64,000 nucleotides of DNA, taken from positions 300,443-364,442 of the forward strand of contig CADCEC010000004.1 in NCBI GenBank assembly GCA_902800395.1. The letters are read 5' to 3'. Every line of letters starts with the position of its first letter. Within the stretch, counting starts at the first letter, position 1. The notes beneath the pieces are model-generated. The model was given only the letters and a program-made list of their open reading frames with translations. It did not search any database and was not told where the DNA came from. A program made the translations under genes and the position numbers. Shown here in pieces: positions 1 through 64,000 of the stretch. The DNA is from an uncultured Bacteroidota bacterium. GTDB taxonomy: Bacteria > Bacteroidota > Bacteroidia > Bacteroidales > P3.

Positions 1-1
1 C

Positions 2-994
2 GTACCTTTCTTTGCCAACGAGCATGTGTCTCTCGAGGGACTCAATTGGGGCACCATTCTCATTGCCGCTATTATTCCTGGCCTCACCCTTGCGGGTCTT
101 GGTTCCATCGACACGTTGCTCACCTCTGTAGTGGCCGATAATATCACCAAGACCAAGCACAACTCCAATCAGGAGCTTATCGGACAGGGCATCGGCAATG
201 CCGTAGCTGGACTTTTCTGTGGCCTCCCTGGCGCCGGCGCCACCATGCGTACCGTCGTCAATGTCAAGAGTGGCGGCCGCACTCAGCTCTCTGGCATGAC
301 CCATGCCATCCTTTTGTTGGCCATCATGTTAGGTCTCGGTAGTGTGGTGCAGTATGTGCCGCTGTCGGTCCTCGCTGGTATTCTTCTCACTGTAGGTTGG
401 GGTATCATCGACTTCAAGGGCTTCAAGGACCTCGTGAAGATTCCTCGCGCCGACGCCGTGGTGCTTATCGTAGTGTTCCTTGTCACCGTCTTTGTCGATC
501 TCCTCACCGCCGTGGGTATCGGCATGGTCATCGCCTGCGTGCTCTTCATGAAACGTGCTTCCGACCTCGTGGAGGGAGGATACAGCAGTCAGGAACTCAC
601 CAACTTCGACAAGGAGAGCCCATGGGATGACGAGCACGGCATGCCCGACACGGTGGCGCACAAAATCTATGTACAGCGTCTCAACGGTCCCATCTTCTTC
701 GGTACTATCAACAAGTTCAAAGAGGTGATGCAGACCGTCCCGGCCGATGCCAAGATTGTCATCATCCGTATGCGGCTGGTTTCCTTTATGGACCAAAGCG
801 GACTCTACGCCATGGAGGAAGCTATCAAGGACCTCCAGAGCCGTGGTGCCCAGGTGCTTATGACCATCATACAGCCTCAGCCTATGTACATGCTTAAGAA
901 CATGAAACTTATCCCCGAAGTCGTTCCCGAGGACCATACCTTCCCCACATTCGAGGCTTGTACTGAATATCTTAGAAATCAATTAAATAAATAA
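2..994 (+). CDS. SulP-family anion permease, C-terminal part with STAS domain (5' truncated)
   Basis: The reading frame is open from base 2, so the gene starts upstream of the window. The visible 330 residues hold the last hydrophobic membrane helices of a SulP (SLC26-like) anion transporter (about residues 10-190), including a GAGATMRTVVN segment that matches the conserved SulP core. A cytoplasmic STAS domain follows (about residues 210-320), with the typical DQSG turn. Family members move sulfate, bicarbonate or other anions across the inner membrane; the substrate cannot be read from sequence. The stop lies only 13 bases before yebC, so the two are probably co-transcribed. Confidence 0.88.
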   Translation, partial: VPFFANEHVSLEGLNWGTILIAAIIPGLTLAGLGSIDTLLTSVVADNITKTKHNSNQELIGQGIGNAVAGLFCGLPGAGATMRTVVNVKSGGRTQLSGMTHAILLLAIMLGLGSVVQYVPLSVLAGILLTVGWGIIDFKGFKDLVKIPRADAVVLIVVFLVTVFVDLLTAVGIGMVIACVLFMKRASDLVEGGYSSQELTNFDKESPWDDEHGMPDTVAHKIYVQRLNGPIFFGTINKFKEVMQTVPADAKIVIIRMRLVSFMDQSGLYAMEEAIKDLQSRGAQVLMTIIQPQPMYMLKNMKLIPEVVPEDHTFPTFEACTEYLRNQLNK

Positions 995-1007
995 AAATAC
1001 TAAAATT

Positions 1008-1718
1008 ATGGGTCGCGCATTTGAATACCGTAAAGCAAGAAAACTGAAACGTTGGGGCCATATGGCCCGTACCTTCACCAAAATTGGTAAAGAAATCGAA
1101 CTCGCCGTCCTCGCCGGCGGTCCCGATCCCTCGAGCAACCTCCGCCTGCGTCTGCTCATGCAGACCGCCAAGAGCGAGTCAATGCCCAAGGAGAACGTCG
1201 AACGTGCTATCAAGCGTGCCACTGAGAAGGACAAGTCAGCCTACAAGGAGGTCGTCTACGACGGCAAAGGTCCTCACGGTGTTGCCGTAGTCGTCGAGAC
1301 CGCCACCGACAATCCTACCCGCACTGTCGCCAATCTCCGTGCTGCCTTCGTCCGTGGTAAGGGCGAGCTCGGCACCATGGGTATGAATGACTTCCTCTTC
1401 GAGCGCAAGTGCTCCTTCGTCGTCGCTTGGCGCGATGACATCGATATGGACGAGCTCGAGCTTGAACTCATCGACTGCGATATCGACGAGGTCTTTCGTG
1501 ATGAGGATGAAATCCTTATCTACGCTGACTTCGCCAACTATGGTCCCATATCCAAGTTCCTTGAAGACAAAGGTCTTGAAATTAAGTCCTTCAAATTCGA
1601 GCGCATCCCTCTTACCACACGAGAACTCTCCGAAGAGGAGCAGGAGGAGGTCAACGGTCTCCTCGAGCGTCTCGAGAACGACGACGATGTTGTGAACGTA
1701 TTCCATAATATGGCATAA
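1008..1718 (+). CDS. yebC: YebC/PmpR-family protein
   Basis: A 236-residue protein of normal family length. The N-terminus (MGRAFEYRKARK, then RWGHMARTFTKIGKEI) is the family signature, and the acidic C-terminal half (EELSEEEQEEVNGLLERLEND type) is also typical. YebC proteins have been described as DNA-binding regulators and, more recently, as ribosome-associated factors that relieve stalling at proline runs, so the role is best left as YebC/TACO1 family. There is no Shine-Dalgarno site; the leader is A-rich, as is normal in Bacteroidetes. It follows the SulP gene by 13 bases. Confidence 0.93.
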   Translation: MGRAFEYRKARKLKRWGHMARTFTKIGKEIELAVLAGGPDPSSNLRLRLLMQTAKSESMPKENVERAIKRATEKDKSAYKEVVYDGKGPHGVAVVVETATDNPTRTVANLRAAFVRGKGELGTMGMNDFLFERKCSFVVAWRDDIDMDELELELIDCDIDEVFRDEDEILIYADFANYGPISKFLEDKGLEIKSFKFERIPLTTRELSEEEQEEVNGLLERLENDDDVVNVFHNMA

Positions 1719-1767
1719 GATTTTTTTTATGCTGTAAAAGTAATATCTGTAGGGATTTGCGTGTGGC

Positions 1768-1788
1768 TGTGAAAATATTTTTTTCACA
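1768..1788 (+). terminator. Weak hairpin terminator after yebC
   Basis: TGTGAAAA pairs with TTTTCACA across a 5-base loop, followed by a T-rich stretch (TTGTTGTTTTTATTT). It lies between yebC and the promoter of the next gene. Read from the sequence only. Confidence 0.5.
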
Positions 1789-1816
1789 TTGTTGTTTTTA
1801 TTTCGCAAAAAATTCG

Positions 1817-1824
1817 TATCTTTG
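1817..1824 (+). promoter_or_regulatory. Bacteroidetes -7 box (TATCTTTG)
   Basis: TATCTTTG followed by C matches the Bacteroidetes primary-sigma -7 element TAnnTTTG. It stands about 46 bases before the ATG at 1871, giving a short A-rich untranslated leader. Confidence 0.75.
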
Positions 1825-1870
1825 CATTCGATTTAGTTATTGTAAATAATAATAAGAATAAGATAAAAAC

Positions 1871-2617
1871 ATGAAAGTCAGAACAATTATCCAGATCGTG
1901 CTCGCCGTTGTTATCATCGGCCTGGGCTTCCTGCTGTTCAAAAACTTTAAGAAGGACATCGACTTCGATAACGAATACACTGCCCGCCGCAACGCCTGCG
2001 CTGAGAAGCTGAAGGTGATTCGTACCCTCGAAGAGGCTTATAAACAGACCTATGGTGTCTACTGTGGCAACTTCGACACCCTCATCAACCGCCTCATGAA
2101 TGAGGATAGTTTGTTGGTGAACAAGGAAGAGTATGACGAAGAGGCCATCGCTAAGGCTGGTATTACTGTCCACGATGTGCAGAATATGGCCTCCGACGAG
2201 GCTCGCACCAAAGGCTTTATCGTCGAGCGTCGCGGCTATGTCAACCCCATCGAAGAATTCCGCAAGAAGAAGGATAACAAGGACTTTGTTATTAGAGACC
2301 CCAAGAGCGGTGTGGATCGTCAGATTACCGACGATGAGATTCGGAATATCCGTTATGTGCCTGGTTTTGGCAAGGATAAGGAATTCAAGCTTGTGGCCAA
2401 GCAGAACGAGGGCGTGTGGGTCTTCATGGCTTGGATTGACTTCGAGGATCTCTATGTGGGTGACAGGATTGACCCCGTGCTGCTGAAGAACAAGATTGCC
2501 GCCATCAACGAGAAGTCGAAGAAACTTCTTGATCAGAACCCCGATGCCGACCCCATCTACACCAGTTGGCGTGTGGGTGACACCCTGAAACCTGAAACGA
2601 GAGGTAACTTTGAATAA
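1871..2617 (+). CDS. Uncharacterised membrane-anchored protein
   Basis: I do not recognise the function. The 248 residues begin with one hydrophobic helix (about residues 5-23, IIQIVLAVVIIGLGFLLF), preceded by a few basic residues. This is an N-terminal anchor with no clear signal-peptidase site. A helical stretch with charged residues and EEAYKQTYGVYCGNFDTL follows; it loosely resembles pseudopilin-type N-termini but has no prepilin cleavage motif. The gene starts a run with DUF3822 (11 bases downstream) and rsmD, so it may be co-transcribed with them. It has its own promoter at 1817. Confidence 0.6.
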   Translation: MKVRTIIQIVLAVVIIGLGFLLFKNFKKDIDFDNEYTARRNACAEKLKVIRTLEEAYKQTYGVYCGNFDTLINRLMNEDSLLVNKEEYDEEAIAKAGITVHDVQNMASDEARTKGFIVERRGYVNPIEEFRKKKDNKDFVIRDPKSGVDRQITDDEIRNIRYVPGFGKDKEFKLVAKQNEGVWVFMAWIDFEDLYVGDRIDPVLLKNKIAAINEKSKKLLDQNPDADPIYTSWRVGDTLKPETRGNFE

Positions 2618-2628
2618 ACCAAAACCCT

Positions 2629-3444
2629 ATGTATCGTAGCAAATCATTGATTGTCACCAACAGTGCGTTTGCTCCGGGAGAAAAAAGATTATCCATTTGC
2701 CTTCGGCCAAATGGATTTTCTTTTTCGGAGTTGACAGCCTCCGGTGTGCTGTTGACCTTCGGCGAGGCCGAGGGGGAACACTCCAAGGCGATGACGGGCG
2801 TGATGGCTGACGTGAAGGCGTTCTTTAACAGCGTGGGCATCCGTCCGCTGGGTTACGGTGGCATGCAACTGGTGGTACTCAGCGACGAGAGCGTTTGGGT
2901 GCCCGACGAGCTCTATTCCGCCACCTCGAATCGTCACTACTTAAAGTTGGTGGGTGGCAAAGCGCTGACGGCGCTGACGGCACCTTGTGGCTCGTTGGCT
3001 TCCACGGCGGTGTTCGCCGCCGACGAGTCACTGACGATGGCCTTCAAAGTGGCTTTCCCCGGTATGAAGGTGATAAACCAGCATGTGCGGTTGGCTTCCA
3101 TGGGTCTCGAGAAGCGTAGCGCGGCGCATCCCGTCCTGCTCACCTATTGGCGCGACCACATGATTGACTATGCCGCCTACCGCGACGGACGTTATATCTT
3201 CGGCAACACCATCCCATACGCTGACGACAACGAGGCTCTATTCCACACCGTAGAGGTGATGAAGAGTTATGGCCTTGAGAATGCTGGCACCGAACTGCTG
3301 ATGTGCGGCGATGTGGATCGCGAGCGCTTCTCCCTGCTGCGTCCCTATTTCCCGTCGGTATCGCTCTACACGGGCGCGCACACTTCCTACCTCAACCCCG
3401 AATTCAAGACCCTACACACTTACCGTAATGCTCTGATATTATAA
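2629..3444 (+). CDS. DUF3822 family protein
   Basis: A 271-residue cytoplasmic protein that resembles DUF3822, a Bacteroidetes family of unknown function usually encoded just before rsmD, as here. The N-terminal LSICLRPNGFSFSEL segment and the overall actin-like/ASKHA-style beta pattern (paired halves, each beginning with short strands) fit the family from memory; no catalytic motif is evident. The call rests on the neighbourhood and general sequence appearance. Confidence 0.65.
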   Translation: MYRSKSLIVTNSAFAPGEKRLSICLRPNGFSFSELTASGVLLTFGEAEGEHSKAMTGVMADVKAFFNSVGIRPLGYGGMQLVVLSDESVWVPDELYSATSNRHYLKLVGGKALTALTAPCGSLASTAVFAADESLTMAFKVAFPGMKVINQHVRLASMGLEKRSAAHPVLLTYWRDHMIDYAAYRDGRYIFGNTIPYADDNEALFHTVEVMKSYGLENAGTELLMCGDVDRERFSLLRPYFPSVSLYTGAHTSYLNPEFKTLHTYRNALIL

Positions 3445-3450
3445 TTATAA

Positions 3451-3484
3451 AGGAGATAAGGAGCCTGGAGATAAGGAGATAAGA
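3451..3484. repeat. 8-nt phrase array (GGAGATAA) upstream of rsmD
   Basis: Three copies of GGAGATAA and one altered GGAGCCT copy fill the 3444-3487 spacer and end three bases before the rsmD ATG. It is one member of the window-wide class of short tandem arrays. Confidence 0.7.
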
Positions 3485-3487
3485 CAA

Positions 3488-4030
3488 ATGCGAATTATAG
3501 CAGGAACACTCAAGGGACGTCGTCTGAACCCGCCGGCAAATCTACCGGTGAGGCCGACGACCGATATGGCTCGCGAGGGACTCTTCAATATCCTCAACAA
3601 CTATGTCGACTTCGACGAGTGTACGGTGATGGACCTCTTCGCCGGTACCGGCGCTATGTCGGTGGAGTTTATCTCTCGTGGCGTGCGCGAGGTGACGGCG
3701 GTGGATATCAACAACGCCTGCACCGACTATATCAAGTCGGAAGCGCAGCGGTTGGAATTGAATAATCTCCGAGTGGTGCGGGCCGATGTGTTCGACCTGC
3801 TGAAGCGTGCCAACCGCAAGTTCGATATCGTCTTTGCCGACCCGCCCTACGCCATAGAAGGGTTGGAGACATTGCCCGGCCTGGTCTTCGATCGTCAGGT
3901 GCTTACCGATGACGGCATCTTCATCCTCGAGCATCCGCGCGAGTATAGTTTCGAGGAGCATCCCCACTTCTGGCAGCACCGCAACTACGGCAAAGTCAAC
4001 TTTACGTTTTTCGCAATGCAACTAGATTAA
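3488..4030 (+). CDS. rsmD: 16S rRNA (guanine966-N2)-methyltransferase RsmD
   Basis: A 180-residue class I SAM-dependent methyltransferase. The N-terminal MRIIAGTLKGRRL is the RsmD signature, DLFAGTGAMSVEFISRG is the SAM-binding loop (about residues 49-65), and FADPPYA (about 116-122) carries the N6/N2-methylase DPPY motif. It methylates G966 of 16S rRNA in the assembled 30S subunit. It follows DUF3822, the usual Bacteroidales order. Confidence 0.94.
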   Translation: MRIIAGTLKGRRLNPPANLPVRPTTDMAREGLFNILNNYVDFDECTVMDLFAGTGAMSVEFISRGVREVTAVDINNACTDYIKSEAQRLELNNLRVVRADVFDLLKRANRKFDIVFADPPYAIEGLETLPGLVFDRQVLTDDGIFILEHPREYSFEEHPHFWQHRNYGKVNFTFFAMQLD

Positions 4031-4043
4031 AGTTAAGAATATG

Positions 4044-4079
4044 GAAGTTAAAGAAGTTATAGAAGTTAAAGAAGTTAAA
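4044..4079. repeat. 9-nt phrase array (GAAGTTAAA x 4)
   Basis: Four units, GAAGTTAAA, GAAGTTATA, GAAGTTAAA, GAAGTTAAA, lie just after the rsmD stop. The last unit overlaps the left arm of the hairpin at 4073-4114, and an inverted version of the phrase (TTTAACT) recurs near 4110 and 4155. Confidence 0.85.
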
Positions 4080-4114
4080 GACAAATGTGCAAGACGATGC
4101 TATTGTCTTTAACT
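4073..4114 (+). terminator. 12-bp inverted repeat after rsmD
   Basis: AGTTAAAGACAA pairs perfectly with TTGTCTTTAACT across an 18-base loop. It lies between rsmD and purC and is built partly from the 9-nt array. There is no clean T-run, so terminator function is inferred from position. Just downstream, GCGAGCGAAGCGAGCG (4118-4133) is another self-repeating phrase. Confidence 0.45.
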
Positions 4115-4181
4115 CCTAGCGAGCGAAGCGAGCGATAACTTCTTTTATTCTTTAACTCCCTAACCTCCAAAAACAGTATAT

Positions 4182-5129
4182 ATGAACGCAATCGTAAAAA
4201 CCAACTTCAATTTCCCGAAGCAGAAAAGCCTCTATGTGGGCAAAGTGCGCGATGTCTACAACATCGACGACAAGTATATGGCGATGGTGGTGAGCGACCG
4301 CATCTCCGCCTTTGATGTCGTTCTCCCCAAGGGCATCCCCTACAAGGGTCAGGTGCTCAACCAGATTGCTGCCAAGTTCCTCGACGCCACCGCCGACATC
4401 CTGCCCAACTGGAAGCTCGCCACTCCCGATCCCATGGTCACCGTGGGACTCAAGTGCGAAGGGTTCCGCGTGGAGATGATTGTTCGCGGCTACCTCGCCG
4501 GCAGCGCCTGGCGCGAGTATAAGGCCGGTGCCCGCACCCTCTGCGGCGTGCCGCTGCCCGAAGGTATGGTCGAGAACCAGAAGTTCCCGACCCCCATCGT
4601 CACCCCCACCACCAAGGCCGACGAAGGTCACGACGAGAACATCAGCCGTGAGGAGATTATCCGCACGGGCCTCGTCAGCAAGGAAGACTACGACCAGCTG
4701 GAGTGTTACGCCCTGCAGCTCTTCCAGCGTGGTACCGAGATGGCCGCCCAGAAGGGCCTCATCCTGGTGGACACCAAGTACGAGTTCGGCAAACGCGACG
4801 GCAAGATCTACCTCATCGACGAGATTCACACTCCCGACAGCAGCCGTTATTTCTATGCCGAGGGCTATGAGGAGCGTCTGAAGAAAGGCGAGCACCAGCG
4901 TCAGCTCAGCAAGGAGTTCGTCCGCGAGTGGCTCATGGACAACGGCTTCCAGGGTAAGGAAGGCCAGCAGGTGCCCGAAATGACCGACGAGATCGTCAAC
5001 AGCATCTCCGACCGCTACATCGAGCTTTACGAGCACATCACGGGAGAAAAGTTCCAGAAAGCCGACGACTGCGCCGATGTCGCTGCCCGCATCGAGAAGA
5101 ACGTCTCCGACTACTTGAAGACGCTCTGA
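4182..5129 (+). CDS. purC: Phosphoribosylaminoimidazole-succinocarboxamide synthase
   Basis: A 315-residue SAICAR synthetase of the longer Bacteroidetes type. It joins CAIR and aspartate with ATP in purine synthesis. Diagnostic segments are [29 protein letters not shown] near the N-terminus, [19 protein letters not shown] (about residues 92-110) and [12 protein letters not shown] (about 212-223). The stop TGA shares one base with the ATG of the CYTH gene (ATGA-type coupling). Confidence 0.95.
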
Positions 5130-5614
5130 TGGAAATAGAGCGCAAATATCTTGTGCGGGAACTGCCATCGGACCTCGATGGTTATCCCCACGTCGAGATA
5201 GAGCAATGTTACCTATGCACATCGCCCACCGTGCGCATCCGCCGGATGGGCGATGTGTATATCTTGACTGTCAAAGAGAAAGTAATAAGTGGAAAGCGGA
5301 AAGTGGAAAGTGGAAAGCCTGAGGCAATTGTGAATCGCGAGGAGGAGTTCGCCCTCAGTGCCGAAGCTTATGAACGTCTGAAGGCAAAATGCGAAGGACG
5401 TCCGGTGCTGAAGACCCGCTACAAGATTCCGCTGGAGGGTGGCCTCACAGCCGAACTTGATATCTTCCACGACGCCCATGAAGGCCTGCGCCTTGTCGAG
5501 GTGGAATTCCCCGACACCGCCGTCTCCAACACCTTCACGCCCCCCGCCTGGTTCGGCGAGGATGTCTCCTCCGACCGCCGCTACCGTAACAGCTGGCTGG
5601 CATTCAACGAGTAA
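5129..5614 (+). CDS. CYTH domain protein (triphosphate tunnel family)
   Basis: A 161-residue CYTH protein. It opens with MEIERKYLV, which contains the ExExK metal/triphosphate-binding signature (E2, E4, K6). The family includes inorganic triphosphatases; the exact substrate here is unknown. A 28-base array of GTGGAAA units (5289-5316) encodes SGKRKVESGK in the loop after the second strand set, where relatives are shorter. Translation is coupled to purC by a one-base overlap. Confidence 0.85.
   Translation: MEIERKYLVRELPSDLDGYPHVEIEQCYLCTSPTVRIRRMGDVYILTVKEKVISGKRKVESGKPEAIVNREEEFALSAEAYERLKAKCEGRPVLKTRYKIPLEGGLTAELDIFHDAHEGLRLVEVEFPDTAVSNTFTPPAWFGEDVSSDRRYRNSWLAFNE
5289..5316. repeat. 7-nt phrase array (GTGGAAA x 4) inside the CYTH gene
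   Basis: Units GTGGAAA, GCGGAAA, GTGGAAA, GTGGAAA. They are read in frame as part of the cyclic heptapeptide V-E-S-G-K-W/R-K. The same phrase recurs at 13577, 14076 and 24078. Confidence 0.92.
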
Positions 5615-5621
5615 AATAAAA

Positions 5622-5645
5622 CGAGCGTCCCGATTGGGACGCTCG
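5622..5645. terminator. Terminator between convergent CYTH and acyl-CoA dehydrogenase genes
   Basis: CGAGCGTCCC pairs with GGGACGCTCG over a GATT loop: a 10-bp perfect stem, followed on the plus strand by CTCTTTCT and preceded by AAAATAAAA (T-rich on the minus strand). It serves both converging genes. Confidence 0.85.
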
Positions 5646-5667
5646 CTCTTTCTGGTAAAAGGTCGAC

Positions 5668-7380
5668 TTACTCGGCGCGGAAGCTGGCGAGGTCGGCCTC
5701 GGTGAAGTGCATGATGTAGTAGGCCTTGGCGCAGACATCTTCCTCGGTCATGCGGACGTAGACGTTGGCGCTCTTCTCGAAGAGTTCGGGGGCGCGGCTG
5801 GCGTCATCGATAATCAGGAGGCTCATGATGATCTCGCAGGTCATGTCGTACAGGCGGCGGGCCAGGAAGTCGTGGAGCTCCTGGCTGTTGGCGTCGTTGA
5901 CGTATTTGACGGCTTGCTCATATAAATTGATGAGGGGCTCAATGCGGGCCTTCAATGCAGTGGCGGAACCGCTGCACACACTGTTGAGCATGTCGCGCAT
6001 CACCTGCAGGTAGGTGCCGTTGGTGATGTAACGCACGGCGGCGACGACCTGCAGCTGGGTGGTACCTTCATAGATGCTGAAGATACGGGCGTCGCGGTAG
6101 AGTCGCTGGCTCTTGTATTCCATGATGAAGCCGGAGCCGCCGTGGATGCTGATGGCGTCGTAGGCGTTTTGGTTGGCATACTCGGAGTTCATACCCTTGG
6201 CGATGGGGGTGAAGGCGTCGGCTAGGCGGTTGTACATCTTCATCTCGGCGCGTTCCTCGGGAGTGAGCTTGCGGTCGCGCTGGATATCCTCGAGGCACTT
6301 GTAGAGGTCCACATATCGGGCGGTCTGGTAGAGCAGGCTGCGGCCGGCATCGAGCTTGGCTTTCATGCGGCTCAGCATGTCGTAGACAGCAGGGAACTTG
6401 ATAATCTTCTCGCCGAATTGGGCACGTTCGCGGGCATAAGCGAGGCCTTCGTTGTAGGCTTCCTGGCTCAGGCCTACGCTCTGGGCGGCAATACCCAAAC
6501 GGGCGCCGTTCATCAGGGCCATCACATATTTGATGAGGCCAAGTTTGCGGTCGCCGCAGAGTTCGGCCTTTGCGTTCTTGTAGGTGAGCTCGCAGGTGGG
6601 GCTGCCGTGGATACCGAGCTTGTGCTCGATGTGGCGCACGTCGACGCCGCCGTTGCGCTTGTCGTAGATGAACATCGACAGGCCGCGGCCGTCCTTGGTG
6701 CCCTCCTCGCTGCGGGCGAGGACGAGGTGGATGTCACTGTCACCGTTGGTGATGAAGCGCTTCACGCCGTTGAGGCGCCAGCAGTTCTCCTTCTCATCGA
6801 AGGTGGCCTTGAGCATCACGCGCTGGAGGTCGGAGCCTGCGTCGGGCTCGGTGAGGTCCATACTCATGGTCTCGCCGGCGCAGATGCGCGGGATGTACTT
6901 TTGACGTTGTTCCTCGCTACCGAACTCATAGAGAGTGTCGATGCAGCTCTGCAGGCTCCAGATGTTCTGGAAGCCGGCGTCGGCGGCGGCCACCAGCTCG
7001 CTGGCCATCGAGAAGATGACGTTGGGGAGGTTCAATCCGCCGTAGCGGCGCGGCATGGAGACACCATAAAGACCGGCCTTGCGGGTCTGCTCAAGGTTCT
7101 CGAAGGTCTTCGAGGCATAAATCATGCGGTTGTTCTCCAGGTGCGGACCCTCGAGGTCTACGCTCTCGGAGTTGACGGCGAGGGTGTTGGCGGCCACGTC
7201 ACCGGTGATTTCGAGCACGCGTTTGTAGTTCTCCATAGCGTCCTCGAAGTCCACGGGGGCGTAGTCGATGCCCTTCTGGGCGTCCTCGTAATTCTTTTCG
7301 CGAAGCTCGACCAGGCGCTTCATTTGCGGATGCTCCAGGTGGAACGCAATCTCAGGATGGTCGGTATAGTAATTAGCCAT
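5668..7380 (-). CDS. Acyl-CoA dehydrogenase (long, C-terminally extended form)
   Basis: A 570-residue FAD-dependent acyl-CoA dehydrogenase, longer than the usual 380. Residues 1-450 hold the classic fold: MDLTEPDAGSDL (FAD/substrate loop), GVKRFITNGDSD, the HKLGIHGSPTCEL segment and IYEGTTQLQ, whose Glu (about residue 438) is the expected catalytic base. The extra 110 residues are helical, as in the extended ACAD class. It is the last gene of an etfB-etfA-acd operon and probably works with EtfAB in butyryl-CoA-type or amino-acid-derived acyl-CoA metabolism; chain length is not determined by sequence. Confidence 0.9.
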   Translation of the reverse strand: MANYYTDHPEIAFHLEHPQMKRLVELREKNYEDAQKGIDYAPVDFEDAMENYKRVLEITGDVAANTLAVNSESVDLEGPHLENNRMIYASKTFENLEQTRKAGLYGVSMPRRYGGLNLPNVIFSMASELVAAADAGFQNIWSLQSCIDTLYEFGSEEQRQKYIPRICAGETMSMDLTEPDAGSDLQRVMLKATFDEKENCWRLNGVKRFITNGDSDIHLVLARSEEGTKDGRGLSMFIYDKRNGGVDVRHIEHKLGIHGSPTCELTYKNAKAELCGDRKLGLIKYVMALMNGARLGIAAQSVGLSQEAYNEGLAYARERAQFGEKIIKFPAVYDMLSRMKAKLDAGRSLLYQTARYVDLYKCLEDIQRDRKLTPEERAEMKMYNRLADAFTPIAKGMNSEYANQNAYDAISIHGGSGFIMEYKSQRLYRDARIFSIYEGTTQLQVVAAVRYITNGTYLQVMRDMLNSVCSGSATALKARIEPLINLYEQAVKYVNDANSQELHDFLARRLYDMTCEIIMSLLIIDDASRAPELFEKSANVYVRMTEEDVCAKAYYIMHFTEADLASFRAE

Positions 7381-7441
7381 AATCTTAATGTTTTCTGTGT
7401 TTTATGTCGTTTTTCTCTCGGGGCTCGTTGGGGTGGCTCGA

Positions 7442-7630
7442 TTTCCCATTGGGATTTTGCAATTTCCCATTGGGATTTTGCAATTTCTCATTGAGATTTT
7501 TCATTTTCCCATTGGGATTTTTTCGTTTCTCATTGGGGCTTTAAAATTTCCCCACGGGATTTTTAATTTTCCCCACGGGATTTTGCAAAATCCCCACGGG
7601 ATTTCTCAATTTCCCCACGGGATTTTTTCG
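7442..7630. repeat. 21-bp x 9 tandem array in the etfA-acd spacer
   Basis: Nine units of exactly 21 bases, starting at 7442, 7463, 7484, 7505, 7526, 7547, 7568, 7589 and 7610. Units 1-5 carry a core of the type CCCATTGGG (units 3 and 5 vary it); units 6-9 carry CCCCACGGG. The core is followed by ATTTT and a variable 3-base end (CAA, CAT, TCG, AAA, AAT). Every unit has a CCC/GGG pairing core, so transcripts can form a chain of mini-hairpins. It fills most of the 279-base gap within the operon. Because 21 is a multiple of 3, a spurious plus-strand frame encoding FPIGILQ/FPHGIFN heptapeptides runs through it. Confidence 0.97.
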
Positions 7631-7659
7631 CCTCCCGTCCCGGCAGCCCTCCGGCGGCT

Positions 7660-8724
7660 TTACTTGCTGTTCTGTTTGTAGTACTTAATCATCTTAGGCA
7701 CAACCTCTTCCACCGTGCCGGTAATCACATAGTCGGCAATCTTGTTGATGGGGGCCTCGGGGTCGGAGTTGATGCTGATGATGATGCCCGAGTCCTGCAT
7801 GCCGGCGATGTGCTGGATCTGGCCGCTGATGCCGCAGGCGATGTACACCTTGGGGTGCACCGTGACGCCCGTCTGGCCAATCTGGCGGTCGTTGTCAATC
7901 CAGCCGGCGTCGACGGCGGCGCGGCTGCCGCCCACCTCGCCGTGCAGCACTTTGGCCAGCTCGAACAGGCTGTCGAAGCCCTCCTTCGAGCCCACGCCGT
8001 AACCGCCGGCCACGACGATGGGGGCGCCTTTCAGGTTGTGCTTCGCGGCCTCCACATGGTGGTCGAGCACTTTTACTACAAAGGCTTCTGGCGAGACATA
8101 TTTACTTACTTCCGGATAGACGACCTCTTTCTTGCAGGCCTGGGAGGCCTTGGCTCCACTTCGGTCGCCGAGCCCGTCATAGATGGCCTTCTGCATGACG
8201 CCGCTGCGCACGGTGGCCATCTGCGGACGGTGGTCGGGGTTGACGATGGTGGCCACAATGTTGCCGCCGAAAGCGGGACGGATCTGGTACAGCAGGTTCT
8301 CATACACCTTGCCGCTCTTCTTGTCCTCGTAGGGGCCGATTTCGAGCTGCGTGCAGTCGGCGGTGAGGCCGCTGGTGAGGCTCGACGAGACACGCGGGCC
8401 GAGGTCGCGGCCGATGACCGTGGCGCCCATCAGGCAGATCTGCGGCTGCTCCTCCTTGAAGAGGTTCACCACGATGTCGGTGTGCGGCGCCGAAGTGTAG
8501 GGGAAGAGCTCGGGGGCATCGAACACGAAGAGCTTGTCCACGCCGTAGGGCAACACCTGCTCCTCCACTTTGCCCTTGATGCCGGTGCCGATGGCCACAG
8601 CGTGAAGTTCCACGCCCAGCTCATTGGCCAGCTTACGGCCTTTGGTCAGAAGTTCCTGCGACACCTCGCGCACTTCCGTTCCTTCAATCTCAATATATAC
8701 GAATACGTTGTTCATGTTAGCCAA
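7660..8724 (-). CDS. etfA: Electron transfer flavoprotein alpha subunit
   Basis: 354 residues. The C-terminal FAD-binding domain is diagnostic: PIVVAGGYGVGSKEGF, then ACGISGQIQHIAGMQDSG (about residues 294-311) and INSDPEAPINKIADYVI. The N-terminal half is the adenine-nucleotide-like alpha/beta domain. EtfA and EtfB form the electron carrier between acyl-CoA dehydrogenase and its partner; in anaerobes such complexes can bifurcate electrons. It overlaps etfB by 8 bases and precedes the dehydrogenase across the 21-bp array. Confidence 0.95.
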   Translation of the reverse strand: MANMNNVFVYIEIEGTEVREVSQELLTKGRKLANELGVELHAVAIGTGIKGKVEEQVLPYGVDKLFVFDAPELFPYTSAPHTDIVVNLFKEEQPQICLMGATVIGRDLGPRVSSSLTSGLTADCTQLEIGPYEDKKSGKVYENLLYQIRPAFGGNIVATIVNPDHRPQMATVRSGVMQKAIYDGLGDRSGAKASQACKKEVVYPEVSKYVSPEAFVVKVLDHHVEAAKHNLKGAPIVVAGGYGVGSKEGFDSLFELAKVLHGEVGGSRAAVDAGWIDNDRQIGQTGVTVHPKVYIACGISGQIQHIAGMQDSGIIISINSDPEAPINKIADYVITGTVEEVVPKMIKYYKQNSK

Positions 8725-9586
8725 TGATTTTGTCGTTTAACAACTCTTTGATGAGGCCGTCGATGTCGGCATCGGCTCCTGTGAGGGTCTTGCTCTCCTT
8801 GGCCTGGAAGGCGATGCTCTGCACCTCTTTCACCTTGGTGGGCGAGCCGCTCATGCCGCACTGGTTGGGGTCGCCGTCCACGTCGGCCACGCTCCACTGC
8901 GTGAGGTTGAGGTAGGGGCGCTCGGCGCGGAGACCCTTGCGGCTGTCGTCCTCGGCCACCTCGAGCGGGCAGGCGGCGTACTTGTACTTCATCACCATCT
9001 TGGCGTTGGCGGGGCGGCATTCGGCGGCGCTGCCGTTGACGGTAACAACGAGGGGCAGCGGAGCCTCCACCACCTCTACGCCGCCGTCAATCATGCGACG
9101 GATGGTGGCTTTTCCGTCCTTAATACCAAGAATCTCTTCAGCGTAGGTCACCTGATTGAGGCCCAGCTTCTGAGCCACTTGGGGACCCACCTGAGCGGTG
9201 TCGCCGTCGATGGCCTGACGGCCACCAATGACGAGGTCCACGTCGCCAATCTTCTTGATGGCGGTGGCCAAAGCATAACTGGTAGCCAGCGTATCGGCAC
9301 CGGCAAACAGTCTGTCAGTCAGCAGCCAGCCGGTGTCGGCGCCGCGGTAGAGACCTTCGCGGATAATCTCGCCAGCACGCGGCGGACCCATGGTCAGCAA
9401 CCCCACGGTGGTGCCGGGGTTCTGTTCCTTGATGCGGAGCGCTTGCTCCAGGGCATTCAAATCTTCGGGATTAAAAATAGCGGGCAGCGCGGCACGGTTC
9501 ACCGTCCCCTCCGCTGTCATAGCATCCTTGCCAACATTCCTTGTATCAGGAACTTGTTTCGCAAGTACAACAATCTTCAAACTCAT
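8717..9586 (-). CDS. etfB: Electron transfer flavoprotein beta subunit
   Basis: 289 residues, slightly long for EtfB. Conserved features are the N-terminal KIVVLAKQVPDTRNVG, LEQALRIKE, LATSYALATAIKKIGDVDLVIGGRQAIDGDTAQVGP (read in segments) and LPLVVTVNGSAAECRPANAKM. It is the first gene of the operon, with a promoter at 9608-9616. The 8-base overlap with etfA implies coupled translation. Confidence 0.95.
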   Translation of the reverse strand: MSLKIVVLAKQVPDTRNVGKDAMTAEGTVNRAALPAIFNPEDLNALEQALRIKEQNPGTTVGLLTMGPPRAGEIIREGLYRGADTGWLLTDRLFAGADTLATSYALATAIKKIGDVDLVIGGRQAIDGDTAQVGPQVAQKLGLNQVTYAEEILGIKDGKATIRRMIDGGVEVVEAPLPLVVTVNGSAAECRPANAKMVMKYKYAACPLEVAEDDSRKGLRAERPYLNLTQWSVADVDGDPNQCGMSGSPTKVKEVQSIAFQAKESKTLTGADADIDGLIKELLNDKIIG

Positions 9587-9607
9587 AAATTAACATAATT
9601 TAAAAAT

Positions 9608-9616
9608 GCAAAGATA
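9608..9616 (-). promoter_or_regulatory. etfB operon promoter, -7 box (TATCTTTGC on the minus strand)
   Basis: GCAAAGATA on the plus strand reads TATCTTTGC on the minus strand, 22 bases before the etfB start. The ATTGAAA array at 9624-9658 occupies the region where the -33 element would lie. Confidence 0.75.
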
Positions 9617-9623
9617 CGAATAA

Positions 9624-9658
9624 ATTGAAAATTGAAAATTGAAAAATGAAAATTTAAC
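9624..9658. repeat. 7-nt phrase array (ATTGAAA x 5) upstream of etfB
   Basis: Units ATTGAAA, ATTGAAA, ATTGAAA, AATGAAA, ATTTAAC. The complementary phrase TTTTCAA forms the signal-peptide array at 44472. Confidence 0.92.
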
Positions 9659-9720
9659 AAAAAAATGACCCATTGAGTCTTTTCTTAACATATAGTAGCC
9701 TATATATACGATTGTTATAT

Positions 9721-9786
9721 GTTTGTTGTTCGTTTGTTAATCGAACAACAAACGAACAACAAACGAACAACAAACGAACAACAAAC
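9721..9786. repeat. 11-nt array (GAACAACAAAC x 4) with an 18-bp inverted repeat
   Basis: Four identical GAACAACAAAC units (9743-9786) follow an inverted copy (9721-9738). The arms 9721-9738 and 9747-9764 are perfectly complementary over 18 bp with an 8-base loop, so a strong AU-rich hairpin can form. It lies in the spacer upstream of etfB. Confidence 0.93.
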
Positions 9787-9835
9787 GAATAGATAACGTA
9801 CATCTATACTACTTGAATTTTTGAGCATAAAAAAA

Positions 9836-9858
9836 GAGCAGCCCACATGGAGCTGCTC
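9836..9858 (-). terminator. Rho-independent terminator of the OmpA-family gene
   Basis: On the minus strand GAGCAGC pairs with GCTGCTC over a 9-base loop and is followed directly by a run of T (A-run at 9829-9835 on plus). Confidence 0.9.
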
Positions 9859-9889
9859 TAATTCTTAGCGAAAATAGAGGCTTTCAGTC

Positions 9890-11359
9890 TTATTTTTTGA
9901 CGAATTCCACGCGGCGATTTTTGGCGCGGCCCTCGTCGGTGTTGTTGTCGGCGATGGGGGAATGGGAACCCTTACCCACAGCTGTGAGGCGAGACTTGTC
10001 GATGCCCTGATTCACAAGGGCGGCGACAATGGCCTCGGCGCGCTTCTGGGAGAGCGGGTCGTTGACCTTGTCGGAGCCGGTATTGTCGCAGTGGCCTTGG
10101 ACTTCGAATTTAATGTCCTTTTTTTCATTCATCAGCTTGGCGATGCGGTTGATTTCCACCATGGATTCGGGCTTGAGGTCAGCTTTTCCGGTCTCGAAAG
10201 TGATGGCGTAGGTTACAATCTTGCCGTCGGAGGTCAGGCGGTCGTACAGCGGCACAGCGCCTTTGGCGAGGCGGACGTTGGAGATGCCCGAATATTTATA
10301 GGTGCCGTTATGCCGGAACCAGAAGCAGCGGGGCGCCAGGGCGACGGGGATGTTGATGACCCGCATGCCGTTGATGTAGCCCTTGAAGGCCCGCTGGTTG
10401 AAGGAGAAGGCGAAGTGGTTCCACTCGCCGGGCTTCAGGGGGTTGTCCTTGTTGTTGTAATCAGAATAAGCGTCATTCAGGCCCAGTTGTTTCTCTCCCG
10501 TCGTGGACGACTCCTTGTCTGGCTTGGTCATCGACCAGTACAGGGTGGAAGAACCGTCGCTGCGCCAGTTGAAGGTGATTTCTCCGCACTCACCGCTGTT
10601 CCAGTCGATTTTCTCCTCGTTGGCAAAGGTGAGGTGGAGGTCGTTGGTCTGGCTGTCATCGTATTCTGCTTCCACTTCATTGAGATAGAAGTCGAATTCC
10701 AGCGTGAAGACCTCCGGCAGGAAGGCGCGTTTTTCCTTCATCAGCGGGATCACCACTCCGTAGCCGTCATCGGTGAAGGCCAGGACCTTGCGGCCGGCTA
10801 AGGAGCCCACCTCGGCATAGCCTTCCATCAGGTCCCAGCGCGAGGGGAACTCGCCCAGCTTCTCGCTGGCGAAGTCGTCCTCGAAGAAGATTTCGTCGCC
10901 GGGGACGAAGTCGCTCTTGGCGTAGGCACTCTCCACCTGCTTCTTGGCTTTGGGCTTGGCAGCCGTTCCTGTGCCGGGTTTCTTGGCGCCGCATTCTTCG
11001 CAGAACTTGCCGCTGTTACCTTCCTTGCCACATTCGGGGCAGGTCCAGCCGGCATTCTGACCGGGCTTTTTGGCACCGCATTCTTCGCAGAACTTGCCGC
11101 TGTTGCCCTCCTTGCCACATTCGGGGCAGGTCCAGCCGGTGGCGGTCTTTTCTTCGGTCTCCTGCTCCGTCGTTTCGTTTTCCTCCTGCTCTTTTAGGTT
11201 GCCATCGAGCATGTCGTTCACTTTTTTCTCGACCTTGTTTTCGATATTCTGCTCGGCAGTTTCCTTGGCTTTCTGGCCGAGACGCTCGAGAAAGCTCTGT
11301 GCGCTGGCGATGTTGCCGGCAAGCATCAGGGAGGATACAATCAGTACAAATCTTTTCAT
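9890..11359 (-). CDS. OmpA-family protein with two tandem zinc ribbons
   Basis: 489 residues. A signal peptide (residues 1-20, ending SAQS) is followed by a Lys/Glu-rich coiled region (20-72). Two nearly identical zinc ribbons come next (about 73-130), each CPECGKEGNSGKFCEECG, i.e. CxxC-x9-CxxC. A basic linker leads to a beta-rich central domain (about 150-375) resembling a LamG/concanavalin sandwich. The OmpA peptidoglycan-binding domain is at the C-terminus (about 385-489: GHCDNTGSDKVNDPLSQKRA, GKGSHSPIADN, AKNRRVEF). The ribbons come from an 87-bp tandem duplication with few differences. Probable location is the periplasm or outer membrane; function unknown. Confidence 0.85.
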   Translation of the reverse strand: MKRFVLIVSSLMLAGNIASAQSFLERLGQKAKETAEQNIENKVEKKVNDMLDGNLKEQEENETTEQETEEKTATGWTCPECGKEGNSGKFCEECGAKKPGQNAGWTCPECGKEGNSGKFCEECGAKKPGTGTAAKPKAKKQVESAYAKSDFVPGDEIFFEDDFASEKLGEFPSRWDLMEGYAEVGSLAGRKVLAFTDDGYGVVIPLMKEKRAFLPEVFTLEFDFYLNEVEAEYDDSQTNDLHLTFANEEKIDWNSGECGEITFNWRSDGSSTLYWSMTKPDKESSTTGEKQLGLNDAYSDYNNKDNPLKPGEWNHFAFSFNQRAFKGYINGMRVINIPVALAPRCFWFRHNGTYKYSGISNVRLAKGAVPLYDRLTSDGKIVTYAITFETGKADLKPESMVEINRIAKLMNEKKDIKFEVQGHCDNTGSDKVNDPLSQKRAEAIVAALVNQGIDKSRLTAVGKGSHSPIADNNTDEGRAKNRRVEFVKK

Positions 11360-11379
11360 TGTTTTTGATTTTTTGATTT

Positions 11380-12468
11380 CTATTCAGTTTTTTCGGTTCG
11401 CAGCAGTTGATAGTTGTCGTCAAAGACATCCACCATGCCGTCTTTGCGGCTCATTTTGAAGATTCCGTTTGCATCATCGTAGAGGCCTGTGTAGGTGGGC
11501 TTCACTTTCTCGATGCCGTCTTCTCCGACAATGCCTATCAGTTTTCCATCCTTCGAGACCAGCCAGCCGAAGCCGAACTTATTGTCGACCATGGTATAGA
11601 CGAAGGGGGAGAGCGTTTTCCCGTCGTAGTCCACGAAGCCGAATTTCCCGTTTTTGTTGAAACAGGCAGAATGCTTTCCATAGCCGCGGCTGTCGTAGAA
11701 GTCGTAGATGAATGGGATGCGCACACGGCCGTCGTAGCCTCTGGCTCCGGCGCGGATGCTGCCGTTCTTTTCCTTTCCCTCTAGGAAAATGATATCCTCG
11801 TCGGGATAATAAGCTCGGATTCTGTAATACTTTGCTTCCAGAATGGTCTTTCCTTCCAAACTTATTACTCCCCATGTGTAGTCCGCTTGCTCGCTCAGAT
11901 TCCTGACAAGGTCCTGTGCGTCGGGGAGCGGTCCGTAGATGGGGGCTTCCGTCACGGCATAGAGGCCGTTGCCGATGTCTTGGTATTGGGAGTAGGCCTT
12001 GTGGTTGATGGCCAGCTTCTTGAGGTCGCGAAGGATTGCCGCTGGGTTGACGGAGAAAGAGGTGACCGTAGGGTTTCCCATTTTGTTATACTCAGCCATT
12101 TGGCTTTCCGCCTCACGGAGTTGTGCACGCAGTTCGCCCGCAAGTTCGGGGTGCTCCTTAATCATCTTCTCCACTTCGGCCTTTATCTTTGCAAATTCGC
12201 TGTTCCCATCAGAGAGACCCCGGTTCAGCCTCATTTGGCCATACTCTTCGGCAAAGGTCTTAAGGCGGAGGTAGAGGGGGTCGTTCTCGTCGATGGCATC
12301 CTCGGGCATGAGCAGATATTGCTGAAGGACGTGAGTGGGATGATTGTCCGACGATTTGGAAAATTCCTCTGACGCCGCATATTGCAGGTCTGTGATGTTC
12401 ATCCATTCTTGCGCCGCCGCCGTCAGTGTGAATCCCAGTACAATGAGACAAATAGCCAGTTTTTTCAT
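11380..12468 (-). CDS. Secreted WG-repeat-like protein
   Basis: 362 residues with a clear signal peptide (MKKLAICLIVLGFTLTAAAQ, residues 1-20). The C-terminal 170 residues contain WG/beta-hairpin-like units such as NKNGKFGFVDYDGKTLSPF and SKDGKLIGIVGEDGIEKVKP. The N-terminal half is helical and charged. Function is unknown. It lies 20 bases upstream of the OmpA gene, on the same strand, and is probably co-transcribed with it. Confidence 0.7.
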   Translation of the reverse strand: MKKLAICLIVLGFTLTAAAQEWMNITDLQYAASEEFSKSSDNHPTHVLQQYLLMPEDAIDENDPLYLRLKTFAEEYGQMRLNRGLSDGNSEFAKIKAEVEKMIKEHPELAGELRAQLREAESQMAEYNKMGNPTVTSFSVNPAAILRDLKKLAINHKAYSQYQDIGNGLYAVTEAPIYGPLPDAQDLVRNLSEQADYTWGVISLEGKTILEAKYYRIRAYYPDEDIIFLEGKEKNGSIRAGARGYDGRVRIPFIYDFYDSRGYGKHSACFNKNGKFGFVDYDGKTLSPFVYTMVDNKFGFGWLVSKDGKLIGIVGEDGIEKVKPTYTGLYDDANGIFKMSRKDGMVDVFDDNYQLLRTEKTE

Positions 12469-12499
12469 GGTGGCAAAATATGGTTGCTATTATGGTATG

Positions 12500-13252
12500 T
12501 CAATCAATGAGGTCTTCTTTCACCAAGGTGATGATATTAGTTGTCAGGCTGGTGTAAGGTTGATTATTGATGACGGCACTGCAGGAAGCTGTATAGTGCG
12601 ATCCGTTGTAGAGATAGGTGTCGGCCCAGTTGGCAGTAATGGTATTGTGTTCGGGAAGCGCACGCAGGTCGGCGATAAATTCTTCGAGGCTGGAGGCATG
12701 GGGATAGGGCGTCTCGTGCGGGCCGTCCCACTGCCCATTGTCCAGGTTACCCCACGTGATGTTGCCGCCGCAGTAGTATGTATCGCGCTCCCAGTCGGCC
12801 AGCACGCGGAGCTCGTCGTTGATGAAGTAGATGTCGTTTTCGATGCAGATGGCCTGACTGGAGGTGTTGAGGTGGTTTTCATGCATGACGACACCGCCGA
12901 CGAGGTTGTCAATCTCAGGAAAGTCGCAACGCAAATAGCAGGCGTAGTAGTCGCCCATGATGTTGCCCTTGATAAAGGCGCGCACATTCTCCGCATCTTC
13001 TGCGTCAAGTTCTTCAGGGTCGATCTCGGTGAAACCCATTGCCATCACGCGGTTGCAGGCTTCATCCCAGTCAGTGTTTATCAGCGAACGCATGAGGGTG
13101 TAACTCATGAAAGTAGAGTCTGTCTGGACGGTACCGCCGCCACCACCGCCGTTATTACCGCCACCACCGTTGTTGGTATTGTCTTTTTCGCCGCAGGCAA
13201 CCATCGCTGTCATCGCAAAGGCGATCATCAGTGCTGAAAAAACTTTTTTCAT
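12500..13252 (-). CDS. Uncharacterised lipoprotein with Gly/Asn linker
   Basis: 250 residues. The signal peptide ends in a lipobox (AMVAC, Cys at about residue 20), then a flexible GEKDNTNNGGGGNNGGGG linker. The remaining 200 residues are a globular domain I do not recognise; it has several Cys, Trp and Tyr residues (YYACYLRCDFPEIDN). It is expected to sit on the outer membrane or its surface. A -7 box at 13297-13305 gives it its own promoter. Confidence 0.7.
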   Translation of the reverse strand: MKKVFSALMIAFAMTAMVACGEKDNTNNGGGGNNGGGGGGTVQTDSTFMSYTLMRSLINTDWDEACNRVMAMGFTEIDPEELDAEDAENVRAFIKGNIMGDYYACYLRCDFPEIDNLVGGVVMHENHLNTSSQAICIENDIYFINDELRVLADWERDTYYCGGNITWGNLDNGQWDGPHETPYPHASSLEEFIADLRALPEHNTITANWADTYLYNGSHYTASCSAVINNQPYTSLTTNIITLVKEDLID

Positions 13253-13296
13253 TGTGTTTGAGATTTGAAGTTATTAAACCGAATTAATTTTAAATT

Positions 13297-13305
13297 GCAA
13301 AGATA
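13297..13305 (-). promoter_or_regulatory. -7 box for the 12500-13252 lipoprotein
   Basis: GCAAAGATA (minus-strand TATCTTTGC), 45 bases before the start codon, in the divergent spacer shared with the glucan synthase promoter. Confidence 0.75.
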
Positions 13306-13364
13306 CAAATTGTTTTTGAACTGACCAAAAAAATCTTTTTTTTTACTTTATCGAACTTTTTTTG

Positions 13365-13372
13365 TATCTTTG
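13365..13372 (+). promoter_or_regulatory. -7 box for the glucan synthase gene
   Basis: TATCTTTG followed by C, 28 bases before the ATG at 13400. It shows that the earlier in-frame TTG (13370) cannot be the start, because it lies inside the promoter. Confidence 0.78.
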
Positions 13373-13399
13373 CACTTTGCTTTATTATATATTGCGTGT

Positions 13400-16300
13400 A
13401 TGAAGAATATTTATAAAGAGTTCAAAAACAGTGTAAAGGAGATTACACGGTATTATATGCTGCTGGTGGAGGAGACACGAAATCAGCGACTGGTGGGTAG
13501 CACCAACGAGTGGGTGCTCGATAATTACTACATGATTAGTGAGCAGGAGAAGGTGCTGAAGGAGGAGTTGAAGGGAGTGGAAAGTGGAAAGTGGAAAGTG
13601 GGAAGCAAGAGGGTGGATGTGTTGTGGAAGCTGCTGGAGGGCTACCTGCGGAAGTGCCACCACCAGGTGGACAAGACTTTATTCTTCCGCTACCTGAGCC
13701 AGGTGCAGGTGAAGGGCAAGGACTATCTGAGCTACCCCGAGGTGTGTGCGCTGCTGCCGCTGACGAAGGCCATCCTCATCAAAGAGTTGGCGGACCTGTG
13801 TCGTCAGCTGGAGGCTGAGAAGAGTTACCACTATGTGCCGACGGACCGCGGACAGGCGGACATGGAGCAGTTGGACAAGGCTGCGCAGGAGAACTTGCAG
13901 ATGATGAATATCTTCAACTCGCTGAAGAAAATGACACGTCTGCCGCTGTCGGAGCTTATCGATGCGGTGAGTTTCTCGGAGCGTATGCTGAAGGGCGAGA
14001 AGGCCGGTATGTACGACGAGATGCAGGACAAGACGAAGGAGGACTACAGGGCGAAGGTGGTGCAGCTGTTGCGAAGTGGAAAGTGGAAAACGGAAAGTGG
14101 AAAGCGTCTGTCGGAGTATGAGTTTGTGAAGGAATTGGTGGCGAAGGCTGACGAAAAGGGAGAACATGTGGGGTGGCAGCTGTTTCCGCCGAAACGCTGG
14201 AAGGCCCGCGCACATAGTTATATCTGGATCGTTACGCTGGGAAGTCTGTTGCTGGCGGCATTGATAGGTTATGGGTTATGGGTTATGGGTTATGGAGATG
14301 GGCTTAATTGGCTGTGGGTAGTGCTGACTGTGTTGCTGTGGCTGCCAATGAGCCAGGTGATGATAGACCTCTTCAACTGGCTGCTGGGCAAGTTGCACAG
14401 GCCCATGGGAACGTTCAAGATGAAATTCAAGGACGGCATGATTCCCGAGGAGTATACCACGATGGTCATCATGCCCACCATATTGAAGAACCGTGCGAAG
14501 GTGGAAGAGCTGCTGGGGGTGCTGGAGGTATACTATCTCTCCAACATCAATCGTGGTAATGGGCGCGATGGTTTTAGTGGAACGAATGGGCAGAATTTGT
14601 ACTATACTCTCGTGGGCGATGCGGCATCGTACAAGGAGGCCGATGCACCGTGGGACGACGAGGTGGTGCAGGCCGGTTTGGAGAAAGTGAAGGAGTTGAA
14701 TGAGAAATACGGTGCTCATATTTTCAACTTCGTCTATCGCAAGCGTGCCTGGAGCGAAGGCGAGCAGACTTGGCTGGGATACGAGCGCAAGCGTGGCGCG
14801 ATACTGCACTTTAACGACTTGGTGTTGGGAAACACCACCGAGGAGGAGAAACAGGTGCGTTTCCGCTGCGAGACCATCAGCGAGTGGCAGAACCGGCCGC
14901 CGCAGTTTATCATCACGCTGGACACCGATACCGAGTTGGTACTCTATTCAGCGCAGAAGTTGATTGGCGCAATGGCGCATCCGCTGAACCGTGCACAACT
15001 GAGCCCCGATGGACGCCGCGTGGACCGCGGTTACGGCATCATGCAGCCGAGGGTGAATGTCGACGTGGAGGTGACTAATAAGAGCCGCTTTGCGCAGTTG
15101 TTTGCCGGCCTGGGTGGTCTGGATGTGTATACCACGGCCAGTTTCGAGCTTTATCAGGATATCTTCAACGAGGGCTCCTTCTGTGGCAAGGGCATCTACG
15201 ACCTAAAGGTGTTCCAGCAGGTACTGAAGGGCACCTTCCCGGAGAATCTCATACTGAGTCACGATCTCATTGAGGGTTGTCATATCCGTTGCGGTCTCAT
15301 CAACGATGTGGAACTCTTCGACGACAACCCGAGCAACTGGATTGACGACGCCAAGCGTCACCATCGCTGGACGCGCGGTGACTGGCAGATTATCCCGTGG
15401 CTGAAAAACAGGGTGAAGAATGAGAAGGGTGAGAGGGTGAAAAACCAGGTGAACACCATCGGCAAGTGGAAGATATTCGACAACCTGCGCCGCTCGATGC
15501 TGAGCCTTAGTCTGGTGGTTTTGATTTTGGTTGGTTATGGAATCTCCGCGTGGCAGAATTACGCAGTTCAGCAAGGAATCAGTGGGTCGTGGTTTGTGCT
15601 GGTGGCACTTGTCGCTGTGGCGAGCCCGATAGTGTTCTTCATCGTGGGACAGGTGACGAAGGTGCCTCGTTTTGGCAAGCGCTACCGCTACTACATGACG
15701 CTGATGCGTGGATTCAAGGTGATTATCTACCGTTCTTTGGTGCAGTTCGCGCTGCTCCCCAAGGAGGCGTGGATGTATACCGACGCTGCTGTCCGGGCCT
15801 GCTACCGCATGTGGTTTTCGCATAGAAACCTGCTGGCATGGATTACCAGCGACGAAGCCTCCAAGAGTACCAAGGGTACCTTGGGCGACTATTTGGGGAA
15901 ATTCTGGATTAACTATGTGGTGTCTGCTGTGGTGTTCTGTATGGCACTGCTGGGCCATGTGGGCATCGGCGCCTGGGGAGCTGCAGGATTCTGCATGGCG
16001 ACCTGGTGCAGTGCGCCCTTCCTGATGTACTGGCTGGGTAAGAAATTCCCACAGGACAAGAAGAACCTTAATGCGAAGGAGACCGACGAGGTGCGCCGTC
16101 TGGCGCAAAAGACCTGGAGTTTCTTCGACAAGCTGATAACCGAAGAGAACAACTGGCTTATTCCCGACAATTATCAATTGAATCGTGACAAGAAGACCGA
16201 CTACAAGACCTCACCGACGAATATCGGCTATTCGCTCACTGCGGTGGTGAGTGCTGCAGAACTGCAATTCATCAGCGAGAAGGAGGCAGTGAGCCGCATC

Positions 16301-19300
16301 TCACAGATTATTCACACTGTCGGTCGACTTGAGAAATGGAACGGTCACCTCTACAACTGGTACGACATCAGCACGCTGAAGGCACTACCTAACTTCTTTA
16401 TTTCCACTTGCGACTCGGGCAACTTCGTGGCCTGTCTCTATGTGGTGAAAGGTTTCCTGTCCGACTTGTCCGACCCATCCGACTTGTCCGACGCGCTGTT
16501 GGCGAAGGTGCAGAGGTTGATTGACCAGACCGACTTCCGGAAGCTGTACAATCCCGAGTTGGATGTGTTCAGTATCGGCTACGACACGACGAACTACACG
16601 CTGCTGCCGTATCACTACAACAACTTCGCCAGTGAGGCGCGTCTGACGAGCTTCCTGACCATCGCCCAGGGTGACGCTCCCTACAAGCACTGGTTCTGTC
16701 TCGACAAGACGCTGGTGCAGTATGAGGGTTACAAAGGCGTGGCTTCATGGTATGGTACCCTGTTCGAGTATTTCATGCCGCTCATCTTCCTGCCGACCTA
16801 CAAGCATACGCTGATGGACGAGACCTACAGCTTTGCCATCCGTGCCCAGAAGTCATTTTTCCCGTCGCCGTGGGGCATCTCGGAGACGGCCTACAACGAA
16901 CTCGATGACGCCCAGAACTACAAATACCATGCTTTCGGTGTTCCCTATCTGAAGTTCCAAAACACTACGCCCGACCGCATCGTGGTGTCGCCCTACAGCT
17001 CGCTGATGACCATCGGTATCGACGACCGTGCGGTGTATGAGAACATGCAGAAGTTCAAAGCCCTCGAAATGTACGACGACTTCGGATTCTACGAGAGTTA
17101 TGACGAAGAGGATCATGTGCCCGTGAAGGCGCACTACGCCCACCATCAGGGTATGATTCTGGCCTCGCTGGCCAATTATCTCTGCGACCACTGCCTGCAG
17201 CGCTACTTTATGCAGGAGCCTGCTATGCGTTCCATGGAAACCTTGCTGAAGGAGAAGGCGCAAGTGAGGCCTTATATTGACCTCAAGGTAACGCAGTACA
17301 AGCGCTACCGCTATTCGAAGGTACAGACGGAGAGTGATGCTCGTGACTTCGATACCATTGCCAATGTGCCCGAGTTGGGCATCATCAGCAATGGCCAGTA
17401 CACAGTGCTGATGAACGACCGCGGCAGTGGCTTCTCGCGCTACCGTAACATCATGCTGGGCCGTTACCGTAAGATCTCCGCCGACCACTACGGCACATAC
17501 GTCTATATCCGTGATATTCGGAAGGACCACCTTTGGTGCAACACCTATGCGCCGCTGGATGTGATGCCGGAAGGCTATCATGTGAGCTTTGCGAGCGATA
17601 AGATGACCTTCCTGCGTATCGACGACGGCATCGAAACGAAGACCGAAGTGACTGTCCTCAAGGACCGCAGTGCTGAGATACGCCGCTTGACCTTCACCAA
17701 CAACAACAGCGAGGATGTCGACCTTGAGTTGACAACCTATGGCGAAGTGGTGCTTGCACCGATAGAGGAAGATGTGAACCATCGTGTCTTCAACGGCATG
17801 AAGATTACCTCCGAGTTCGACAAAGAACACGAAACCCTCGTCTTCAGCCGTCCGGGAAACTACGGCACACGCAACTATATGATTCATAAACTCTGGCTCT
17901 CCGACCCGTCCGACAAGTCCGATGTTGTGGAATATGAAACCTCCAGAGTGAAGTTTATCGGACGCGGCAATAGCCTCCGTCATGCCGACATCATCGACAA
18001 CCGCCGTACGCTGACGGCTACCGTGGGTACCACCCTCGATCCTGTTATGAGTATGCGCCGCCGTGTGCATGTGGCTGCTGGCAAGAGCGTGGAAGCCTAT
18101 GTCCTCACGGGCTTTGCAAAAGAGAAAGACCATTTGCTGCAACTCACAGAGCAGTATCAGAGCGGAGTGGATGTGGAGCATGCCTTCAAGACCGCTTCGG
18201 TGTTCAACAATATGCGCACCAGCATGTCGCTCCTCAAAGGCAGCCAGATGCGTCTCTACGGTAGCATCTCGAAGTATATGGCGCAGACTGCCACCCTCGG
18301 CAACGACCGTCAGGCCCTCTTGACGAGGAATACGTTGTCTCAGAGCGGCCTCTGGCGCTTTGGCATCAGTGGCGATTTGGCCATTCTCCTCATGGAGATA
18401 GACAGTATGGAGCGCAGCGGCTTCGCCAAAGAGATGCTGCGGGCTTTCGAGTACTACAAGGTTCACGGCATGCGTCTCGACCTCGTCTTCATCAACGATG
18501 CGCCACTTCATGAGCGCGAAGGCCTTTCTCACTTCATCCGCAATATGGCCAACACCGAGCACCTATGGGCAGAGCACAGCGATGCCGGCAAGGTGTATGT
18601 GCTCGACGGAAGCGATGTCACAGAAGCCGAGCGCATCTTGCTGCGCACCGTGGCGCGTCTCACCTTCAACACCGCCGACGGTATCACCGTTGAAGAGCAG
18701 CTCCGCCGGCTCGAAATCGCCAACCAGCACTATCAGGACAAGGTGGAATACCCAGTCCTCAAGCCCAATAGGGAATTCCGTGTCTGGAGCAACCTCGAGT
18801 TCTATAACCAGTATGGTGGCTTCGACCGCGAAGGGCGCGACTATGTGGTGACCAATACCAATACGCCGATGCCTTGGATCAACGTGCTGTCCAATGAACA
18901 GCATTTCGGATGTATCGTCAGCTCCACAATGGCAGGCTTTACCTTTGCCCACAATGCACAGCAGTTCAAGCTTACAGGCTGGAGCAACGACATAGTGCGC
19001 GACAATCCCGCCGAGATGCTCTTGATAAACAAGCAGCAGTTTGTCCCCGCTACCGCCCGTCACGGGCAAGGATGGTCGGCTTTCGATGCCGAATACGACG
19101 ACATGAAGGTCGCTGTCCGCGTCTTCGTGGCCTGCGACAAGCCTGAGAAATACTATCAAATCAGGGTGAACAACAAAAAGGATGTGCCGATGGAGGTGCA
19201 GCTCGACATGGTTTACAAACTCGTTCTCGGCATGAGCGAGGAGCAGACGGCACGCTACCTTTACTCCGAGTGGGACGAGGCCTCCAATACACTCTCTGTC

Positions 19301-21022
19301 CGCAACGTCTACCACGCCATCTACCACAACCAGGTGGTGCGTCTCACCGCCACCGAGCCCCTCACCGATGTCTCTCTCCACTATCCCAACCGCAAGCGTC
19401 TGGGCTTCACAATGAGCATCCCCGCCAAGGGAGAAAAGGAGTTCGCCTATGTCATCGCTGTTGATACATTGGACGGCGATAACGTATCAACGTATCAACC
19501 TATCAACGTATCAACAATCTCCGCTGAGTTCGACAAGGTCGTCGAATACTGGGACCGCAAACTCTCCTTCATCCAGGTGGAGACTCCCGACCGCTCCTTC
19601 AACAACATGCTCAACCGTTGGTACCTCTACCAAGTCTACTCCTCCCGTCTCTTCGCTCGTGCCGGCTTCTATCAGGTGGGCGGCGCCACAGGCTTCCGCG
19701 ACCAGCTCCAGGATGTTATGTCACTCCTCTACAGCGACCCCGACTATGCCCGTCGCCAAATTCTCGACCATGCGGCACATCAGTTCCCCGAAGGCGACGT
19801 GCTCCACTGGTGGCACGAAAGCCTCCATATGGGGGCCCGCACCACCTTCTCCGACGACTACCTCTGGCTCGTCTTCGTTACCTACCAGTATGTCAAAGTC
19901 ACCGGCGACCGCTCCATACTCGAAGAAATGGTGCCCTTCTGTCAGGCCGACCAACTGGCACCCGGCGAGGCCGAACGTGGCATGAACTATGCCGAGGGGC
20001 AGGAGAAGGCCTCGCTCTACGAGCATCTGCGTCGTGCCGTCAACCGTGCGATGAGCCGCACCGGCGTCCACGGGCTTCCTCTCATGGGCTGCGGCGACTG
20101 GAACGACGGCATGTCCTCTGTGGGTGTGGAGAACAAGGGCGAGAGCGTATGGGTGGCCTTCTTCTTGGCCGACCTCCTGCCCAAGATGGAGCATCTCACA
20201 CAACTCATGCTCGGTGCCGACCTCAGCTACTGCGAGGAACTCTCCTCCTTCCGCTCCAAACTTGTCGATGCCATCCAAACCCACGCATGGGATGGAGCAT
20301 GGTTCCTCCGCGCCTACTTCGACAATGGTGACCCCATGGGCTCCCGTAACAATATCGAATGCCAAATCGACCTCATCTCTCAGGCATGGTCCATTCTCAC
20401 CGATGTTGCCAGCCCCGAGCAGAAAGAGTCGGTCTTCCGCGAAACCGATAACCGACTTGTCAACCGTGAGCACGAGATTATCCAACTCCTCACACCCGCC
20501 TTCCATGCATCGAAGCCGTCGCCTGGCTATATCATGAACTACCCCGTCGGTGTCCGCGAGAATGGTGGCCAGTACACACATGGTGCTATGTGGTATATTA
20601 TGGCTCAACTCAAGGAGGGTCGCTACGACCTCGCTTACTATCTCTATTCTATCATTAACCCCATCCATCGTACTCAGACTCTCGCAGATGTGCTGAAATA
20701 CAAGGTTGAACCATTCTGTATGGCTGCCGACATCTACAGCAATCCTCAGCATCCGGGACGCGGCGGATGGACATGGTACACCGGCTCCGCCTCCTGGGCA
20801 TATAAGACTGGCGTCGAGAATATCCTGGGTCTCCGCAAGCACGGCAATCAACTCACCATCGACCCTCGTGTCCCCTCCGAATGGGACTCCTTCACCCTTC
20901 GCTACCGCTACGGCTCCTCCACCTATATCATCCACTGCATGAGACAGGAAACCGGAGCGACGGACAACGTCATTACGCTCGTCGACGACGGAGGTGTGCA
21001 CGAAATAACAGCGAAAATGTAA
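13400..21022 (+). CDS. Cyclic beta-1,2-glucan synthase-like protein (GT84 + GH94)
   Basis: 2540 residues, about the length of NdvB/Cgs proteins. The N-terminal third is helical, with a membrane pair (about residues 274-322) leading into a GT84 transferase domain. It has DTDT (about 507), SHDLIEG (about 620) and HHRWTRGDWQ (about 653), then membrane segments near 700-750 and 835-880. A glycoamylase-like domain follows (about 930-1270; YNELDDAQNYKYHAFG, HYAHHQGM). The C-terminal half is GH94/phosphorylase-like: GFRDQLQD, HWWHESLHMG, GCGDWNDGM, NGGQYTHGAMW. It would polymerise and cyclise beta-1,2-glucan at the inner membrane. No NdvA-type exporter is adjacent. Six clear and one degenerate short arrays lie in frame. 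The start at 13400 is set by the promoter. Confidence 0.88.
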   Translation: MKNIYKEFKNSVKEITRYYMLLVEETRNQRLVGSTNEWVLDNYYMISEQEKVLKEELKGVESGKWKVGSKRVDVLWKLLEGYLRKCHHQVDKTLFFRYLSQVQVKGKDYLSYPEVCALLPLTKAILIKELADLCRQLEAEKSYHYVPTDRGQADMEQLDKAAQENLQMMNIFNSLKKMTRLPLSELIDAVSFSERMLKGEKAGMYDEMQDKTKEDYRAKVVQLLRSGKWKTESGKRLSEYEFVKELVAKADEKGEHVGWQLFPPKRWKARAHSYIWIVTLGSLLLAALIGYGLWVMGYGDGLNWLWVVLTVLLWLPMSQVMIDLFNWLLGKLHRPMGTFKMKFKDGMIPEEYTTMVIMPTILKNRAKVEELLGVLEVYYLSNINRGNGRDGFSGTNGQNLYYTLVGDAASYKEADAPWDDEVVQAGLEKVKELNEKYGAHIFNFVYRKRAWSEGEQTWLGYERKRGAILHFNDLVLGNTTEEEKQVRFRCETISEWQNRPPQFIITLDTDTELVLYSAQKLIGAMAHPLNRAQLSPDGRRVDRGYGIMQPRVNVDVEVTNKSRFAQLFAGLGGLDVYTTASFELYQDIFNEGSFCGKGIYDLKVFQQVLKGTFPENLILSHDLIEGCHIRCGLINDVELFDDNPSNWIDDAKRHHRWTRGDWQIIPWLKNRVKNEKGERVKNQVNTIGKWKIFDNLRRSMLSLSLVVLILVGYGISAWQNYAVQQGISGSWFVLVALVAVASPIVFFIVGQVTKVPRFGKRYRYYMTLMRGFKVIIYRSLVQFALLPKEAWMYTDAAVRACYRMWFSHRNLLAWITSDEASKSTKGTLGDYLGKFWINYVVSAVVFCMALLGHVGIGAWGAAGFCMATWCSAPFLMYWLGKKFPQDKKNLNAKETDEVRRLAQKTWSFFDKLITEENNWLIPDNYQLNRDKKTDYKTSPTNIGYSLTAVVSAAELQFISEKEAVSRISQIIHTVGRLEKWNGHLYNWYDISTLKALPNFFISTCDSGNFVACLYVVKGFLSDLSDPSDLSDALLAKVQRLIDQTDFRKLYNPELDVFSIGYDTTNYTLLPYHYNNFASEARLTSFLTIAQGDAPYKHWFCLDKTLVQYEGYKGVASWYGTLFEYFMPLIFLPTYKHTLMDETYSFAIRAQKSFFPSPWGISETAYNELDDAQNYKYHAFGVPYLKFQNTTPDRIVVSPYSSLMTIGIDDRAVYENMQKFKALEMYDDFGFYESYDEEDHVPVKAHYAHHQGMILASLANYLCDHCLQRYFMQEPAMRSMETLLKEKAQVRPYIDLKVTQYKRYRYSKVQTESDARDFDTIANVPELGIISNGQYTVLMNDRGSGFSRYRNIMLGRYRKISADHYGTYVYIRDIRKDHLWCNTYAPLDVMPEGYHVSFASDKMTFLRIDDGIETKTEVTVLKDRSAEIRRLTFTNNNSEDVDLELTTYGEVVLAPIEEDVNHRVFNGMKITSEFDKEHETLVFSRPGNYGTRNYMIHKLWLSDPSDKSDVVEYETSRVKFIGRGNSLRHADIIDNRRTLTATVGTTLDPVMSMRRRVHVAAGKSVEAYVLTGFAKEKDHLLQLTEQYQSGVDVEHAFKTASVFNNMRTSMSLLKGSQMRLYGSISKYMAQTATLGNDRQALLTRNTLSQSGLWRFGISGDLAILLMEIDSMERSGFAKEMLRAFEYYKVHGMRLDLVFINDAPLHEREGLSHFIRNMANTEHLWAEHSDAGKVYVLDGSDVTEAERILLRTVARLTFNTADGITVEEQLRRLEIANQHYQDKVEYPVLKPNREFRVWSNLEFYNQYGGFDREGRDYVVTNTNTPMPWINVLSNEQHFGCIVSSTMAGFTFAHNAQQFKLTGWSNDIVRDNPAEMLLINKQQFVPATARHGQGWSAFDAEYDDMKVAVRVFVACDKPEKYYQIRVNNKKDVPMEVQLDMVYKLVLGMSEEQTARYLYSEWDEASNTLSVRNVYHAIYHNQVVRLTATEPLTDVSLHYPNRKRLGFTMSIPAKGEKEFAYVIAVDTLDGDNVSTYQPINVSTISAEFDKVVEYWDRKLSFIQVETPDRSFNNMLNRWYLYQVYSSRLFARAGFYQVGGATGFRDQLQDVMSLLYSDPDYARRQILDHAAHQFPEGDVLHWWHESLHMGARTTFSDDYLWLVFVTYQYVKVTGDRSILEEMVPFCQADQLAPGEAERGMNYAEGQEKASLYEHLRRAVNRAMSRTGVHGLPLMGCGDWNDGMSSVGVENKGESVWVAFFLADLLPKMEHLTQLMLGADLSYCEELSSFRSKLVDAIQTHAWDGAWFLRAYFDNGDPMGSRNNIECQIDLISQAWSILTDVASPEQKESVFRETDNRLVNREHEIIQLLTPAFHASKPSPGYIMNYPVGVRENGGQYTHGAMWYIMAQLKEGRYDLAYYLYSIINPIHRTQTLADVLKYKVEPFCMAADIYSNPQHPGRGGWTWYTGSASWAYKTGVENILGLRKHGNQLTIDPRVPSEWDSFTLRYRYGSSTYIIHCMRQETGATDNVITLVDDGGVHEITAKM
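13577..13604. repeat. 7-nt phrase array (GTGGAAA x 4) in the glucan synthase gene
   Basis: Units GTGGAAA x 3 and GTGGGAA, encoding VESGKWKVGSK (residues about 60-70) in the helical N-terminal region. Confidence 0.92.
14076..14103. repeat. 7-nt phrase array (GTGGAAA/ACGGAAA x 4) in the glucan synthase gene
   Basis: Units GTGGAAA, GTGGAAA, ACGGAAA, GTGGAAA, encoding SGKWKTESGKR (about residues 226-236). The variant unit ACGGAAA is also present in the radA array at 24078. Confidence 0.92.
14267..14294. repeat. 7-nt phrase array (GGTTATG x 4) encoding part of a membrane helix
   Basis: Four identical GGTTATG units encode GYGLWVMGYG in the first hydrophobic stretch of the glucan synthase (about residues 290-299). 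The reverse strand of this phrase contains a stop in every cycle. Confidence 0.92.
15410..15440. repeat. Degenerate 7-8-nt array (AGGGTGA) in the glucan synthase gene
   Basis: Units AGGGTGA, AGAATGA, GA-AGGGTGA, G-AGGGTGA encode the charged segment NRVKNEKGERVKNQ immediately after HHRWTRGDWQ-IIPWL. It is more degenerate than the other arrays. Confidence 0.55.
16457..16492. repeat. 9-nt phrase array (TTGTCCGAC x 4) in the glucan synthase gene
   Basis: CTGTCCGAC, TTGTCCGAC, CCATCCGAC, TTGTCCGAC encode LSD-LSD-PSD-LSD. The same phrase type recurs at 17897, 36892 and 48637. Confidence 0.92.
17897..17923. repeat. 9-nt phrase array (nnnTCCGAC x 3) in the glucan synthase gene
   Basis: CTCTCCGAC, CCGTCCGAC, AAGTCCGAT encode LSD-PSD-KSD between two beta-strands of the GH94-like region. 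Confidence 0.9.
19484..19515. repeat. 8-nt phrase array (GTATCAAC x 4) in the glucan synthase gene
   Basis: GTATCAAC, GTATCAAC, CTATCAAC, GTATCAAC encode NVSTYQPINVST. The 8-base period shifts frame with each unit, yet no stop arises. Confidence 0.92.
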
Positions 21023-21050
21023 AGAAATAATCATCTAAAATTTTGATAAC

Positions 21051-21794
21051 ATGAAAAAGTTTATGCGTTATGCCCTTCTGTCAGCGGTATTGTCGCTGAC
21101 GGTGACCAGTTGCACGGTATACCATCCCCAGTCGGTGGACATCCCGTTGATTAATCATGCTGGCGATGTCAGAATCGACGCCTCCCTGGGAACCTCCGTC
21201 TTTGTCATCCCCGATGCAATAAACATCAACGCTACGGGAAGTTTCGGCATCAACGACTGGCTGGCCGCTCAGCTGCATCTCAATTATGGTGGTGACAACT
21301 ATTATGGACAGATTGCCCCCGGTGTCTATTTCCCTCTGGGACAGAACTCCGTCTTCGAAGTCTATGCCGGCATGGGTTATGGCGGCGCAGAACGTGACGA
21401 CGTCTCTGCCGAATACTCTGAGAGAACCACTGGCAGCAACAACTACAGTTTCAGTGGACACTACATGCTTCCCTTTGCTCAGGGAAACATCGGTTGGCAT
21501 GACTTGACGGGTGCTCATTTCGACATCGCTCTGGGTATGAAAGTGGGCGCTTTTATGCCTGATTTCCATTATTATGAGGTGAACAATGGTGGTAACGAAA
21601 TTGCTAATACAGCCCAAGATTACACCACTACCAATCTTCTATTGGAGCCGCAGGTGATGTTGCGCCTGGGTTCGCAGCCCCTCAAGTTCAATGTCAAGTT
21701 CGGTGTCGCTTGGATGAACGACCTGAGTGAATCCTCCAACAAGTTCATCTACGACATAGTCACAGCCTCGGCGGGTCTCACCTTCTCGTTTTGA
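21051..21794 (+). CDS. Outer-membrane beta-barrel-like lipoprotein
   Basis: 247 residues. The signal peptide ends in a lipobox (VTSC, Cys about residue 22). The rest is a run of amphipathic strands with Gly/Tyr/Asn turns (LHLNYGGDNYYGQIAPGVYFPLG) and a C-terminal strand ending in aromatic Phe (TASAGLTFSF), typical of small outer-membrane barrels. Function is unknown. It lies 28 bases after the glucan synthase gene and ends 2 bases before the esterase start, so the three may form an operon. Confidence 0.65.
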   Translation: MKKFMRYALLSAVLSLTVTSCTVYHPQSVDIPLINHAGDVRIDASLGTSVFVIPDAININATGSFGINDWLAAQLHLNYGGDNYYGQIAPGVYFPLGQNSVFEVYAGMGYGGAERDDVSAEYSERTTGSNNYSFSGHYMLPFAQGNIGWHDLTGAHFDIALGMKVGAFMPDFHYYEVNNGGNEIANTAQDYTTTNLLLEPQVMLRLGSQPLKFNVKFGVAWMNDLSESSNKFIYDIVTASAGLTFSF

Positions 21795-21796
21795 TC

Positions 21797-22717
21797 ATGA
21801 GAAAAAGCCTGCTGGTACTTTTGCTGTCTCTTGGGTCTGTGGCTTTTGCACAGACAAAGGAATCCTATGCCTTTGTAGAGCGTGACTCGACGCTCTATCT
21901 GGATTTATACCGCCCAGACAATCCGCGTGCAGACAAAGCCTGTGTCGTTTCGCTCTTTGGTGGCGGATTCTTCAAAGGAACACGTGACGGCAGGCTTCAG
22001 CGGCAGATTGCCACTCTGCTCACAGAGCGTGGATTCTCGGTAGCATGTATCGACTACCGGTTGGGGTTAAAAGATACGGCCCGATTGGCTACCTTCAGCG
22101 GAATCACTGGACGGTTAGACATGTTCCAGTATTGTATTGACATCGCCGTAGAGGATTGTGCCGCTGCGGTGGATTGGCTGTGTCGGCATGCGACGGAGTT
22201 AGATATTGATACGTCAAAGATTGTCCTCACAGGCTCTTCGGCAGGAGCCATTGCGGTGTTGCAGATGGATTGGTGCAGAGCGAATGGTTTGCAACTGGCA
22301 GCTGCACTTCCAAAGGCATGGAAACCTGCCGCAGTAGTGCCCTATGCCGGTGCCATCATGAGTCACGGGAGTCCCACTTGGCGCACCCCTCCTGCACCTA
22401 CGCTCCTTATGCATGGTACCGAGGATAAGATTGTGGCCTACTCGACCTATCCTCCCATTCTCACTTATGCCCTCTATGGTGCCAAACGAGTCTTCAAGCA
22501 AATGCAAAAGCAGGGTTATCCTTGTTGGATAGTGCGCTTTGAGGGCATCGGCCACGAAGTGGCTTCATGGCTTCCGGGGTCTGTCGATTTCTTCTGCGGA
22601 TTTGTGAATCAGGCCCTTTCCGGGCGCATCACGACTCTCGATGCCACGATGAAAGACTCCAAATTGATGCCTTCCAAGTGGAGTAAGATGACACTAAAAG
22701 ACTTATATGGCCAATAA
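21797..22717 (+). CDS. Secreted alpha/beta-hydrolase (carboxylesterase-like)
   Basis: 306 residues from the ATG at 21797. An upstream in-frame TTG overlaps the preceding stop and is unlikely. A signal peptide (residues 1-18, ending AFAQ) precedes an alpha/beta-hydrolase fold: oxyanion region SLFGGGFFKG, nucleophile elbow GSSAG (about residue 148), acid loop HGTEDKIV and catalytic His in GIGHEV. It resembles exported acetyl-xylan or feruloyl-type esterases of Bacteroidetes, but the substrate is not shown. Its 3' end overlaps the U32 gene by 11 bases. Confidence 0.8.
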   Translation: MRKSLLVLLLSLGSVAFAQTKESYAFVERDSTLYLDLYRPDNPRADKACVVSLFGGGFFKGTRDGRLQRQIATLLTERGFSVACIDYRLGLKDTARLATFSGITGRLDMFQYCIDIAVEDCAAAVDWLCRHATELDIDTSKIVLTGSSAGAIAVLQMDWCRANGLQLAAALPKAWKPAAVVPYAGAIMSHGSPTWRTPPAPTLLMHGTEDKIVAYSTYPPILTYALYGAKRVFKQMQKQGYPCWIVRFEGIGHEVASWLPGSVDFFCGFVNQALSGRITTLDATMKDSKLMPSKWSKMTLKDLYGQ

Positions 22718-23957
22718 GATTGAAATAATGTCACCAGTTGGCTCCTTCGAGAGCCTGCAGGCAGCCATTCAAGGTGGTGCCGACGCTGTCTACTTCGGTG
22801 TTGGAAAACTAAATATGCGCTCCCGTTCGGCGGCCAACTTCACTGTCGACGACTTGGCTCGCATTTGCTCTGTGGCGCACGCCGCAGGCGTGCGCACCTA
22901 CCTCACCGTCAACACCATCATTTACAACGACGAGATTGAGGAGATGCATGCCCTGCTGCATGCCGCTAAAGAAGCCGGTATCAGTGCCATCATCGCTTCC
23001 GATATGGCCGTTATCACCTACGCAAATGAGATAGGTGTCGAGGTGCATATCTCCACCCAGTGCAACGTCTCCAATATCGAGGCCGTGCGCTACTACGCCC
23101 GCTTCGCCGATGTCATCGTCACCGCCCGTGAACTGCCCCTGCGCCAGGTGGCGGAAATCACCCAGTTCATCCGCGACAACGACATCCGCGGCCCCCATGG
23201 CGAACTCGTGCAAATCGAAGTCTTCGCTCATGGTGCCCTCTGCATGAGTGTCAGTGGCAAGTGCTACCTTTCGCTCGATAATTATAACTACTCTGCCAAT
23301 CGTGGCGCCTGTCTCCAGCTCTGCCGTCGGGGTTATATCGTTAAAGACAAAGAAAGTGATCTCGAGCTGGAAATTGACAACGAGTATATCATGTCGCCCA
23401 AGGACCTATGCACCATCGGCTTCCTCGACAAGATTGTCCATGCCGGTGTCCGGGTGCTGAAGATAGAAGGGCGGGGGAGGAGTGCCGACTATGTGCGCAC
23501 CGTCACCGAGTGCTACCGTGAGGCTGTGGAAGCCATCGAGGCGGGCACCTACACGAAAGAGAAGATTGACCATTGGATGCAGCGTCTCTCCACTGTCTTC
23601 AACCGCGGTTTCTGGGATGGCTACTACCTCGGTCGCAAACTCGGCGAATGGAGCGAACGCTATGGTTCCCAGGCCACCGAGAACAAGGTCTATCTCGGTT
23701 TGGTCAAGAACTACTTTGGCCGTATCAATGTCGCTGAAGTCAAGTTGCAGACCGCCGAGACCCTACGTGTCGGCGACGAGGTGATGGTCACCGGAGAAAC
23801 CACAGGTGTCTATCGCGACACAATAAAAGAACTCCGCACCGACCGCGACCCCGTCCCCGAGGTGCATCAGGGCGACTGCTTCTCCTTTGCCACCACGGAA
23901 CTCCTCCATCGTGGCGACAAAGTATACCGCGTGGACAAAATCATTGACGAATTTTAG
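22707..23957 (+). CDS. U32 family protein (TrhP-like, tRNA hydroxylation/collagenase-like family)
   Basis: 416 residues. The N-terminal IEIMSPVGSFESLQAAIQGGADAVYFG and the middle SVSGKCYLS...NRGACLQLCRRGY block with its Cys residues are the U32 signature. Once annotated as collagenase-like proteases, the bacterial members TrhP and RlhA are now linked to prephenate-dependent hydroxylation of tRNA U34 or 23S rRNA. The length fits TrhP, but the subgroup is an inference. It is followed 3 bases later by radA. Confidence 0.8.
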   Translation: MANKIEIMSPVGSFESLQAAIQGGADAVYFGVGKLNMRSRSAANFTVDDLARICSVAHAAGVRTYLTVNTIIYNDEIEEMHALLHAAKEAGISAIIASDMAVITYANEIGVEVHISTQCNVSNIEAVRYYARFADVIVTARELPLRQVAEITQFIRDNDIRGPHGELVQIEVFAHGALCMSVSGKCYLSLDNYNYSANRGACLQLCRRGYIVKDKESDLELEIDNEYIMSPKDLCTIGFLDKIVHAGVRVLKIEGRGRSADYVRTVTECYREAVEAIEAGTYTKEKIDHWMQRLSTVFNRGFWDGYYLGRKLGEWSERYGSQATENKVYLGLVKNYFGRINVAEVKLQTAETLRVGDEVMVTGETTGVYRDTIKELRTDRDPVPEVHQGDCFSFATTELLHRGDKVYRVDKIIDEF

Positions 23958-23960
23958 AAA

Positions 23961-25322
23961 ATGGCAAAAGCGAAGACATATTATTTCTGTCAGGAATGTG
24001 GCTACCAGTCCTCGAGCTGGCTGGGACGTTGTCCTGAGTGCGGCAAATTCGGTACCTTCGCCGAAGAAGTGGTGAAAATGGAAAGTGGAAAACGGAAAGT
24101 GGAAAGTGGAAAGATGCAGTCGCTTCCAAAACGTATACAAGATGTCACCTATAGTGAGACCAAGCGTATCCCCACCCACTGTGGAGAATTCGACCGTGTC
24201 CTTGGTGGTGGTATTGTACCGGGAAGTCTGCTACTTTTGGGTGGCGAACCCGGCATTGGCAAGAGCACTTTGCTGTTGCAGACGGCATTGGCTATTCACG
24301 ACCGGAAACTACTTTATGTTAGTGGTGAGGAGTCGGAACAACAGATAAAGATGCGCGCCGACCGCATCGGTTTCAGCACAGAACAATGTTATGTGGTCAG
24401 CGAGACCGTCACGCAGCGCATCTTCGAGCATGTCGACGCTGTGCAGCCCGACATCCTTGTTGTCGACTCTATCCAGACCATCTCCACCGAGGATATCGAC
24501 TCTCCTGCCGGCAGCGTCTCCCAGATTCGCCAGTGTACTACCGAGTTCCAGCACTACGCCAAAACCACCGGCGTCCCCGTGCTCCTCATCGGCCACATCA
24601 CCAAAGACGGCACCCTCGCCGGTCCCAAAGTGATGGAGCACATCGTCGATGCCGTCCTCCAGTTCGAGGGAGACCGAAACTACGGCTATCGCATTCTCCG
24701 AGCTCTTAAGAACCGCTTTGGCTCCACCGCGGAGATTGGCATTTTCGAGATGCTTGGTAGTGGTCTCCGTGAGGTACCCAATCCCAGTGAGTTCTTGCTG
24801 AGCCAGCGCGATGAGACGCTCAGTGGTGCCGCCGTCGCCGCCACCCTCGAAGGTGCGCGCCCCATGTTCATCGAGGTCCAGAGCCTCGTTTCCAGTGCCG
24901 TCTATGGTACGCCACAGCGCAATGCAAATGGTTTTGATATGCGTCGTCTGTCAATGCTCCTTGCAGTGTTGGAAAAACGTTGTGGTTTCAAACTCGGCGC
25001 CAAGGATGTCTTCCTCAACATAGCCGGTGGTCTCCGAGTCAACGATCCCGCCATCGACCTCGCCGTGGCTTGTGCTATTCTAAGCTCGAATGTGGATATT
25101 CCTATTTCGCCGCGCATCGCTTTCGCTGCCGAGCTAGGCCTCAGCGGAGAGGTGCGTCCGGTGGCACGTGTTGAGCAGCGTGTAGCCGAAGCCGACCGTC
25201 TAGGTTTTGAGAAGATATTTGTTTCGAAATATAATCTTCGTGAACTGGATAAAAAACGGTACCACATCGAGGTGGTACCGGCAAGTGTCATCGAGGAGGC
25301 CTTCCGCGCCCTCTTCGCCTAG
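23961..25322 (+). CDS. radA: DNA repair protein RadA/Sms
   Basis: 453 residues. The N-terminal zinc finger CQECGYQSSSWLGRCPEC is followed by a linker, the Walker A motif GGEPGIGKST (about 93-102), the Walker B region LVVDSIQT, the RadA-specific KNRFGSTAEIG motif and the Lon-like C-terminal domain (about 290-453). RadA promotes branch migration during recombination. The linker between zinc finger and ATPase contains the 35-base GTGGAAA array (24078-24112). The stop codon shares two bases with the stop of the convergent gene. Confidence 0.95.
   Translation: MAKAKTYYFCQECGYQSSSWLGRCPECGKFGTFAEEVVKMESGKRKVESGKMQSLPKRIQDVTYSETKRIPTHCGEFDRVLGGGIVPGSLLLLGGEPGIGKSTLLLQTALAIHDRKLLYVSGEESEQQIKMRADRIGFSTEQCYVVSETVTQRIFEHVDAVQPDILVVDSIQTISTEDIDSPAGSVSQIRQCTTEFQHYAKTTGVPVLLIGHITKDGTLAGPKVMEHIVDAVLQFEGDRNYGYRILRALKNRFGSTAEIGIFEMLGSGLREVPNPSEFLLSQRDETLSGAAVAATLEGARPMFIEVQSLVSSAVYGTPQRNANGFDMRRLSMLLAVLEKRCGFKLGAKDVFLNIAGGLRVNDPAIDLAVACAILSSNVDIPISPRIAFAAELGLSGEVRPVARVEQRVAEADRLGFEKIFVSKYNLRELDKKRYHIEVVPASVIEEAFRALFA
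24078..24112. repeat. 7-nt phrase array (GTGGAAA x 5) in the radA linker
   Basis: ATGGAAA, GTGGAAA, ACGGAAA, GTGGAAA, GTGGAAA encode MESGKRKVESGK between the zinc finger and the RecA-like core, a naturally variable linker in RadA. Confidence 0.93.
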
Positions 25323-26500
25323 TTGCTCATTTTGCGTAGGTTGGAAATCTTCAGCATGTCGTAGCCGGTGCTCCAAATCTCGGTCATCAACACCTTGTGC
25401 CAAATGCCGCTGTTCGAAGTTTTCTCCCAAGTGCCGTTTTCTTGGCGGATGTCGGTGTCGTAGTTCAGCATGCTGTCAATCCAACTCTTGAAGACCAGGA
25501 CGATTTTCACGTTGTCCCTTATCTCCTCGACGGTGTTGCCATAGGTGGAGCGGCAGAAATAGCCCTCGATGGTGCCGGGCTCACCTTCCTCGGGGAAGAG
25601 ACCGTCGTTTTCGTAGCGGACAAGCACATTGTCATACGGCTCCATTTTCACCACTTTGAATCCAGTTTTGTCCTCACCCAGTTCTTCTTCAAGTTTGATG
25701 ATGAAGTGGGTCCCCAGAGGAATCTCCAGTTGGGTTCCAACACGAGTAGTACTGGCCTCGTCGTTTGACTCGAACATTTTGCTCATGTGCATGAAACATT
25801 CGTGTATGTCGAAATAAAGTGTGTCCACTCCATACTCATTGGCTTCAATGGGGAAGATGTCGCAAAAACGTCCGTCAATTTGGCCAAGCGATTGATATTC
25901 TGGGTGCAGGTCGTTCATGCTCATAAGAAAATAAGAGTGCATCACTGTGGTAAGGTGGAAAGGCGCATCATGATTACCATTGCCGCTTGAATAAACGGCG
26001 TCCATCATTGCGGAGAACCGGAAGCGGGCCGCCTCGGTGCGAGGGTCGCTCTCACCGTAGCCGTAATGGCAACCGATAAGGCGGTAATAGTACATAGGTA
26101 GTTCCGTGGGCTTCTTTGCCAATACTTTGTCGGCCAACTCGATGACCTTCTCGAAGTCAGCCTTGGAGGGTTCCACGTCGCTGAAGAGAATCTTTTGGAT
26201 TTCTCCTTGCTCGTCGAAATGGCCGTAGGGGTCGAAGTCGGGCTGCAGCGCGTAGCCGTAGTAGATGCAGCGCACGTCGTTGATGTCGAGAGTGGTGTCG
26301 CCCTTGGCTAGACGCTCCAGCAGTCGTGGGTAATAATAAACACCCTCGGGGTCGTTGATGGTGTCCCTGAGGAACTGGTAGTCTGGCGCCTTGAACGAGA
26401 TTTCGTGGTCATCGACAATGATATCTTCGCCCTCACCATTCTGTGCAAGGCAGAAACAAGGCGCTAAAAACAAAAGTGTTGAGAGAAATAACTTCTTCAT
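25319..26500 (-). CDS. Secreted DUF4919-like protein
   Basis: 393 residues from the ATG at 26500. A longer upstream frame lacks a signal peptide at its start and crosses the promoter, so it is rejected. The signal peptide MKKLFLSTLLFLAPCFCLAQ precedes a domain with DTINDPEGVYYYPRLLER and RCIYYGYALQPDFDPYG, which resembles the Bacteroidetes DUF4919 family of unknown function. Its TAG stop overlaps the radA TAG (shared CTAG at 25319-25322), and no terminator separates the two. Confidence 0.65.
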   Translation of the reverse strand: MKKLFLSTLLFLAPCFCLAQNGEGEDIIVDDHEISFKAPDYQFLRDTINDPEGVYYYPRLLERLAKGDTTLDINDVRCIYYGYALQPDFDPYGHFDEQGEIQKILFSDVEPSKADFEKVIELADKVLAKKPTELPMYYYRLIGCHYGYGESDPRTEAARFRFSAMMDAVYSSGNGNHDAPFHLTTVMHSYFLMSMNDLHPEYQSLGQIDGRFCDIFPIEANEYGVDTLYFDIHECFMHMSKMFESNDEASTTRVGTQLEIPLGTHFIIKLEEELGEDKTGFKVVKMEPYDNVLVRYENDGLFPEEGEPGTIEGYFCRSTYGNTVEEIRDNVKIVLVFKSWIDSMLNYDTDIRQENGTWEKTSNSGIWHKVLMTEIWSTGYDMLKISNLRKMSN

Positions 26501-26521
26501 TGTACTATTTTTTTTTGGTGT

Positions 26522-26530
26522 GCAAATATA
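26522..26530 (-). promoter_or_regulatory. -7 box for the DUF4919-like gene
   Basis: GCAAATATA (minus-strand TATATTTGC), 22 bases before the start codon. Confidence 0.75.
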
Positions 26531-26570
26531 CAACATTTTTTGTTTTCGTTTTTGTTTTCGTTTTTTTTCG

Positions 26571-26578
26571 TATTTTTG
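26571..26578 (+). promoter_or_regulatory. hydF -7 box placed almost at the start codon
   Basis: TATTTTTG followed by C ends only 4 bases before the hydF ATG (26583). With normal Bacteroidetes spacing the transcript would begin at or within a few bases of the ATG, i.e. a leaderless or near-leaderless mRNA. Confidence 0.65.
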
Positions 26579-26582
26579 CAGC

Positions 26583-27698
26583 ATGAATAAAGGTAACGAA
26601 CTGAAGCCCAGAATCGGCTTCTTCGGTCGTCGCAATGTGGGTAAAAGTACGATGATTAACTGGCTGACGGGTCAGCAGATAGCCATCGTGAACGACACCG
26701 CTGGCACTACCACCGATCCTGTGCGGAAAAGCATGGAGATTGGGGGCATCGGGCCTGTGGTGCTGATTGACACCGCTGGTATCGACGACGAAGGCGACCT
26801 GGGCAAGATGCGTGTGGAGAAAAGCATGGCTGTGCTGGCCGAGGTGGATTTGGCGCTGCTGCTGTACACCGAATGGGGTGAGCCCGAGGAACGGGTGGAG
26901 CACTGGTGCAGGGAGCACGGAACGCCGATGCTGAAGGTGCAGACGAAAGGTGAGACTATCGACAAGGGACAACTGATTGAAGAGATAAAGAAGGCGCTGC
27001 CAGAGAGTGCCTACCGCGGGCGGTCGCTGCTGGGCGATGTCGTCTCTCGGGGAGATACCGTGGTACTGGTGACGCCTATCGACTCATCGGCTCCCGAAGG
27101 ACGCATGATTCTGCCGCAGGTGCAGGTGCTACGCGACTTGATGGATATCCATGCGCAAGCATTTTTCTGCCAGCCGGAGGAGTTGACGTCGACACTGGCG
27201 GCTTTGAAAGAGGCTCCGCAGTTGGTAGTTACCGACAGCCAGGCGTTTCGCAAGGTGGCAGAGATTGTTCCAGACGAAGTACCGCTGACCTCGTTTAGTG
27301 TGGTGCTGGCCAGACAGAAAGGCCTTTTTGCAGAGTATCTGGAGGGAACGAAGAAGATAAGAAACCTGAAGGATGGCGATCAGGTGTTGCTATTGGAGAG
27401 CTGCACGCACAACGTGACCTGCGAGGACATCGGTCGTGTGAAACTGCCCATGCTGTTGAAGAAAGCTACAGGTAAAGATTTAGTATGTGAGGTCATTGGC
27501 GGTCAGTCACCGTTGCCTAGGGATTTGTCGCGGTATGCGTTGGTGATTCAGTGTGGTGGCTGCGTCATTACTGCCCAGCAGGTGAAAGCTCGGTTGCTTC
27601 CTGCCCTCGATGCCGGCGTACCAGTGAGCAACTACGGCCTAGCCCTCGCTTGGTGCAACGGTATATTTGAACGTGCAACAAAGATTTTTCAACAATGA
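26583..27698 (+). CDS. hydF: [FeFe]-hydrogenase H-cluster maturation GTPase HydF
   Basis: 371 residues from the ATG at 26583; a longer upstream frame would read through the promoter. The N-terminal GTPase has GRRNVGKST (P-loop, about 13-21), DTAGTTTDPV (switch I) and DTAG (switch II). The C-terminal cluster domain has C274-T-H276 and, 46 residues later, Q323-C324-G-G-C327. The family motif is CxH...HCxxC; here Gln replaces the second His. HydF is the scaffold that delivers the 2Fe subcluster to HydA. HydE and HydG are not in the window. Downstream, folA overlaps by 4 bases. Confidence 0.93.
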   Translation: MNKGNELKPRIGFFGRRNVGKSTMINWLTGQQIAIVNDTAGTTTDPVRKSMEIGGIGPVVLIDTAGIDDEGDLGKMRVEKSMAVLAEVDLALLLYTEWGEPEERVEHWCREHGTPMLKVQTKGETIDKGQLIEEIKKALPESAYRGRSLLGDVVSRGDTVVLVTPIDSSAPEGRMILPQVQVLRDLMDIHAQAFFCQPEELTSTLAALKEAPQLVVTDSQAFRKVAEIVPDEVPLTSFSVVLARQKGLFAEYLEGTKKIRNLKDGDQVLLLESCTHNVTCEDIGRVKLPMLLKKATGKDLVCEVIGGQSPLPRDLSRYALVIQCGGCVITAQQVKARLLPALDAGVPVSNYGLALAWCNGIFERATKIFQQ

Positions 27699-28216
27699 TA
27701 GAAATCAATAAAAAATCGAACCTGAGTATTATCGTGGCGATGGCGGAGAACCGCGCCATAGGCAAGGACAACGACCTGCTGTGGCACCTCAGCAGCGACC
27801 TCAAGCGCTTCAAAAAACTCACCACAGGCCACCCCGTCGTGATGGGTCGTCGCACATGGGAGAGCCTACCTAAGCGCCCCCTCCCTGGCAGACGCAATAT
27901 CGTACTCACGCAGAATCCAGATTATGTGGCAGAAGGAGCTGAGGTGGTGCATAGTGTGAACGACCTCTTCACGGTGTTGAAAGACTGCGACGACGAAGTG
28001 TTCATCATGGGTGGCGCTGCCATCTATATGTTATTGCTCCCATTTACGAACAGGCTGTATGTTACTCGGGTGTACCGCGATTTTGATGGCGATGTATTTT
28101 TCCCGAACATCGACATGTCGGAGTTCAATCTGGTCAGTCTGAGCGACCCGATGTTCGACGAGGAGAGCGGTTTGGATTACGCCTACGAAGAATACGATAG
28201 AAAGTTTAAAATATGA
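27695..28216 (+). CDS. folA: Dihydrofolate reductase
   Basis: 173 residues. LSIIVAMAENRAIGKDNDLLWHLSSDLKRFK (read in parts) contains the conserved W and the active-site Asp/Glu region. VVMGRRTWESLP and IMGGAAIYMLLLP are NADPH- and folate-binding signatures. It reduces dihydrofolate for thymidylate and one-carbon metabolism. It overlaps hydF and cinA by 4 bases each (ATGA junctions), indicating a tightly coupled operon. Confidence 0.95.
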   Translation: MIEINKKSNLSIIVAMAENRAIGKDNDLLWHLSSDLKRFKKLTTGHPVVMGRRTWESLPKRPLPGRRNIVLTQNPDYVAEGAEVVHSVNDLFTVLKDCDDEVFIMGGAAIYMLLLPFTNRLYVTRVYRDFDGDVFFPNIDMSEFNLVSLSDPMFDEESGLDYAYEEYDRKFKI

Positions 28217-29466
28217 ACGTTACGATAATAAATATTGGTGACGAGTTGCTCATAGGACAGGTGGTGAACACTAACGCCTCGACGATGTCGCAATTGCTCA
28301 CAGGTGTGGGCATGGAGGTTCGCAAGACGATGGTTGTGGGCGACGTGCGTCAGGATATCTGGGACGCCGTCGACGAGGCGATGCACGAGAGCGACGTGGT
28401 GTTGGTCACCGGAGGTCTCGGCCCTACGAAGGACGATATCACCAAGAAGTTACTCTGCGAGTATTTCGACAGTGAGTTGATAGAGAATAAGATGGCGCTA
28501 GAAAACGTGGAGCGCATATTTAAGAGCCGCGGCTACGAGGTGACGCCCGTCAACCGTGCTCAAGCGCTGGTGCCTAAATGCTGCGAAGTGCTAAACAACG
28601 ACCTAGGGACCGCGCCGTGCATGTGGTTCTCCCACGAAGGCAGAGTACTGGTATCGCTCCCCGGCGTGCCTTTCGAAATGGAATGGCTGATGCGTAATCG
28701 CGTCATCCCTAAACTTCAGGAGACCTTCTATACTGACATCATTCTCACCAAGAACATTCTCGTGCAAGGCATCGGCGAATCATTCCTGAGCGATTTGATA
28801 GAGCCGTGGGAACTCTCGCTGCCAGAGAATGTCAAGCTGGCATACCTGCCGGTGGCAGGCTTGACCAAGCTGCGTCTGACGGCTAGATTTTCTAGAAGTT
28901 CTAGTAAATCTAGTGATAATAGTATCTCTAATCTTTTGCCCGGTCTTTATGAGCTGGCCGGCAAATACATCGTCGGCGAGGACTGTGAGACCCTCGACGA
29001 ATTGGTCCACAAGACGCTCGTCGAGCGTGGCCTTACGTTGGCCACTGCCGAAAGCTGCACTGGCGGCAATATCGCCCGTCTGCTGACGGCTCAAGCCGGC
29101 GCCTCGGCTTACTTCAAGGGCGGCGTGGTGGCCTACAGCAACGAGGTGAAGGAGAGTGTCCTGGGAGTGAAGCACGAGACGTTGGAAGCCCACGGTGCCG
29201 TGAGCGAGGAGACGGTGCGTGAGATGGTGGAGGGTGTCCGCACGCGCCTCGGTGCCGACCTTGCCATTGCCACCACCGGCATCGCAGGTCCCGACGGCGG
29301 CACACCAGAGAAACCTGTGGGCACGGTGTGGATTGCCGTGGCCGACGCCACGCATACAGAGGCAAAACTGCTGCAGTTCGGAGCGAACAGAAGGCAGCAG
29401 AACATCGACCGTTCGACCAACCAAGCTTTTGCAATGCTAATACGTCTGATATGTCAAAAGGTTTGA
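28213..29466 (+). CDS. cinA: CinA family (competence/damage-inducible, NMN deamidase domain)
   Basis: 417 residues. The N-terminal molybdopterin-binding-like domain (GDELLIGQVVNTNAS; VTGGLGPTKDDITKK) is followed by a C-terminal PncC nicotinamide-nucleotide amidase domain (ATAESCTGGNIARLLT; AITTGIAGPDGG type). The region between the domains (about residues 223-239) is encoded by a 9-nt CTAG-containing array and reads ARFSRSSSKSSDNSI. The gene overlaps folA by 4 bases and the DUF486 gene by 16 bases. Confidence 0.92.
   Translation: MNVTIINIGDELLIGQVVNTNASTMSQLLTGVGMEVRKTMVVGDVRQDIWDAVDEAMHESDVVLVTGGLGPTKDDITKKLLCEYFDSELIENKMALENVERIFKSRGYEVTPVNRAQALVPKCCEVLNNDLGTAPCMWFSHEGRVLVSLPGVPFEMEWLMRNRVIPKLQETFYTDIILTKNILVQGIGESFLSDLIEPWELSLPENVKLAYLPVAGLTKLRLTARFSRSSSKSSDNSISNLLPGLYELAGKYIVGEDCETLDELVHKTLVERGLTLATAESCTGGNIARLLTAQAGASAYFKGGVVAYSNEVKESVLGVKHETLEAHGAVSEETVREMVEGVRTRLGADLAIATTGIAGPDGGTPEKPVGTVWIAVADATHTEAKLLQFGANRRQQNIDRSTNQAFAMLIRLICQKV
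28882..28926. repeat. 9-nt phrase array (TCTAGTnnn x 5) in cinA
   Basis: GCTAGATTT, TCTAGAAGT, TCTAGTAAA, TCTAGTGAT, AATAGTATC. Encodes a Ser-rich loop between the CinA domains. It shares the CTAG core with the arrays at 30442 and 54289. Confidence 0.85.
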
Positions 29467-29825
29467 TTACAATACTTTTGCTCGTTGTGAGCAACGTCTT
29501 CATGACCTTTGCCTGGTATGGCAACCTAAAGCTCACTGAGCTGAAGATAAACACCGATTGGCCGTTGATTCTCATTATCGTCACCTCATGGGGCCTGGCA
29601 TTGTTCGAGTACGCCTTTATGATTCCTGCCAACCGCATCGGCAGTCAAATCAACGGAGGTCCCTTCTCACTGATGGAGCTGAAAATCATACAGGAATGTG
29701 TGTCACTGCTAGTCTTTACCATCATCGTGGCTACTGTTTTTAAGGGTGAGCCCATCCGATGGAACCATATCGTCAGTTTTGGCTGCATTGTGCTGGCCGT
29801 CTTCTTTGCGTTCCTAAAACGGTGA
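29451..29825 (+). CDS. Small DMT-family membrane protein (DUF486)
   Basis: 124 residues from the ATG at 29451; an upstream in-frame start would overlap cinA extensively and gives a charged, non-membrane leader. Four predicted membrane helices. The family-typical FMTFAWYGNLK, SWGLALFEYAFMIPANRIG and GGPFSLMELKIIQE segments identify DUF486. Transported substrate is unknown. The start overlaps cinA by 16 bases. Confidence 0.85.
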   Translation: MSKGLITILLLVVSNVFMTFAWYGNLKLTELKINTDWPLILIIVTSWGLALFEYAFMIPANRIGSQINGGPFSLMELKIIQECVSLLVFTIIVATVFKGEPIRWNHIVSFGCIVLAVFFAFLKR

Positions 29826-29829
29826 TATT

Positions 29830-31851
29830 ATGAAGCGTTTACTTCGGATTCTGATGGTGCTGCTGCTGGCATCTTGCGGCACTAAACCCGACCGTGTGGA
29901 ACTCACCGACTGGCAGTTTAGGTACAACGGGCAGTGGTATTCGGCCACGGTGCCGAGTTTTATCCATACAGACCTGATGGCCAACGGGCTTATTCCCGAC
30001 CCCTTTTACGGAACCAATGAGGACTTAGTGCGATGGGTTGCGGACAGCACCTGGGTATACCATACCACCATCTCAGGGAGTGATTTGCCCGAAGGCCCCC
30101 TTTATCTCGTCATGGAAGGGCTGGCGGGGAATGCATTGGTGCTTTGGGTGGCTTATTTTGGCGACGGCGACCCGGATACCGGCACCGAAACGGTGGACAA
30201 TATGTTCACCGAGAATGTATTCGAAATCTCGAATGGCACCCTCCAATACGACAGCATCATGATAGAAGTGTTTTTTGAACCTCTCGCTGATTCACTTCTC
30301 GAGGGCTACTATGGCATAGTCTTGCCTGACCGCCGTGCCTTTACCCGAGTGGCCCCTTACCAGCAGGGTTGGGACTGGGGTCCGAAGTTTCCCACCTGCG
30401 GCATCTGGAAGCCGGTGTATATCACATCTGGCAAACCTCGTACAAGAGCCACTAGTACAACTAGTACTCCTAGAGTGGAACTGCGTCAGGAGCGAGATTC
30501 CATCGGCCAAAGTTTCACCTTCTACCGCGACGGCAAGCCTCTCTTCGTCAAAGGCGCCAACTGGATTCCCGTCCATTCGTTCCCAGTGCTCGACAGTGCA
30601 AATAAGGCCCGCTACCGACACTTGCTTTGTTCCGCCAAGGAGGCGGGCTTCAATATGTTGCGCGTCTGGGGCGGCGGCATTTACGAGCACGACTACTTTT
30701 TTGACCTCTGCGACTCGCTGGACCTAATGGTTTGGATGGACTTCAATTTCTCCACCATGCTCTATCCGGACAGCCCCGAGATGCTGGAGAGCATTAAAAA
30801 AGAGGCCGAACAAAATATCAGAAGAGTCGCTAAGCATCCTTGTGTCGTCCTCTGGTGTGGCAACAATGAGGTGAAGAACGGATGGGAAGACTGGGGGTGG
30901 CAGGATATCTACCACTGGACACCTGAGCAGCGCGAACGTTTGCAGCACGGTATCGACACCCTCTTTGGCGAGAATGGAATTCTCGCAAGTGCCGTGAAGA
31001 AGTTTGACCCGCTACATCGTCCCTACATCACTACTTCGCCGCTCTACGGCTGGGGTCACCCCGAGTGCGTCACCCACGGCGATAGTCACTACTGGGGCGT
31101 TTGGTGGGGCGAGGAACCCTTCGAGAAGTATGCCGAGAAAACGGGGCGCTTCATGTCCGAGTATGGTTTTCAGAGCTATCCTATGATTACTACCATCCGT
31201 CGTTTTTGTCCTGAGGACCAGCTCTATATCGACTCGCCGACGATGCGTAGCCACCAGAAGCACGGCCGTGGCCGCGAGATTATCGACAAGGCCATGATGC
31301 AATACTATGGCTTCGACAGCAAGACGTTAAACCTCGAGGATTACGCCTATGTCTCCCAGCTGCTACAGGCCTGGGGCACAGGCTATGGCATCTTCCAGCA
31401 CATCAAGCAGCAGCCTCACTGCATGGGCACCCTCTACTGGCAGCTCAACGACTGCTGGCCTGTGGCCTCGTGGTCGTCGATAGACTACTACGGAAACTGG
31501 AAAGCCCTGCACTACCGGGCTCAATCCCTTTTCGCCGACAATGTCGACTTAAATAAATGGGAACAATATTATAAAGTATATCCCAAGGACCGCACCTATC
31601 CCGACCCTCGCTACACTGTCAGTGTGGACGGTAGTTCGGCCGCACTCAAGGTAAATATCACCGCTCAGACCGACCTCTACGACCTTTATATAGACACTGA
31701 CCCCCATATCGACGGCCATTTTAGTCAGAATTTCTTCGACCTCAAGGCAGGGGAGACTGTAATTACATTTTTTTACCCTGCTGATTCGCAAGCGGATGTC
31801 AGCAGGGTAAAAATCAAAGTGAAAACCCTCAATGAGGTAATGCGTCGTTAA
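29830..31851 (+). CDS. GH2 beta-mannosidase-like lipoprotein lacking the Ig-like domain
   Basis: 673 residues, against about 850 for Bacteroidetes GH2 beta-mannosidases. The lipobox LASC is at about residue 16. The N-terminal jelly-roll (about 20-200) ends in QQGWDWGPKFPTCGIWKPVYI. A 12-residue linker from a CTAG array (205-216) then leads straight into RQERDSIGQSFTFYRDGKPL and FVKGANWIP, the last strands before the catalytic barrel, so roughly 100 residues of the Ig-like domain are absent. Catalytic residues are present: acid/base E347 in WCGNNE, nucleophile E444 in MSEYG. The C-terminal domains are also short. Function as an active mannosidase is uncertain. Confidence 0.85.
   Translation: MKRLLRILMVLLLASCGTKPDRVELTDWQFRYNGQWYSATVPSFIHTDLMANGLIPDPFYGTNEDLVRWVADSTWVYHTTISGSDLPEGPLYLVMEGLAGNALVLWVAYFGDGDPDTGTETVDNMFTENVFEISNGTLQYDSIMIEVFFEPLADSLLEGYYGIVLPDRRAFTRVAPYQQGWDWGPKFPTCGIWKPVYITSGKPRTRATSTTSTPRVELRQERDSIGQSFTFYRDGKPLFVKGANWIPVHSFPVLDSANKARYRHLLCSAKEAGFNMLRVWGGGIYEHDYFFDLCDSLDLMVWMDFNFSTMLYPDSPEMLESIKKEAEQNIRRVAKHPCVVLWCGNNEVKNGWEDWGWQDIYHWTPEQRERLQHGIDTLFGENGILASAVKKFDPLHRPYITTSPLYGWGHPECVTHGDSHYWGVWWGEEPFEKYAEKTGRFMSEYGFQSYPMITTIRRFCPEDQLYIDSPTMRSHQKHGRGREIIDKAMMQYYGFDSKTLNLEDYAYVSQLLQAWGTGYGIFQHIKQQPHCMGTLYWQLNDCWPVASWSSIDYYGNWKALHYRAQSLFADNVDLNKWEQYYKVYPKDRTYPDPRYTVSVDGSSAALKVNITAQTDLYDLYIDTDPHIDGHFSQNFFDLKAGETVITFFYPADSQADVSRVKIKVKTLNEVMRR
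30442..30477. repeat. 9-nt phrase array (ACTAGTACn) at the GH2 domain junction
   Basis: ACAAGAGCC, ACTAGTACA, ACTAGTACT, CCTAGAGTG encode TRATSTTSTPRV exactly where the Ig-like domain is missing. Confidence 0.85.
31770..31813. other. 15-bp perfect inverted repeat inside the 3' end of the GH2 gene
   Basis: TTTTTACCCTGCTGA (31770-31784) pairs with TCAGCAGGGTAAAAA (31799-31813) over a 14-base loop. It lies 38 bases before the GH2 stop, between convergent genes, and may act as a bidirectional terminator that reaches into coding sequence. Confidence 0.7.
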
Positions 31852-31854
31852 CGA

Positions 31855-32319
31855 CTAGCGGTCACGGGGCATCTCATATTCCACTGGGTAGGTGCAGACA
31901 GCACGGAAACGCATGGTCTTCAAAGTAACGGGGTCCGTGAGGTATTCGCCGCAGTCGGTAATAATGAATGAAATAACCCCTTTCTCGAAATCGAAGCGAA
32001 CCTCTAGCGGCCGCACATAAGTGTTTCCTGCATTATCGAAGAAGGTGACGGGATAGACATACGGCAGCGGCACCTGACGGGTACCCTCGTACAGATAGGC
32101 ACTGATGTTCCCGCATTTCAGCACGTAGTCGGTAATCACGTCCCATTGTAGGGAGCACACAAGGTCGTCGGTTTGTTGGTCGACAACCCACTGGTCGTTG
32201 GTTACCGTGAACTCGGTCCACACCGTGTTAACGCTCTCGATAAATCTATCCTTTTCGCACGAGGTAGAGAATAATCCCATCGTCAGTGCCGCCAGGACAG
32301 GTAAGATGAACTTTTTCAT
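31855..32319 (-). CDS. Uncharacterised lipoprotein
   Basis: 154 residues from the ATG at 32319; an in-frame start 48 bases upstream would overlap the promoter and lacks a signal. The signal peptide ends in STSC (Cys about residue 20), then EKDRFIES. The body is beta-rich and shows no motif I recognise. It converges on the GH2 gene with 3 bases between the stops. Confidence 0.65.
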   Translation of the reverse strand: MKKFILPVLAALTMGLFSTSCEKDRFIESVNTVWTEFTVTNDQWVVDQQTDDLVCSLQWDVITDYVLKCGNISAYLYEGTRQVPLPYVYPVTFFDNAGNTYVRPLEVRFDFEKGVISFIITDCGEYLTDPVTLKTMRFRAVCTYPVEYEMPRDR

Positions 32320-32355
32320 GATTCTCTTTTTTGTTTTTTGTTTGTCTTTTCGAGT

Positions 32356-32364
32356 GCAAAAATA
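32356..32364 (-). promoter_or_regulatory. -7 box for the 31855-32319 lipoprotein
   Basis: GCAAAAATA (minus-strand TATTTTTGC), 37 bases before the start codon. Confidence 0.72.
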
Positions 32365-32544
32365 CACTTTTTTTCGTTAGGAAAAACCCCGACAGGGGAA
32401 ATAATTTTCCCGATGAATCCTTTCTCCTTGTTTTTCAAATAGTAAATAATTGAAAAAAAATTTCTCTTTCAACGTAACATTTTCAATTTTTCTACGTTAC
32501 TAGTTTATATTTTTAAGCCGATAACGATAACTAAAAGGTGACGT

Positions 32545-33405
32545 ATGAGACAACTGAAGATTACACATTCGATTACCAACCGCGACATTAAGTCGCTGGA
32601 CAAATACCTGCAAGACATCTGCAGCGAGGAGTTGCTGACACCTGAACAGGAGGTGCAGTTGGCACAGCGCATCAAGCAGGGCGATCAGGCAGCACTCGAA
32701 CGCCTCACCAAGGCGAACCTCCGCTTCGTCGTCTCTGTGGCTAAGCAGTATCAGAATCAGGGTCTTTCGTTGCCAGACCTCATCAACGAAGGTAACGTTG
32801 GTCTTATCAAGGCTGCCAAGCGTTTCGACGAGACCCGCGGCTTCAAGTTCATCTCCTACGCCGTTTGGTGGATTCGTCAGAGCATCCTCCAAGCTATCGC
32901 TGAAAACAGCCGCATCGTCCGTCTCCCCTCCAACCAGCTCGGCGCCCTCAACAAACTCAAGAAGGAAATCTCCAAACTTGAGCAGCAACTCGAGCGTCCG
33001 CCATCAGAGGAGGAACTGGCTGAATTGCTTGATATCCCTGAAGATAAGATTAAGGCCATTATGGGTATCAGCGGGCGCCATGTCTCCATCGACGCACCTC
33101 TGGCCAGCGATGAGGACGTCAACTTCGTCGATGTGTTGCCCAACGAGGACACACCTCCGACTGACTCGAAGCTGATGCAGGAGTCTCTTTCCCAAGAGAT
33201 TGAGCGTAGCCTCTCCACCCTCACCGAGTACGAGCGCGAGGTCATCAAGATGTACTTCGGCATTGGATTGCCTCACCCTTTGAGCCTCGACGAAATCGCT
33301 ATGAAGTTCAACCTCACCCGTGAGCGTGTGCGCCAAATCAAGGAAAAAGGTATCAAACGCCTGAAGACCAGCAGTAAAAGCAAGCATCTTAAGGCATACT
33401 TGTAA
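32545..33405 (+). CDS. rpoD: Primary sigma-70 factor (RpoD/SigA, Bacteroidetes type)
   Basis: 286 residues, lacking region 1.1 as in Bacteroidetes. Region 1.2/2: [20 protein letters not shown]. Regions 2.3/2.4: [17 protein letters not shown]. Region 3: [19 protein letters not shown]. Region 4.2 helix-turn-helix: [23 protein letters not shown]. It should recognise the TAnnTTTG promoters seen throughout the window. The 225-base upstream spacer is AT-rich; a TATATTTT at 32507 is only a partial -7 match. The stop shares one base with the rsmG start. Confidence 0.95.
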
Positions 33406-34058
33406 TGGACATTATCCTAAAATACTTTCCCAATCTTACAGAGCGGCAGCGTGAGCAGTTTGCCGCTCTGTTGCCTTTGTATGAGGAGTGGAATGCTCAA
33501 ATCAACGTCATCTCGCGCAAGGACATGGAGCATTTCTACGAGCACCATGTGCTCCACTCGCTGGCCATCGCCAAAGTGATGCCTTTCGCGCCGATGACCG
33601 AGGTGCTCGACGTGGGCACCGGTGGAGGTTTCCCAGGTGTGCCGCTGGCCGTGATGTTTCCCGATGCCCGCTTTACCCTTATCGACTCCATTGGGAAAAA
33701 AATCAAGGTGGTGTCCGATGTCATCGACCGTCTTGGACTCACCAACACCAAAGCCTTGCAAATACGGGCTGAGGACTTGGGGACCGAACACGACCGACAG
33801 GGAGTGAACTGTCCCCCAGAATACGACTTCGTTGTCTCCCGTGCCGTCACCACCCTCGGCGAGTTTGTTCCTTGGGTGAAAAAGAAAATCTCTAAATCAC
33901 AGTATAATACCCTCCGAAACGGCATCCTCTACCTTAAGGGTGGCGACCTTACCAACGAACTCTTCCCCTTCCGCCACAAGGTGAAGACCTGGGACATCAG
34001 CCAGTGGTTCGATGAGGAGTTCTTTGAGACCAAGAAGGTTATCTATCTGCCACTGTAG
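33405..34058 (+). CDS. rsmG: 16S rRNA (guanine527-N7)-methyltransferase RsmG
   Basis: 217 residues. The SAM-binding loop DVGTGGGFPGVPLAVMFP (about residues 67-84) and the N-terminal QFAALLPLYEEWNAQINVISRKD (in parts) are typical of GidB/RsmG, which makes m7G527. Its ATG shares one base with the rpoD stop codon. Confidence 0.95.
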   Translation: MDIILKYFPNLTERQREQFAALLPLYEEWNAQINVISRKDMEHFYEHHVLHSLAIAKVMPFAPMTEVLDVGTGGGFPGVPLAVMFPDARFTLIDSIGKKIKVVSDVIDRLGLTNTKALQIRAEDLGTEHDRQGVNCPPEYDFVVSRAVTTLGEFVPWVKKKISKSQYNTLRNGILYLKGGDLTNELFPFRHKVKTWDISQWFDEEFFETKKVIYLPL

Positions 34059-34067
34059 CAATATAGT

Positions 34068-34123
34068 TTAACCATTGTTTAACCATCAAAAATGGTAGAA
34101 CAATGGTTAAACAATGGTTAAAC
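34068..34123. terminator. 20-bp perfect inverted repeat built from 11-nt units, between rsmG and folD
   Basis: The arm 34068-34087 (two TTTAACCAT units) is perfectly complementary to 34104-34123, with a 16-base loop that holds a further ATGGT. The repeating unit is CAATGGTTAAA. It lies between convergent genes, so a bidirectional transcription stop is likely, though there is no T-run beyond the stem. Confidence 0.8.
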
Positions 34124-34137
34124 AGAAGTCGAAGTAA

Positions 34138-35019
34138 TTAATTGTGAGCTTCGTGGCGCTTGTAGGCGGCCATAGTGTTCTGGAGGAGGGAGACGATGGT
34201 GAGGGGACCTACTCCGCCAGGTACGGGTGTCACCCAGCTGCATTTGGTATCCACCTCGTCGTGCTTCACATCGCCAATGATGCGGTAGCCACTCTTCTTT
34301 GTGGCGTCTGGAATGCGGTGGATTCCCACGTCGACCACCACAGCGCCATCCTTCACCATGTCGGCAGTGACAAATTCGGGCTTACCGATAGCCACCACTA
34401 GAATGTCGGCCTGCAGGCAGATCTCTTTGAGGTTCTGAGTTTTACTGTGGCATATGGTAACGGTGCAATCGAATCCTTTGCGACTCAGTAGGTTGGCGGC
34501 GGGAGTGCCGACGATATTACTACGACCCAGCACCACGCAATGCTTGCCAGTGGTCTCGATGCCATAGCGTTTCAGCAACGTGCAGATACCCATAGGAGTA
34601 GCGGGTACAAAACATTCTTCTCCAAGAACCATTCGACCGATGTTCACTGGGGTGAATCCGTCGACATCCTTGTTGGGGGAGATGGCATTGATGATATTTT
34701 GCTCGTTGATATGTTTGGGCAGCGGCAGCTGCACGATAAAACCGTCGATGTCAGGGTCGTTGTTGAGGAACGCTATCGTTTCCAGTAGCTGGGCTTCGGT
34801 GGTCTTTTCGCTCATGCGATAGACGCTGGAGGTGTAGCCCACCTCGTGGGAGGATTTCTCTTTGTTGGCGACGTAAGTCATGCTGGCTCCGTCTTCGCCT
34901 ACAATTACAGCGGCCAAATGGGGAGCACGGTGACCCTGTGCAGTCAGGTTGCGCACCTCGTTGGCTATCTCGTCTTTGATTTGCAAGGCCATGGCCTTGC
35001 CGTCCAATACCTGTTGCAT
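34138..35019 (-). CDS. folD: Bifunctional methylenetetrahydrofolate dehydrogenase/cyclohydrolase
   Basis: 293 residues. The active-site region [14 protein letters not shown] with the catalytic Lys, [16 protein letters not shown] (family signature) and [14 protein letters not shown] plus PGGVGPLTI at the NADP site are present. It interconverts methylene-, methenyl- and formyl-tetrahydrofolate. It lies 12 bases downstream of ffh on the same strand. Confidence 0.95.
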
Positions 35020-35031
35020 ATGTTGTGTTGT

Positions 35032-36354
35032 TTATCTTCTGCGTTGTTTCATTGGCAGTTTGCCGCCGTTCTTGCTGACCATCTTCATCATTTTTCGGGT
35101 GTCGTCAAACTGTTTGAGGAAGCGGTTGAGTTCCTGGAGGGTATGTCCGCTGCCGTTGGCGATGCGCTGCTTGCGGCTACCGTTGAGGCAGGAGGGGTTC
35201 TGGCGCTCGTAAGGAGTCATCGATCCTATCATCGCCTCGATGGGCTTGAAGGCATCGTCGCTGATTTCCACGTCTTTGGTGAGCTTACTCATGCCGGGAA
35301 TCATGCCGAGGAGGTCTTTCATTGAGCCCATCTTCTTGATTTGCGCTATCTGTGAGAGGAAGTCGTCGAAGTTGTACTCGTTGTGCATCAACTTCTTCTG
35401 AATCTTGCGGGCTTCCATCTCGTCGTACTGCTCCTGTGCACGTTCAACGAGGCTCACCACATCGCCCATGCCGAGGATGCGGTTGGCCATGCGGTCGGGG
35501 TGGAACACGTCGAGAGCGTCCATCTTTTCGCCAATACCGACGAATTTGATGGGTTTCTCCACGGTGTAGCGGATGGTGAGGGCGGCACCGCCACGTGTGT
35601 CGCCATCGAGTTTGGTGAGGACGACGCCGTCGAAGTCGATGCGGTCGTTGAAGGCTTTGGCGGTGTTGACGGCATCCTGACCGGTCATGGAGTCGACCAC
35701 GAAGAGGGTCTCCTGCGGCTGCAACTCACGCTTCAGGGCCGCAATCTCGTTCATCATCTCCTCGTCGACAGCCAGACGACCGGCGGTATCGACGATGACC
35801 ACGTTGTATCCGCGGCCTTTAGCCTCGTTGATGGCATGCTGGGCAATCTCCACAGGGTTCTTGTTGCCTTCTTCGGTGTAGACGGGCACCTGCACCTGTT
35901 CGCCGAGGGTCTGCAGCTGACTGATGGCGGCGGGACGATAGACGTCGCCGGCTACCAGCATCACGCTCTTGCCCTTCTTGGTCTTCAGATAGTTGGCCAG
36001 CTTGGCGCTGAAGGTGGTCTTACCGGAACCTTGCAGACCAGCGATGAGGATGATGGCGGGTTGGCCTTTGATGTTGATTTCCACGGCCTCCGAACCCATA
36101 AGCTCGGTGAGTTTCTCGTGGACAATTTTCACCATGAGCTGGCCAGGCTCGATGCTCTGGATAACGTTGCGGCCGAGGGCCTCGGCCTTCACCTTGTCGG
36201 TGAACTCTTTGGCGATTGGATAGCTTACATCGGCGTCGAGCAATGCCTTGCGCACCTCCTTGACGGTTTCGGCAACGTTAATATCAGTAATGGACCCTTT
36301 GCCTTTAAGGGTGTGTAACGCTTTCTCTATCTTACTACTAAGGTTCTCAAACAT
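35032..36354 (-). CDS. ffh: Signal recognition particle protein Ffh (SRP54)
   Basis: 440 residues. N domain, then G domain with GLQGSGKTTFSAKLA (about 106-120), VDTAGR and TKLDGDTRGGAAL, then the Met-rich M domain that binds 4.5S RNA and signal peptides (MGSMKDLLGMIPGMSKL). It targets membrane and exported proteins co-translationally. Its own promoter lies at 36381-36389. Confidence 0.96.
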   Translation of the reverse strand: MFENLSSKIEKALHTLKGKGSITDINVAETVKEVRKALLDADVSYPIAKEFTDKVKAEALGRNVIQSIEPGQLMVKIVHEKLTELMGSEAVEINIKGQPAIILIAGLQGSGKTTFSAKLANYLKTKKGKSVMLVAGDVYRPAAISQLQTLGEQVQVPVYTEEGNKNPVEIAQHAINEAKGRGYNVVIVDTAGRLAVDEEMMNEIAALKRELQPQETLFVVDSMTGQDAVNTAKAFNDRIDFDGVVLTKLDGDTRGGAALTIRYTVEKPIKFVGIGEKMDALDVFHPDRMANRILGMGDVVSLVERAQEQYDEMEARKIQKKLMHNEYNFDDFLSQIAQIKKMGSMKDLLGMIPGMSKLTKDVEISDDAFKPIEAMIGSMTPYERQNPSCLNGSRKQRIANGSGHTLQELNRFLKQFDDTRKMMKMVSKNGGKLPMKQRRR

Positions 36355-36380
36355 GGTCTACACGGCATTATTTTTCCGTT

Positions 36381-36389
36381 GCAAATGTA
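36381..36389 (-). promoter_or_regulatory. ffh -7 box (TACATTTGC on the minus strand)
   Basis: GCAAATGTA on the plus strand, 27 bases before the ffh ATG. Confidence 0.75.
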
Positions 36390-36420
36390 CGGAAAAAAAT
36401 CGATGTGGCAAAATGTTTTT

Positions 36421-38883
36421 TTAGCGGAGGTTGACAACGGTGATTCCGACACCTCCCAACTCCACTTTCTCGGGATGGAAGGTTCGCACCTCGTGCATGC
36501 CTTTCAGTTCTTGATGAATGACTTGCATAAGAATGCCATATCCTTTACCGTGGAGAATGCGTACTTCCTTTTCACTGAGGAGGATAGCTTCGTCGAGGAA
36601 TCGATGTAGCATATCGAGTGCCTCTTCGGCGCGGTGGCCGCGGAGGTCGAGGGTTGGGTTGAAGTGGGCTCGCTTCTCGTTCATCTCGTCGAAGATGGAG
36701 GCGAAGGCTTGGTTTGCTTGTTTCTTGTCTGTGGGGATTTTCTGTTTGGCGGTACCGGTGAGGCGGTCGAGGGCAATGGTCATACGGAGACTGTTGCTCT
36801 CCACGATGGCTTTTTTGCCTTTGATTTCCACCACCTGACCGAAGGTATCTTCACCGTCGATGCGGACAATACTGCCGATGATAATGGGAAGGTCAGATGG
36901 ATCGGACTTGTCAGGCAGGTTAGATTTGTCGGATTGCGTTCTGTGTTTTTCGTCGGCTTTCTTTATCTCTGACTCCATCTGTTCTGTAGCTTCCGCAAGG
37001 CGGGCACGGGCCTGTTGGGTAGCCACCTTCTCTGCTTTGGCACTCTTGATGTCGCTGATGGTGCGCTCGACGGTGCGGTTGGCATCGGTGAGTATCTGCT
37101 GAGCCTCGCGACGGGCACCGTTGATAATCTCGTGACGACGAGCTTGTAGGTTGTCGTTGAGGCGCTGGTATTTCTGTGTCACCTCGGCGAGAAAATCGTC
37201 GGCTACACGCAGTTCTTCTTTCTGGCGCGCAATTTCTTGTTTGTCGAGTTCCAGTTGCTGTAGTTGGTGCTCGAAGTTAAGTTGTTCTCGTCCTACTTTC
37301 TCACCGGCGCGGTCGAGCACATCTTTGGGAAATCCAATGCTTTCAGCAATCTCGAAGGCGAAGCTGGAACCGGGGTGGCCCACAGCAAGGCGATAGAGTG
37401 GCCGCATGGCGTCGGTGTCGAACAGCATAGCGCCGTTGACAATACCGGGAAAGCTGTCGGCCATCAACTTAAGGTCTGCAAAATGTGTTGTTACTACGCC
37501 GAAAGCACCACAGTGATAAAGAGTCTCGAGCACAGCTTCTGCGATGGCGCACCCCGAACGGGGTTCGGTGCCGCCGCCCAATTCGTCGAGGAGGAAGAGG
37601 GTCTTCTCATCGGCGGAACCGATGAGCGCTTTCATGTTCTGCAGGTGTGAGGTGTAGGTGGAGAGGTCGTTATCGATGCTCTGCTGGTCGCCAATGTCAA
37701 TGAAGATAGAACCAAATATACCGCACTCCGACGTGGGTCGCAGGGGCACCGGCATACCGCATTGCAGCATGTATTGTATTAGTCCTACAGCCTTGAGACA
37801 GACGGACTTGCCACCAGCATTGGGGCCGGAAATGATTAATATTCTTGGGGAGTTCATGGAGTTCGAGGAGTTCAAGGAGTTCAGGACAAGGTTGAAGGGG
37901 ACGACTTCGTCTTTCTTTTGGAGGTAGAGTATGGGGTGGCGGGCGTCCATCCATTCGATACGGGGCTCGGGATGGAGGATGGGGACACTGGCGTTGAGTT
38001 CGACGGCCACGCGGGCTTTGGCACGGAGAAAATCGATGCGTGCGAGGAAGCGATAAGCCTCGTCAAGTTGTGGTAGCAGAGGGCGCAAGCGATCGCTGAA
38101 AGTCAATAATATTCGCTGAATCTCATGGCGCTCGTCGAAATCCAGCTCACGCAAATCGTTGCCTAGTTCCACTACCTCTGAAGGCTCAACGAAAGCGGTA
38201 AGGCGGGTGGCGGATTCGTCCTGAATGAGGCCTCGGATTTTGCGGCGGTGGGTGGTGAGCAGAGGGATGACGGGGCGGCCGTCGCGGATGGTTACTTCGG
38301 CATCCGACGGTGCCCATCCTTCGCGTTTGGCGCGAGCCAGCGTGTGGCTGATTTGCGCGTCGACCTCAGCGGTCTTGCGGGCTTTGGTGCGCCGGATCTC
38401 GGCGAGGGCAGGGGAGGCGTTGTCGTAGAGCTCACCGTGGTCATCTATCAATTTGCCTAGTAGTGAGTTAATGACGTTTAGTTGCGAACTTTTGCCGCCG
38501 TAGCCCAACTCCACCTCAATGGCGAGGTCGCGCAGGGCGCTGTATTGTTGATTCTCTTCGGAGGTGAGAAAATAGTAGCACTCGCGGATAGTGCGCAGCG
38601 AGAGTTTCAGGTCGAAGAGGCTCTCGAGCGGGATGACGGTGTTGCCTACACGGAGATGGGTGAGGATGGGGGAGAGGTCGATAAAGTCTTGCTGGGGGAA
38701 TCCGCTCTCCATCAGCACTATCTGGCGCATCTCTTCCACAAGTTGGAGTTCGTGGCACAATGGCTCATAGTTGGTGATGAAAGCCATCTCGTCGGCCATG
38801 CGGGCCGCGAGGGCGTTGGTACACTGATCTGCCACCATTTGACGAATGCGATCGAAGCCCAGTTTCTGTTCTATATTGTTCAT
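36421..38883 (-). CDS. mutS2: Endonuclease MutS2
   Basis: 820 residues. MutS-like core and clamp, ATPase with ISGPNAGGKS (about residues 347-356) and LFLLDELGGGTEPRSG, a long coiled coil (about 520-640) and the C-terminal Smr nuclease domain (LDLRGHRAEEALD; LHGKGYG). MutS2 acts on branched DNA and, in some bacteria, collided ribosomes. Two arrays lie in frame: one just before the Walker A motif (37849-37884), one in the linker after the coiled coil (36892-36936). Its start abuts the next gene's stop. Confidence 0.94.
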   Translation of the reverse strand: MNNIEQKLGFDRIRQMVADQCTNALAARMADEMAFITNYEPLCHELQLVEEMRQIVLMESGFPQQDFIDLSPILTHLRVGNTVIPLESLFDLKLSLRTIRECYYFLTSEENQQYSALRDLAIEVELGYGGKSSQLNVINSLLGKLIDDHGELYDNASPALAEIRRTKARKTAEVDAQISHTLARAKREGWAPSDAEVTIRDGRPVIPLLTTHRRKIRGLIQDESATRLTAFVEPSEVVELGNDLRELDFDERHEIQRILLTFSDRLRPLLPQLDEAYRFLARIDFLRAKARVAVELNASVPILHPEPRIEWMDARHPILYLQKKDEVVPFNLVLNSLNSSNSMNSPRILIISGPNAGGKSVCLKAVGLIQYMLQCGMPVPLRPTSECGIFGSIFIDIGDQQSIDNDLSTYTSHLQNMKALIGSADEKTLFLLDELGGGTEPRSGCAIAEAVLETLYHCGAFGVVTTHFADLKLMADSFPGIVNGAMLFDTDAMRPLYRLAVGHPGSSFAFEIAESIGFPKDVLDRAGEKVGREQLNFEHQLQQLELDKQEIARQKEELRVADDFLAEVTQKYQRLNDNLQARRHEIINGARREAQQILTDANRTVERTISDIKSAKAEKVATQQARARLAEATEQMESEIKKADEKHRTQSDKSNLPDKSDPSDLPIIIGSIVRIDGEDTFGQVVEIKGKKAIVESNSLRMTIALDRLTGTAKQKIPTDKKQANQAFASIFDEMNEKRAHFNPTLDLRGHRAEEALDMLHRFLDEAILLSEKEVRILHGKGYGILMQVIHQELKGMHEVRTFHPEKVELGGVGITVVNLR
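36892..36936. repeat. 9-nt phrase array (nnnTCCGAC type x 5) in mutS2
   Basis: On the coding (minus) strand: CAATCCGAC, AAATCTAAC, CTGCCTGAC, AAGTCCGAT, CCATCTGAC, encoding QSD-KSN-LPD-KSD-PSD in the coiled-coil/KOW linker. Same phrase as 16457, 17897 and 48637. Confidence 0.9.
37849..37884. repeat. 9-nt phrase array (GGAGTTCAn x 4) in mutS2
   Basis: GGAGTTCAT, GGAGTTCGA, GGAGTTCAA, GGAGTTCAG on the plus strand encode LNS-LNS-SNS-MNS on the minus strand, 5 residues before the Walker A segment SGPNAGGKS. Confidence 0.92.
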
Positions 38884-39648
38884 TTAGTCGAAGTCAAGGT
38901 AAAGGGGCCAGTGTTGGCGAAAAGTGTCAAGTTTGTCTTTGTCGAGCGTGATGGTGACGATTTGGTCGGCTCCGGATTCAGCTTCGACCATAGGAAATCC
39001 TTTGTAGTCGATGAGTGTACTGTTTCCAGTGTACTTCCCTCCAACGCCATCCACTCCACAGCGGTTGCAGCCCAACACAAAGCTTAGATTCTCGATGGCA
39101 CGAGCCTTTAGCAGTGTTGTCCAAGCCTCATGACGACTGCCCGGCCAGTTGGCGCAGACGAGCAGTAATTCATACTGCATGTTATTGTTGCGCAACCATT
39201 TTGGGAAACGCAGGTCGTAGCAGACGGCAGGTTTTATTCGCCACCCTTTGTATTCAAACACCTCGCGACGGGTGCCGCGGCTGATGATGTCATATTCGCC
39301 ACTGACACGGAAGGTGTGGGCTTTGTCGTAGTAGCCGAAACTGCCGTCGGGGTAGACCCAGTGGAGGCGGTTGTAACACCTGTCATCTTCACGGACAATC
39401 CAGGTGCCGACGAAGAGGAAGTTGTGCTGGGCGGCCATCGTTCGAGCCCACTGTAGGGTGGAACCTTCCTGAGGCTCAGCGAGGGAAGCCATGTGGTCGC
39501 CGAAGCCGGTGGTGAAGGTCTCGGGAACGACGAAGATGTCAGTGCCCGAAGCGCTGACCGCAATACGCTCTTCTGCCTTCTGTCGGTTGGCGTCGGCATC
39601 GCCCCAGACGATGTCTTGCTGGAAGAAAGTAATGGTCAGGTCATTCAT
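38884..39648 (-). CDS. Carbon-nitrogen hydrolase (nitrilase superfamily, omega-amidase-like)
   Basis: 254 residues with the Glu-Lys-Cys triad of the nitrilase superfamily: VPETFTTGF (Glu about 41), YDKAHTF (Lys) and PAVCYDLRFP (Cys). Closest in appearance to NIT2/YafV omega-amidases that hydrolyse alpha-keto acid amides, but the substrate is inferred. The stop abuts the mutS2 ATG with no gap; the start overlaps ribF by 4 bases. Confidence 0.88.
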   Translation of the reverse strand: MNDLTITFFQQDIVWGDADANRQKAEERIAVSASGTDIFVVPETFTTGFGDHMASLAEPQEGSTLQWARTMAAQHNFLFVGTWIVREDDRCYNRLHWVYPDGSFGYYDKAHTFRVSGEYDIISRGTRREVFEYKGWRIKPAVCYDLRFPKWLRNNNMQYELLLVCANWPGSRHEAWTTLLKARAIENLSFVLGCNRCGVDGVGGKYTGNSTLIDYKGFPMVEAESGADQIVTITLDKDKLDTFRQHWPLYLDFD

Positions 39649-40523
39649 AGTTCCCGGCAGGTTTTGAGGTCTTGTTGCAGTTGGAATTGGAGGGCTTCGA
39701 CGGTGCCGAAGCGCACGATGTCGCGGAGGCGACGGATGAACTCCACAGTGACGGTCTCTCCGTAGAGGTCGCCGTGGAAGTCGAGCAGATGAACCTCAAA
39801 CAGGGACTTGCTCACGCCGAAAGTGGGTACGGGACCGAAGTTTGCCATGCCTATTTGGTGGCCGATGCGCACGGCATAGACACCTTCTTTCGGCAGCATC
39901 TTGCGGGTTTGCGAGAGGTCGATATTGGCTGTAGCGAATCCTATGGTGTGGCCTACGCCGCGGCCGTGGAGAACGGCACCCGTGATGGAGTAGGGACGAC
40001 CCAGGAGTGTGGCGGTCTCCTCGACGGTGCCTTGCAGCAAACTTTCGCGGATGCGGCTGGAGCTGATGGGATTGCCGTCGACGAGGAAAGGTTCGCCGCG
40101 TTGCAACGAGAAGCCCAGTTCGTCAGCAAGCAAAGGCAGGCGGTCGAAGTCGTCGTTCTGTTTTGAGCCGAAACGGCTGTCGTATCCCAGCAGCAGACTC
40201 CGCATGTTCAACTTTTCATACAGCAGGCGTGCCATCTCGCAGGCCGTGAGACTGGCTACTTCGCGGGTGAATGGCAGCACAGCGACATATTTGACACCCG
40301 CCTCGAACAACAACCGCAGGTGCTCCTCGGGGTCATCGAGCCAGTACTCGTTCTGTCGGCGGCCGAGTACGAAGGAAGGGTGTGCGGTCAGCGTCACCAC
40401 GAGATTCACGCCTTTCAGCAATTCTCGATGCCCGCGGTGGACACCGTCAAACACACCGATGGTGACCGCCGTGGGGTCGGGGATGGAAGCGATGGGGCCT
40501 TGTATGTCGTATAGTTCAAACAT
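39645..40523 (-). CDS. ribF: Bifunctional riboflavin kinase/FAD synthetase
   Basis: 292 residues. The N-terminal FMN adenylyltransferase domain has IGVFDGVHRGH (about 22-32) and ISSSRIRESL; the C-terminal riboflavin kinase domain has GRGVGHTIGFATANI. It makes FMN and FAD, the cofactors of the acyl-CoA dehydrogenase and EtfAB encoded earlier. It overlaps the hydrolase gene by 4 bases and ends directly after the barrel-protein gene. Confidence 0.95.
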   Translation of the reverse strand: MFELYDIQGPIASIPDPTAVTIGVFDGVHRGHRELLKGVNLVVTLTAHPSFVLGRRQNEYWLDDPEEHLRLLFEAGVKYVAVLPFTREVASLTACEMARLLYEKLNMRSLLLGYDSRFGSKQNDDFDRLPLLADELGFSLQRGEPFLVDGNPISSSRIRESLLQGTVEETATLLGRPYSITGAVLHGRGVGHTIGFATANIDLSQTRKMLPKEGVYAVRIGHQIGMANFGPVPTFGVSKSLFEVHLLDFHGDLYGETVTVEFIRRLRDIVRFGTVEALQFQLQQDLKTCREL

Positions 40524-41717
40524 TTATCGCAGTCTAATGGATGGAAAAACGTTCAGAATGCATCCGATGGAAAATTGGTTTCTTGCGGAATGCACATTGC
40601 CGTCGTTTCCAGTGGCTTCCAAATAGTGATACAAGCGTGCCTCAAATGTCAATTGACTTAGGTCGTTAAAATAGAGTGAGGTGTATTCAATCCCCACTGT
40701 GATGACTTTGTTGCGATCGATGGTCAGCCACGGTGAGGCAGCCGAGAGATTGCTGAAATGCCAACTGCCCAGCAGAGGAACGAAGTCCTTGCCATACCAG
40801 TAGCCGGCGTTAATTTCAAAGTTCTTGTATTCGAACGCCACTTCTGGGTAGATGCCCCAGCCGCGGTTGAACGGAATTTCCGTATGTCCCCCCTGACCGA
40901 AAGCGGCCACATGGCAGCCGATGTCGAATGACGAACCTTCTGTCCACGATTTGGATCCGAAGAGCTGGTGGCTGAAAACAATGCCTGCTGTAGCATTGAA
41001 CGATCTCAATCCAGGTGACCAAGTGGCTCGTCCTTGTCCACCTGAGTGCTGGCCTACCAGCGTTAGTGGGATATAGAGTATCCAGTCGTTAGTCTCTTTA
41101 TGGCCAAATAGGCTGAAATGGATATGGGCTCCCGCAGTGAGGCTCTCCCGGGTGCTGCTGCCATACCAGATGAAGTTACGCCAGTCGCACCACACCTCGG
41201 CTTTGAGCCATGGATTCCAGTAGCGCAGCGCGAATCCCGCCTCGGGGTCGGTGGCGAAGAGACGCTCGCGGTTGAAGAGCGGCAGTGGCAGCCCGTGGTC
41301 GCTGGTACGGAGGCTGCCCAGTTCCACGCGGAAACCCTCGTCGAGACTACCCCAGGTGGAACTCAGTTGTACCCACGGCAAAATATGGACTGCAGTTGTC
41401 CCGGTATCTCCCACGGCCGGCCATGGAGTATCGAACGTGCTGGCAGGATAGCCGTGCGCTCCCCAGTAGTGCAGCCAGTGGACTCCTACCTTGAGGGAGA
41501 CATGGGCGTTCACGCCCCACACTATCTTGGGCTGCAGCGTGAAGCCCGGCAACGTGTATCCCGTCATGCGGTTTCCGGAATACTCGTTGTCGTGGAAAAA
41601 CCCTTGGGCGTCGAGTCGGAAGACGATTCCGCTGTCGACAACCTCTTGGGCGTAACAGTTGCCCATAGGACTTATTAGCCCTATTAGTCCAATAAGCCCT
41701 ATGAGTCTAAAATTCAT
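40524..41717 (-). CDS. Outer-membrane beta-barrel protein of unknown function
   Basis: 397 residues. A signal peptide (about 1-24, ending CYAQ) has its hydrophobic core encoded by a 9-nt array: RLIGLIGLIGLISPMG. The remainder shows alternating amphipathic strands rich in Trp, Tyr and Gly (VHWLHYWGAHG; YWNPWLKAEVW) typical of a barrel of about 14-18 strands; no family name can be assigned. It sits between the TlpA-like gene (4-base overlap) and ribF. Confidence 0.7.
   Translation of the reverse strand: MNFRLIGLIGLIGLISPMGNCYAQEVVDSGIVFRLDAQGFFHDNEYSGNRMTGYTLPGFTLQPKIVWGVNAHVSLKVGVHWLHYWGAHGYPASTFDTPWPAVGDTGTTAVHILPWVQLSSTWGSLDEGFRVELGSLRTSDHGLPLPLFNRERLFATDPEAGFALRYWNPWLKAEVWCDWRNFIWYGSSTRESLTAGAHIHFSLFGHKETNDWILYIPLTLVGQHSGGQGRATWSPGLRSFNATAGIVFSHQLFGSKSWTEGSSFDIGCHVAAFGQGGHTEIPFNRGWGIYPEVAFEYKNFEINAGYWYGKDFVPLLGSWHFSNLSAASPWLTIDRNKVITVGIEYTSLYFNDLSQLTFEARLYHYLEATGNDGNVHSARNQFSIGCILNVFPSIRLR
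41670..41705. repeat. 9-nt phrase array (CTnATAGGG x 4) forming a signal-peptide core
   Basis: Coding strand: CTCATAGGG, CTTATTGGA, CTAATAGGG, CTAATAAGT, read LIG-LIG-LIG-LIS. The same phrase type occurs non-coding at 61233. Confidence 0.93.
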
Positions 41718-42811
41718 CTCTTCAGCGCTTCCTTAATGGCTTCCTCGATGGCTTCACCGCGGAGGTCGCGGGCGAGGATTGTACCGTCGGGGGCGATAAG
41801 CATGATCTGCGGTATCCCCTGCACACCATAGATTTCGGTAGCCGTGCGGGTGCTGTCGACCAGTTGGGGATAGGTGATTCCGAGGTCCTTCATCACCTTC
41901 TCATGGGCGGTCTTGCGGGCTTCGGCGTCGCCGCGCTCCCACACATTGAGACCCACGATGACGAGGCCTTTTTTCTGGTATTTCTTCCACAGCGGCACCA
42001 GATTGTCCTTGATTTCGTTGCGGCAGGGACCACACCATGAGGCGTAGAAGTCCACGAGTGCCAGCTTGCCGTCAATAAGGTCGCTAAGCTTACCGTCAAC
42101 GCCCTGAATGTCGGTGTAGTGTTTGCCGGCCGAGGTGGCCTCGATATTGCGTAGTTGTTCCAGCTTTTGTTGTATTTTTTTGTCTTTGGCTACGACGGGG
42201 CTGGCGGCCTTCACGATGCTGTCGAACTGGCTGAAAGTGAAACTGCCCTCATGGGCAATGGTTTGCATCGCATAGAGTCCCAGCAGGTTGTCTCCGTTCT
42301 CATGGTAGAGTTTCCAGCATGCGTCCATCGTGCGGTTGATGCGGATAGCATCCAAGCTGTCGAGGATACTTTCGGCTTCGGCGCGAGCCTCAGCGTTCGG
42401 GGCACTATAATACAAGGGAATGTATTCTTCCATTTGCTCCTCGATATCGGTTAGGTCAAGACTACTATTGAAAACATGGAGTTTGTCGTTGAGTGGGGTG
42501 CCGCCGATACTGTCGGGTTTCACGGTGATGGTGCCGGGTTCTACAAATAATGTGGCCACCATGGCATTGGAACTCCGTATAGCAGCCATCCAAGGCTCCA
42601 CGACGGTGTCCTTGAAACTGAATTTGCCATCAGCCACCAGGACGCTGTCCAGGGGATTGTTCAGTTCCTCGTAGTTGCAAAGGTAGACCATCTGGCCATT
42701 GAAGTCATCGTCAACAGTACCGTTGATTTTATACTGGTTCTTGTTGTCGCCGCAGCTGCCCATTAGGGTAATAACTGCCACTGCGCAAATACTTTGGAAT
42801 ACTTTTTTCAT
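41714..42811 (-). CDS. TlpA-like thiol-disulfide lipoprotein with DUF4369-type N-domain
   Basis: 365 residues from the ATG at 42811; a longer upstream frame crosses the promoter at 42837. Lipobox LMGSC at about residue 19. Residues about 25-110 resemble the DUF4369 domain (YKINGTVDDDFNGQMVYLCNYEE). The C-terminal thioredoxin fold carries WCGPC (Cys about 259 and 262) in FYASWCGPCRNE and a cis-Pro loop GVQGIPQIMLI. It likely handles disulfide redox in the periplasm. It overlaps the barrel gene by 4 bases. Confidence 0.88.
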   Translation of the reverse strand: MKKVFQSICAVAVITLMGSCGDNKNQYKINGTVDDDFNGQMVYLCNYEELNNPLDSVLVADGKFSFKDTVVEPWMAAIRSSNAMVATLFVEPGTITVKPDSIGGTPLNDKLHVFNSSLDLTDIEEQMEEYIPLYYSAPNAEARAEAESILDSLDAIRINRTMDACWKLYHENGDNLLGLYAMQTIAHEGSFTFSQFDSIVKAASPVVAKDKKIQQKLEQLRNIEATSAGKHYTDIQGVDGKLSDLIDGKLALVDFYASWCGPCRNEIKDNLVPLWKKYQKKGLVIVGLNVWERGDAEARKTAHEKVMKDLGITYPQLVDSTRTATEIYGVQGIPQIMLIAPDGTILARDLRGEAIEEAIKEALKR

Positions 42812-42836
42812 CTTTTTTTCTTCATTTTTAACGACT

Positions 42837-42845
42837 GCAAAAATA
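42837..42845 (-). promoter_or_regulatory. -7 box for the TlpA-like gene
   Basis: GCAAAAATA (minus-strand TATTTTTGC), 26 bases before the start codon. It likely drives the whole minus-strand run down to mutS2. Confidence 0.72.
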
Positions 42846-42896
42846 CGAAAAACAAGCAATATGGCAAAAAAAAATTTGTATGTCAAAAAAAAGTAG

Positions 42897-42904
42897 TATT
42901 TTTG
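42897..42904 (+). promoter_or_regulatory. guaB -7 box (TATTTTTG)
   Basis: TATTTTTG followed by C, 34 bases before the guaB ATG at 42939. Confidence 0.75.
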
Positions 42905-42938
42905 CAAATTATTTTCATTGATAAAAAAACGCGATATT

Positions 42939-44411
42939 ATGTATACAGACACCTCTAAATTCATCGGCGAAGGCCTTACTTACGACGACGTGCTGCTCGT
43001 CCCCGCCTATTCTGAAGTGCTGCCCCGCGAAGTCTCGGTAGCATCACGCTTCTCGAAGCGCATCATGCTTAACACTCCGCTGGTCAGTGCCGCAATGGAC
43101 ACTGTGACCGAAGCCGCTATGGCCATCGGCATGGCCCAGGAAGGTGGTATTGGTGTGCTCCACAAGAATATGAGCATCGAACGTCAGGCCAACGAGGTGC
43201 GCAAAGTGAAGCGTGCCGAGAACGGTATGATTATCGATCCCGTGACCCTCAACAAGGATGCTAAGGTGAAGGATGCCTTGCGCCTGATGGAGGAATACGG
43301 TATTGGCGGCATCCCTATCGTGGACGAGAATAAGATGCTCATCGGCATGGTGACGAATCGCGACCTGCGTTTCGAGCGCGACATGGAGCGTCCGTTGAGC
43401 GAGATTATGATTACCAAGCTCATCACCACCCATGTGGGCACCACCTTCGCCGAAGCTACGGATATCCTGCAGCAGCACAAAATTGAGAAACTGCCCGTGG
43501 TGAATGACGAAGGTCAGTTCATGGGTCTCATCACCTACCGAGACATCATGAAGACCAAGGAGCGTCCCAACGCTTGTAAGGACAAGGACGGCCGTCTGCG
43601 TGTCGCTGCCGGCGTGGGTATCACACCCGACATGATGGATCGCGTCGATGCTTTGGTGAAGGCTGGTGCCGATGCTATTGTCATCGATACCGCCCATGGT
43701 CACTCCATCCGTGTGGTGGAAGCCCTCAAGCAGGTGAAGAACAAATATAAGGACATCGACGTGGTAGTGGGTAACATCGCCACCGGAGAAGCCGCCCTCA
43801 TGCTCGCCGAGGCTGGTGCCGATGCCATCAAGGTGGGTATTGGACCTGGCTCCATATGCTCCACCCGTATTGTGGCTGGCATTGGAGTACCTCAGCTCAC
43901 TGCCGTGTGCGAGGTGTGCGGTGCTCTGAAGCAGAAGGGCTACGACGTTCCCGTCATCGCCGATGGCGGTATCCGCTATAGTGGTGACATCGTCAAAGCC
44001 ATCGCTGCCGGCGCCAGCAGCATTATGGTTGGTAGCCTAGTGGCAGGTGTCGACGAGGCTCCTGGTGAGACCATCATCTTCGAAGGCCGTAAGTTTAAGT
44101 CCTATCGTGGCATGGGCTCCCTCGAAGCCATGCAAAGCGGCTCTAAGGATCGCTATTTCCAGGACAAGGAGACCGACGCCAAAAAGCTCGTTCCCGAAGG
44201 CGTCGTCGGCCGTGTGCCTTACAAAGGGACCCTCTCCGAGGTGCTCTATCAGATGGTGGGTGGACTTAAGGCCGGCATGGGCTACACGGGTAGCCGTACC
44301 GTCTCCGATCTCCAACAGGCCAAGTTTATCCGTATCACAGCTGCTGGTCGCACGGAAAGCCATCCCCACGACATCGCCATCACCCGCGAAGCACCCAACT
44401 ATTCGAGATAA
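42939..44411 (+). CDS. guaB: Inosine-5'-monophosphate dehydrogenase
   Basis: 490 residues from the ATG at 42939. [16 protein letters not shown] at the N-terminus, two CBS domains (about 95-205), the catalytic loop [15 protein letters not shown] (Cys about 307) and the flap with [10 protein letters not shown]. It makes XMP, the committed step to GMP. A 7-nt array follows before the next gene. Confidence 0.96.
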
Positions 44412-44412
44412 C

Positions 44413-44440
44413 AATTAACAGTTAATAGTTAAGAGTTTTA
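44413..44440. repeat. 7-nt phrase array (AGTTAAn x 4) in the guaB-PPIase spacer
   Basis: AATTAAC, AGTTAAT, AGTTAAG, AGTTTTA, ending two bases before the next ATG. This phrase has stops in every frame and appears only outside genes. Confidence 0.85.
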
Positions 44441-44441
44441 G

Positions 44442-46493
44442 ATGAAGAAGATATTATTGGCTACTGCCATATTCTCAATTTTCAATTTTCAATTTACAAT
44501 CTCCCACGCCCAAACCCAGGACTTCAACCCCGTTGTCCTTGAGGTCGGTGGACAACAGATTACGCAGTCGGAATTTATGCACGACTTCCGACTTTCCTCT
44601 GGAGATAAAGCCTCTTCCACTCTCCCTCAGGCAGAGAAAAGCAAGGCTCTTGAGGAATATGCAGAGCTCTATGCCAATTTTCGCGCCAAACTTTGCGACG
44701 CCAAAGCAATGGGCCTCGATACCGCAAGAAACCTCACACGCGAACTCAACAAATACCGCGCAGACCTTGCCGCTCCCTATCTCATTGATTCCGCCATGCT
44801 ACAGCATATACTTCAAGAAGCGTATGAACGTAACCAGTATGCCCTCCATTGCTCCCATATCCTTGTCCCTTGTAGCCCTGATGCCTCTCCCGAGGACACG
44901 ATGGAAGCTTATAACCGGGCCTTGGAATATCGCAAGCGCATACTGAATGGCGAAGACTTTAGCGCTGTTGCTATCGAAGAAGCTTTGCGCGCTAGACCCC
45001 ACGACCCTGTTAAACCTAATGAAGGGGAACTCGCCTACTTCTCTTCTTTCCAGATGGTCTATCCTTTCGAGTCTGCCGCCTATGCCCTTCAGCCCGGCGA
45101 AATCAGCATGCCCGTGCGAACCCGTTTCGGTTATCACCTCATCAAACTTTTCGACCGCGTTAAGATGTACGGCAAGGTGACCCTCCAGCACATTTGGTTT
45201 CGTGGTAATGAGCGACAGAAAACCATCGGTCGGCTGTATGAGAATATCGTTTCCGGTCTCCCTTTCGAGAATGCAGCCTTGCAGAGCGACGATGCCTCCA
45301 CTGCCAATGACGGCGGATTCATCCGCGATGCCACCCTCGGACAGCTTCCTCAGGAGTATGTTAAAGTCTTAAGCCAGTTACAACCCGGCGAGGTGTCGCA
45401 TCCTTTTTATACCCGTTATGGCTGGCACATGGTCAAACTCGTAAAGAAAGATACTCTGCCCCCTTTCGAATCGATGGTGCCTTATTATAAACAGCGTATG
45501 GTTCGTGACCAGCGTGGCGATGCATCGCGCAAGTCGTTTGCCGCTTCAGCCCGTGTGAAATATGGCATTATTGACTATACCGTCACCAATCCTCCGAAGG
45601 CTTCGCTCGACGAGGTCATTTCCATTGTCAACGACTCTGTTTTTAAGGCCGAATGGCGATTCCGCGACACTACGGTTATCAAGGACCGTCGTCCTCTTGT
45701 CGAAGTCCCCGGCCGCCAGTATAACGCCGTCGATTTCGCTCGCTATATCCGCAAGAACCAGCAAAAGACTCGCCGTTGCGATTTGGCCTATCATGTCAGA
45801 AATCTTTATAATGACTTCCTAGACAGCGTCAGTGTAGCCTATGCTGACAGTCAGCTGGAAAAGGAGTATCCCGATTTTGCCGACCTCGTTGACGAATACC
45901 GTCGCGGTTTGATGATTTTCGACTATAACGAAAAGATGATATGGACCGCTGCCATCAACGATTCTATCGGTTTTGCCGACTTCTATGCCCGCGAGAGCGC
46001 CAAGAAGAGCATGAGTAATCCAGACGACTCTATTTATTTTTGGCGTACGCGCGCGCGAATAGTGGTTCTCACTGTTGCCGACAGCATGGCACTGGAACCC
46101 TCAAAAGCTGTCAAACTTATCCGTAAGGCCTCCGACAAGAATCTCACTTCTTCCGCTATGCAGGAGATGCTCCTCGACAAGATTGATCGCAAAAAGACCT
46201 CTTCTGTCGAGCCCGTCACCGTTTCTGTTGAGCAGGTGGAAAAGGGACGGCAATCGTATCTGGCTCCCGACCAGTGGCGGAAGGGAGTCTATACCACCTC
46301 TAATGGTGCTAAAGGGTATCGCGTCCTTGTGGTGCAGAATATCATTGAGCCGGGTTTGAAAGGACAACTTGAGGCCCGTGGTTACTACCTCAGCGGCTGG
46401 CAGAACGAATATGAACAGAATCTCTGCAAGAAACTCCGTGCGAAATACAATGTGAAAATCCACTACGATGCTCTGCGTCAGATTCGCTACTAA
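44442..46493 (+). CDS. Exported peptidyl-prolyl isomerase with two PpiC domains (PrsA/SurA/PpiD-like)
   Basis: 683 residues. The signal peptide core is encoded by a TTTTCAA array (44472-44499; SIFNFQFTI) and ends SHAQ. Two parvulin domains follow: about 130-235 (LHCSHILVPC, GELAYFSSFQMVYPFESAAY) and about 240-345 (VTLQHIWFRG, NDGGFIRDATLGQLPQEY). The C-terminal 330 residues are helical. It is expected to chaperone outer-membrane proteins in the periplasm. guaB followed by parvulin genes is a common Bacteroidales arrangement, to my recollection. Confidence 0.85.
   Translation: MKKILLATAIFSIFNFQFTISHAQTQDFNPVVLEVGGQQITQSEFMHDFRLSSGDKASSTLPQAEKSKALEEYAELYANFRAKLCDAKAMGLDTARNLTRELNKYRADLAAPYLIDSAMLQHILQEAYERNQYALHCSHILVPCSPDASPEDTMEAYNRALEYRKRILNGEDFSAVAIEEALRARPHDPVKPNEGELAYFSSFQMVYPFESAAYALQPGEISMPVRTRFGYHLIKLFDRVKMYGKVTLQHIWFRGNERQKTIGRLYENIVSGLPFENAALQSDDASTANDGGFIRDATLGQLPQEYVKVLSQLQPGEVSHPFYTRYGWHMVKLVKKDTLPPFESMVPYYKQRMVRDQRGDASRKSFAASARVKYGIIDYTVTNPPKASLDEVISIVNDSVFKAEWRFRDTTVIKDRRPLVEVPGRQYNAVDFARYIRKNQQKTRRCDLAYHVRNLYNDFLDSVSVAYADSQLEKEYPDFADLVDEYRRGLMIFDYNEKMIWTAAINDSIGFADFYARESAKKSMSNPDDSIYFWRTRARIVVLTVADSMALEPSKAVKLIRKASDKNLTSSAMQEMLLDKIDRKKTSSVEPVTVSVEQVEKGRQSYLAPDQWRKGVYTTSNGAKGYRVLVVQNIIEPGLKGQLEARGYYLSGWQNEYEQNLCKKLRAKYNVKIHYDALRQIRY
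44472..44499. repeat. 7-nt phrase array (TTTTCAA x 4) forming a signal-peptide core
   Basis: TTCTCAA, TTTTCAA, TTTTCAA, TTTACAA encode FSIFNFQFTI. It is the reverse complement of the ATTGAAA phrase at 9624. Confidence 0.92.
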
Positions 46494-46514
46494 TGGATAT
46501 AAAGCTGATGTAGG

Positions 46515-46532
46515 GACGCGGCGTGCCGCGTC
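46515..46532. repeat. GC-rich palindrome (REP-like) between the two isomerase genes
   Basis: GACGCGG pairs with CCGCGTC over a CGTG loop, inside a TGTAGG...TGCATA frame. The spacer is otherwise AT-rich. It looks like a repetitive extragenic palindrome; no T-run follows (A-rich instead). Confidence 0.7.
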
Positions 46533-46550
46533 TGCATAAAAAGAAAAAAG

Positions 46551-47897
46551 ATGAAAAAAACATTTTTTATAGCTTTCGTACTTTTCTCCTTCCACCTTTT
46601 CCCGTTCACAGTAAAGGCCCAAGAGGGTACGCTTGTCGACGGTGTGGCTGCCGTTATTGGCAAAAATATTGTTAAATTTTCTGACATCGAGAGTGCCTAT
46701 GCACAGTCTCGTCTCCGTTCCTCGGATGCTGGTCAGACACGTTGCGATATTCTGGAGAATCTCATCCTCACGCAACTCCTCGTCCATAAGGGAGAAATCG
46801 ATAGTGTGGAAGTGTCTGACGAAGAGGTGGACCAATACGTTCAATACTATCTTAAAGGGATTCTTCGCCAGTATGGAAGCAAAGAATCTGTTCGTGAAAA
46901 CACCGGCCTCGACTACGAGGAACTCAAGGAACAATATACACGTATGGTGCGCTCCAATCTTCTCAGCCGTCGTGTCGAATATAACCTCACCGAGAGTGTG
47001 AAGGTAACCCCTGCCGAAGTGACTGAGTTCTTCAATTCGCTTCCCACCGACAGCCTTCCCATCATGCCTGAACGCTACGAAATATCGGAAATTGTCCTTC
47101 AACCGGTTGTCTCTGAAGCCGAACGTGACCGTGTCCGCACAGAACTTGCTGCCTTGCGTGAACGTGTCATCAAAGGTGAGAAATTCTCTATGCTTGCCAC
47201 TCTTTATTCTCAAGACCCTGGCTCCTCTTCCAAGGGGGGTGAGTTGGGATTCTTCTCCCGTGGCGATATGGTGGGTGAATTCGAGGCTGCCGCCTTCGCG
47301 CTCAAACCCGGCGAAGTATCGCCCATTATTGAGACACAATTCGGTTTCCACATCATACAACTTATAGAACGTCGAGGTAACAGTATCAATGCCCGTCACA
47401 TTTTGATTATTCCTAAAGTATCTTCCGAAGACCTTCTCCGTGCGCGTATGCGTTTGGATAGTCTCGCTGTCGAGATTCGCTCAGGAAACATCTCCTTCGA
47501 GGATGCTGCTAAAAAGTATAGTACCGCTGACAACGCCCGGCAAGGGGGCATAGTCACCAATACCACCGATGGTACTGGCCGATTCGATGCCGAAGCTCTC
47601 AAGGAGAGTTATTTTGCGGCAAATATTCCAGGCCTCGATGTGGGTGAAATCTCTAATGCCACTTCTTTCCGTACCTCTGACCAGAAAGAGGCCTACCATA
47701 TTGTACGACTCAATAAGAAACATCCCTCACACCGTGCAAACCTCACCGACGACTACGACAATATTTACAATGCTGCCCTTGCTTCTGCCAAGCAAAAGTA
47801 TATGCGGCAGTGGGCTCAGACACAAGTAAATAGAACTTTTGTTAAACTTTCTCCTGAATATCAGAACTGCACTTTCCGAAATCTTATAATAAAATAA
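46551..47897 (+). CDS. SurA-like periplasmic peptidyl-prolyl isomerase
   Basis: 448 residues. Signal peptide (1-23, FVLFSFHLFPFTVKAQ) with a degenerate array at 46581. SurA N-terminal helical domain (about 25-165: VDGVAAVIGKNIVKFSDIE, LLVHKGEIDSVEVSDEEVDQYV in parts). Two parvulin domains follow: about 170-285 (YEISEIVLQPV, GGELGFFSRGDMVGEFEAAAF) and about 285-400 (INARHILIIPK, RQGGIVTNTTDGTGRFD). It would escort outer-membrane proteins to the BAM complex and, by inference, T9SS barrels such as PorV. Confidence 0.9.
   Translation: MKKTFFIAFVLFSFHLFPFTVKAQEGTLVDGVAAVIGKNIVKFSDIESAYAQSRLRSSDAGQTRCDILENLILTQLLVHKGEIDSVEVSDEEVDQYVQYYLKGILRQYGSKESVRENTGLDYEELKEQYTRMVRSNLLSRRVEYNLTESVKVTPAEVTEFFNSLPTDSLPIMPERYEISEIVLQPVVSEAERDRVRTELAALRERVIKGEKFSMLATLYSQDPGSSSKGGELGFFSRGDMVGEFEAAAFALKPGEVSPIIETQFGFHIIQLIERRGNSINARHILIIPKVSSEDLLRARMRLDSLAVEIRSGNISFEDAAKKYSTADNARQGGIVTNTTDGTGRFDAEALKESYFAANIPGLDVGEISNATSFRTSDQKEAYHIVRLNKKHPSHRANLTDDYDNIYNAALASAKQKYMRQWAQTQVNRTFVKLSPEYQNCTFRNLIIK
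46581..46608. repeat. Degenerate 7-nt array in a signal peptide
   Basis: CTTTTCT, CCTTCCA, CCTTTTC, CCGTTCA encode LFSFHLFPFT. It is weaker than the other arrays and is listed because the neighbouring genes at 44472 and 48918 show the same arrangement. Confidence 0.45.
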
Positions 47898-47902
47898 CTA
47901 GG

Positions 47903-47922
47903 GCGCTGGCTTCCAGCCGGCA
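47903..47922. repeat. GC-rich REP-like palindrome before moxR
   Basis: The spacer 47898-47936 carries GCGCTGGCTTCCAGCCGGC, in which GGCTgGAAGCC-type arms pair (CTGG/CCAG core). It is GC-rich in an AT-rich spacer, like the elements at 46515 and 50178. Confidence 0.6.
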
Positions 47923-47936
47923 AAAAAGAATTAACT

Positions 47937-48890
47937 ATGTCCGATAAAGAAAATCTCGATCTCTTTGAGCAGAAATACAATGCATTGCGCGCTGAAATGG
48001 CCAAGATTATCGTGGGCCAGCAGGAAGCCGTTGATAGTCTTCTCCTCTCGGTCTTTACGGGAGGACACTGTCTTCTTTTGGGTGTTCCGGGATTGGCAAA
48101 GACACTGATGGTTAACACTCTTGCTCAGACGTTGGGCCTCTCATTCTCGCGCATTCAGTTTACTCCCGACCTTATGCCTTCCGACATCACAGGCTCCGAG
48201 ATTCTCGATCGTGAGCGCAACTTCAAGTTTATACAAGGTCCTGTCTTCGCTAGCATCGTCCTTGCTGATGAAATCAACCGTACTCCTCCGAAGACCCAGG
48301 CCGCTCTTCTCGAGGCCATGCAGGAGCACCGCGTCACCGTCTCTGGTACTTCCTATCCGTTGCCCGACCCTTTCTTTGTTCTTGCCACACAAAACCCCAT
48401 TGAGCAGGAAGGAACCTATCCGCTTCCTGAGGCTCAGCTCGACCGTTTCATGTTCAATGTCCGACTCGACTACCCTTCGTTTGATGAAGAGGTGCAGATT
48501 GTTCGTCAGACTACTGTGGACCGTGATGCTCAAGTGCAGAAAATCCTTTCTGCCGACGAGATTCTTGCTTTCCAACAGCTCATCCGTCGTATGCCTGTGC
48601 CCGACAATGTGGTAGAATACGCTGTCAAGCTGGTCAGTCAGACCCGTCCGACAGGGCAGACAAGTCAGACCTCCCGTTACATCTCATGGGGCGCCGGTCC
48701 TCGCGCTTCCCAGTATCTCATCATGGGTGCTCGTACCTACGCCGCTATGCATGGCAAATATTCGCCTGATGCCGAAGATGTGCGTGCCGTAGCCTTCAAT
48801 GTGCTCCGCCACCGCATTGTCCGTAACTACTACGCTGAAGCTGAGAATATTTCTACCGACCAGATTATCACTGAATTGTTGAAATCATGA
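47937..48890 (+). CDS. MoxR-family AAA+ ATPase
   Basis: 317 residues. Walker A GVPGLAKTLM (about 49-58), Walker B LADEINRTPPKTQAALLEAMQE, the MoxR signature ATQNPIEQEGTYPLPEAQLDRF and the C-terminal lid. MoxR ATPases act as chaperones for metal-centre insertion or membrane complexes, usually with DUF58 and VWA proteins. Here no such partners follow; the next gene, overlapping by 4 bases, is a secreted unknown. A 9-nt array (48637-48672) fills a variable loop before RYISWGAGPRAS. Confidence 0.92.
   Translation: MSDKENLDLFEQKYNALRAEMAKIIVGQQEAVDSLLLSVFTGGHCLLLGVPGLAKTLMVNTLAQTLGLSFSRIQFTPDLMPSDITGSEILDRERNFKFIQGPVFASIVLADEINRTPPKTQAALLEAMQEHRVTVSGTSYPLPDPFFVLATQNPIEQEGTYPLPEAQLDRFMFNVRLDYPSFDEEVQIVRQTTVDRDAQVQKILSADEILAFQQLIRRMPVPDNVVEYAVKLVSQTRPTGQTSQTSRYISWGAGPRASQYLIMGARTYAAMHGKYSPDAEDVRAVAFNVLRHRIVRNYYAEAENISTDQIITELLKS
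48637..48672. repeat. 9-nt phrase array (GTCnGACnn x 4) in moxR
   Basis: GTCAGACCC, GTCCGACAG, GGCAGACAA, GTCAGACCT encode SQTRPTGQTSQTS in the lid-domain loop. Related to the TCCGAC phrase of 16457. Confidence 0.8.
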
Positions 48891-50152
48891 AACGGTTCCT
48901 GTTGGCATTAGTGCTGCTTTCACCTTTCACTTTTCACTTTTCACCCGCCCATGCGCAGTCGGGTCTATATGTTCCTTCTGCCAAACCTGTGAAGAACATT
49001 CATAAGGCTCTAATCAATCCTCCTACTTTCTGCCTGCTTCTTTCCTATCAGGGCAATGATTCCTCTTATTCTGTCAACAATCTCGATCTTCTCGACTCTG
49101 CCTATCGAATTGCTTTCGATGTCGAAAATCCAAACTATTACACGATGACTGTGGAGAGTTACGGCAATGCTGATGACTCATTGGGTCAACGTCGTGTGGA
49201 CGGGGTAGTGCGTTATTTTTCCATGCGCAGTTATGCGCCTTTTCCCATACGAATGGCAAACAACCCGATACGCTGTTCATGCCACGGTGATACAGTAGAG
49301 ACTCTGCGTTTCGAAGTGCCGGTCTCGACAGCCGTCTACGACTGTGCTGAATTGCCGGAGGCAAGACGTAAACTTAACAAGAGCGTGCCGTTGGAGAATA
49401 CTGTATTGGTGACCTTCACCAATAATCCAGATGAATGCGTGGGTACAGCACGGGGATGCTTCATGCCGTCGGTAGACAGTTTGGTGCGAGGTTACTATGC
49501 TACACTTTTTTTGGCCAAGGGGTCGGTCTATTCGGTAGCAGGCACTAAAGACACCTGCCCCGGTGGCCTCGAGGTCTCCATTGATGACCACCTTGATTAC
49601 CGTCAGATAGTGGAACGATACCAACTCATTCCACACCCCAAGCAGATTCTCGTACAGGCAGGTTTCATCGTGGTGAGTAGTAACTTTGGCCGTGAAATAG
49701 ACGAGTGCGAGTTGGAGCAGAAAGACTCCGTCTTCATCCGTATTCCCGCCACGCCTGAACAGTTGGCATCGAAACTGAAGTTCTTCGCTAAGGTGAAGAC
49801 TTCCCGTGGTCTTGAATACAAAGCACTGCCTACACGTAAACTGCCTGGTAAAGGCGATTTGGTATTGCAGGCACCCATTAGCGTCGACCAGTTCGACACC
49901 ATTTACTTGGGCAAGCGTATTCAGGAGAAAGAACTAAAAGACTATTTTTATGAGGTTGACTCTCCTACCGAAGCTGCTGCTTTCGCTGTTGGAAAGCGTT
50001 TTTTTGTAGCCTATCGCGTTGACAAACACGGTCAGTACGAACTCAAGAAAGCCCTCCAAAACCTTTTCCGCATCGTCCCCGAACAGGAGGAGGATATCGA
50101 GAAACCCACCGGAAAAGTAGAACTCAAAGGAGAAGAAATTATAGAAGATTAA
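48887..50152 (+). CDS. Uncharacterised secreted protein
   Basis: 421 residues. Signal peptide (about 1-24, ending AHAQ) with a core made by a TTTCACT array (SPFTFHFSP). The rest is beta-rich, with several Cys (NNPIRCSCHGDTVE) and an acidic C-terminal tail (EQEEDIEKPTGKVELKGEEI). I do not recognise the family; a resemblance to DUF4831 was considered and not upheld. Translation is coupled to moxR by a 4-base overlap, which suggests a functional link to that ATPase. Confidence 0.6.
   Translation: MKRFLLALVLLSPFTFHFSPAHAQSGLYVPSAKPVKNIHKALINPPTFCLLLSYQGNDSSYSVNNLDLLDSAYRIAFDVENPNYYTMTVESYGNADDSLGQRRVDGVVRYFSMRSYAPFPIRMANNPIRCSCHGDTVETLRFEVPVSTAVYDCAELPEARRKLNKSVPLENTVLVTFTNNPDECVGTARGCFMPSVDSLVRGYYATLFLAKGSVYSVAGTKDTCPGGLEVSIDDHLDYRQIVERYQLIPHPKQILVQAGFIVVSSNFGREIDECELEQKDSVFIRIPATPEQLASKLKFFAKVKTSRGLEYKALPTRKLPGKGDLVLQAPISVDQFDTIYLGKRIQEKELKDYFYEVDSPTEAAAFAVGKRFFVAYRVDKHGQYELKKALQNLFRIVPEQEEDIEKPTGKVELKGEEIIED
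48918..48945. repeat. 7-nt phrase array (TTTCACT x 4) forming a signal-peptide core
   Basis: TTTCACC, TTTCACT, TTTCACT, TTTCACC encode LSPFTFHFSP. The opposite orientation (AGTGAAA) contains a stop each cycle. Confidence 0.93.
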
Positions 50153-50177
50153 AATCAATATTCCAAACCCCAGTAAT

Positions 50178-50200
50178 AATGTCGGCAGGATGCCGGCGCT
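50178..50200. repeat. GC-rich REP-like palindrome before panB
   Basis: GTCGGCAGGATGCCGGC within the 50153-50222 spacer: GCCGGC-type arms around CAGGATG, followed by GCTCCAGTAA. Third GC-rich palindrome in this gene run. Confidence 0.6.
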
Positions 50201-50222
50201 CCAGTAACGTAAATCTTTAATA

Positions 50223-51041
50223 ATGGCTTACCTACAAACCGATGTCACTAAGGTCACCACGCGTGTCCTTCAGAATATGAAACTCCATGGCGAAAAAATC
50301 GCTATGCTTACGGCCTACGACTACTCCATGGCCTCGCTCCTCGAGAGCGCTAAAATTGATGTCGTCTTGGTGGGCGACTCCGCTGCCAACGTCATGGAAG
50401 GCCACAAAACCACGCTGCCCATCACTCTCGACGAGATGATTATCTATGCCGCCTCGGTGGTAAAGGCGATGCAGCGCGCGCTTGTAGTGGTCGACATGCC
50501 CTTCGGTACCTATCAAGGCAACTCTAAACAGGCCCTTGCCAGTGCCATCCGCATCATGAAGGAAACGGGCGCCGACGCTATCAAAATGGAAGGCGGCGAG
50601 GAGATTCTCGAGAGTATTCAGCGTATTCTTTCGGCGGGCATTCCCGTAATGGGTCATCTGGGGCTCACTCCGCAGAGCATCAACAAGTTCGGTACTTATG
50701 CCGTGCGTGCTACTGAAAAGGAGGAGGCCGACCGGGTGAAGAAAGACGCCCTCATCCTACAAGAAGCTGGGTGCTTCGCCATTGTGCTGGAAAAGATTCC
50801 CGCTAAACTGGCTGGCGAGGTGACTGCCGAATTGAAAATACCCACCATTGGTATCGGAGCGGGTTCGCAGACCGACGGGCAAGTGCTCGTCCTTCAGGAC
50901 ATGCTGGGAATCACCCAGCAGTTCAAACCCCGCTACCTCCGCACCTATGGCACCTTCGGCGAGGATATCTCTAATGCTATCCGCCATTATATTTCTGATG
51001 TCAAATCAGGAGACTTCCCCAACAATAAAGAGCAATACTAG
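50223..51041 (+). CDS. panB: 3-methyl-2-oxobutanoate hydroxymethyltransferase
   Basis: 272 residues. [29 protein letters not shown] (in parts) at the N-terminus, [22 protein letters not shown] and [18 protein letters not shown] are the PanB metal- and substrate-binding segments. It makes ketopantoate for coenzyme A synthesis. A strong terminator follows. Confidence 0.96.
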
Positions 51042-51068
51042 CATATTATTTCATTAACCATAAATAAT

Positions 51069-51100
51069 AAAGAGGACACTCGTAATGGGGTGTCCTCTTT
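51069..51100. terminator. Bidirectional terminator between panB and the convergent lipoprotein gene
   Basis: AAAGAGGACAC pairs with GTGTCCTCTTT over a 10-base loop: an 11-bp stem with A- and T-rich ends on both strands. Confidence 0.88.
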
Positions 51101-51117
51101 ATATGTATGTCAGTTAT

Positions 51118-51843
51118 TTACATATTGGCAGGGAGTGTTCTGTCCCAGAGTTGAGAAGACTGGTAGAATACATCGATTTTATCAACTGTGAAGTGAATGG
51201 GGAGGGCCATGGTGTCATTCTGGTGGGCATCAAAGATGGAGTCGCACAATTGAGTGACACGCTGAGTAGACTCAACTTCTGGATTATAATGCGAGGTGTA
51301 GGGATTGAGATGGTGGTTGAATGCTCTGCTAATGTTTTTGAAGGTGTTGAAGGTGCCAGTGTAGAGAGCCTCTCCGATGGAATCCCGGACAGATCTGAGC
51401 TGTGTCAAGAAATCATGTTGGTAGGATTCATATTTGTATTTGGCATATCGGGTTCCCGTTGAGGCGCGACCAAAGAAATAGGTGGCGATAGTGTCTTGCT
51501 TTCGACCAGAATTATCGAAAGTGTAGCGAATGAGGTTGTAGGTAAGTAAGGTGCTCTGAAGATTGGAGAACCGGGTTTTGAGGGCTTCACATTCCTCTTT
51601 TATTCTATCATCTTGGATGCTGGAATATTGTTTAATAATATTTTCGGTGTTACCAAAGATTTGTTTAAAAGCGGCAAGGATGGCTTTGTTTTCGTCCGAT
51701 ACATAATCGTCTGTAAACCAAATGAGAGCAGCATCATAGCCATAGGCTGTTAAATTTTTTTCTTCTTTTTCGCAGGAGACGAACATCGTTGCGAACAAGG
51801 TGCAGCAAAAGACGGCAGCAAGCGTCATAATGTTTTTTCTCAT
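51118..51843 (-). CDS. Uncharacterised lipoprotein
   Basis: 241 residues from the ATG at 51843; a second in-frame ATG three codons upstream is possible. Lipobox FVSC (Cys about 24) followed by EKEEKNL. The body is mainly helical with a KQIFGNTENIIKQYSSIQDD segment; no recognised family. Faces panB across the terminator. Confidence 0.62.
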   Translation of the reverse strand: MRKNIMTLAAVFCCTLFATMFVSCEKEEKNLTAYGYDAALIWFTDDYVSDENKAILAAFKQIFGNTENIIKQYSSIQDDRIKEECEALKTRFSNLQSTLLTYNLIRYTFDNSGRKQDTIATYFFGRASTGTRYAKYKYESYQHDFLTQLRSVRDSIGEALYTGTFNTFKNISRAFNHHLNPYTSHYNPEVESTQRVTQLCDSIFDAHQNDTMALPIHFTVDKIDVFYQSSQLWDRTLPANM

Positions 51844-51861
51844 GTTAATCAATTTTAGTTA

Positions 51862-52446
51862 TTATTTCACAATTTCTGTTTCGACATACTCTCCACTTTT
51901 TTCTTCAATGGCTTTGCGGGAAGCTTCGAGGTAGTCTTCCACAAGACGCAGACCGGCAAGTCCGGTGAAACTGGCGATACCAATGCTGAGGAAAGCAATG
52001 CCAAAGAGAATACTCAGCGTGGAGGCTGTGATTTCAGGAACAAAGATGCTCCAAAAGCCGAAAACAATGACAATCACTCCGAACAAGAGCATAAGCCACC
52101 AGCCTTTGGCACCGGCACGGAAGTATTTGATGGTGTTGAAAGTAAAGTCGATGCCTTCAAAGAGAATGAAGATTCCGAGGAGAATGGCTATAATTTCGGG
52201 GTGGATGATGATAAGAACACCAAGTGCGACCATCAGTAGCGATGCAGAGATACGCATCGTTTCAAGGCTGCGGGCAGCTGTCTTGTATTCGAGAAAGAAG
52301 AATACAACTCCCGTGATGACTATCACAATACCAGCAATCTTGGCAAAAAGTGCCATCGTGTCCACCGGGAAACAGAAGCAGACGATTCCTAAAGCAGAGA
52401 ATAGGATGCCTCGGATGATAAGACTGATTTTGCTACTTTTAAACAT
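51862..52446 (-). CDS. HdeD/DUF308-family membrane protein
   Basis: 194 residues with six predicted membrane helices in three hairpin-like pairs, separated by short loops (ALGVLIIIHPEIIAILLGIFILFEGID in parts). This matches the DUF308 repeat of HdeD-type proteins, linked to acid resistance in enterobacteria. Role here unknown. It lies 15 bases from floA on the same strand. Confidence 0.8.
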   Translation of the reverse strand: MFKSSKISLIIRGILFSALGIVCFCFPVDTMALFAKIAGIVIVITGVVFFFLEYKTAARSLETMRISASLLMVALGVLIIIHPEIIAILLGIFILFEGIDFTFNTIKYFRAGAKGWWLMLLFGVIVIVFGFWSIFVPEITASTLSILFGIAFLSIGIASFTGLAGLRLVEDYLEASRKAIEEKSGEYVETEIVK

Positions 52447-52461
52447 GGTTGGTAGTATTAA

Positions 52462-53454
52462 TTATTTGTCTAATGGCTTGTTGGTGTTGGGTTTGGGAGC
52501 ACCCTGCGGGGTGGCGATGGAGGCGCGCATGTCGGTATCGGCTTGGATATTCTTCATGCGATAGTAGTCCATGATGCCGAGGTTGCCGTTGCGGAAAGCT
52601 TCGGCCATAGCCAGCGGCACTTCGGCCTCGGCCATGATGACTTTGGCACGAGCTTCCTGGGCTTTGGCTTTCATCTCCTGCTCGGAAGCGACAGCCATAG
52701 CGCGGCGCTCCTCAGCCTTGGCTTGAGCGATGTTCTTGTCGGCGTTGGCCTGGTCCATCTGCAGCTGGGCACCGATATTCTTACCCACGTCGATATCAGC
52801 GATATCGATGGAGAGAATCTCGAAAGCAGTACCACTGTCGAGGCCCTTGGTAAGGACGAGTTTGGAGATGCTGTCGGGATTCTCAAGCACCTGCTTGTGA
52901 CTAGTGGCCGAGCCGATGGAGGTGACGATACCTTCGCCGACACGGGCAAGGATGGTCTCCTCGCCGGCGCCACCGACGAGTTGTTTGATGTTGGTACGCA
53001 CGGTGACGCGGGCTTTAGCTATCAGCTGGATGCCGTCCTTGGCCACGGCGGCCACAGGGGGAGTATCAATCACTTTGGGATTCACGGAGGTCTGCACGGC
53101 TTTTAGCACGTCGCGGCCGGCAAGGTCGATGGCTGTGGCGGTCTTGAAATCAAGGTTCATATTTGCCTTGTCGGCACTGATAAGGGCGTTGACAACAGAG
53201 TTAACATGGCCGCCGGCGAGATAGTGGGCCTCGAGGTCGTTCTGTTTCAACTGCAGTCCCGCTTTCGTGGCCGAAATCATGTTGTTCACGATAACCGTGG
53301 GCGGAACCTTACGGAAACGCATAAAAATCAACTGCACCAACGACGTGCGAACGCCAGAAATCAAGGCCTGGAACCAGATTCCAATAGGTACAAGATAAAG
53401 GAAAAGTACGAGGGCTACAAAGCACACTCCGATGATAATCATTGTCTCTGTCAT
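52462..53454 (-). CDS. floA: Flotillin-like protein FloA
   Basis: 330 residues. N-terminal membrane hairpin (about 3-40), an SPFH-like domain and a C-terminal Ala/Glu-rich coiled coil (about 225-295, [29 protein letters not shown] in parts). FloA forms membrane microdomain scaffolds in bacteria. It lies next to nfeD, its usual partner. Confidence 0.93.
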
Positions 53455-53470
53455 AAGGCTATATTTTTTT

Positions 53471-53505
53471 AGTTCTTAGTTCTTAGTTCTCAGTTCTTAC
53501 TTCTC
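53471..53505. repeat. 7-nt phrase array (AGTTCTT x 5) supplying the nfeD stop codon
   Basis: AGTTCTT, AGTTCTT, AGTTCTC, AGTTCTT, ACTTCTC. The nfeD stop (53497-53499) lies inside the array on the minus strand. Confidence 0.9.
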
Positions 53506-53976
53506 AAACCGTTTGTCGTCAGTCTCCACCACGTCTATGCGGTAGCCTTCCGTGCCTACCACCTCGATGGGACGATCGGGGTCGATGTATTTGTTCACGG
53601 CATGGACTTCCATCTGCTCACCATCAATCAGGGCTTTGCCTGTGGGAGCCAAACGTGAGATGGTGACACCGCGAGCTCCTGCTTTGACAGTCGCCTCCAA
53701 CTGGTTCACCTTGCTGTCCACCTCTTCCTCAAGGCTGAAACGCTTCCATGTTTTCGCTTTCATAAACAGTATTAGCATCAGCACACACAGCGCAATGGCG
53801 CAAACAAGGATGATGGTGCCCACACTGTTGCCGAAGCGTCCGTAACTCTGCCACACGCCAACACCGATGAGTCCAACTCCGAAAAATCCGGCCACACCTC
53901 CCGGTAATGCCACTATCTCGAGCGCCAGCAGTACTACGCCCAGAATCAAAATGATGATAATCAAAGCAGTATTCAT
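53497..53976 (-). CDS. NfeD-family membrane protein
   Basis: 159 residues. Three N-terminal membrane helices, then a C-terminal OB-fold domain (about 95-155: ARGVTISRLAPTGKALIDGEQMEVHAV in parts), the NfeD architecture without the protease domain. NfeD proteins partner flotillins. The reading frame ends inside a 7-nt array, so the last residues RFEK are followed by an array-derived stop. Confidence 0.88.
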   Translation of the reverse strand: MNTALIIIILILGVVLLALEIVALPGGVAGFFGVGLIGVGVWQSYGRFGNSVGTIILVCAIALCVLMLILFMKAKTWKRFSLEEEVDSKVNQLEATVKAGARGVTISRLAPTGKALIDGEQMEVHAVNKYIDPDRPIEVVGTEGYRIDVVETDDKRFEK

Positions 53977-53982
53977 ATTCTT

Positions 53983-54273
53983 TTATATTTCTATGATTTC
54001 TGATGTCAGCTGTTTGTTCAGCAATGCCGTATGCATCGGTAGCAACTCCTCATACGAGCCGTGCTTGACAGTACATTTCCCGTGACAATGGACCAAAATG
54101 GCGCATTGCTCGGCCTGCTCGGCGGTGTGGCGGCAGATGTCGACGAGTGCCTTGATGACATAGTCAAAAGTGTGAACGTCGTCGTTCCACAGCACCAACT
54201 GGCAGCCACTGTCTTCAAGCACAGCAGCCTCATCTTCCGCTTGGGGACTTACGTATGGTTTGTTTTCTTCCAT
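53983..54273 (-). CDS. clpS: ATP-dependent Clp protease adaptor ClpS
   Basis: 96 residues. LVLWNDDVHTFDYVIKALVDIC holds the ClpS signature (N-D-D and the hydrophobic N-degron pocket), and CAILVHCHGKCTVKHGSYEEL follows. It delivers N-degron substrates to ClpAP/ClpCP. It stands 6 bases before nfeD. Confidence 0.9.
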   Translation of the reverse strand: MEENKPYVSPQAEDEAAVLEDSGCQLVLWNDDVHTFDYVIKALVDICRHTAEQAEQCAILVHCHGKCTVKHGSYEELLPMHTALLNKQLTSEIIEI

Positions 54274-54288
54274 TTGCTCATTATGGGT

Positions 54289-54328
54289 TTCCCTAGGATT
54301 TCTTAGGCGTTCCTAGGGCTTTCTAGGA
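54289..54328. repeat. 10-nt phrase array (nTTCCTAGGn x 4) at the ispF 3' end
   Basis: TTCCCTAGGA, TTTCTTAGGC, GTTCCTAGGG, CTTTCTAGGA. It encodes the last residues of IspF (ESPRNA) and its stop codon, then continues into the spacer toward clpS. Confidence 0.88.
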
Positions 54329-54788
54329 TTAGGGCCACTGCTTGCGCCGAAATACCTTCTTCTCTTCCCTCAAAACCCAACCGCTCGGTGGTGGTGGCCT
54401 TCACCGACACTTGGTCGACACTGATGCCCAATGTGTCGGCGATGTTCTGCCGCATCTGAGGAATATGAGACGCCATCTTCGGGCGCTGTGCGGCAATGGT
54501 GCTGTCGATATTTCCCACAGTGTAGCTCTTTGCTTTCAGTAACGCTCCCACATGTCCTAGCAACTTCAAACTACTGATGCCCTTGTACTGGGGGTCGGTA
54601 TCGGGGAAGTGTTTCCCGATGTCTCCGAGGGCGGCAGCGCCCAGGAGCGCATCGCAGATGGCATGGAGCAATACGTCAGCATCACTATGTCCCAGCAATC
54701 CGTGGCTGTGCTCTATGCGCACCCCGCCAATCCAGAGAGGCAGCCCTTCTTGGAGGCGGTGAACGTCATAGCCTGTTCCGATTCTCAT
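54303..54788 (-). CDS. ispF: 2-C-methyl-D-erythritol 2,4-cyclodiphosphate synthase
   Basis: 161 residues from the ATG at 54788 ([12 protein letters not shown]). A further in-frame ATG 12 bases upstream lies inside a repeat array and is less likely. GYDVHRL (Asp/His metal ligands), [25 protein letters not shown] in parts, and the C-terminal [19 protein letters not shown] are family motifs. It belongs to the non-mevalonate isoprenoid pathway. The last six residues and stop come from a CTAGG array. Confidence 0.94.
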
Positions 54789-54791
54789 AGC

Positions 54792-54826
54792 ATTAACCAT
54801 TAACCCTTAACCGTTAACCTTTAACC
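54792..54826. repeat. 7-nt phrase array (nTTAACC x 5) between ispF and porV
   Basis: ATTAACC, ATTAACC, CTTAACC, GTTAACC, TTTAACC, then GTTA. It runs from the ispF start to the porV stop; the trailing TTA (54828-54830) is the porV stop codon on the minus strand. The same phrase recurs at 63934. Confidence 0.92.
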
Positions 54827-54827
54827 G

Positions 54828-56012
54828 TTATTTTGTCGGTTTCATATCCAATCCAATGGAGATGCGGATGGTATTGGCCAACGAATTGGTGGCAACTTTG
54901 GTGGTGGGAATGAGGTAGGAGAAATCGCCGGAAAAGTAGTTGTAGCGGATGCCAAAACCTACGGTGGCATACTGGCGGCCGCCTTTGGTCTCATGCTCAT
55001 AGAAGTAGCCTGCACGGAAGGCGAACGATTCTGCATACCAATATTCTGCACCTGCCGAAACCTGTACCTCATGAAGCTCCTCCGAGAAGCCGCCCGGAGC
55101 ATCGTAGAACGACTGTATGGCACCCTGTATGACACCGATGTTGTTATATTCGGTCCAGTTGTTGGCGTAACGCGAAGGATAGGTCACCCCGTCTTTGGTG
55201 TAAGGAGGAGTGGGAACGAGGAGCTTGTTGAAGTCAAGAAGTACCGAAATCTTGTTGTAGTCGTCAATACGGTTGGTGTAGCGTCCGCCGAAGCGAAGGT
55301 TGGCGGGAAGGAACTCCTTGTCGTTGTCGTCGTTCGAGTACGACAATTTGGCGCCGAGGTTGGAGATGAACAGACCGAGGGCGTATTCTTGGCTCTTGTC
55401 TATATCGTGCTGGAAATAAAGTCCGATGTCGGCGGCTAGCGAGTTGGCGGCCTGGGTGCTGGTCCATCCGCCTCCGTCTTCAATGCTTACACTATTGGTG
55501 AGGTCGGAACGCAAATAGCGGCCGGTGGCACCTAACGAGAGGTGGTCGGAAAGTTTCAGGGCATAGGTGGCGTCGATGGCAAATTCGTTAGGGTGAAGGG
55601 TGTTGATTTTCTGTCCATCGACATCCGTCATATCAATGTCACCGAGGGTGAAGTAGGTGAGGCTGGCGGCTGCGGTGCTACGGTCGTTGATGCGGTAGTA
55701 GCCTCCGAGATAGAAGAGGTTCATATCGCCTACTTTCAGTTTACGCAGCCAAGGGGTATAAGTGGTGTAGATGCCAGCTGAACCTTCGATAAAGGCAAAT
55801 TTGGCGTTGTTCCAGTGAGCCGAGTAAGCATCAGGAGTGGAGGCTACGCCGGCGTCGCCCATAGCCGACGATATGGCGTCGGGGGCAATGAGAATGATGG
55901 GCATACCGGTGGAGATGAAGTTTTTGTTTTGTCCTATCTCGGAATAAGCAGATTGGGCGCGGAGTGTGCCGCCCAGAACGACAAGCAATGTCAGAAAAAT
56001 CAGTTTTTTCAT
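54828..56012 (-). CDS. porV: Type IX secretion system outer-membrane protein PorV (LptO)
   Basis: 394 residues. Signal peptide (1-19, GTLRAQ), then PIILIAPDAISSAMGDAGVASTPDAYS (in parts), the hallmark N-terminal PorV/PorP-like barrel segment, and 14 or so amphipathic strands. PorV shuttles T9SS cargo and works with PorU to cleave and anchor it at the surface. porU lies immediately upstream on the same strand, as in Porphyromonas. Confidence 0.92.
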   Translation of the reverse strand: MKKLIFLTLLVVLGGTLRAQSAYSEIGQNKNFISTGMPIILIAPDAISSAMGDAGVASTPDAYSAHWNNAKFAFIEGSAGIYTTYTPWLRKLKVGDMNLFYLGGYYRINDRSTAAASLTYFTLGDIDMTDVDGQKINTLHPNEFAIDATYALKLSDHLSLGATGRYLRSDLTNSVSIEDGGGWTSTQAANSLAADIGLYFQHDIDKSQEYALGLFISNLGAKLSYSNDDNDKEFLPANLRFGGRYTNRIDDYNKISVLLDFNKLLVPTPPYTKDGVTYPSRYANNWTEYNNIGVIQGAIQSFYDAPGGFSEELHEVQVSAGAEYWYAESFAFRAGYFYEHETKGGRQYATVGFGIRYNYFSGDFSYLIPTTKVATNSLANTIRISIGLDMKPTK

Positions 56013-56087
56013 CTAAAAATATCTATATCTTCTATTTGTTTCTATCAAAACTATTCGCCATAACGCGAAAAAAAAACTTTTATTGTG

Positions 56088-59000
56088 TCAGCGTACAATA
56101 CATTTTGTGGTAACCTGCCGAGTCTCTCCATCGGAGCAGGAAAGTACCATACGTGCGAGGTAGAGCCCCGGGGGCACGGCGGAGACATCCCAGTGGACGG
56201 GCCCCACAAGGAAGGCTTCCGGCGAAACCGGTGGGGTGCAAGCAAGAAGTAACTGCCCTTGGGTGTTGTATAATTCAAATTTGGCCGACTGGATGTCGTC
56301 AGGACTGTTCACACGCAGCGTAAAGGTCGTTTGTGTGGTGGCGGGATTGGGAGCGCAGGTGAGTTTGGAGAGGGTCATTGTATCGCTGCTATACACTACA
56401 AAAGGCACTGTGGCGGAGGCCGAAAGGCCAAAGATGTTCCACGCTTTGACGGTGACTGTGTGGCGCCCCGGTGCGAGATCCTGTAAAGTGTAAGACACAC
56501 TTCCGCAGCGGCCGTCGTTAATGTCGGACAGGAAGAGGTCGTTCAGGACAATAAGGCTGCCGGCATTGTCGTCGACAACAGCCGTGATGTCATGTCCCAA
56601 ACCAGTGCCGATATTGATGCCTGCCGAGTCAGAAAGCATCGCCAGTAGGGTGGGGGAGGGCCCCGTGAGTCCGCCGGGACGGAAGTTGGTGTCACCCAGG
56701 AAAAGACGTATCGTCGGGGGCTCGGCATCGTCGTATGACGAATCGCTCATGCCGCCAAGCATCAGGTGGGTGAAACTGCCGCTGGCGTGTTCGGAAATGT
56801 TCTTTGCATAGTGACTAAGCTTGGCATAGTCGTAACGGTAGGAGACATCCATCGGCACGATGAAGGAGTACTCAAATCGGCCGCCGCTGACGGGATGACT
56901 GCTTTTGTAGAGTATCGTCTTCTGCTGCCAGAAAGAGACTTCTGTGCCGGGGTTGTCGTTGGCCAGCGTTGCGGTGCGCATCTCTCGGTCGTAGACCACC
57001 GGGTAGATAGTGCCGTCGAAATTGCTCATCAACTGTCCGTCGGCATCCTGTATCTCACCGCTGACGGTGACAAGACTTAGCACGTCGGCCGTCACATCGG
57101 TGGTGTCGTCCACTGGCGTGGTGTTGATATGGGTCACCTTTACGTGGTTTGTGGGTTGACTCAGCCGCAGGGCGGGGTCGCCGATAAGGGCGATGGACAT
57201 CGAGACATTGGTGCGGTTCTTGGCTCTCCGCAGGGCGTCGCCGATGGTGTTGGCGGGGTCGAGGGCAAAGAGTACCACATCTTTGTTGAAGCGCTCAATA
57301 TGGCTGATGGGACGTGAGGCGGCAATGACACCCACGGCGGCAGCGGGAGCCAGCATAAAGGCTTCGGCGCCGCAGAGTTCGTCGGGCTGGTCGTAGTGAC
57401 CGTAGGAACAGGTGCTGGTGACGAAGAGCGGTAGTCTGTCCACATTAGTGTAGCCGGATACATCCGCCGGCTCGATATAGCGCTCGGTGCCGATATAGGC
57501 CGAAGAACCGTGACCTATGTAATTGATGAGCAGACACCCGTAGTTGATACGCTGACGAAGGGCATTGTTGAGGTCGGGATAGTAGGAACCGATGGCACCC
57601 GAGGCCTGGTGGTAGGCGTCGGCATAGAGTCGGTCGAGGTTTATCTGAGGCATCGTCTGCTTAATGGCGGTGGCGATGACTTCCGAGGAGTGGGCGAAAA
57701 GGCTGTCGCTAGGGTGCCCCGGGTCGGCATCGTCGGACAGCAGCGCCACATAGTTGCGCCAGTCGCCCCGGCTGTGCTCGTCCAGCAGGTCGCGTCGCGT
57801 GATATATCCTTCTATCTTGTCCACAATAAGGGAGGCCTCGCTGGTGTCGCGAGCGGGCAGACGCCCCACGCTGACCTCCAAGGTCTCATTGCTGGCACCG
57901 TGGCTGTTGGAAGACAGATAGCCCAGCATGTCGTCGCTGGCGTACGACTGCCCGTCGTCGTCGAACGAGAAGGGTGTCTCATAAGTTACCACTGTAGGCA
58001 ACCCATGGCCAAGGATGTCGCGGTTGTCATAGCTGCCCTTGCCGAAGAGCACCAGATAGCGTGGCGGACGAGAGGGGTGCTGCTCTTTCAGCCAGCGTAG
58101 CAGGGCGCGGATGGCCATAGGGTCCTGTTTGCCGGAAGAGAATTCGTTATAGACTTGCCCGTCGGTCACCACCAGCGTGGTGAGGGTGTCGAAGAGTTCA
58201 TGCAATGTGGCAAGCTGCGAGGCATATTCCAGGAAGTCGGGATGCGATACTATCACCAGGTCGGCGGCGGCGCTGCCGTGAAGGTCTTGGTGTTCCATCG
58301 TCATGATGGATTCGGGTGTAAGGTAGGAATAGTCGTCGAAAGCCACATAGGTGCGTGCCGTTCCCGTACTGTCGCTCCAGGAGCCGTCGCTGAGTTGCAT
58401 CTCGCGTTCCCTGCCGGCTTCCGTTACCTCCCACACCCGGGCACTGGTTGTCGCACTCAGCGACAGATGAAAGGAAACTGGGGAATTCAGGTGGCGGTCA
58501 TTACGTATCAGCTGTTGCCCACCGCCAAAGGTAAGTTGGGCTTCGGCGGTGAGCTCGATGAAGTCCAGATAGCCGCTGCCACCATTGTCGGAAGGCGAGA
58601 AGCTGAGGGTGAAGGTATAGGTTTGGGCGACGGCGTCTGTAGCATCGACCACCGTGCGGTAGGGGTTGTTGGATGTGAGGGTCTCCCCGCGGCTGTAGCC
58701 GTTGGTGGTGAGGGAGAAAGCACCCGAGGTGGTGCCGAGGGTGGCCACCGCCCAGCGCAGCTTGGCTTTGCTGATGACTTGACCCGGCAGGCGCAACTCG
58801 AAGGAACGAGACGCCAACGCGGAGGTGAATTTCTCGCCCATCCATAGTTGGCCGGTCTTGTAGATATTCACTAAGTCGTTGTCCACATGCGTCACAACGG
58901 TATGGGAGGAAATCACGGTGTCTGTGGCTACGGGTGCCGCTACGGCAATGCGCTTGGGCGCTGTGGCAGAGGCTGTCAGGTAGTAGCAGTTCTCAGTAGC

Positions 59001-59396
59001 ATAGGCGTGATGGGTGAAGGTCCAGCGCTGCAGTCCGCTGTCGTAGCGCCACTCCTCCGCACCCTCTCCGTAGAAGAGCAGGTCGTCGTCGGCATCGAAG
59101 AGGCCGTTGCCGTTGCGGTCCCTTACCTCGATGGCCAGCTGCTGTAGGCCGTCAGTGGGTGTCTGGCTGTTATAGATGGAGAGCATTCCACTGCCCATGC
59201 CATACACCGCCAGGTTGTTCACCTGCGTGCCTGCCAATGCCGGCACATCGCCAGTCGTGATGCGATACACGCCCGATGCCGTCACCCTCATCTTCCACCA
59301 CTGCCCTTCGGCAAACACCGAGTGCGACTGTCCACTGGCCGCCGTCCACAGTCCACCAGTAACAAGCAGGATAATATATATTGTTTTCCTTTTCAT
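56088..59396 (-). CDS. porU: Type IX secretion sortase PorU (C25-family peptidase)
   Basis: 1102 residues from the ATG at 59396, which gives a signal peptide (KTIYIILLVTGGLWTAASGQ); an earlier ATG 60 bases upstream gives a poor leader. The peptidase C25 domain (about 395-760) carries the catalytic pair H629 in YIGHGSSAY and C663 in VTSTCSYGHYD. The end is a beta-sandwich resembling a T9SS C-terminal domain (CAPNPATTQTTFTL, then LYNTQGQLLL and LYLARM). PorU removes the sorting domain of T9SS cargo and attaches the protein to lipopolysaccharide. Confidence 0.92.
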   Translation of the reverse strand: MKRKTIYIILLVTGGLWTAASGQSHSVFAEGQWWKMRVTASGVYRITTGDVPALAGTQVNNLAVYGMGSGMLSIYNSQTPTDGLQQLAIEVRDRNGNGLFDADDDLLFYGEGAEEWRYDSGLQRWTFTHHAYATENCYYLTASATAPKRIAVAAPVATDTVISSHTVVTHVDNDLVNIYKTGQLWMGEKFTSALASRSFELRLPGQVISKAKLRWAVATLGTTSGAFSLTTNGYSRGETLTSNNPYRTVVDATDAVAQTYTFTLSFSPSDNGGSGYLDFIELTAEAQLTFGGGQQLIRNDRHLNSPVSFHLSLSATTSARVWEVTEAGREREMQLSDGSWSDSTGTARTYVAFDDYSYLTPESIMTMEHQDLHGSAAADLVIVSHPDFLEYASQLATLHELFDTLTTLVVTDGQVYNEFSSGKQDPMAIRALLRWLKEQHPSRPPRYLVLFGKGSYDNRDILGHGLPTVVTYETPFSFDDDGQSYASDDMLGYLSSNSHGASNETLEVSVGRLPARDTSEASLIVDKIEGYITRRDLLDEHSRGDWRNYVALLSDDADPGHPSDSLFAHSSEVIATAIKQTMPQINLDRLYADAYHQASGAIGSYYPDLNNALRQRINYGCLLINYIGHGSSAYIGTERYIEPADVSGYTNVDRLPLFVTSTCSYGHYDQPDELCGAEAFMLAPAAAVGVIAASRPISHIERFNKDVVLFALDPANTIGDALRRAKNRTNVSMSIALIGDPALRLSQPTNHVKVTHINTTPVDDTTDVTADVLSLVTVSGEIQDADGQLMSNFDGTIYPVVYDREMRTATLANDNPGTEVSFWQQKTILYKSSHPVSGGRFEYSFIVPMDVSYRYDYAKLSHYAKNISEHASGSFTHLMLGGMSDSSYDDAEPPTIRLFLGDTNFRPGGLTGPSPTLLAMLSDSAGINIGTGLGHDITAVVDDNAGSLIVLNDLFLSDINDGRCGSVSYTLQDLAPGRHTVTVKAWNIFGLSASATVPFVVYSSDTMTLSKLTCAPNPATTQTTFTLRVNSPDDIQSAKFELYNTQGQLLLACTPPVSPEAFLVGPVHWDVSAVPPGLYLARMVLSCSDGETRQVTTKCIVR

Positions 59397-59492
59397 TAAA
59401 TCACATAACGCCATTATAAAAATATTATTGTATAATTTTTTTCCTCCCTCACACAATATAATTTCACTTTCTCAGTTATTAGCCCGTAAAAT

Positions 59493-59566
59493 GGCCCCGT
59501 AGTTCAGCTGAATAGAACGTCGGATTCCGGTTCCGAAAGTCGTGGGTTTGAATCCCGCCGGGGTCA
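59493..59566 (+). tRNA. tRNA-Arg (anticodon CCG)
   Basis: A 74-base cloverleaf. Acceptor GGCCCCG pairs with CGGGGTC (one G-T pair), D stem GTTC/GAAC, anticodon stem TCGGA/TCCGA with loop TTCCGGT giving anticodon CCG (decodes CGG), T stem GTGGG/CCCGC with one weak pair. CCA is not encoded. It stands alone between divergent porU and the CPBP gene. Confidence 0.95.
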
Positions 59567-59577
59567 CAAAAAGACTA

Positions 59578-59593
59578 ACACATTAACGCATTA
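59578..59593. repeat. 8-nt phrase pair (ACnCATTA x 2) at the CPBP start codon
   Basis: ACACATTA, ACGCATTA run straight into the ATG at 59594. A related stretch (TTAACGCACTCACACAATAACGCA) lies in frame at 59711-59734, encoding LTHSHNNA. Confidence 0.55.
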
Positions 59594-60475
59594 ATGAAGC
59601 GTTTTTCCCATCCTTTCATGCATCTGTTGGTGCTGGCGGCATGGTCGCTGGTGATGATGGTCGTGGCCCTCTTCCTCGGTGTCGCTTTCGGTATCTCCGA
59701 CACTGAATCCTTAACGCACTCACACAATAACGCATTCTCATTTCTCCTCTGGAATGTCGTTGTGCAGCTACTCACTTTCGCCCTGCCTGTTGTTTTGGTG
59801 ACACGGAGATATTACCGTGAGACTCAGGGAGATTTCTATCGGCTGGACTTCAGTCGCCGTAGTTGGATGTTGGCGTTGGCAGGGGTTCTTGTGTTACTTT
59901 TCATGGTTCCTCTCACCGACTGGCTCTCCATCTGGAACGACTCGTGGCACTTCTCAGGCGCCTGGGAGAAGCTGGAACATAGCCTCCGCGAAGCCGGCGA
60001 GCAGTCACAGCAATTGGTCGACTCCCTTATGCGGGAGTGTAACCCCCTCCTCAGCCTCTTCGGCATGGCTTTTGTCCCCGCCATCTGTGAGGAACTCTTC
60101 TTTCGTGTCGGTATCCAAAACCTTTTGCAGAAGTGGTTCAAGAATCCCCATGCGGCGGTATGGGTGACGGCGGCGCTCTTCAGCCTCGCCCATGGCGAAG
60201 TCTTCGCCTTCCTGCCGCGATTCCTCCTGGGGGGACTTCTGGGATATCTTTACTTCTACGGCAGTTCCCTGCTGGTCAATGTCGTAGCACACTTCATCAA
60301 TAATGCCATCGTCGTTGTTGCCTATGCCCTGATGTCCGACGGCGGCTCCTCGCTCGACCCCTCTCAGCCCCTCGCCGTCCCGCTCCTCGCCACTATCGCC
60401 TGCACCGCCGCCGCCATTGCGCTCTTCTGGTTTGCCTACCTCCGCCACCAACCACATGGAACATCGGAGCTATAA
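59594..60475 (+). CDS. CPBP-family intramembrane metalloprotease
   Basis: 293 residues with about eight membrane helices. The Abi/CAAX motif EExxxR is ICEELFFRVG (E166, E167, R171), the second motif is FSLAHGEVFAFLPRFLLGG, and the third His/Asn motif is NVVAHFINNAIVV. The family cleaves prenylated or membrane substrates; the substrate here is unknown. A short phrase array encodes a loop near residue 40. Starts 27 bases after the tRNA. Confidence 0.88.
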   Translation: MKRFSHPFMHLLVLAAWSLVMMVVALFLGVAFGISDTESLTHSHNNAFSFLLWNVVVQLLTFALPVVLVTRRYYRETQGDFYRLDFSRRSWMLALAGVLVLLFMVPLTDWLSIWNDSWHFSGAWEKLEHSLREAGEQSQQLVDSLMRECNPLLSLFGMAFVPAICEELFFRVGIQNLLQKWFKNPHAAVWVTAALFSLAHGEVFAFLPRFLLGGLLGYLYFYGSSLLVNVVAHFINNAIVVVAYALMSDGGSSLDPSQPLAVPLLATIACTAAAIALFWFAYLRHQPHGTSEL

Positions 60476-60651
60476 TTGGTTTAAAATTAGCCGATAATAG
60501 GGCGGAATAATCAAAAAATGAAATTAAGATTTGAAATTTTGGGAATAAAAATTAAAATTATAAATAATTGATATACATCAAGTTGTTAATATATTGAATG
60601 TTAAAAATAATTTTTTTTCAAAAAAAAAGTTCCCGTTTCAAAAAATAGTTG

Positions 60652-60659
60652 TATTTTTG
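60652..60659 (+). promoter_or_regulatory. -7 box for the HU gene (TATTTTTG)
   Basis: TATTTTTG followed by C, about 60 bases before the HU ATG. The preceding 175 bases are very AT-rich, consistent with a strong promoter region. Confidence 0.75.
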
Positions 60660-60719
60660 CACTCCGATTTTTGGTTGAAAAACAGACAATAAGATTAACA
60701 AATAAAAATAATTAGAGAA

Positions 60720-61004
60720 ATGACTAAGGCAGAAATCGTAGCTGAAATAGCTCAGAAAACCGGTATCGAGAAGGTCGCCATCCAGGCCACCGTCGAGGAG
60801 TTTATGACCGTTATCAAAGAGAGCCTCTCCGAAGGCGAGAACGTGTACCTGCGTGGCTTCGGCAGCTTCATCGTGAAGAAACGCGCTGAGAAGACTGGCC
60901 GCAACATTAGCAAGAACACCACCATCATTATCCCCGCTCACAACATCCCCGCTTTCAAGCCCGCCAAGACTTTCATGCAGGATGTCAAAAAGAAAGTTAA
61001 ATAA
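60720..61004 (+). CDS. HU-family DNA-binding protein
   Basis: 94 residues. MTKAEIVAEIAQKTGIEK and the arm GFGSFIVKKRAEKTGRNI are typical HU/IHF segments, with the conserved proline in the INTERC-type tip (IPAHNIPAFKPAK). It bends and compacts DNA. A 29-residue basic ribosomal-type gene follows after 17 bases. Confidence 0.93.
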   Translation: MTKAEIVAEIAQKTGIEKVAIQATVEEFMTVIKESLSEGENVYLRGFGSFIVKKRAEKTGRNISKNTTIIIPAHNIPAFKPAKTFMQDVKKKVK

Positions 61005-61021
61005 GTTAAAGTATTATTACA

Positions 61022-61111
61022 ATGCCTAACGGAAAAAAACATAAACGCCACAAAATGTCTACGCACAAGCGTAAAAAACGCCTGCGCAAGAACAGACATA
61101 AGAAGAAATAA
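61022..61111 (+). CDS. 29-residue AURKAIP1/COX24 (mS38-like) basic protein
   Basis: MPNGKKHKRHKM then STHKRKKRLRKNRHKKK: 29 residues, over half Lys/Arg. It matches, from memory, the Bacteroidetes AURKAIP1/COX24-domain micro-proteins related to mitochondrial ribosomal protein mS38, whose helix lies on small-subunit rRNA. Ribosome binding is an inference from that homology. It sits 17 bases after HU and is followed by three consecutive hairpins. Automatic annotation may miss it because of its size. Confidence 0.78.
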   Translation: MPNGKKHKRHKMSTHKRKKRLRKNRHKKK

Positions 61112-61119
61112 TGTCTGAC

Positions 61120-61224
61120 CACGACCGCAAGGTCGTGAACGGACGCCTTCTAAAGAAGGCATTTCTTCTGAATTTTCTAAAACAAATTACACGCTACCTG
61201 CAAAGGTCAGCATGTAATTTGTTT
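61120..61224 (+). terminator. Three consecutive hairpins after the mS38-like gene
   Basis: Hairpin 1: CACGACC/GGTCGTG with a GCAA tetraloop (61120-61137). Hairpin 2: GCCTTCT/AGAAGGC with a 2-base gap (61145-61160), followed by ATTTCTTCT. Hairpin 3: AAACAAATTACA (61180-61191) pairs perfectly with TGTAATTTGTTT (61213-61224); its loop can extend the stem through GCT/AGC and ACCT/AGGT. Hairpin 2 or 3 likely terminates transcription; the set could also stabilise the short mRNA. Confidence 0.75.
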
Positions 61225-61232
61225 TATTGTTG

Positions 61233-61277
61233 CTTATTAGCCCTATAAGCCCAATAAGACTAATTAGACTAATAATA
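61233..61277. repeat. 9-nt phrase array (CTnATTAGn x 5) upstream of rng
   Basis: CTTATTAGC, CCTATAAGC, CCAATAAGA, CTAATTAGA, CTAATAATA, ending three bases before the rng ATG. It is the same phrase that encodes the signal-peptide core at 41670. Confidence 0.9.
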
Positions 61278-61280
61278 TCA

Positions 61281-62891
61281 ATGGACAAAGAACTAGTTAT
61301 ATCATCCTCCGACGAGGGCGTGCAGATTGCGCTGCTGGAAGACAAACGTCTGGTGGAGCTTCACAAGGAGAAGACCTCCGGACAGTTCGCTGTGGGCGAC
61401 ATCTTCTTCGGCAAGGTGCAGAAAATCATGCAGGGCCTCAACGCCGCCTTCGTGGATATCGGTGGCGACAAGGAGGGCTTCATGCACTACCTTGACCTCG
61501 GCCCCGATTACAACTCTGTCGACAAATATCTCCGTCTCGCCATGAACGGCGCTTTCGCTGTCGGCAAAAATTCTGTCGGCGAAAAATCGCACGGCGATGC
61601 CGACGGCAAAAATACGTCACCCCTCGAGAACTTCACGATAGAACCCATCCTCGAGAAGGTGGGCAACATCGGCGACGTACTGAATGTCGGTCAACCTGTC
61701 CTTGTGCAGGTTACCAAAGAACCTATCTCCACCAAAGGTCCCAAGGTGACGGGCGACATCTCTATCGCCGGCCGCTACCTGGTGCTCACCCCTTTCAGCG
61801 ACAAGATTTCCGTCTCGCAGAAAATCAAGCAGAACGCTGAGCGCAGCCGCCTGCGCCGTCTCGTGCGCAGCATCTGCCCGAAGAACTTCGGTGTCATCGT
61901 CCGCACCGTGGCCGAAGGACGCACCGTCGCCGAACTCGACACCGACCTGCGCCAGCTCCTCGACGCCTGGAGCAGGATGACCGAAAAACTCAAGCGTGTC
62001 AACGCCCCCTGCAAGGTGCATGCCGAGCTCGGCACCACCAGCGCCCTTTTGCGCGATGTCCTCACCGACGACTTCGAAACCATCTATGTCGACACCCCCG
62101 ACCTCTACAGCGAGGTGCGCCAGTTCATCAAGACGATAGACCCCGGCAAGGTGGATATCGTCAAGCACTACAAGATGGAGACACCCATCTTCGAGCAGTT
62201 CGGCATCTGGCGCGACATCCGCCGCGCCTTCGGCAAGATTGTCACCATCCGCTCCGGCGTCTACCTCTACATCGAGCACACCGAAGCCATGCATGTCATC
62301 GATGTCAACAGTGGCAACCATATCAAGGCCGGCACCGGCCAGGAGGACACCGCCCTGCAGGTCAACATCGAGAGCGCCATCGAGATTGCCCGCCAGCTGC
62401 GTCTGCGCGACATGGGCGGCATCGTTATCGTCGACTTCGTGGATATGAACAAGGCCGAGAACCGCAAGAAGCTCTACGAAGTGATGTGCGAGGAGATGCG
62501 ACGCGACAAAGCACGCCATACCATCTTGCCGCTCAGCAAGTTCGGACTTATGCAGATTACACGCCAGCGTGTGCGTCCCGCCATGGAGGTCGACGTGCAG
62601 GAGAAATGCCCCTTCTGTGACGGCACCGGCACCATCAAGTCCTCCCTCGTGGTTGTCGACGAGATCGAGTCGAGCCTCAAATATCTCCTCACCTCCGCCA
62701 ACGAGAAGAAACTCACCCTCGTCACACACCCCTACGTCAACGCCTACCTCACCAAGGGCGGCTGGTTCAAGAGCCTCAAGGCGCAGTGGAGCCGCAAATA
62801 CCATGTCCGCCTCCGCATGCAGCCGTCGGAGAAATACAGCCTCCTCGACTTCAGATTCTTCCATGCCAATGGCGATGAGATACAGATGTAA
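61281..62891 (+). CDS. rng: Ribonuclease E/G family protein
   Basis: 536 residues from the ATG at 61281 (MDKELVISSSDEGVQIALLE). S1 domain (about 35-140, NAAFVDIGGDKEGFMHYLDLG), then the catalytic domain with YLVLTPFSDKISVSQKI, VIDVNSGNH (catalytic Asp), GIVIVDFVDM and the zinc-link CPFCDGTGTI. The S1 domain carries a repetitive insert (residues about 94-110, 61560-61612) with VGKNSVGEKSHGDADGKN. RNase G matures rRNA and degrades mRNA. It overlaps the lysozyme gene by 17 bases. Confidence 0.93.
   Translation: MDKELVISSSDEGVQIALLEDKRLVELHKEKTSGQFAVGDIFFGKVQKIMQGLNAAFVDIGGDKEGFMHYLDLGPDYNSVDKYLRLAMNGAFAVGKNSVGEKSHGDADGKNTSPLENFTIEPILEKVGNIGDVLNVGQPVLVQVTKEPISTKGPKVTGDISIAGRYLVLTPFSDKISVSQKIKQNAERSRLRRLVRSICPKNFGVIVRTVAEGRTVAELDTDLRQLLDAWSRMTEKLKRVNAPCKVHAELGTTSALLRDVLTDDFETIYVDTPDLYSEVRQFIKTIDPGKVDIVKHYKMETPIFEQFGIWRDIRRAFGKIVTIRSGVYLYIEHTEAMHVIDVNSGNHIKAGTGQEDTALQVNIESAIEIARQLRLRDMGGIVIVDFVDMNKAENRKKLYEVMCEEMRRDKARHTILPLSKFGLMQITRQRVRPAMEVDVQEKCPFCDGTGTIKSSLVVVDEIESSLKYLLTSANEKKLTLVTHPYVNAYLTKGGWFKSLKAQWSRKYHVRLRMQPSEKYSLLDFRFFHANGDEIQM
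61560..61612. repeat. 12-15-nt imperfect repeat inside the RNase G S1 domain
   Basis: GTCGGCAAAAATTCT, GTCGGCGAAAAATCG, CACGGCGATGCC, GACGGCAAAAAT: a looser repeat of GnCGGCnAAAAAT that encodes a hydrophilic loop. Confidence 0.65.
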
Positions 62892-63678
62892 ACTGTTGCT
62901 GGCTATGTTGTTGAGCCTGTGCGCCATGGGCGCACAGGCTCAACACACCCGCGGCCTCGACGTCTCCAAGTTCCAGGGTGATATCAACTGGACAAAGGTG
63001 GCCGCCGACAGCACCATCAAATTCGTCTACGTCAAGTCCACAGAAGGTGCTTCGCTGACGGACCCCTACTACAAGACCAATATCACCAAGGCCCGCAAAG
63101 CCGGACTCCTCGTCGGCTTCTATCATGTCTACAGCTCCAAGACCACGGCCTACAAGCAGATGGCCAACATCCGTCGCACCGTCAAAAAGAAAGACCTCGA
63201 CCTTATCCCCGTCCTCGACATCGAGGGCTACCACTCCGGCAAGCTCTTCATGGAACGCGTAGACAAGCTCCTCGAACTGCTGGAGAAAGAATATGGCGCC
63301 AAGCCGATGATATATACCAGCGAGCACTGCTACAAGACCCATTTCAGCGGAAAGAAATACAGCAAGTACCACGTCTTCATCGCCAAATACAAAGGCGGCA
63401 GCCCCACGGTGCGCCACACCCTCTGGCAGTTCACCGAGAGCGGCCATGTGAAAGGCGTCTCCGGCCCTGTTGACATCAGCAAGTTCAACCGCCGCCACGC
63501 CCTCAGCGACATCAAGCTCCCCAAGAAGAAAGCGAAGAAAGAAGAGGAGGCGAAAAAGGACAAGGGAAAAGAGAAGAAGGAGAAGAAGGATCAGAAGAGC
63601 GGCAAGGGCTCAGGAGGGGGTGAAAAAGCAAAGTCTCCTGACCTACCCGCGGCCGACACCCTCTCGAAAAAGCAATAA
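62875..63678 (+). CDS. Secreted GH25 lysozyme with charged C-terminal tail
   Basis: 267 residues from the ATG at 62875 (MRYRCKLLLAML; two earlier in-frame ATGs at 62863 and 62869 are possible). Signal peptide ends GAQAQ. GH25 muramidase fold: RGLDVSKFQGDINW (first catalytic Asp), GFYHVYSSKTT, VLDIEGY (the DxE motif) and LWQFTESG. The last 55 residues are almost all Lys, Glu, Asp, Gly and Ser, a low-complexity tail. It would cleave peptidoglycan in the periplasm or outside the cell. It overlaps rng by 17 bases. Confidence 0.9.
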   Translation: MRYRCKLLLAMLLSLCAMGAQAQHTRGLDVSKFQGDINWTKVAADSTIKFVYVKSTEGASLTDPYYKTNITKARKAGLLVGFYHVYSSKTTAYKQMANIRRTVKKKDLDLIPVLDIEGYHSGKLFMERVDKLLELLEKEYGAKPMIYTSEHCYKTHFSGKKYSKYHVFIAKYKGGSPTVRHTLWQFTESGHVKGVSGPVDISKFNRRHALSDIKLPKKKAKKEEEAKKDKGKEKKEKKDQKSGKGSGGGEKAKSPDLPAADTLSKKQ

Positions 63679-63720
63679 CACCTTTCTTCGCCCAATTCGC
63701 TCCATTTCCGTCTGCTAATA

Positions 63721-63750
63721 AGTGCCCCGAAAAATCACTTTCGGGGCACT
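63721..63750 (+). terminator. Rho-independent terminator after the lysozyme gene
   Basis: AGTGCCCCGAAA pairs with TTTCGGGGCACT over a 6-base loop, followed by TTCTTTCTG. Confidence 0.92.
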
Positions 63751-63879
63751 TTCTTTCTGTTTGTAACCTACTAATTCTTAGTATCCTCTTCTTATCTTCT
63801 TTTACTATCCTTTTTATTCTCTTTTTGTTAAATTTTACTTTGGTAAACAATAAATAGAAGTAGATAACGTTATCATAAG

Positions 63880-63907
63880 GGTTAAAGGTTAAAAATTAAA
63901 TGTTAAC
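63880..63907. repeat. 7-nt phrase array (GGTTAAA x 4)
   Basis: GGTTAAA, GGTTAAA, AATTAAA, TGTTAAC in the 63679-63971 spacer. Inverted relative of the GTTAACC phrase that follows at 63934. Between them lies GGGGCTGACGCAAGCC (63908-63923), a small GC-rich palindrome. Confidence 0.85.
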
Positions 63908-63933
63908 GGGGCTGACGCAAGCCATGTTAAATC

Positions 63934-63968
63934 GTTAACCATTAACCGTTAACCATTAAACATTAAAA
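63934..63968. repeat. 7-nt phrase array (nTTAACC x 5)
   Basis: GTTAACC, ATTAACC, GTTAACC, ATTAAAC, ATTAAAA, ending three bases before the last ATG of the window. Same phrase as 54792. Confidence 0.92.
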
Positions 63969-63971
63969 AAA

Positions 63972-64000
63972 ATGGGAAAGCAGTTAGGCGGCATCAATGG
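63972..64000 (+). CDS. Start of an unidentified gene (3' truncated)
   Basis: ATG at 63972 opens MGKQLGGING and runs off the window. It stands right after the GTTAACC array with an A-rich leader, the usual start context here. Ten residues are too few for identification. Confidence 0.45.

Follow-up and report, generated by a model that had tools for sequence, protein, structure and literature searches.

A window of 64,000 nt (the whole stretch of DNA analysed) from the genome G000 carries a population of short tandem arrays, typically of four copies of a 7-nt unit, for which the evidence for a shared generating process is good: many different units occur in about four copies, phrases are shared within genomes, congeners differ in dialect, and arrays turn over at orthologous sites.

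Heptamer arrays have so far been known as an oddity, with no explanation, in a small number of bacterial lineages. In the sampled stretches, the present genus mixes array-full and nearly array-free species, and the words of sister species differ and are swapped at the same sites; the origin of the arrays is therefore testable by comparison. The arrays also supply new peptide stretches within housekeeping proteins. The host bacteria are uncultured Bacteroidales of the rumen, and we found no published account of such arrays in this group in the open-licence literature.

The array population and its three kinds

At a score of at least 30, TRF finds 27 loci of period 7–12 with at least three copies in the window, against 0–1 per dinucleotide shuffle (n = 20) and 0–2 per synonymous-codon shuffle that keeps proteins and codon usage (n = 20). 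At a score of at least 40 there are 21 real loci, against at most one and at most two, respectively. A second, stricter repeat finder reports 17 arrays in the window and none in 20 of 20 shuffles; at a lower threshold it reports 21, against 0–1 per shuffle (n = 10). The arrays are thus not chance low-complexity sequence and, since they are lost in the codon shuffles, they are repeats at the DNA level; protein repeats kept by selection are ruled out.

The preliminary description had listed 29 sites found by eye. The population is real, with a TRF row (score at least 30) at 26 of them; those at 28882, 30442 and 36892 have no such row and are degenerate by eye, and the first and last of these correspond to clear arrays in G036 (RUG153) and G117 (RUG12171). 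The repeat at 17897 falls short of the three units ascribed to it (Table 1). The description had also taken all periods as one population, and here three kinds had been mixed together: 7–10-nt arrays, whose copy number peaks at four with or without GG/CC in the unit; 11-nt arrays, such as those at 9742 and 34068, which are often arms of dispersed hairpin elements; and the single nine-copy 21-nt array. The statement that no mobile-element gene is nearby holds for the 52 window ORFs compared with Pfam, all but a few of those predicted, 14 of which have no family and the remainder no transposase or integrase. Array-bearing ORFs with a Pfam family are of housekeeping types, RadA-, MutS2- and CinA-like among others. 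At contingency-locus SSRs (phase variation), for comparison, surface genes are switched through copy-number differences among cells or strains.

Table 1. Arrays and related elements of the window, by position
Feature	Position	Strand	Context and orthologous sites
Short AAGGAGAT array	3450..3483	.	Intergenic
9-nt GAAGTTAAA array, 4.2 copies	4044..4081	.	Intergenic; phrase also at three sampled loci elsewhere in genome
GTGGAAA array, 4.4 copies	5287..5317	+	In ORF 5129-5614 (no Pfam family); G036 ortholog array-free and 18 nt shorter
8.9 copies of a 21-nt unit with palindromic CCCATTGGG/CCCCACGGG core	7441..7627	.	Separate item; G036 nearly identical, G117 other sequence
ATTGAAA array	9622..9652	.	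Intergenic; related sequence at site in G036 and G117
11-nt (CGAACAACAAA) hairpin element, long stem	9705..9789	.	Two related copies in sampled part of genome
GTGGAAA array, 4.3 copies	13576..13605	+	In GH94-type ORF 13370-21022; equal-length GGAATTC arrays at site in G036 and G117
GTGGAAA array	14074..14104	+	GH94-type ORF 13370-21022; degraded form in G036, AAGGTGA array in G117
GGTTATG array, 4.1 perfect copies	14267..14295	+	GH94-type ORF 13370-21022; TTTCAAT array close to site in G036
9-nt TCCGAC array	16458..16492	+	GH94-type ORF 13370-21022; orthologous place has AATGAAG 7-mers in G036, GGAGTTCAA-like 9-mers in G117
Short 9-nt TCCGAC repeat, 2.6 copies only	17900..17922	+	TRF
8-nt GTATCAAC array, 4.4 copies	19481..19515	+	GH94-type ORF 13370-21022; G036 without array, CAAGGGAGTG 10-mers in G117
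GTGGAAA array, 5.7 copies	24074..24113	+	RadA-like ORF (name inferred from Pfam domains), directly after zinc ribbon; absent in G036
Degenerate 9-nt CTAG-core repeat	28882..28925	+	CinA-like ORF; not in TRF; same site has clear ACTAGTGGA array in G036, ACTTTCC array in G117
11-nt inverted-arm element	34066..34124	.	Between convergent genes; other 11-mer arms at site in G117
Degenerate 9-nt TCCGAC-like repeat	36892..36935	-	MutS2-like ORF; not in TRF; 7-mer arrays in same stretch of G036 and G117
9-nt GGAGTTCAA array, 3.9 copies	37849..37883	-	In MutS2-like ORF
9-nt TATTAGCCC array	41673..41702	-	5' end of ORF 40524-41717 (no Pfam family)
TAACAGT array	44409..44437	.	Between IMPDH-like and PPIase-like genes; TAACGGT, TTAAACT in G036; GAATTAA, AGTGGTC in G117
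TTTCAAT-type array	44471..44500	+	PPIase-like ORF, near its 5' end; G036 and G117 have similar arrays there
9-nt degenerate TCCGAC-type array	48636..48670	+	In MoxR-type AAA ORF
CTTTCAC array	48917..48944	+	Near 5' end of ORF 48887-50152 (no Pfam family)
TTAGTTC array	53469..53504	.	Between FloA and NfeD-like genes; overlaps end of NfeD-like gene
10-nt CCTAGG-core array	54292..54328	.	Overlaps 3' end of YgbB-like ORF
nTTAACC array	54791..54830	.	Fills YgbB-like/PorV-like gap; TTAAACT in G036, TTTCAAT and ACTAACC in G117
9-nt TATTAGCCC-type array	61235..61273	.	Start of RNase E/G-like ORF
Inverted pair	63876..63967	.	Arms TAAAGGT (63876-63906) and TTAACCA (63935-63967); GGGCTGACGCA in the spacer

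Copy number, placement and dialects

Period 7 accounts for 181 of the 358 arrays in the 947 kb examined, which hold 63 unit classes. The floor copy number is four in 121 of 218 period-7/14 arrays (G000 stretches included), in 43 of 66 period-7 arrays from 13 G000 stretches and in 23 of 54 from G007. Exact (GTGGAAA) runs of at least three copies in the whole G000 genome, tallied by hand, have three copies at 21 loci, four at 26 and five at 2. The start phase is partly fixed (13 of 27 runs, a partial bias). Long arrays, of at least nine copies, make up 6 of the 54 period-7 arrays of G007, and these weigh against the copying model proposed below.

A preference for four units is known from the GGGAATC and GGGGA(C/T)T heptamers of Xanthomonas and Nostoc, one G-rich phrase type per lineage, where four units were linked to G-quadruplexes (PMC4692102, available excerpts). 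As described there, those repeats and ours share genome-wide heptamers, the four-unit preference, a non-coding bias, scarcity in divergent gaps and no link to gene class; unlike them, our arrays have many unit classes, mostly without G-tracts, lie in ORFs in many cases and are swapped for other phrases between sister species. None of the 181 period-7 arrays belongs to the GGGAATC, GGGGATT or GGGGACT classes. Moreover, GG and CC are both missing from 118 of the 218 period-7/14 arrays; these likewise peak at four (59 of 118). GGG/CCC occurs in only 7 of the 218. Thus, the G-quadruplex is rejected here as the general cause of the four-unit preference, which can arise without it. No stable hairpin was found in three idealised arrays.

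TAACTGA direct repeats are known from marine Beggiatoaceae, from some cyanobacteria and from five Bacteroidetes; most lie immediately before a start codon, and other heptamer repeats lie in intergenic regions of some Bacteroidetes (PMC4679880, available excerpts). As reported there, they too are heptamer arrays (2–6 copies in the main genome) and sporadic in the tree, but they use one phrase; in our 947 kb, TAACTGA forms none of the 181 period-7 arrays and no exact doublet. Borg tandem repeats, which resemble ours in being many and fast-evolving, about half in ORFs and of independent origins, have virtually all unique units that in ORFs are always a multiple of three (PMC9879509, available excerpts), whereas here phrases recur within genomes and 7-mers lie in ORFs. 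The present arrays are akin to the known heptamer arrays of Xanthomonas/Nostoc and Beggiatoaceae; what is new is a four-unit preference without G-tracts. More than one heptamer family per lineage, as here, is also a feature of the cyanobacterial STRR heptanucleotides (e.g. Calothrix).

By crude gene calls, array bases of all periods are denser in non-coding DNA (2950 of 31054) than in coding DNA (3832 of 432946), and predicted ORFs enclose 107 of 206 arrays. Divergent gaps are avoided: of 93 period-7/14 arrays between genes, 8 lie in such gaps, whereas 139 of the 551 gaps in the background are divergent. Units closed by stops on both strands are found in 60 of 89 period-7 arrays outside long ORFs and 2 of 92 inside, a difference partly true by definition. 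Among period-7 arrays more than 160 nt from a stretch end, 34 of 201 have an inverted partner 9–119 nt away (null near 0). Longer shared flanks were absent among the 7-nt arrays, those of GTGGAAA having no flank in common, and no flanking motif is conserved for all arrays: CTGACGCA lies near 9 of 442, and GCTGACGCA has 26 occurrences where a single shuffle gives 15.

GTGGAAA, one of the phrases earlier reported to recur at unlinked loci, does so genome-wide, with 79 matches to (GTGGAAA)x3 at 49 loci of the 2.41-Mb genome and one match for the backward control; whole-genome counts cover GTGGAAA and TTTCAAT, and the other recurring phrases were counted in sampled stretches. Congeners speak dialects: matches to GTGGAAAx3 and to the backward word AAAGGTG number 79:1 in G000, 15:60 in G036, 0:12 in G002 and 20:1 in G012, and GC content in compared regions is similar (window 0.53, G036 0.52, G117 0.55). 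Same-phrase pairs within a genome number 7 of 63 in the window (letter-shuffled null 0.47), 11 of 242 in G036 (0.72), 6 of 149 in G117 (0.83) and 80 of 1407 in G007 (4.86), or 7–16 times the null in four stretch sets not selected by phrase. Between genomes (window, G036, G117, G007 and G067), 1.6–8.3% of pairs share a phrase, a figure without a null, and the 4.0% within G117 is no higher than its sharing with some other genomes. Since sharing between genomes is substantial, part of it may reflect favoured sequence rather than copying. In the sampled stretches, an AAAATTG vocabulary is common throughout the genus.

GTGGAAA arrays are more often perfect (19 of 29 against 7 of 49), an observation set aside, as GTGGAAA hits were already known when the 13 G000 stretches were selected; within the window, none of the four is perfect.

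Turnover at orthologous sites

At orthologous sites, sister genomes carry the same phrase, another phrase or nothing. Turnover concerns permissive sites: for mappable arrays in coding sequence, 24 of 56 are matched by an array at the ortholog, against 1 of 252 random coding places (both pair directions counted); 83 of 164 array rows had unmappable flanks and were left out, as 'unmapped' rows were in another ortholog-site comparison. Clean derived in-frame insertions of 27 nt relative to both relatives are present at 3 of 8 three-way-aligned sites (G036 38175, G036 40566 and G117 16295; one alignment was skipped owing to length). G007 has an inverted-array element of ~100 nt right after a stop codon, G067 having 1 nt before the same ATG.

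Seeds are not in excess at empty sites: over 37 empty-site rows, the mean percentile of the phrase match was 0.49 against letter-shuffled units, with a raw mean match of 5.35 against 4.42 for shuffled units. Five of the 37 rows share 8–14 nt with the phrase and are probably degraded arrays. The empty site of G117 at G036 38175 reads AAAGGTA, one base off the phrase. Divergence of 10–20% could have eroded seeds at such sites.

Origin of the arrays

The leading explanation, to which we give an even chance, is that new sites receive arrays by copying or templating and that selection then filters them. Thus, in G000 and some congeners a process would keep making short arrays at new chromosomal sites, each of about four copies of a 7-nt, less often 8–10-nt, unit and mostly ~28–36 nt long. 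The unit would mostly come not from the landing site but from phrases already in that genome, which would resemble copying of existing arrays; ectopic template switching or short-patch repair synthesis could do so and may leave an inverted copy nearby. Within ORFs, selection would keep stop-free, in-frame arrays in variable stretches; between genes any phrase would be kept, but seldom in divergent gaps. Old arrays would decay and arrays of other phrases take their place. This reading is favoured by the four-unit peak, phrase sharing within genomes, the dialects, the turnover, the derived insertions, the want of a seed excess, the stop filter and the inverted partners; against it stand the possible erosion of seeds, the sharing between genomes, the long arrays, the merely partial start-phase bias, the lack of longer shared flanks among 7-nt arrays and the want of a tested gene that sets rich congeners cleanly apart from poor ones.

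Earlier, it had been argued that slippage alone is insufficient and that phrases are copied between loci or share a generating process. The shared process stands, while local slippage remains a serious rival. Copying between loci is established for one 11-nt element; for the 7-nt class we infer array-to-array copying, and selection, the former from the absence of a seed excess and the partly fixed start phase.

Local polymerase slippage with a strong 7-nt step is a possible if tentative explanation: a heptamer already at the site would duplicate there until about four copies are reached, and phrases would recur since some heptamers slip more readily than others. Earlier authors are reported to have equated 7 nt with the stretch held by DNA polymerase (PMC4679880, PMC4692102, available excerpts). 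Slippage accords with this, with the dominance of period 7, the genus-wide AAAATTG vocabulary and the near-seed in G117. Slippage does not readily yield a peak at four with no fall-off from three, seeds no commoner than chance, dialects that differ between congeners, or inverted partners and a two-armed insertion, which are not simple slippage products. Loss of mismatch repair offers no help: MutS_I is found in 27 of 29 genomes (missing in rich G072 and poor G123) and MutL_C in all but one of 22 (the exception being poor G018), in array-rich and array-poor genomes alike.

We consider it unlikely that a dedicated 'repeat writer', telomerase-like or template-switching, writes four-copy heptamers genome-wide from a few templates that change fast from species to species; the four-unit preference in Xanthomonas and Nostoc would then betray a similar writer and not G-quadruplex selection. 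No gene tested cleanly separates rich from poor congeners, labels that are rough, with ~4–24 kb sampled per genome for most (more for G000, G036, G117 and G007); 'poor' denotes no period-7 array in the sample, and poor G009 still has two GTGGAAAx3 matches. Reverse transcriptase was rejected as the writer, since PF00078 occurs in 5 of 12 rich genomes and in 6 of 17 poor ones and the rich G002, G072 and G001 lack it. RAYT/Y1 transposase, found in 10 of the 12 rich genomes and 11 of the 17 poor ones, and SbcD_C, which 20 of 22 genomes lack whether rich or poor, were rejected too. A high-scoring Y-family polymerase (at least 107 bits) is absent in 9 of 9 rich genomes, while 8 of 13 poor genomes have it, and G007 (79% complete) has no Y-family match whatever; this is only a lead, because five poor genomes lack it too and kinship is uncorrected.

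It is improbable that the arrays are under selection for binding or for structure, as regulator sites, translational elements or G-quadruplexes, with four copies needed for function and the phrase acting as a species-specific protein site or fold. Their four-unit preference would parallel the G4-forming GGGAATC repeats (PMC4692102, available excerpts), and the greater density between genes and the avoidance of divergent gaps would fit. Such elements are hard to reconcile with the scarcity of G-tracts, the lack of a stable hairpin in three idealised arrays, the number of unit classes, the half of the arrays in predicted ORFs, with housekeeping types among the Pfam-assigned hosts in the window, and the swapping of phrases at one site between sisters.

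MITEs and REPs are dispersed palindromic elements, and the 11-nt class likewise shows palindromes that are almost the same from locus to locus while their flanks differ: in G007, an identical 129-nt block containing ATTCGGC...GCCGAAT lies at three loci on different contigs with three different left flanks, one copy reaching the contig end. It differs in that the arms are built of 11-nt tandem units and that no mobilising enzyme was identified here. An inverted partner accompanies 27 of 61 11-nt arrays in all. They are not terminator-like, with 13 convergent, 21 divergent and 28 tandem placements against a background of 98, 139 and 314. That the 7-nt arrays are by-products of these or other MITE-like elements, mobilised by a transposase that escaped notice, is very unlikely: some do adjoin a GGCTGACGCA motif and at least one 11-nt element is truly dispersed, but 11-nt arrays also occur in congeners whose 20-kb samples have no 7-nt array, the CTGACGCA motif is rare near arrays, 167 of 201 period-7 arrays have no inverted partner, GTGGAAA arrays lack a common flank, and Y1_Tnp, in 21 of 29 genomes, has no clear association with 7-nt arrays.

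An assembly or binning artefact can practically be dismissed: the genomes are multi-contig drafts and some G067 contigs begin or end at an 11-nt element, but separate assemblies agree on the phrase of some arrays at orthologous places, most reading frames stay intact, and arrays of ~30 nt are shorter than usual short reads.

Array abundance, classes and gene context

TRF finds 27 loci in the window at which a 7–12-nt unit is present in three or more tandem copies, compared with 0–1 in 20 dinucleotide shuffles and 0–2 in 20 shuffles preserving every predicted protein. The preliminary description had listed 29 array sites by eye and proposed shuffled sequence as the control; a TRF row is present at 26 of these sites, and the shuffled controls indeed fall far below the real sequence. 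The region is shared with the sister relatives RUG153 (G036) and RUG12171 (G117), uncultured Bacteroidales/Bacteroidetes whose FloA genes are 91 and 88% identical to that of the window; their orthologous stretches hold 32 arrays in 80 kb and 29 in 60 kb, respectively, with 10 shuffles of each giving 0–1. The window's own genome, G000, is a 2.41-Mb draft in 21 contigs, and the PorU-like C25 peptidase, PorV and FloA in the window agree with its assignment to Bacteroidota. We take the RUG names to denote rumen genomes, and the host is thus presumably of rumen origin.

Two other Bacteroidales genomes, G007 and G067 (93% identical over the ~3 kb compared), contain 127 arrays in 322 kb and 25 in 162 kb. 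An 872-nt block shared by these two is 99.2% identical within surroundings of ~91%, and is likely a recent exchange. Period-7 arrays are patchy in the genus, being abundant in G000, G036, G117, G002 and G007 and at zero in many 20-kb samples. Outside the family but within the order, 13 of 18 readable stretches (3.9–20 kb) have no arrays and 5 have one to four; G046, from another family, has 4 in 5.3 kb. Of 148 genomes searched across the order, 7 carry three tandem copies of TTTCAAT; these include the window's own, and every one is from a separate family.

The arrays fall into three classes. Over 947 kb, there are 181 arrays of period 7, 22 of 8, 32 of 9, 10 of 10, 58 of 11 and 55 of other periods. 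Class 1 comprises the 7-nt arrays and the fewer ones of 8, 9 and 10 nt. Class 2 comprises the 11-nt arrays, also found in genomes whose samples are devoid of class 1; an inverted partner accompanies 27 of 61, at a distance of 2–14 nt in every case, and these are therefore hairpins. At least one class 2 array belongs to a dispersed element: three G007 loci with unlike left flanks carry identical copies of a 129-nt block whose palindromic arms consist of 11-nt units, and four G067 contigs begin or finish at a related element. Class 3 is a single 21-nt array, with nine copies. The high identity to G036 of the segment holding it would reflect either strong conservation or recent exchange.

By crude gene calls, arrays of all periods take up 9.5% of the non-coding sequence and 0.9% of the coding sequence, and 107 of 206 lie inside ORFs. 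Host genes in the window include RadA-, MutS2-, CinA- and GH94-like ones, as named from Pfam domains. Where the host ORF exceeds 150 aa, 90 of 92 period-7 arrays have a unit open on at least one strand, partly by necessity; of the 89 other period-7 arrays, 60 have units closed on both strands. The GTGGAAA unit, which is open on both strands, is inside an ORF in 27 of 29 arrays, approximately the coding share of the sequence, with 20 of the 27 in sense orientation.

Coordinates of features in the window and in sampled genome stretches (L-numbers)
Feature	Location	Observation
21-nt array	window 7441-7627	near-identical in G036, different sequence in G117
Segment holding the 21-nt array	window 7250-8000	98-100% identity to G036 in three 250-nt bins; flanking bins 78 to 98%
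11-nt element	window 9705-9789	folding z -8.1 (as single-stranded DNA)
87-nt repeat, 1.9 copies	window 10974-11139	in OmpA-domain ORF; seemingly cysteine-rich coding sense, by eye
GTGGAAA array	window 13576	GGAATTC in G036 and G117 at equal length and register
TCCGAC 9-mers	window 16458	in GH94 ORF; AATGAAG in G036, GGAGTTCAA-like in G117
129-nt block (G007)	L067 10078-10206; L071 10420-10548; L073 13-141	identical
872-nt block	L098 2920-3791 (G067); L061 6363-7234 (G007)	99.2% identity
GCTGACGCA	window 63911; L068 18830, 19869; L044 14510; L047 386	adjoins 7-nt arrays

Phrase vocabulary and the four-copy preference

The 181 period-7 arrays use 63 of 1172 possible unit classes. GTGGAAA accounts for 35 of them, a number inflated by 13 G000 stretches chosen for this phrase. 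Pairs of arrays within a genome share a phrase more often than in a letter-shuffled null: 7/63 vs 0.47 pairs in the window, 11/242 vs 0.72 in G036, 6/149 vs 0.83 in G117, 80/1407 vs 4.86 in G007 and, with GTGGAAA left out, 23/813 vs 5.7 in the G000 stretches. Beside this excess, cross-genome sharing is substantial, at 1.6–8.3% of pairs as raw percentages without a null (window, G036, G117, G007 and G067; 0 with G072), and for G117 it is not clearly below the within-genome 4.0%. Thus, the vocabulary is partly genus-wide and partly a genome dialect. One word, GTGGAAA, shows the dialect plainly: its three-copy runs relate to those of the backward word AAAGGTG as 79:1 in G000, 15:60 in G036, 0:12 in G002, 20:1 in G012 and 14:0 in G025; such GTGGAAA runs were found in 10 of 36 congeners and 0 of 24 other genomes.

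Class 1 copy number peaks at four, the value seen in 43 of the 66 period-7 arrays from the 13 G000 stretches and in 23 of the 54 from G007; 6 of these 54 reach nine copies or more. In a whole-genome G000 tally of exact GTGGAAA runs of at least three copies, three copies occur at 21 loci, four at 26, five at 2 and more at none; exact doublets number 11 in 324 kb. Of 27 exact GTGGAAA runs, 13 begin at the unit's last A, and 17 stop at its first or second base. Separately, long arrays of this phrase occur elsewhere: among the ten arrays of a 14.8-kb IMG/VR viral-collection contig are GTGGAAA-type runs with 10 and 14 copies.

Heptamer arrays are known from Xanthomonas and cyanobacteria (PMC4692102), Beggiatoaceae and, as a few sets, Bacteroidetes (PMC4679880). 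Those of Xanthomonas and Nostoc show the same four-unit preference, there linked to G-quadruplexes (PMC4692102); in the arrays sampled here, the units often have no GG or CC. G-quadruplexes cannot be the general cause, because the peak stays at four copies in units without GG/CC (59/118 at periods 7 and 14, against 56/93 with GG/CC and 6/7 with GGG/CCC). As far as literature searches show, several features are new: the use of many phrases at once, sister species with different phrase dialects, the swapping of phrases at identical sites, abundant entry of arrays into ORFs of housekeeping type, and a preference for four units in the absence of G-tracts.

Turnover and origin of the arrays

For arrays in ORFs, 24 of the 56 cases that could be mapped show an array at the ortholog too, compared with 1 of 252 random places; outside ORFs, the figures are 16 of 25 and 8 of 125. 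These counts include both directions of each genome pair and leave out 83 unmappable array rows. The ortholog's array may show the identical or a different phrase. In three-way alignments of eight sites, with one skipped, three sites show a clean in-frame insertion of 27 nt relative to both relatives; of the other four, one is 12 nt longer, two have different arrays in the relatives and one is an equal-length replacement. A ~100-nt inverted-array element separates an ORF stop codon from an ATG, the putative gene start, in G007; in G067 this ATG lies 1 nt after the stop.

The facts favour arrival at approximately full length, with the phrase taken from elsewhere in the same genome. A new array would land carrying a phrase already present at another locus, and selection would then remove arrays that break genes. 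The main rival is local slippage in steps of 7 nt. At empty sites (37 rows, a few sites being counted twice, once from each of two relatives), the array phrase is not above chance (mean percentile 0.49). The raw mean match is 5.35 vs 4.42 for shuffled units, a surplus arising mainly from five rows that resemble degraded arrays, and a near-seed is present at one empty site.

As for the process behind full-length arrival, 34 of 201 period-7 arrays have a nearby inverted copy, 9–119 nt away, which suggests template switching during replication or repair. In the genus, 20 of 22 genomes lack the SbcD_C domain, which is present in a Bacteroides control, and 2 have it; as a lead only, this absence might help palindromes survive. 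A high-scoring second type of Y-family polymerase occurs in none of the 9 tested genomes rich in arrays and in 8 of the 13 poor in them (5 of 13 without), as raw counts that ignore kinship and labels that depend on the sampled stretch; a link between its absence and array richness is likewise only a lead. The presence of reverse transcriptase, MutS, MutL or Y1 transposase does not track the arrays, and these were rejected as explanations of the trait.

Finally, the GCTGACGCA sites adjoining 7-nt arrays come from four species of the genus, and in the window and L068 the word is flanked on both sides by inverted arms; its overall count is 26 vs 15 in one shuffle.
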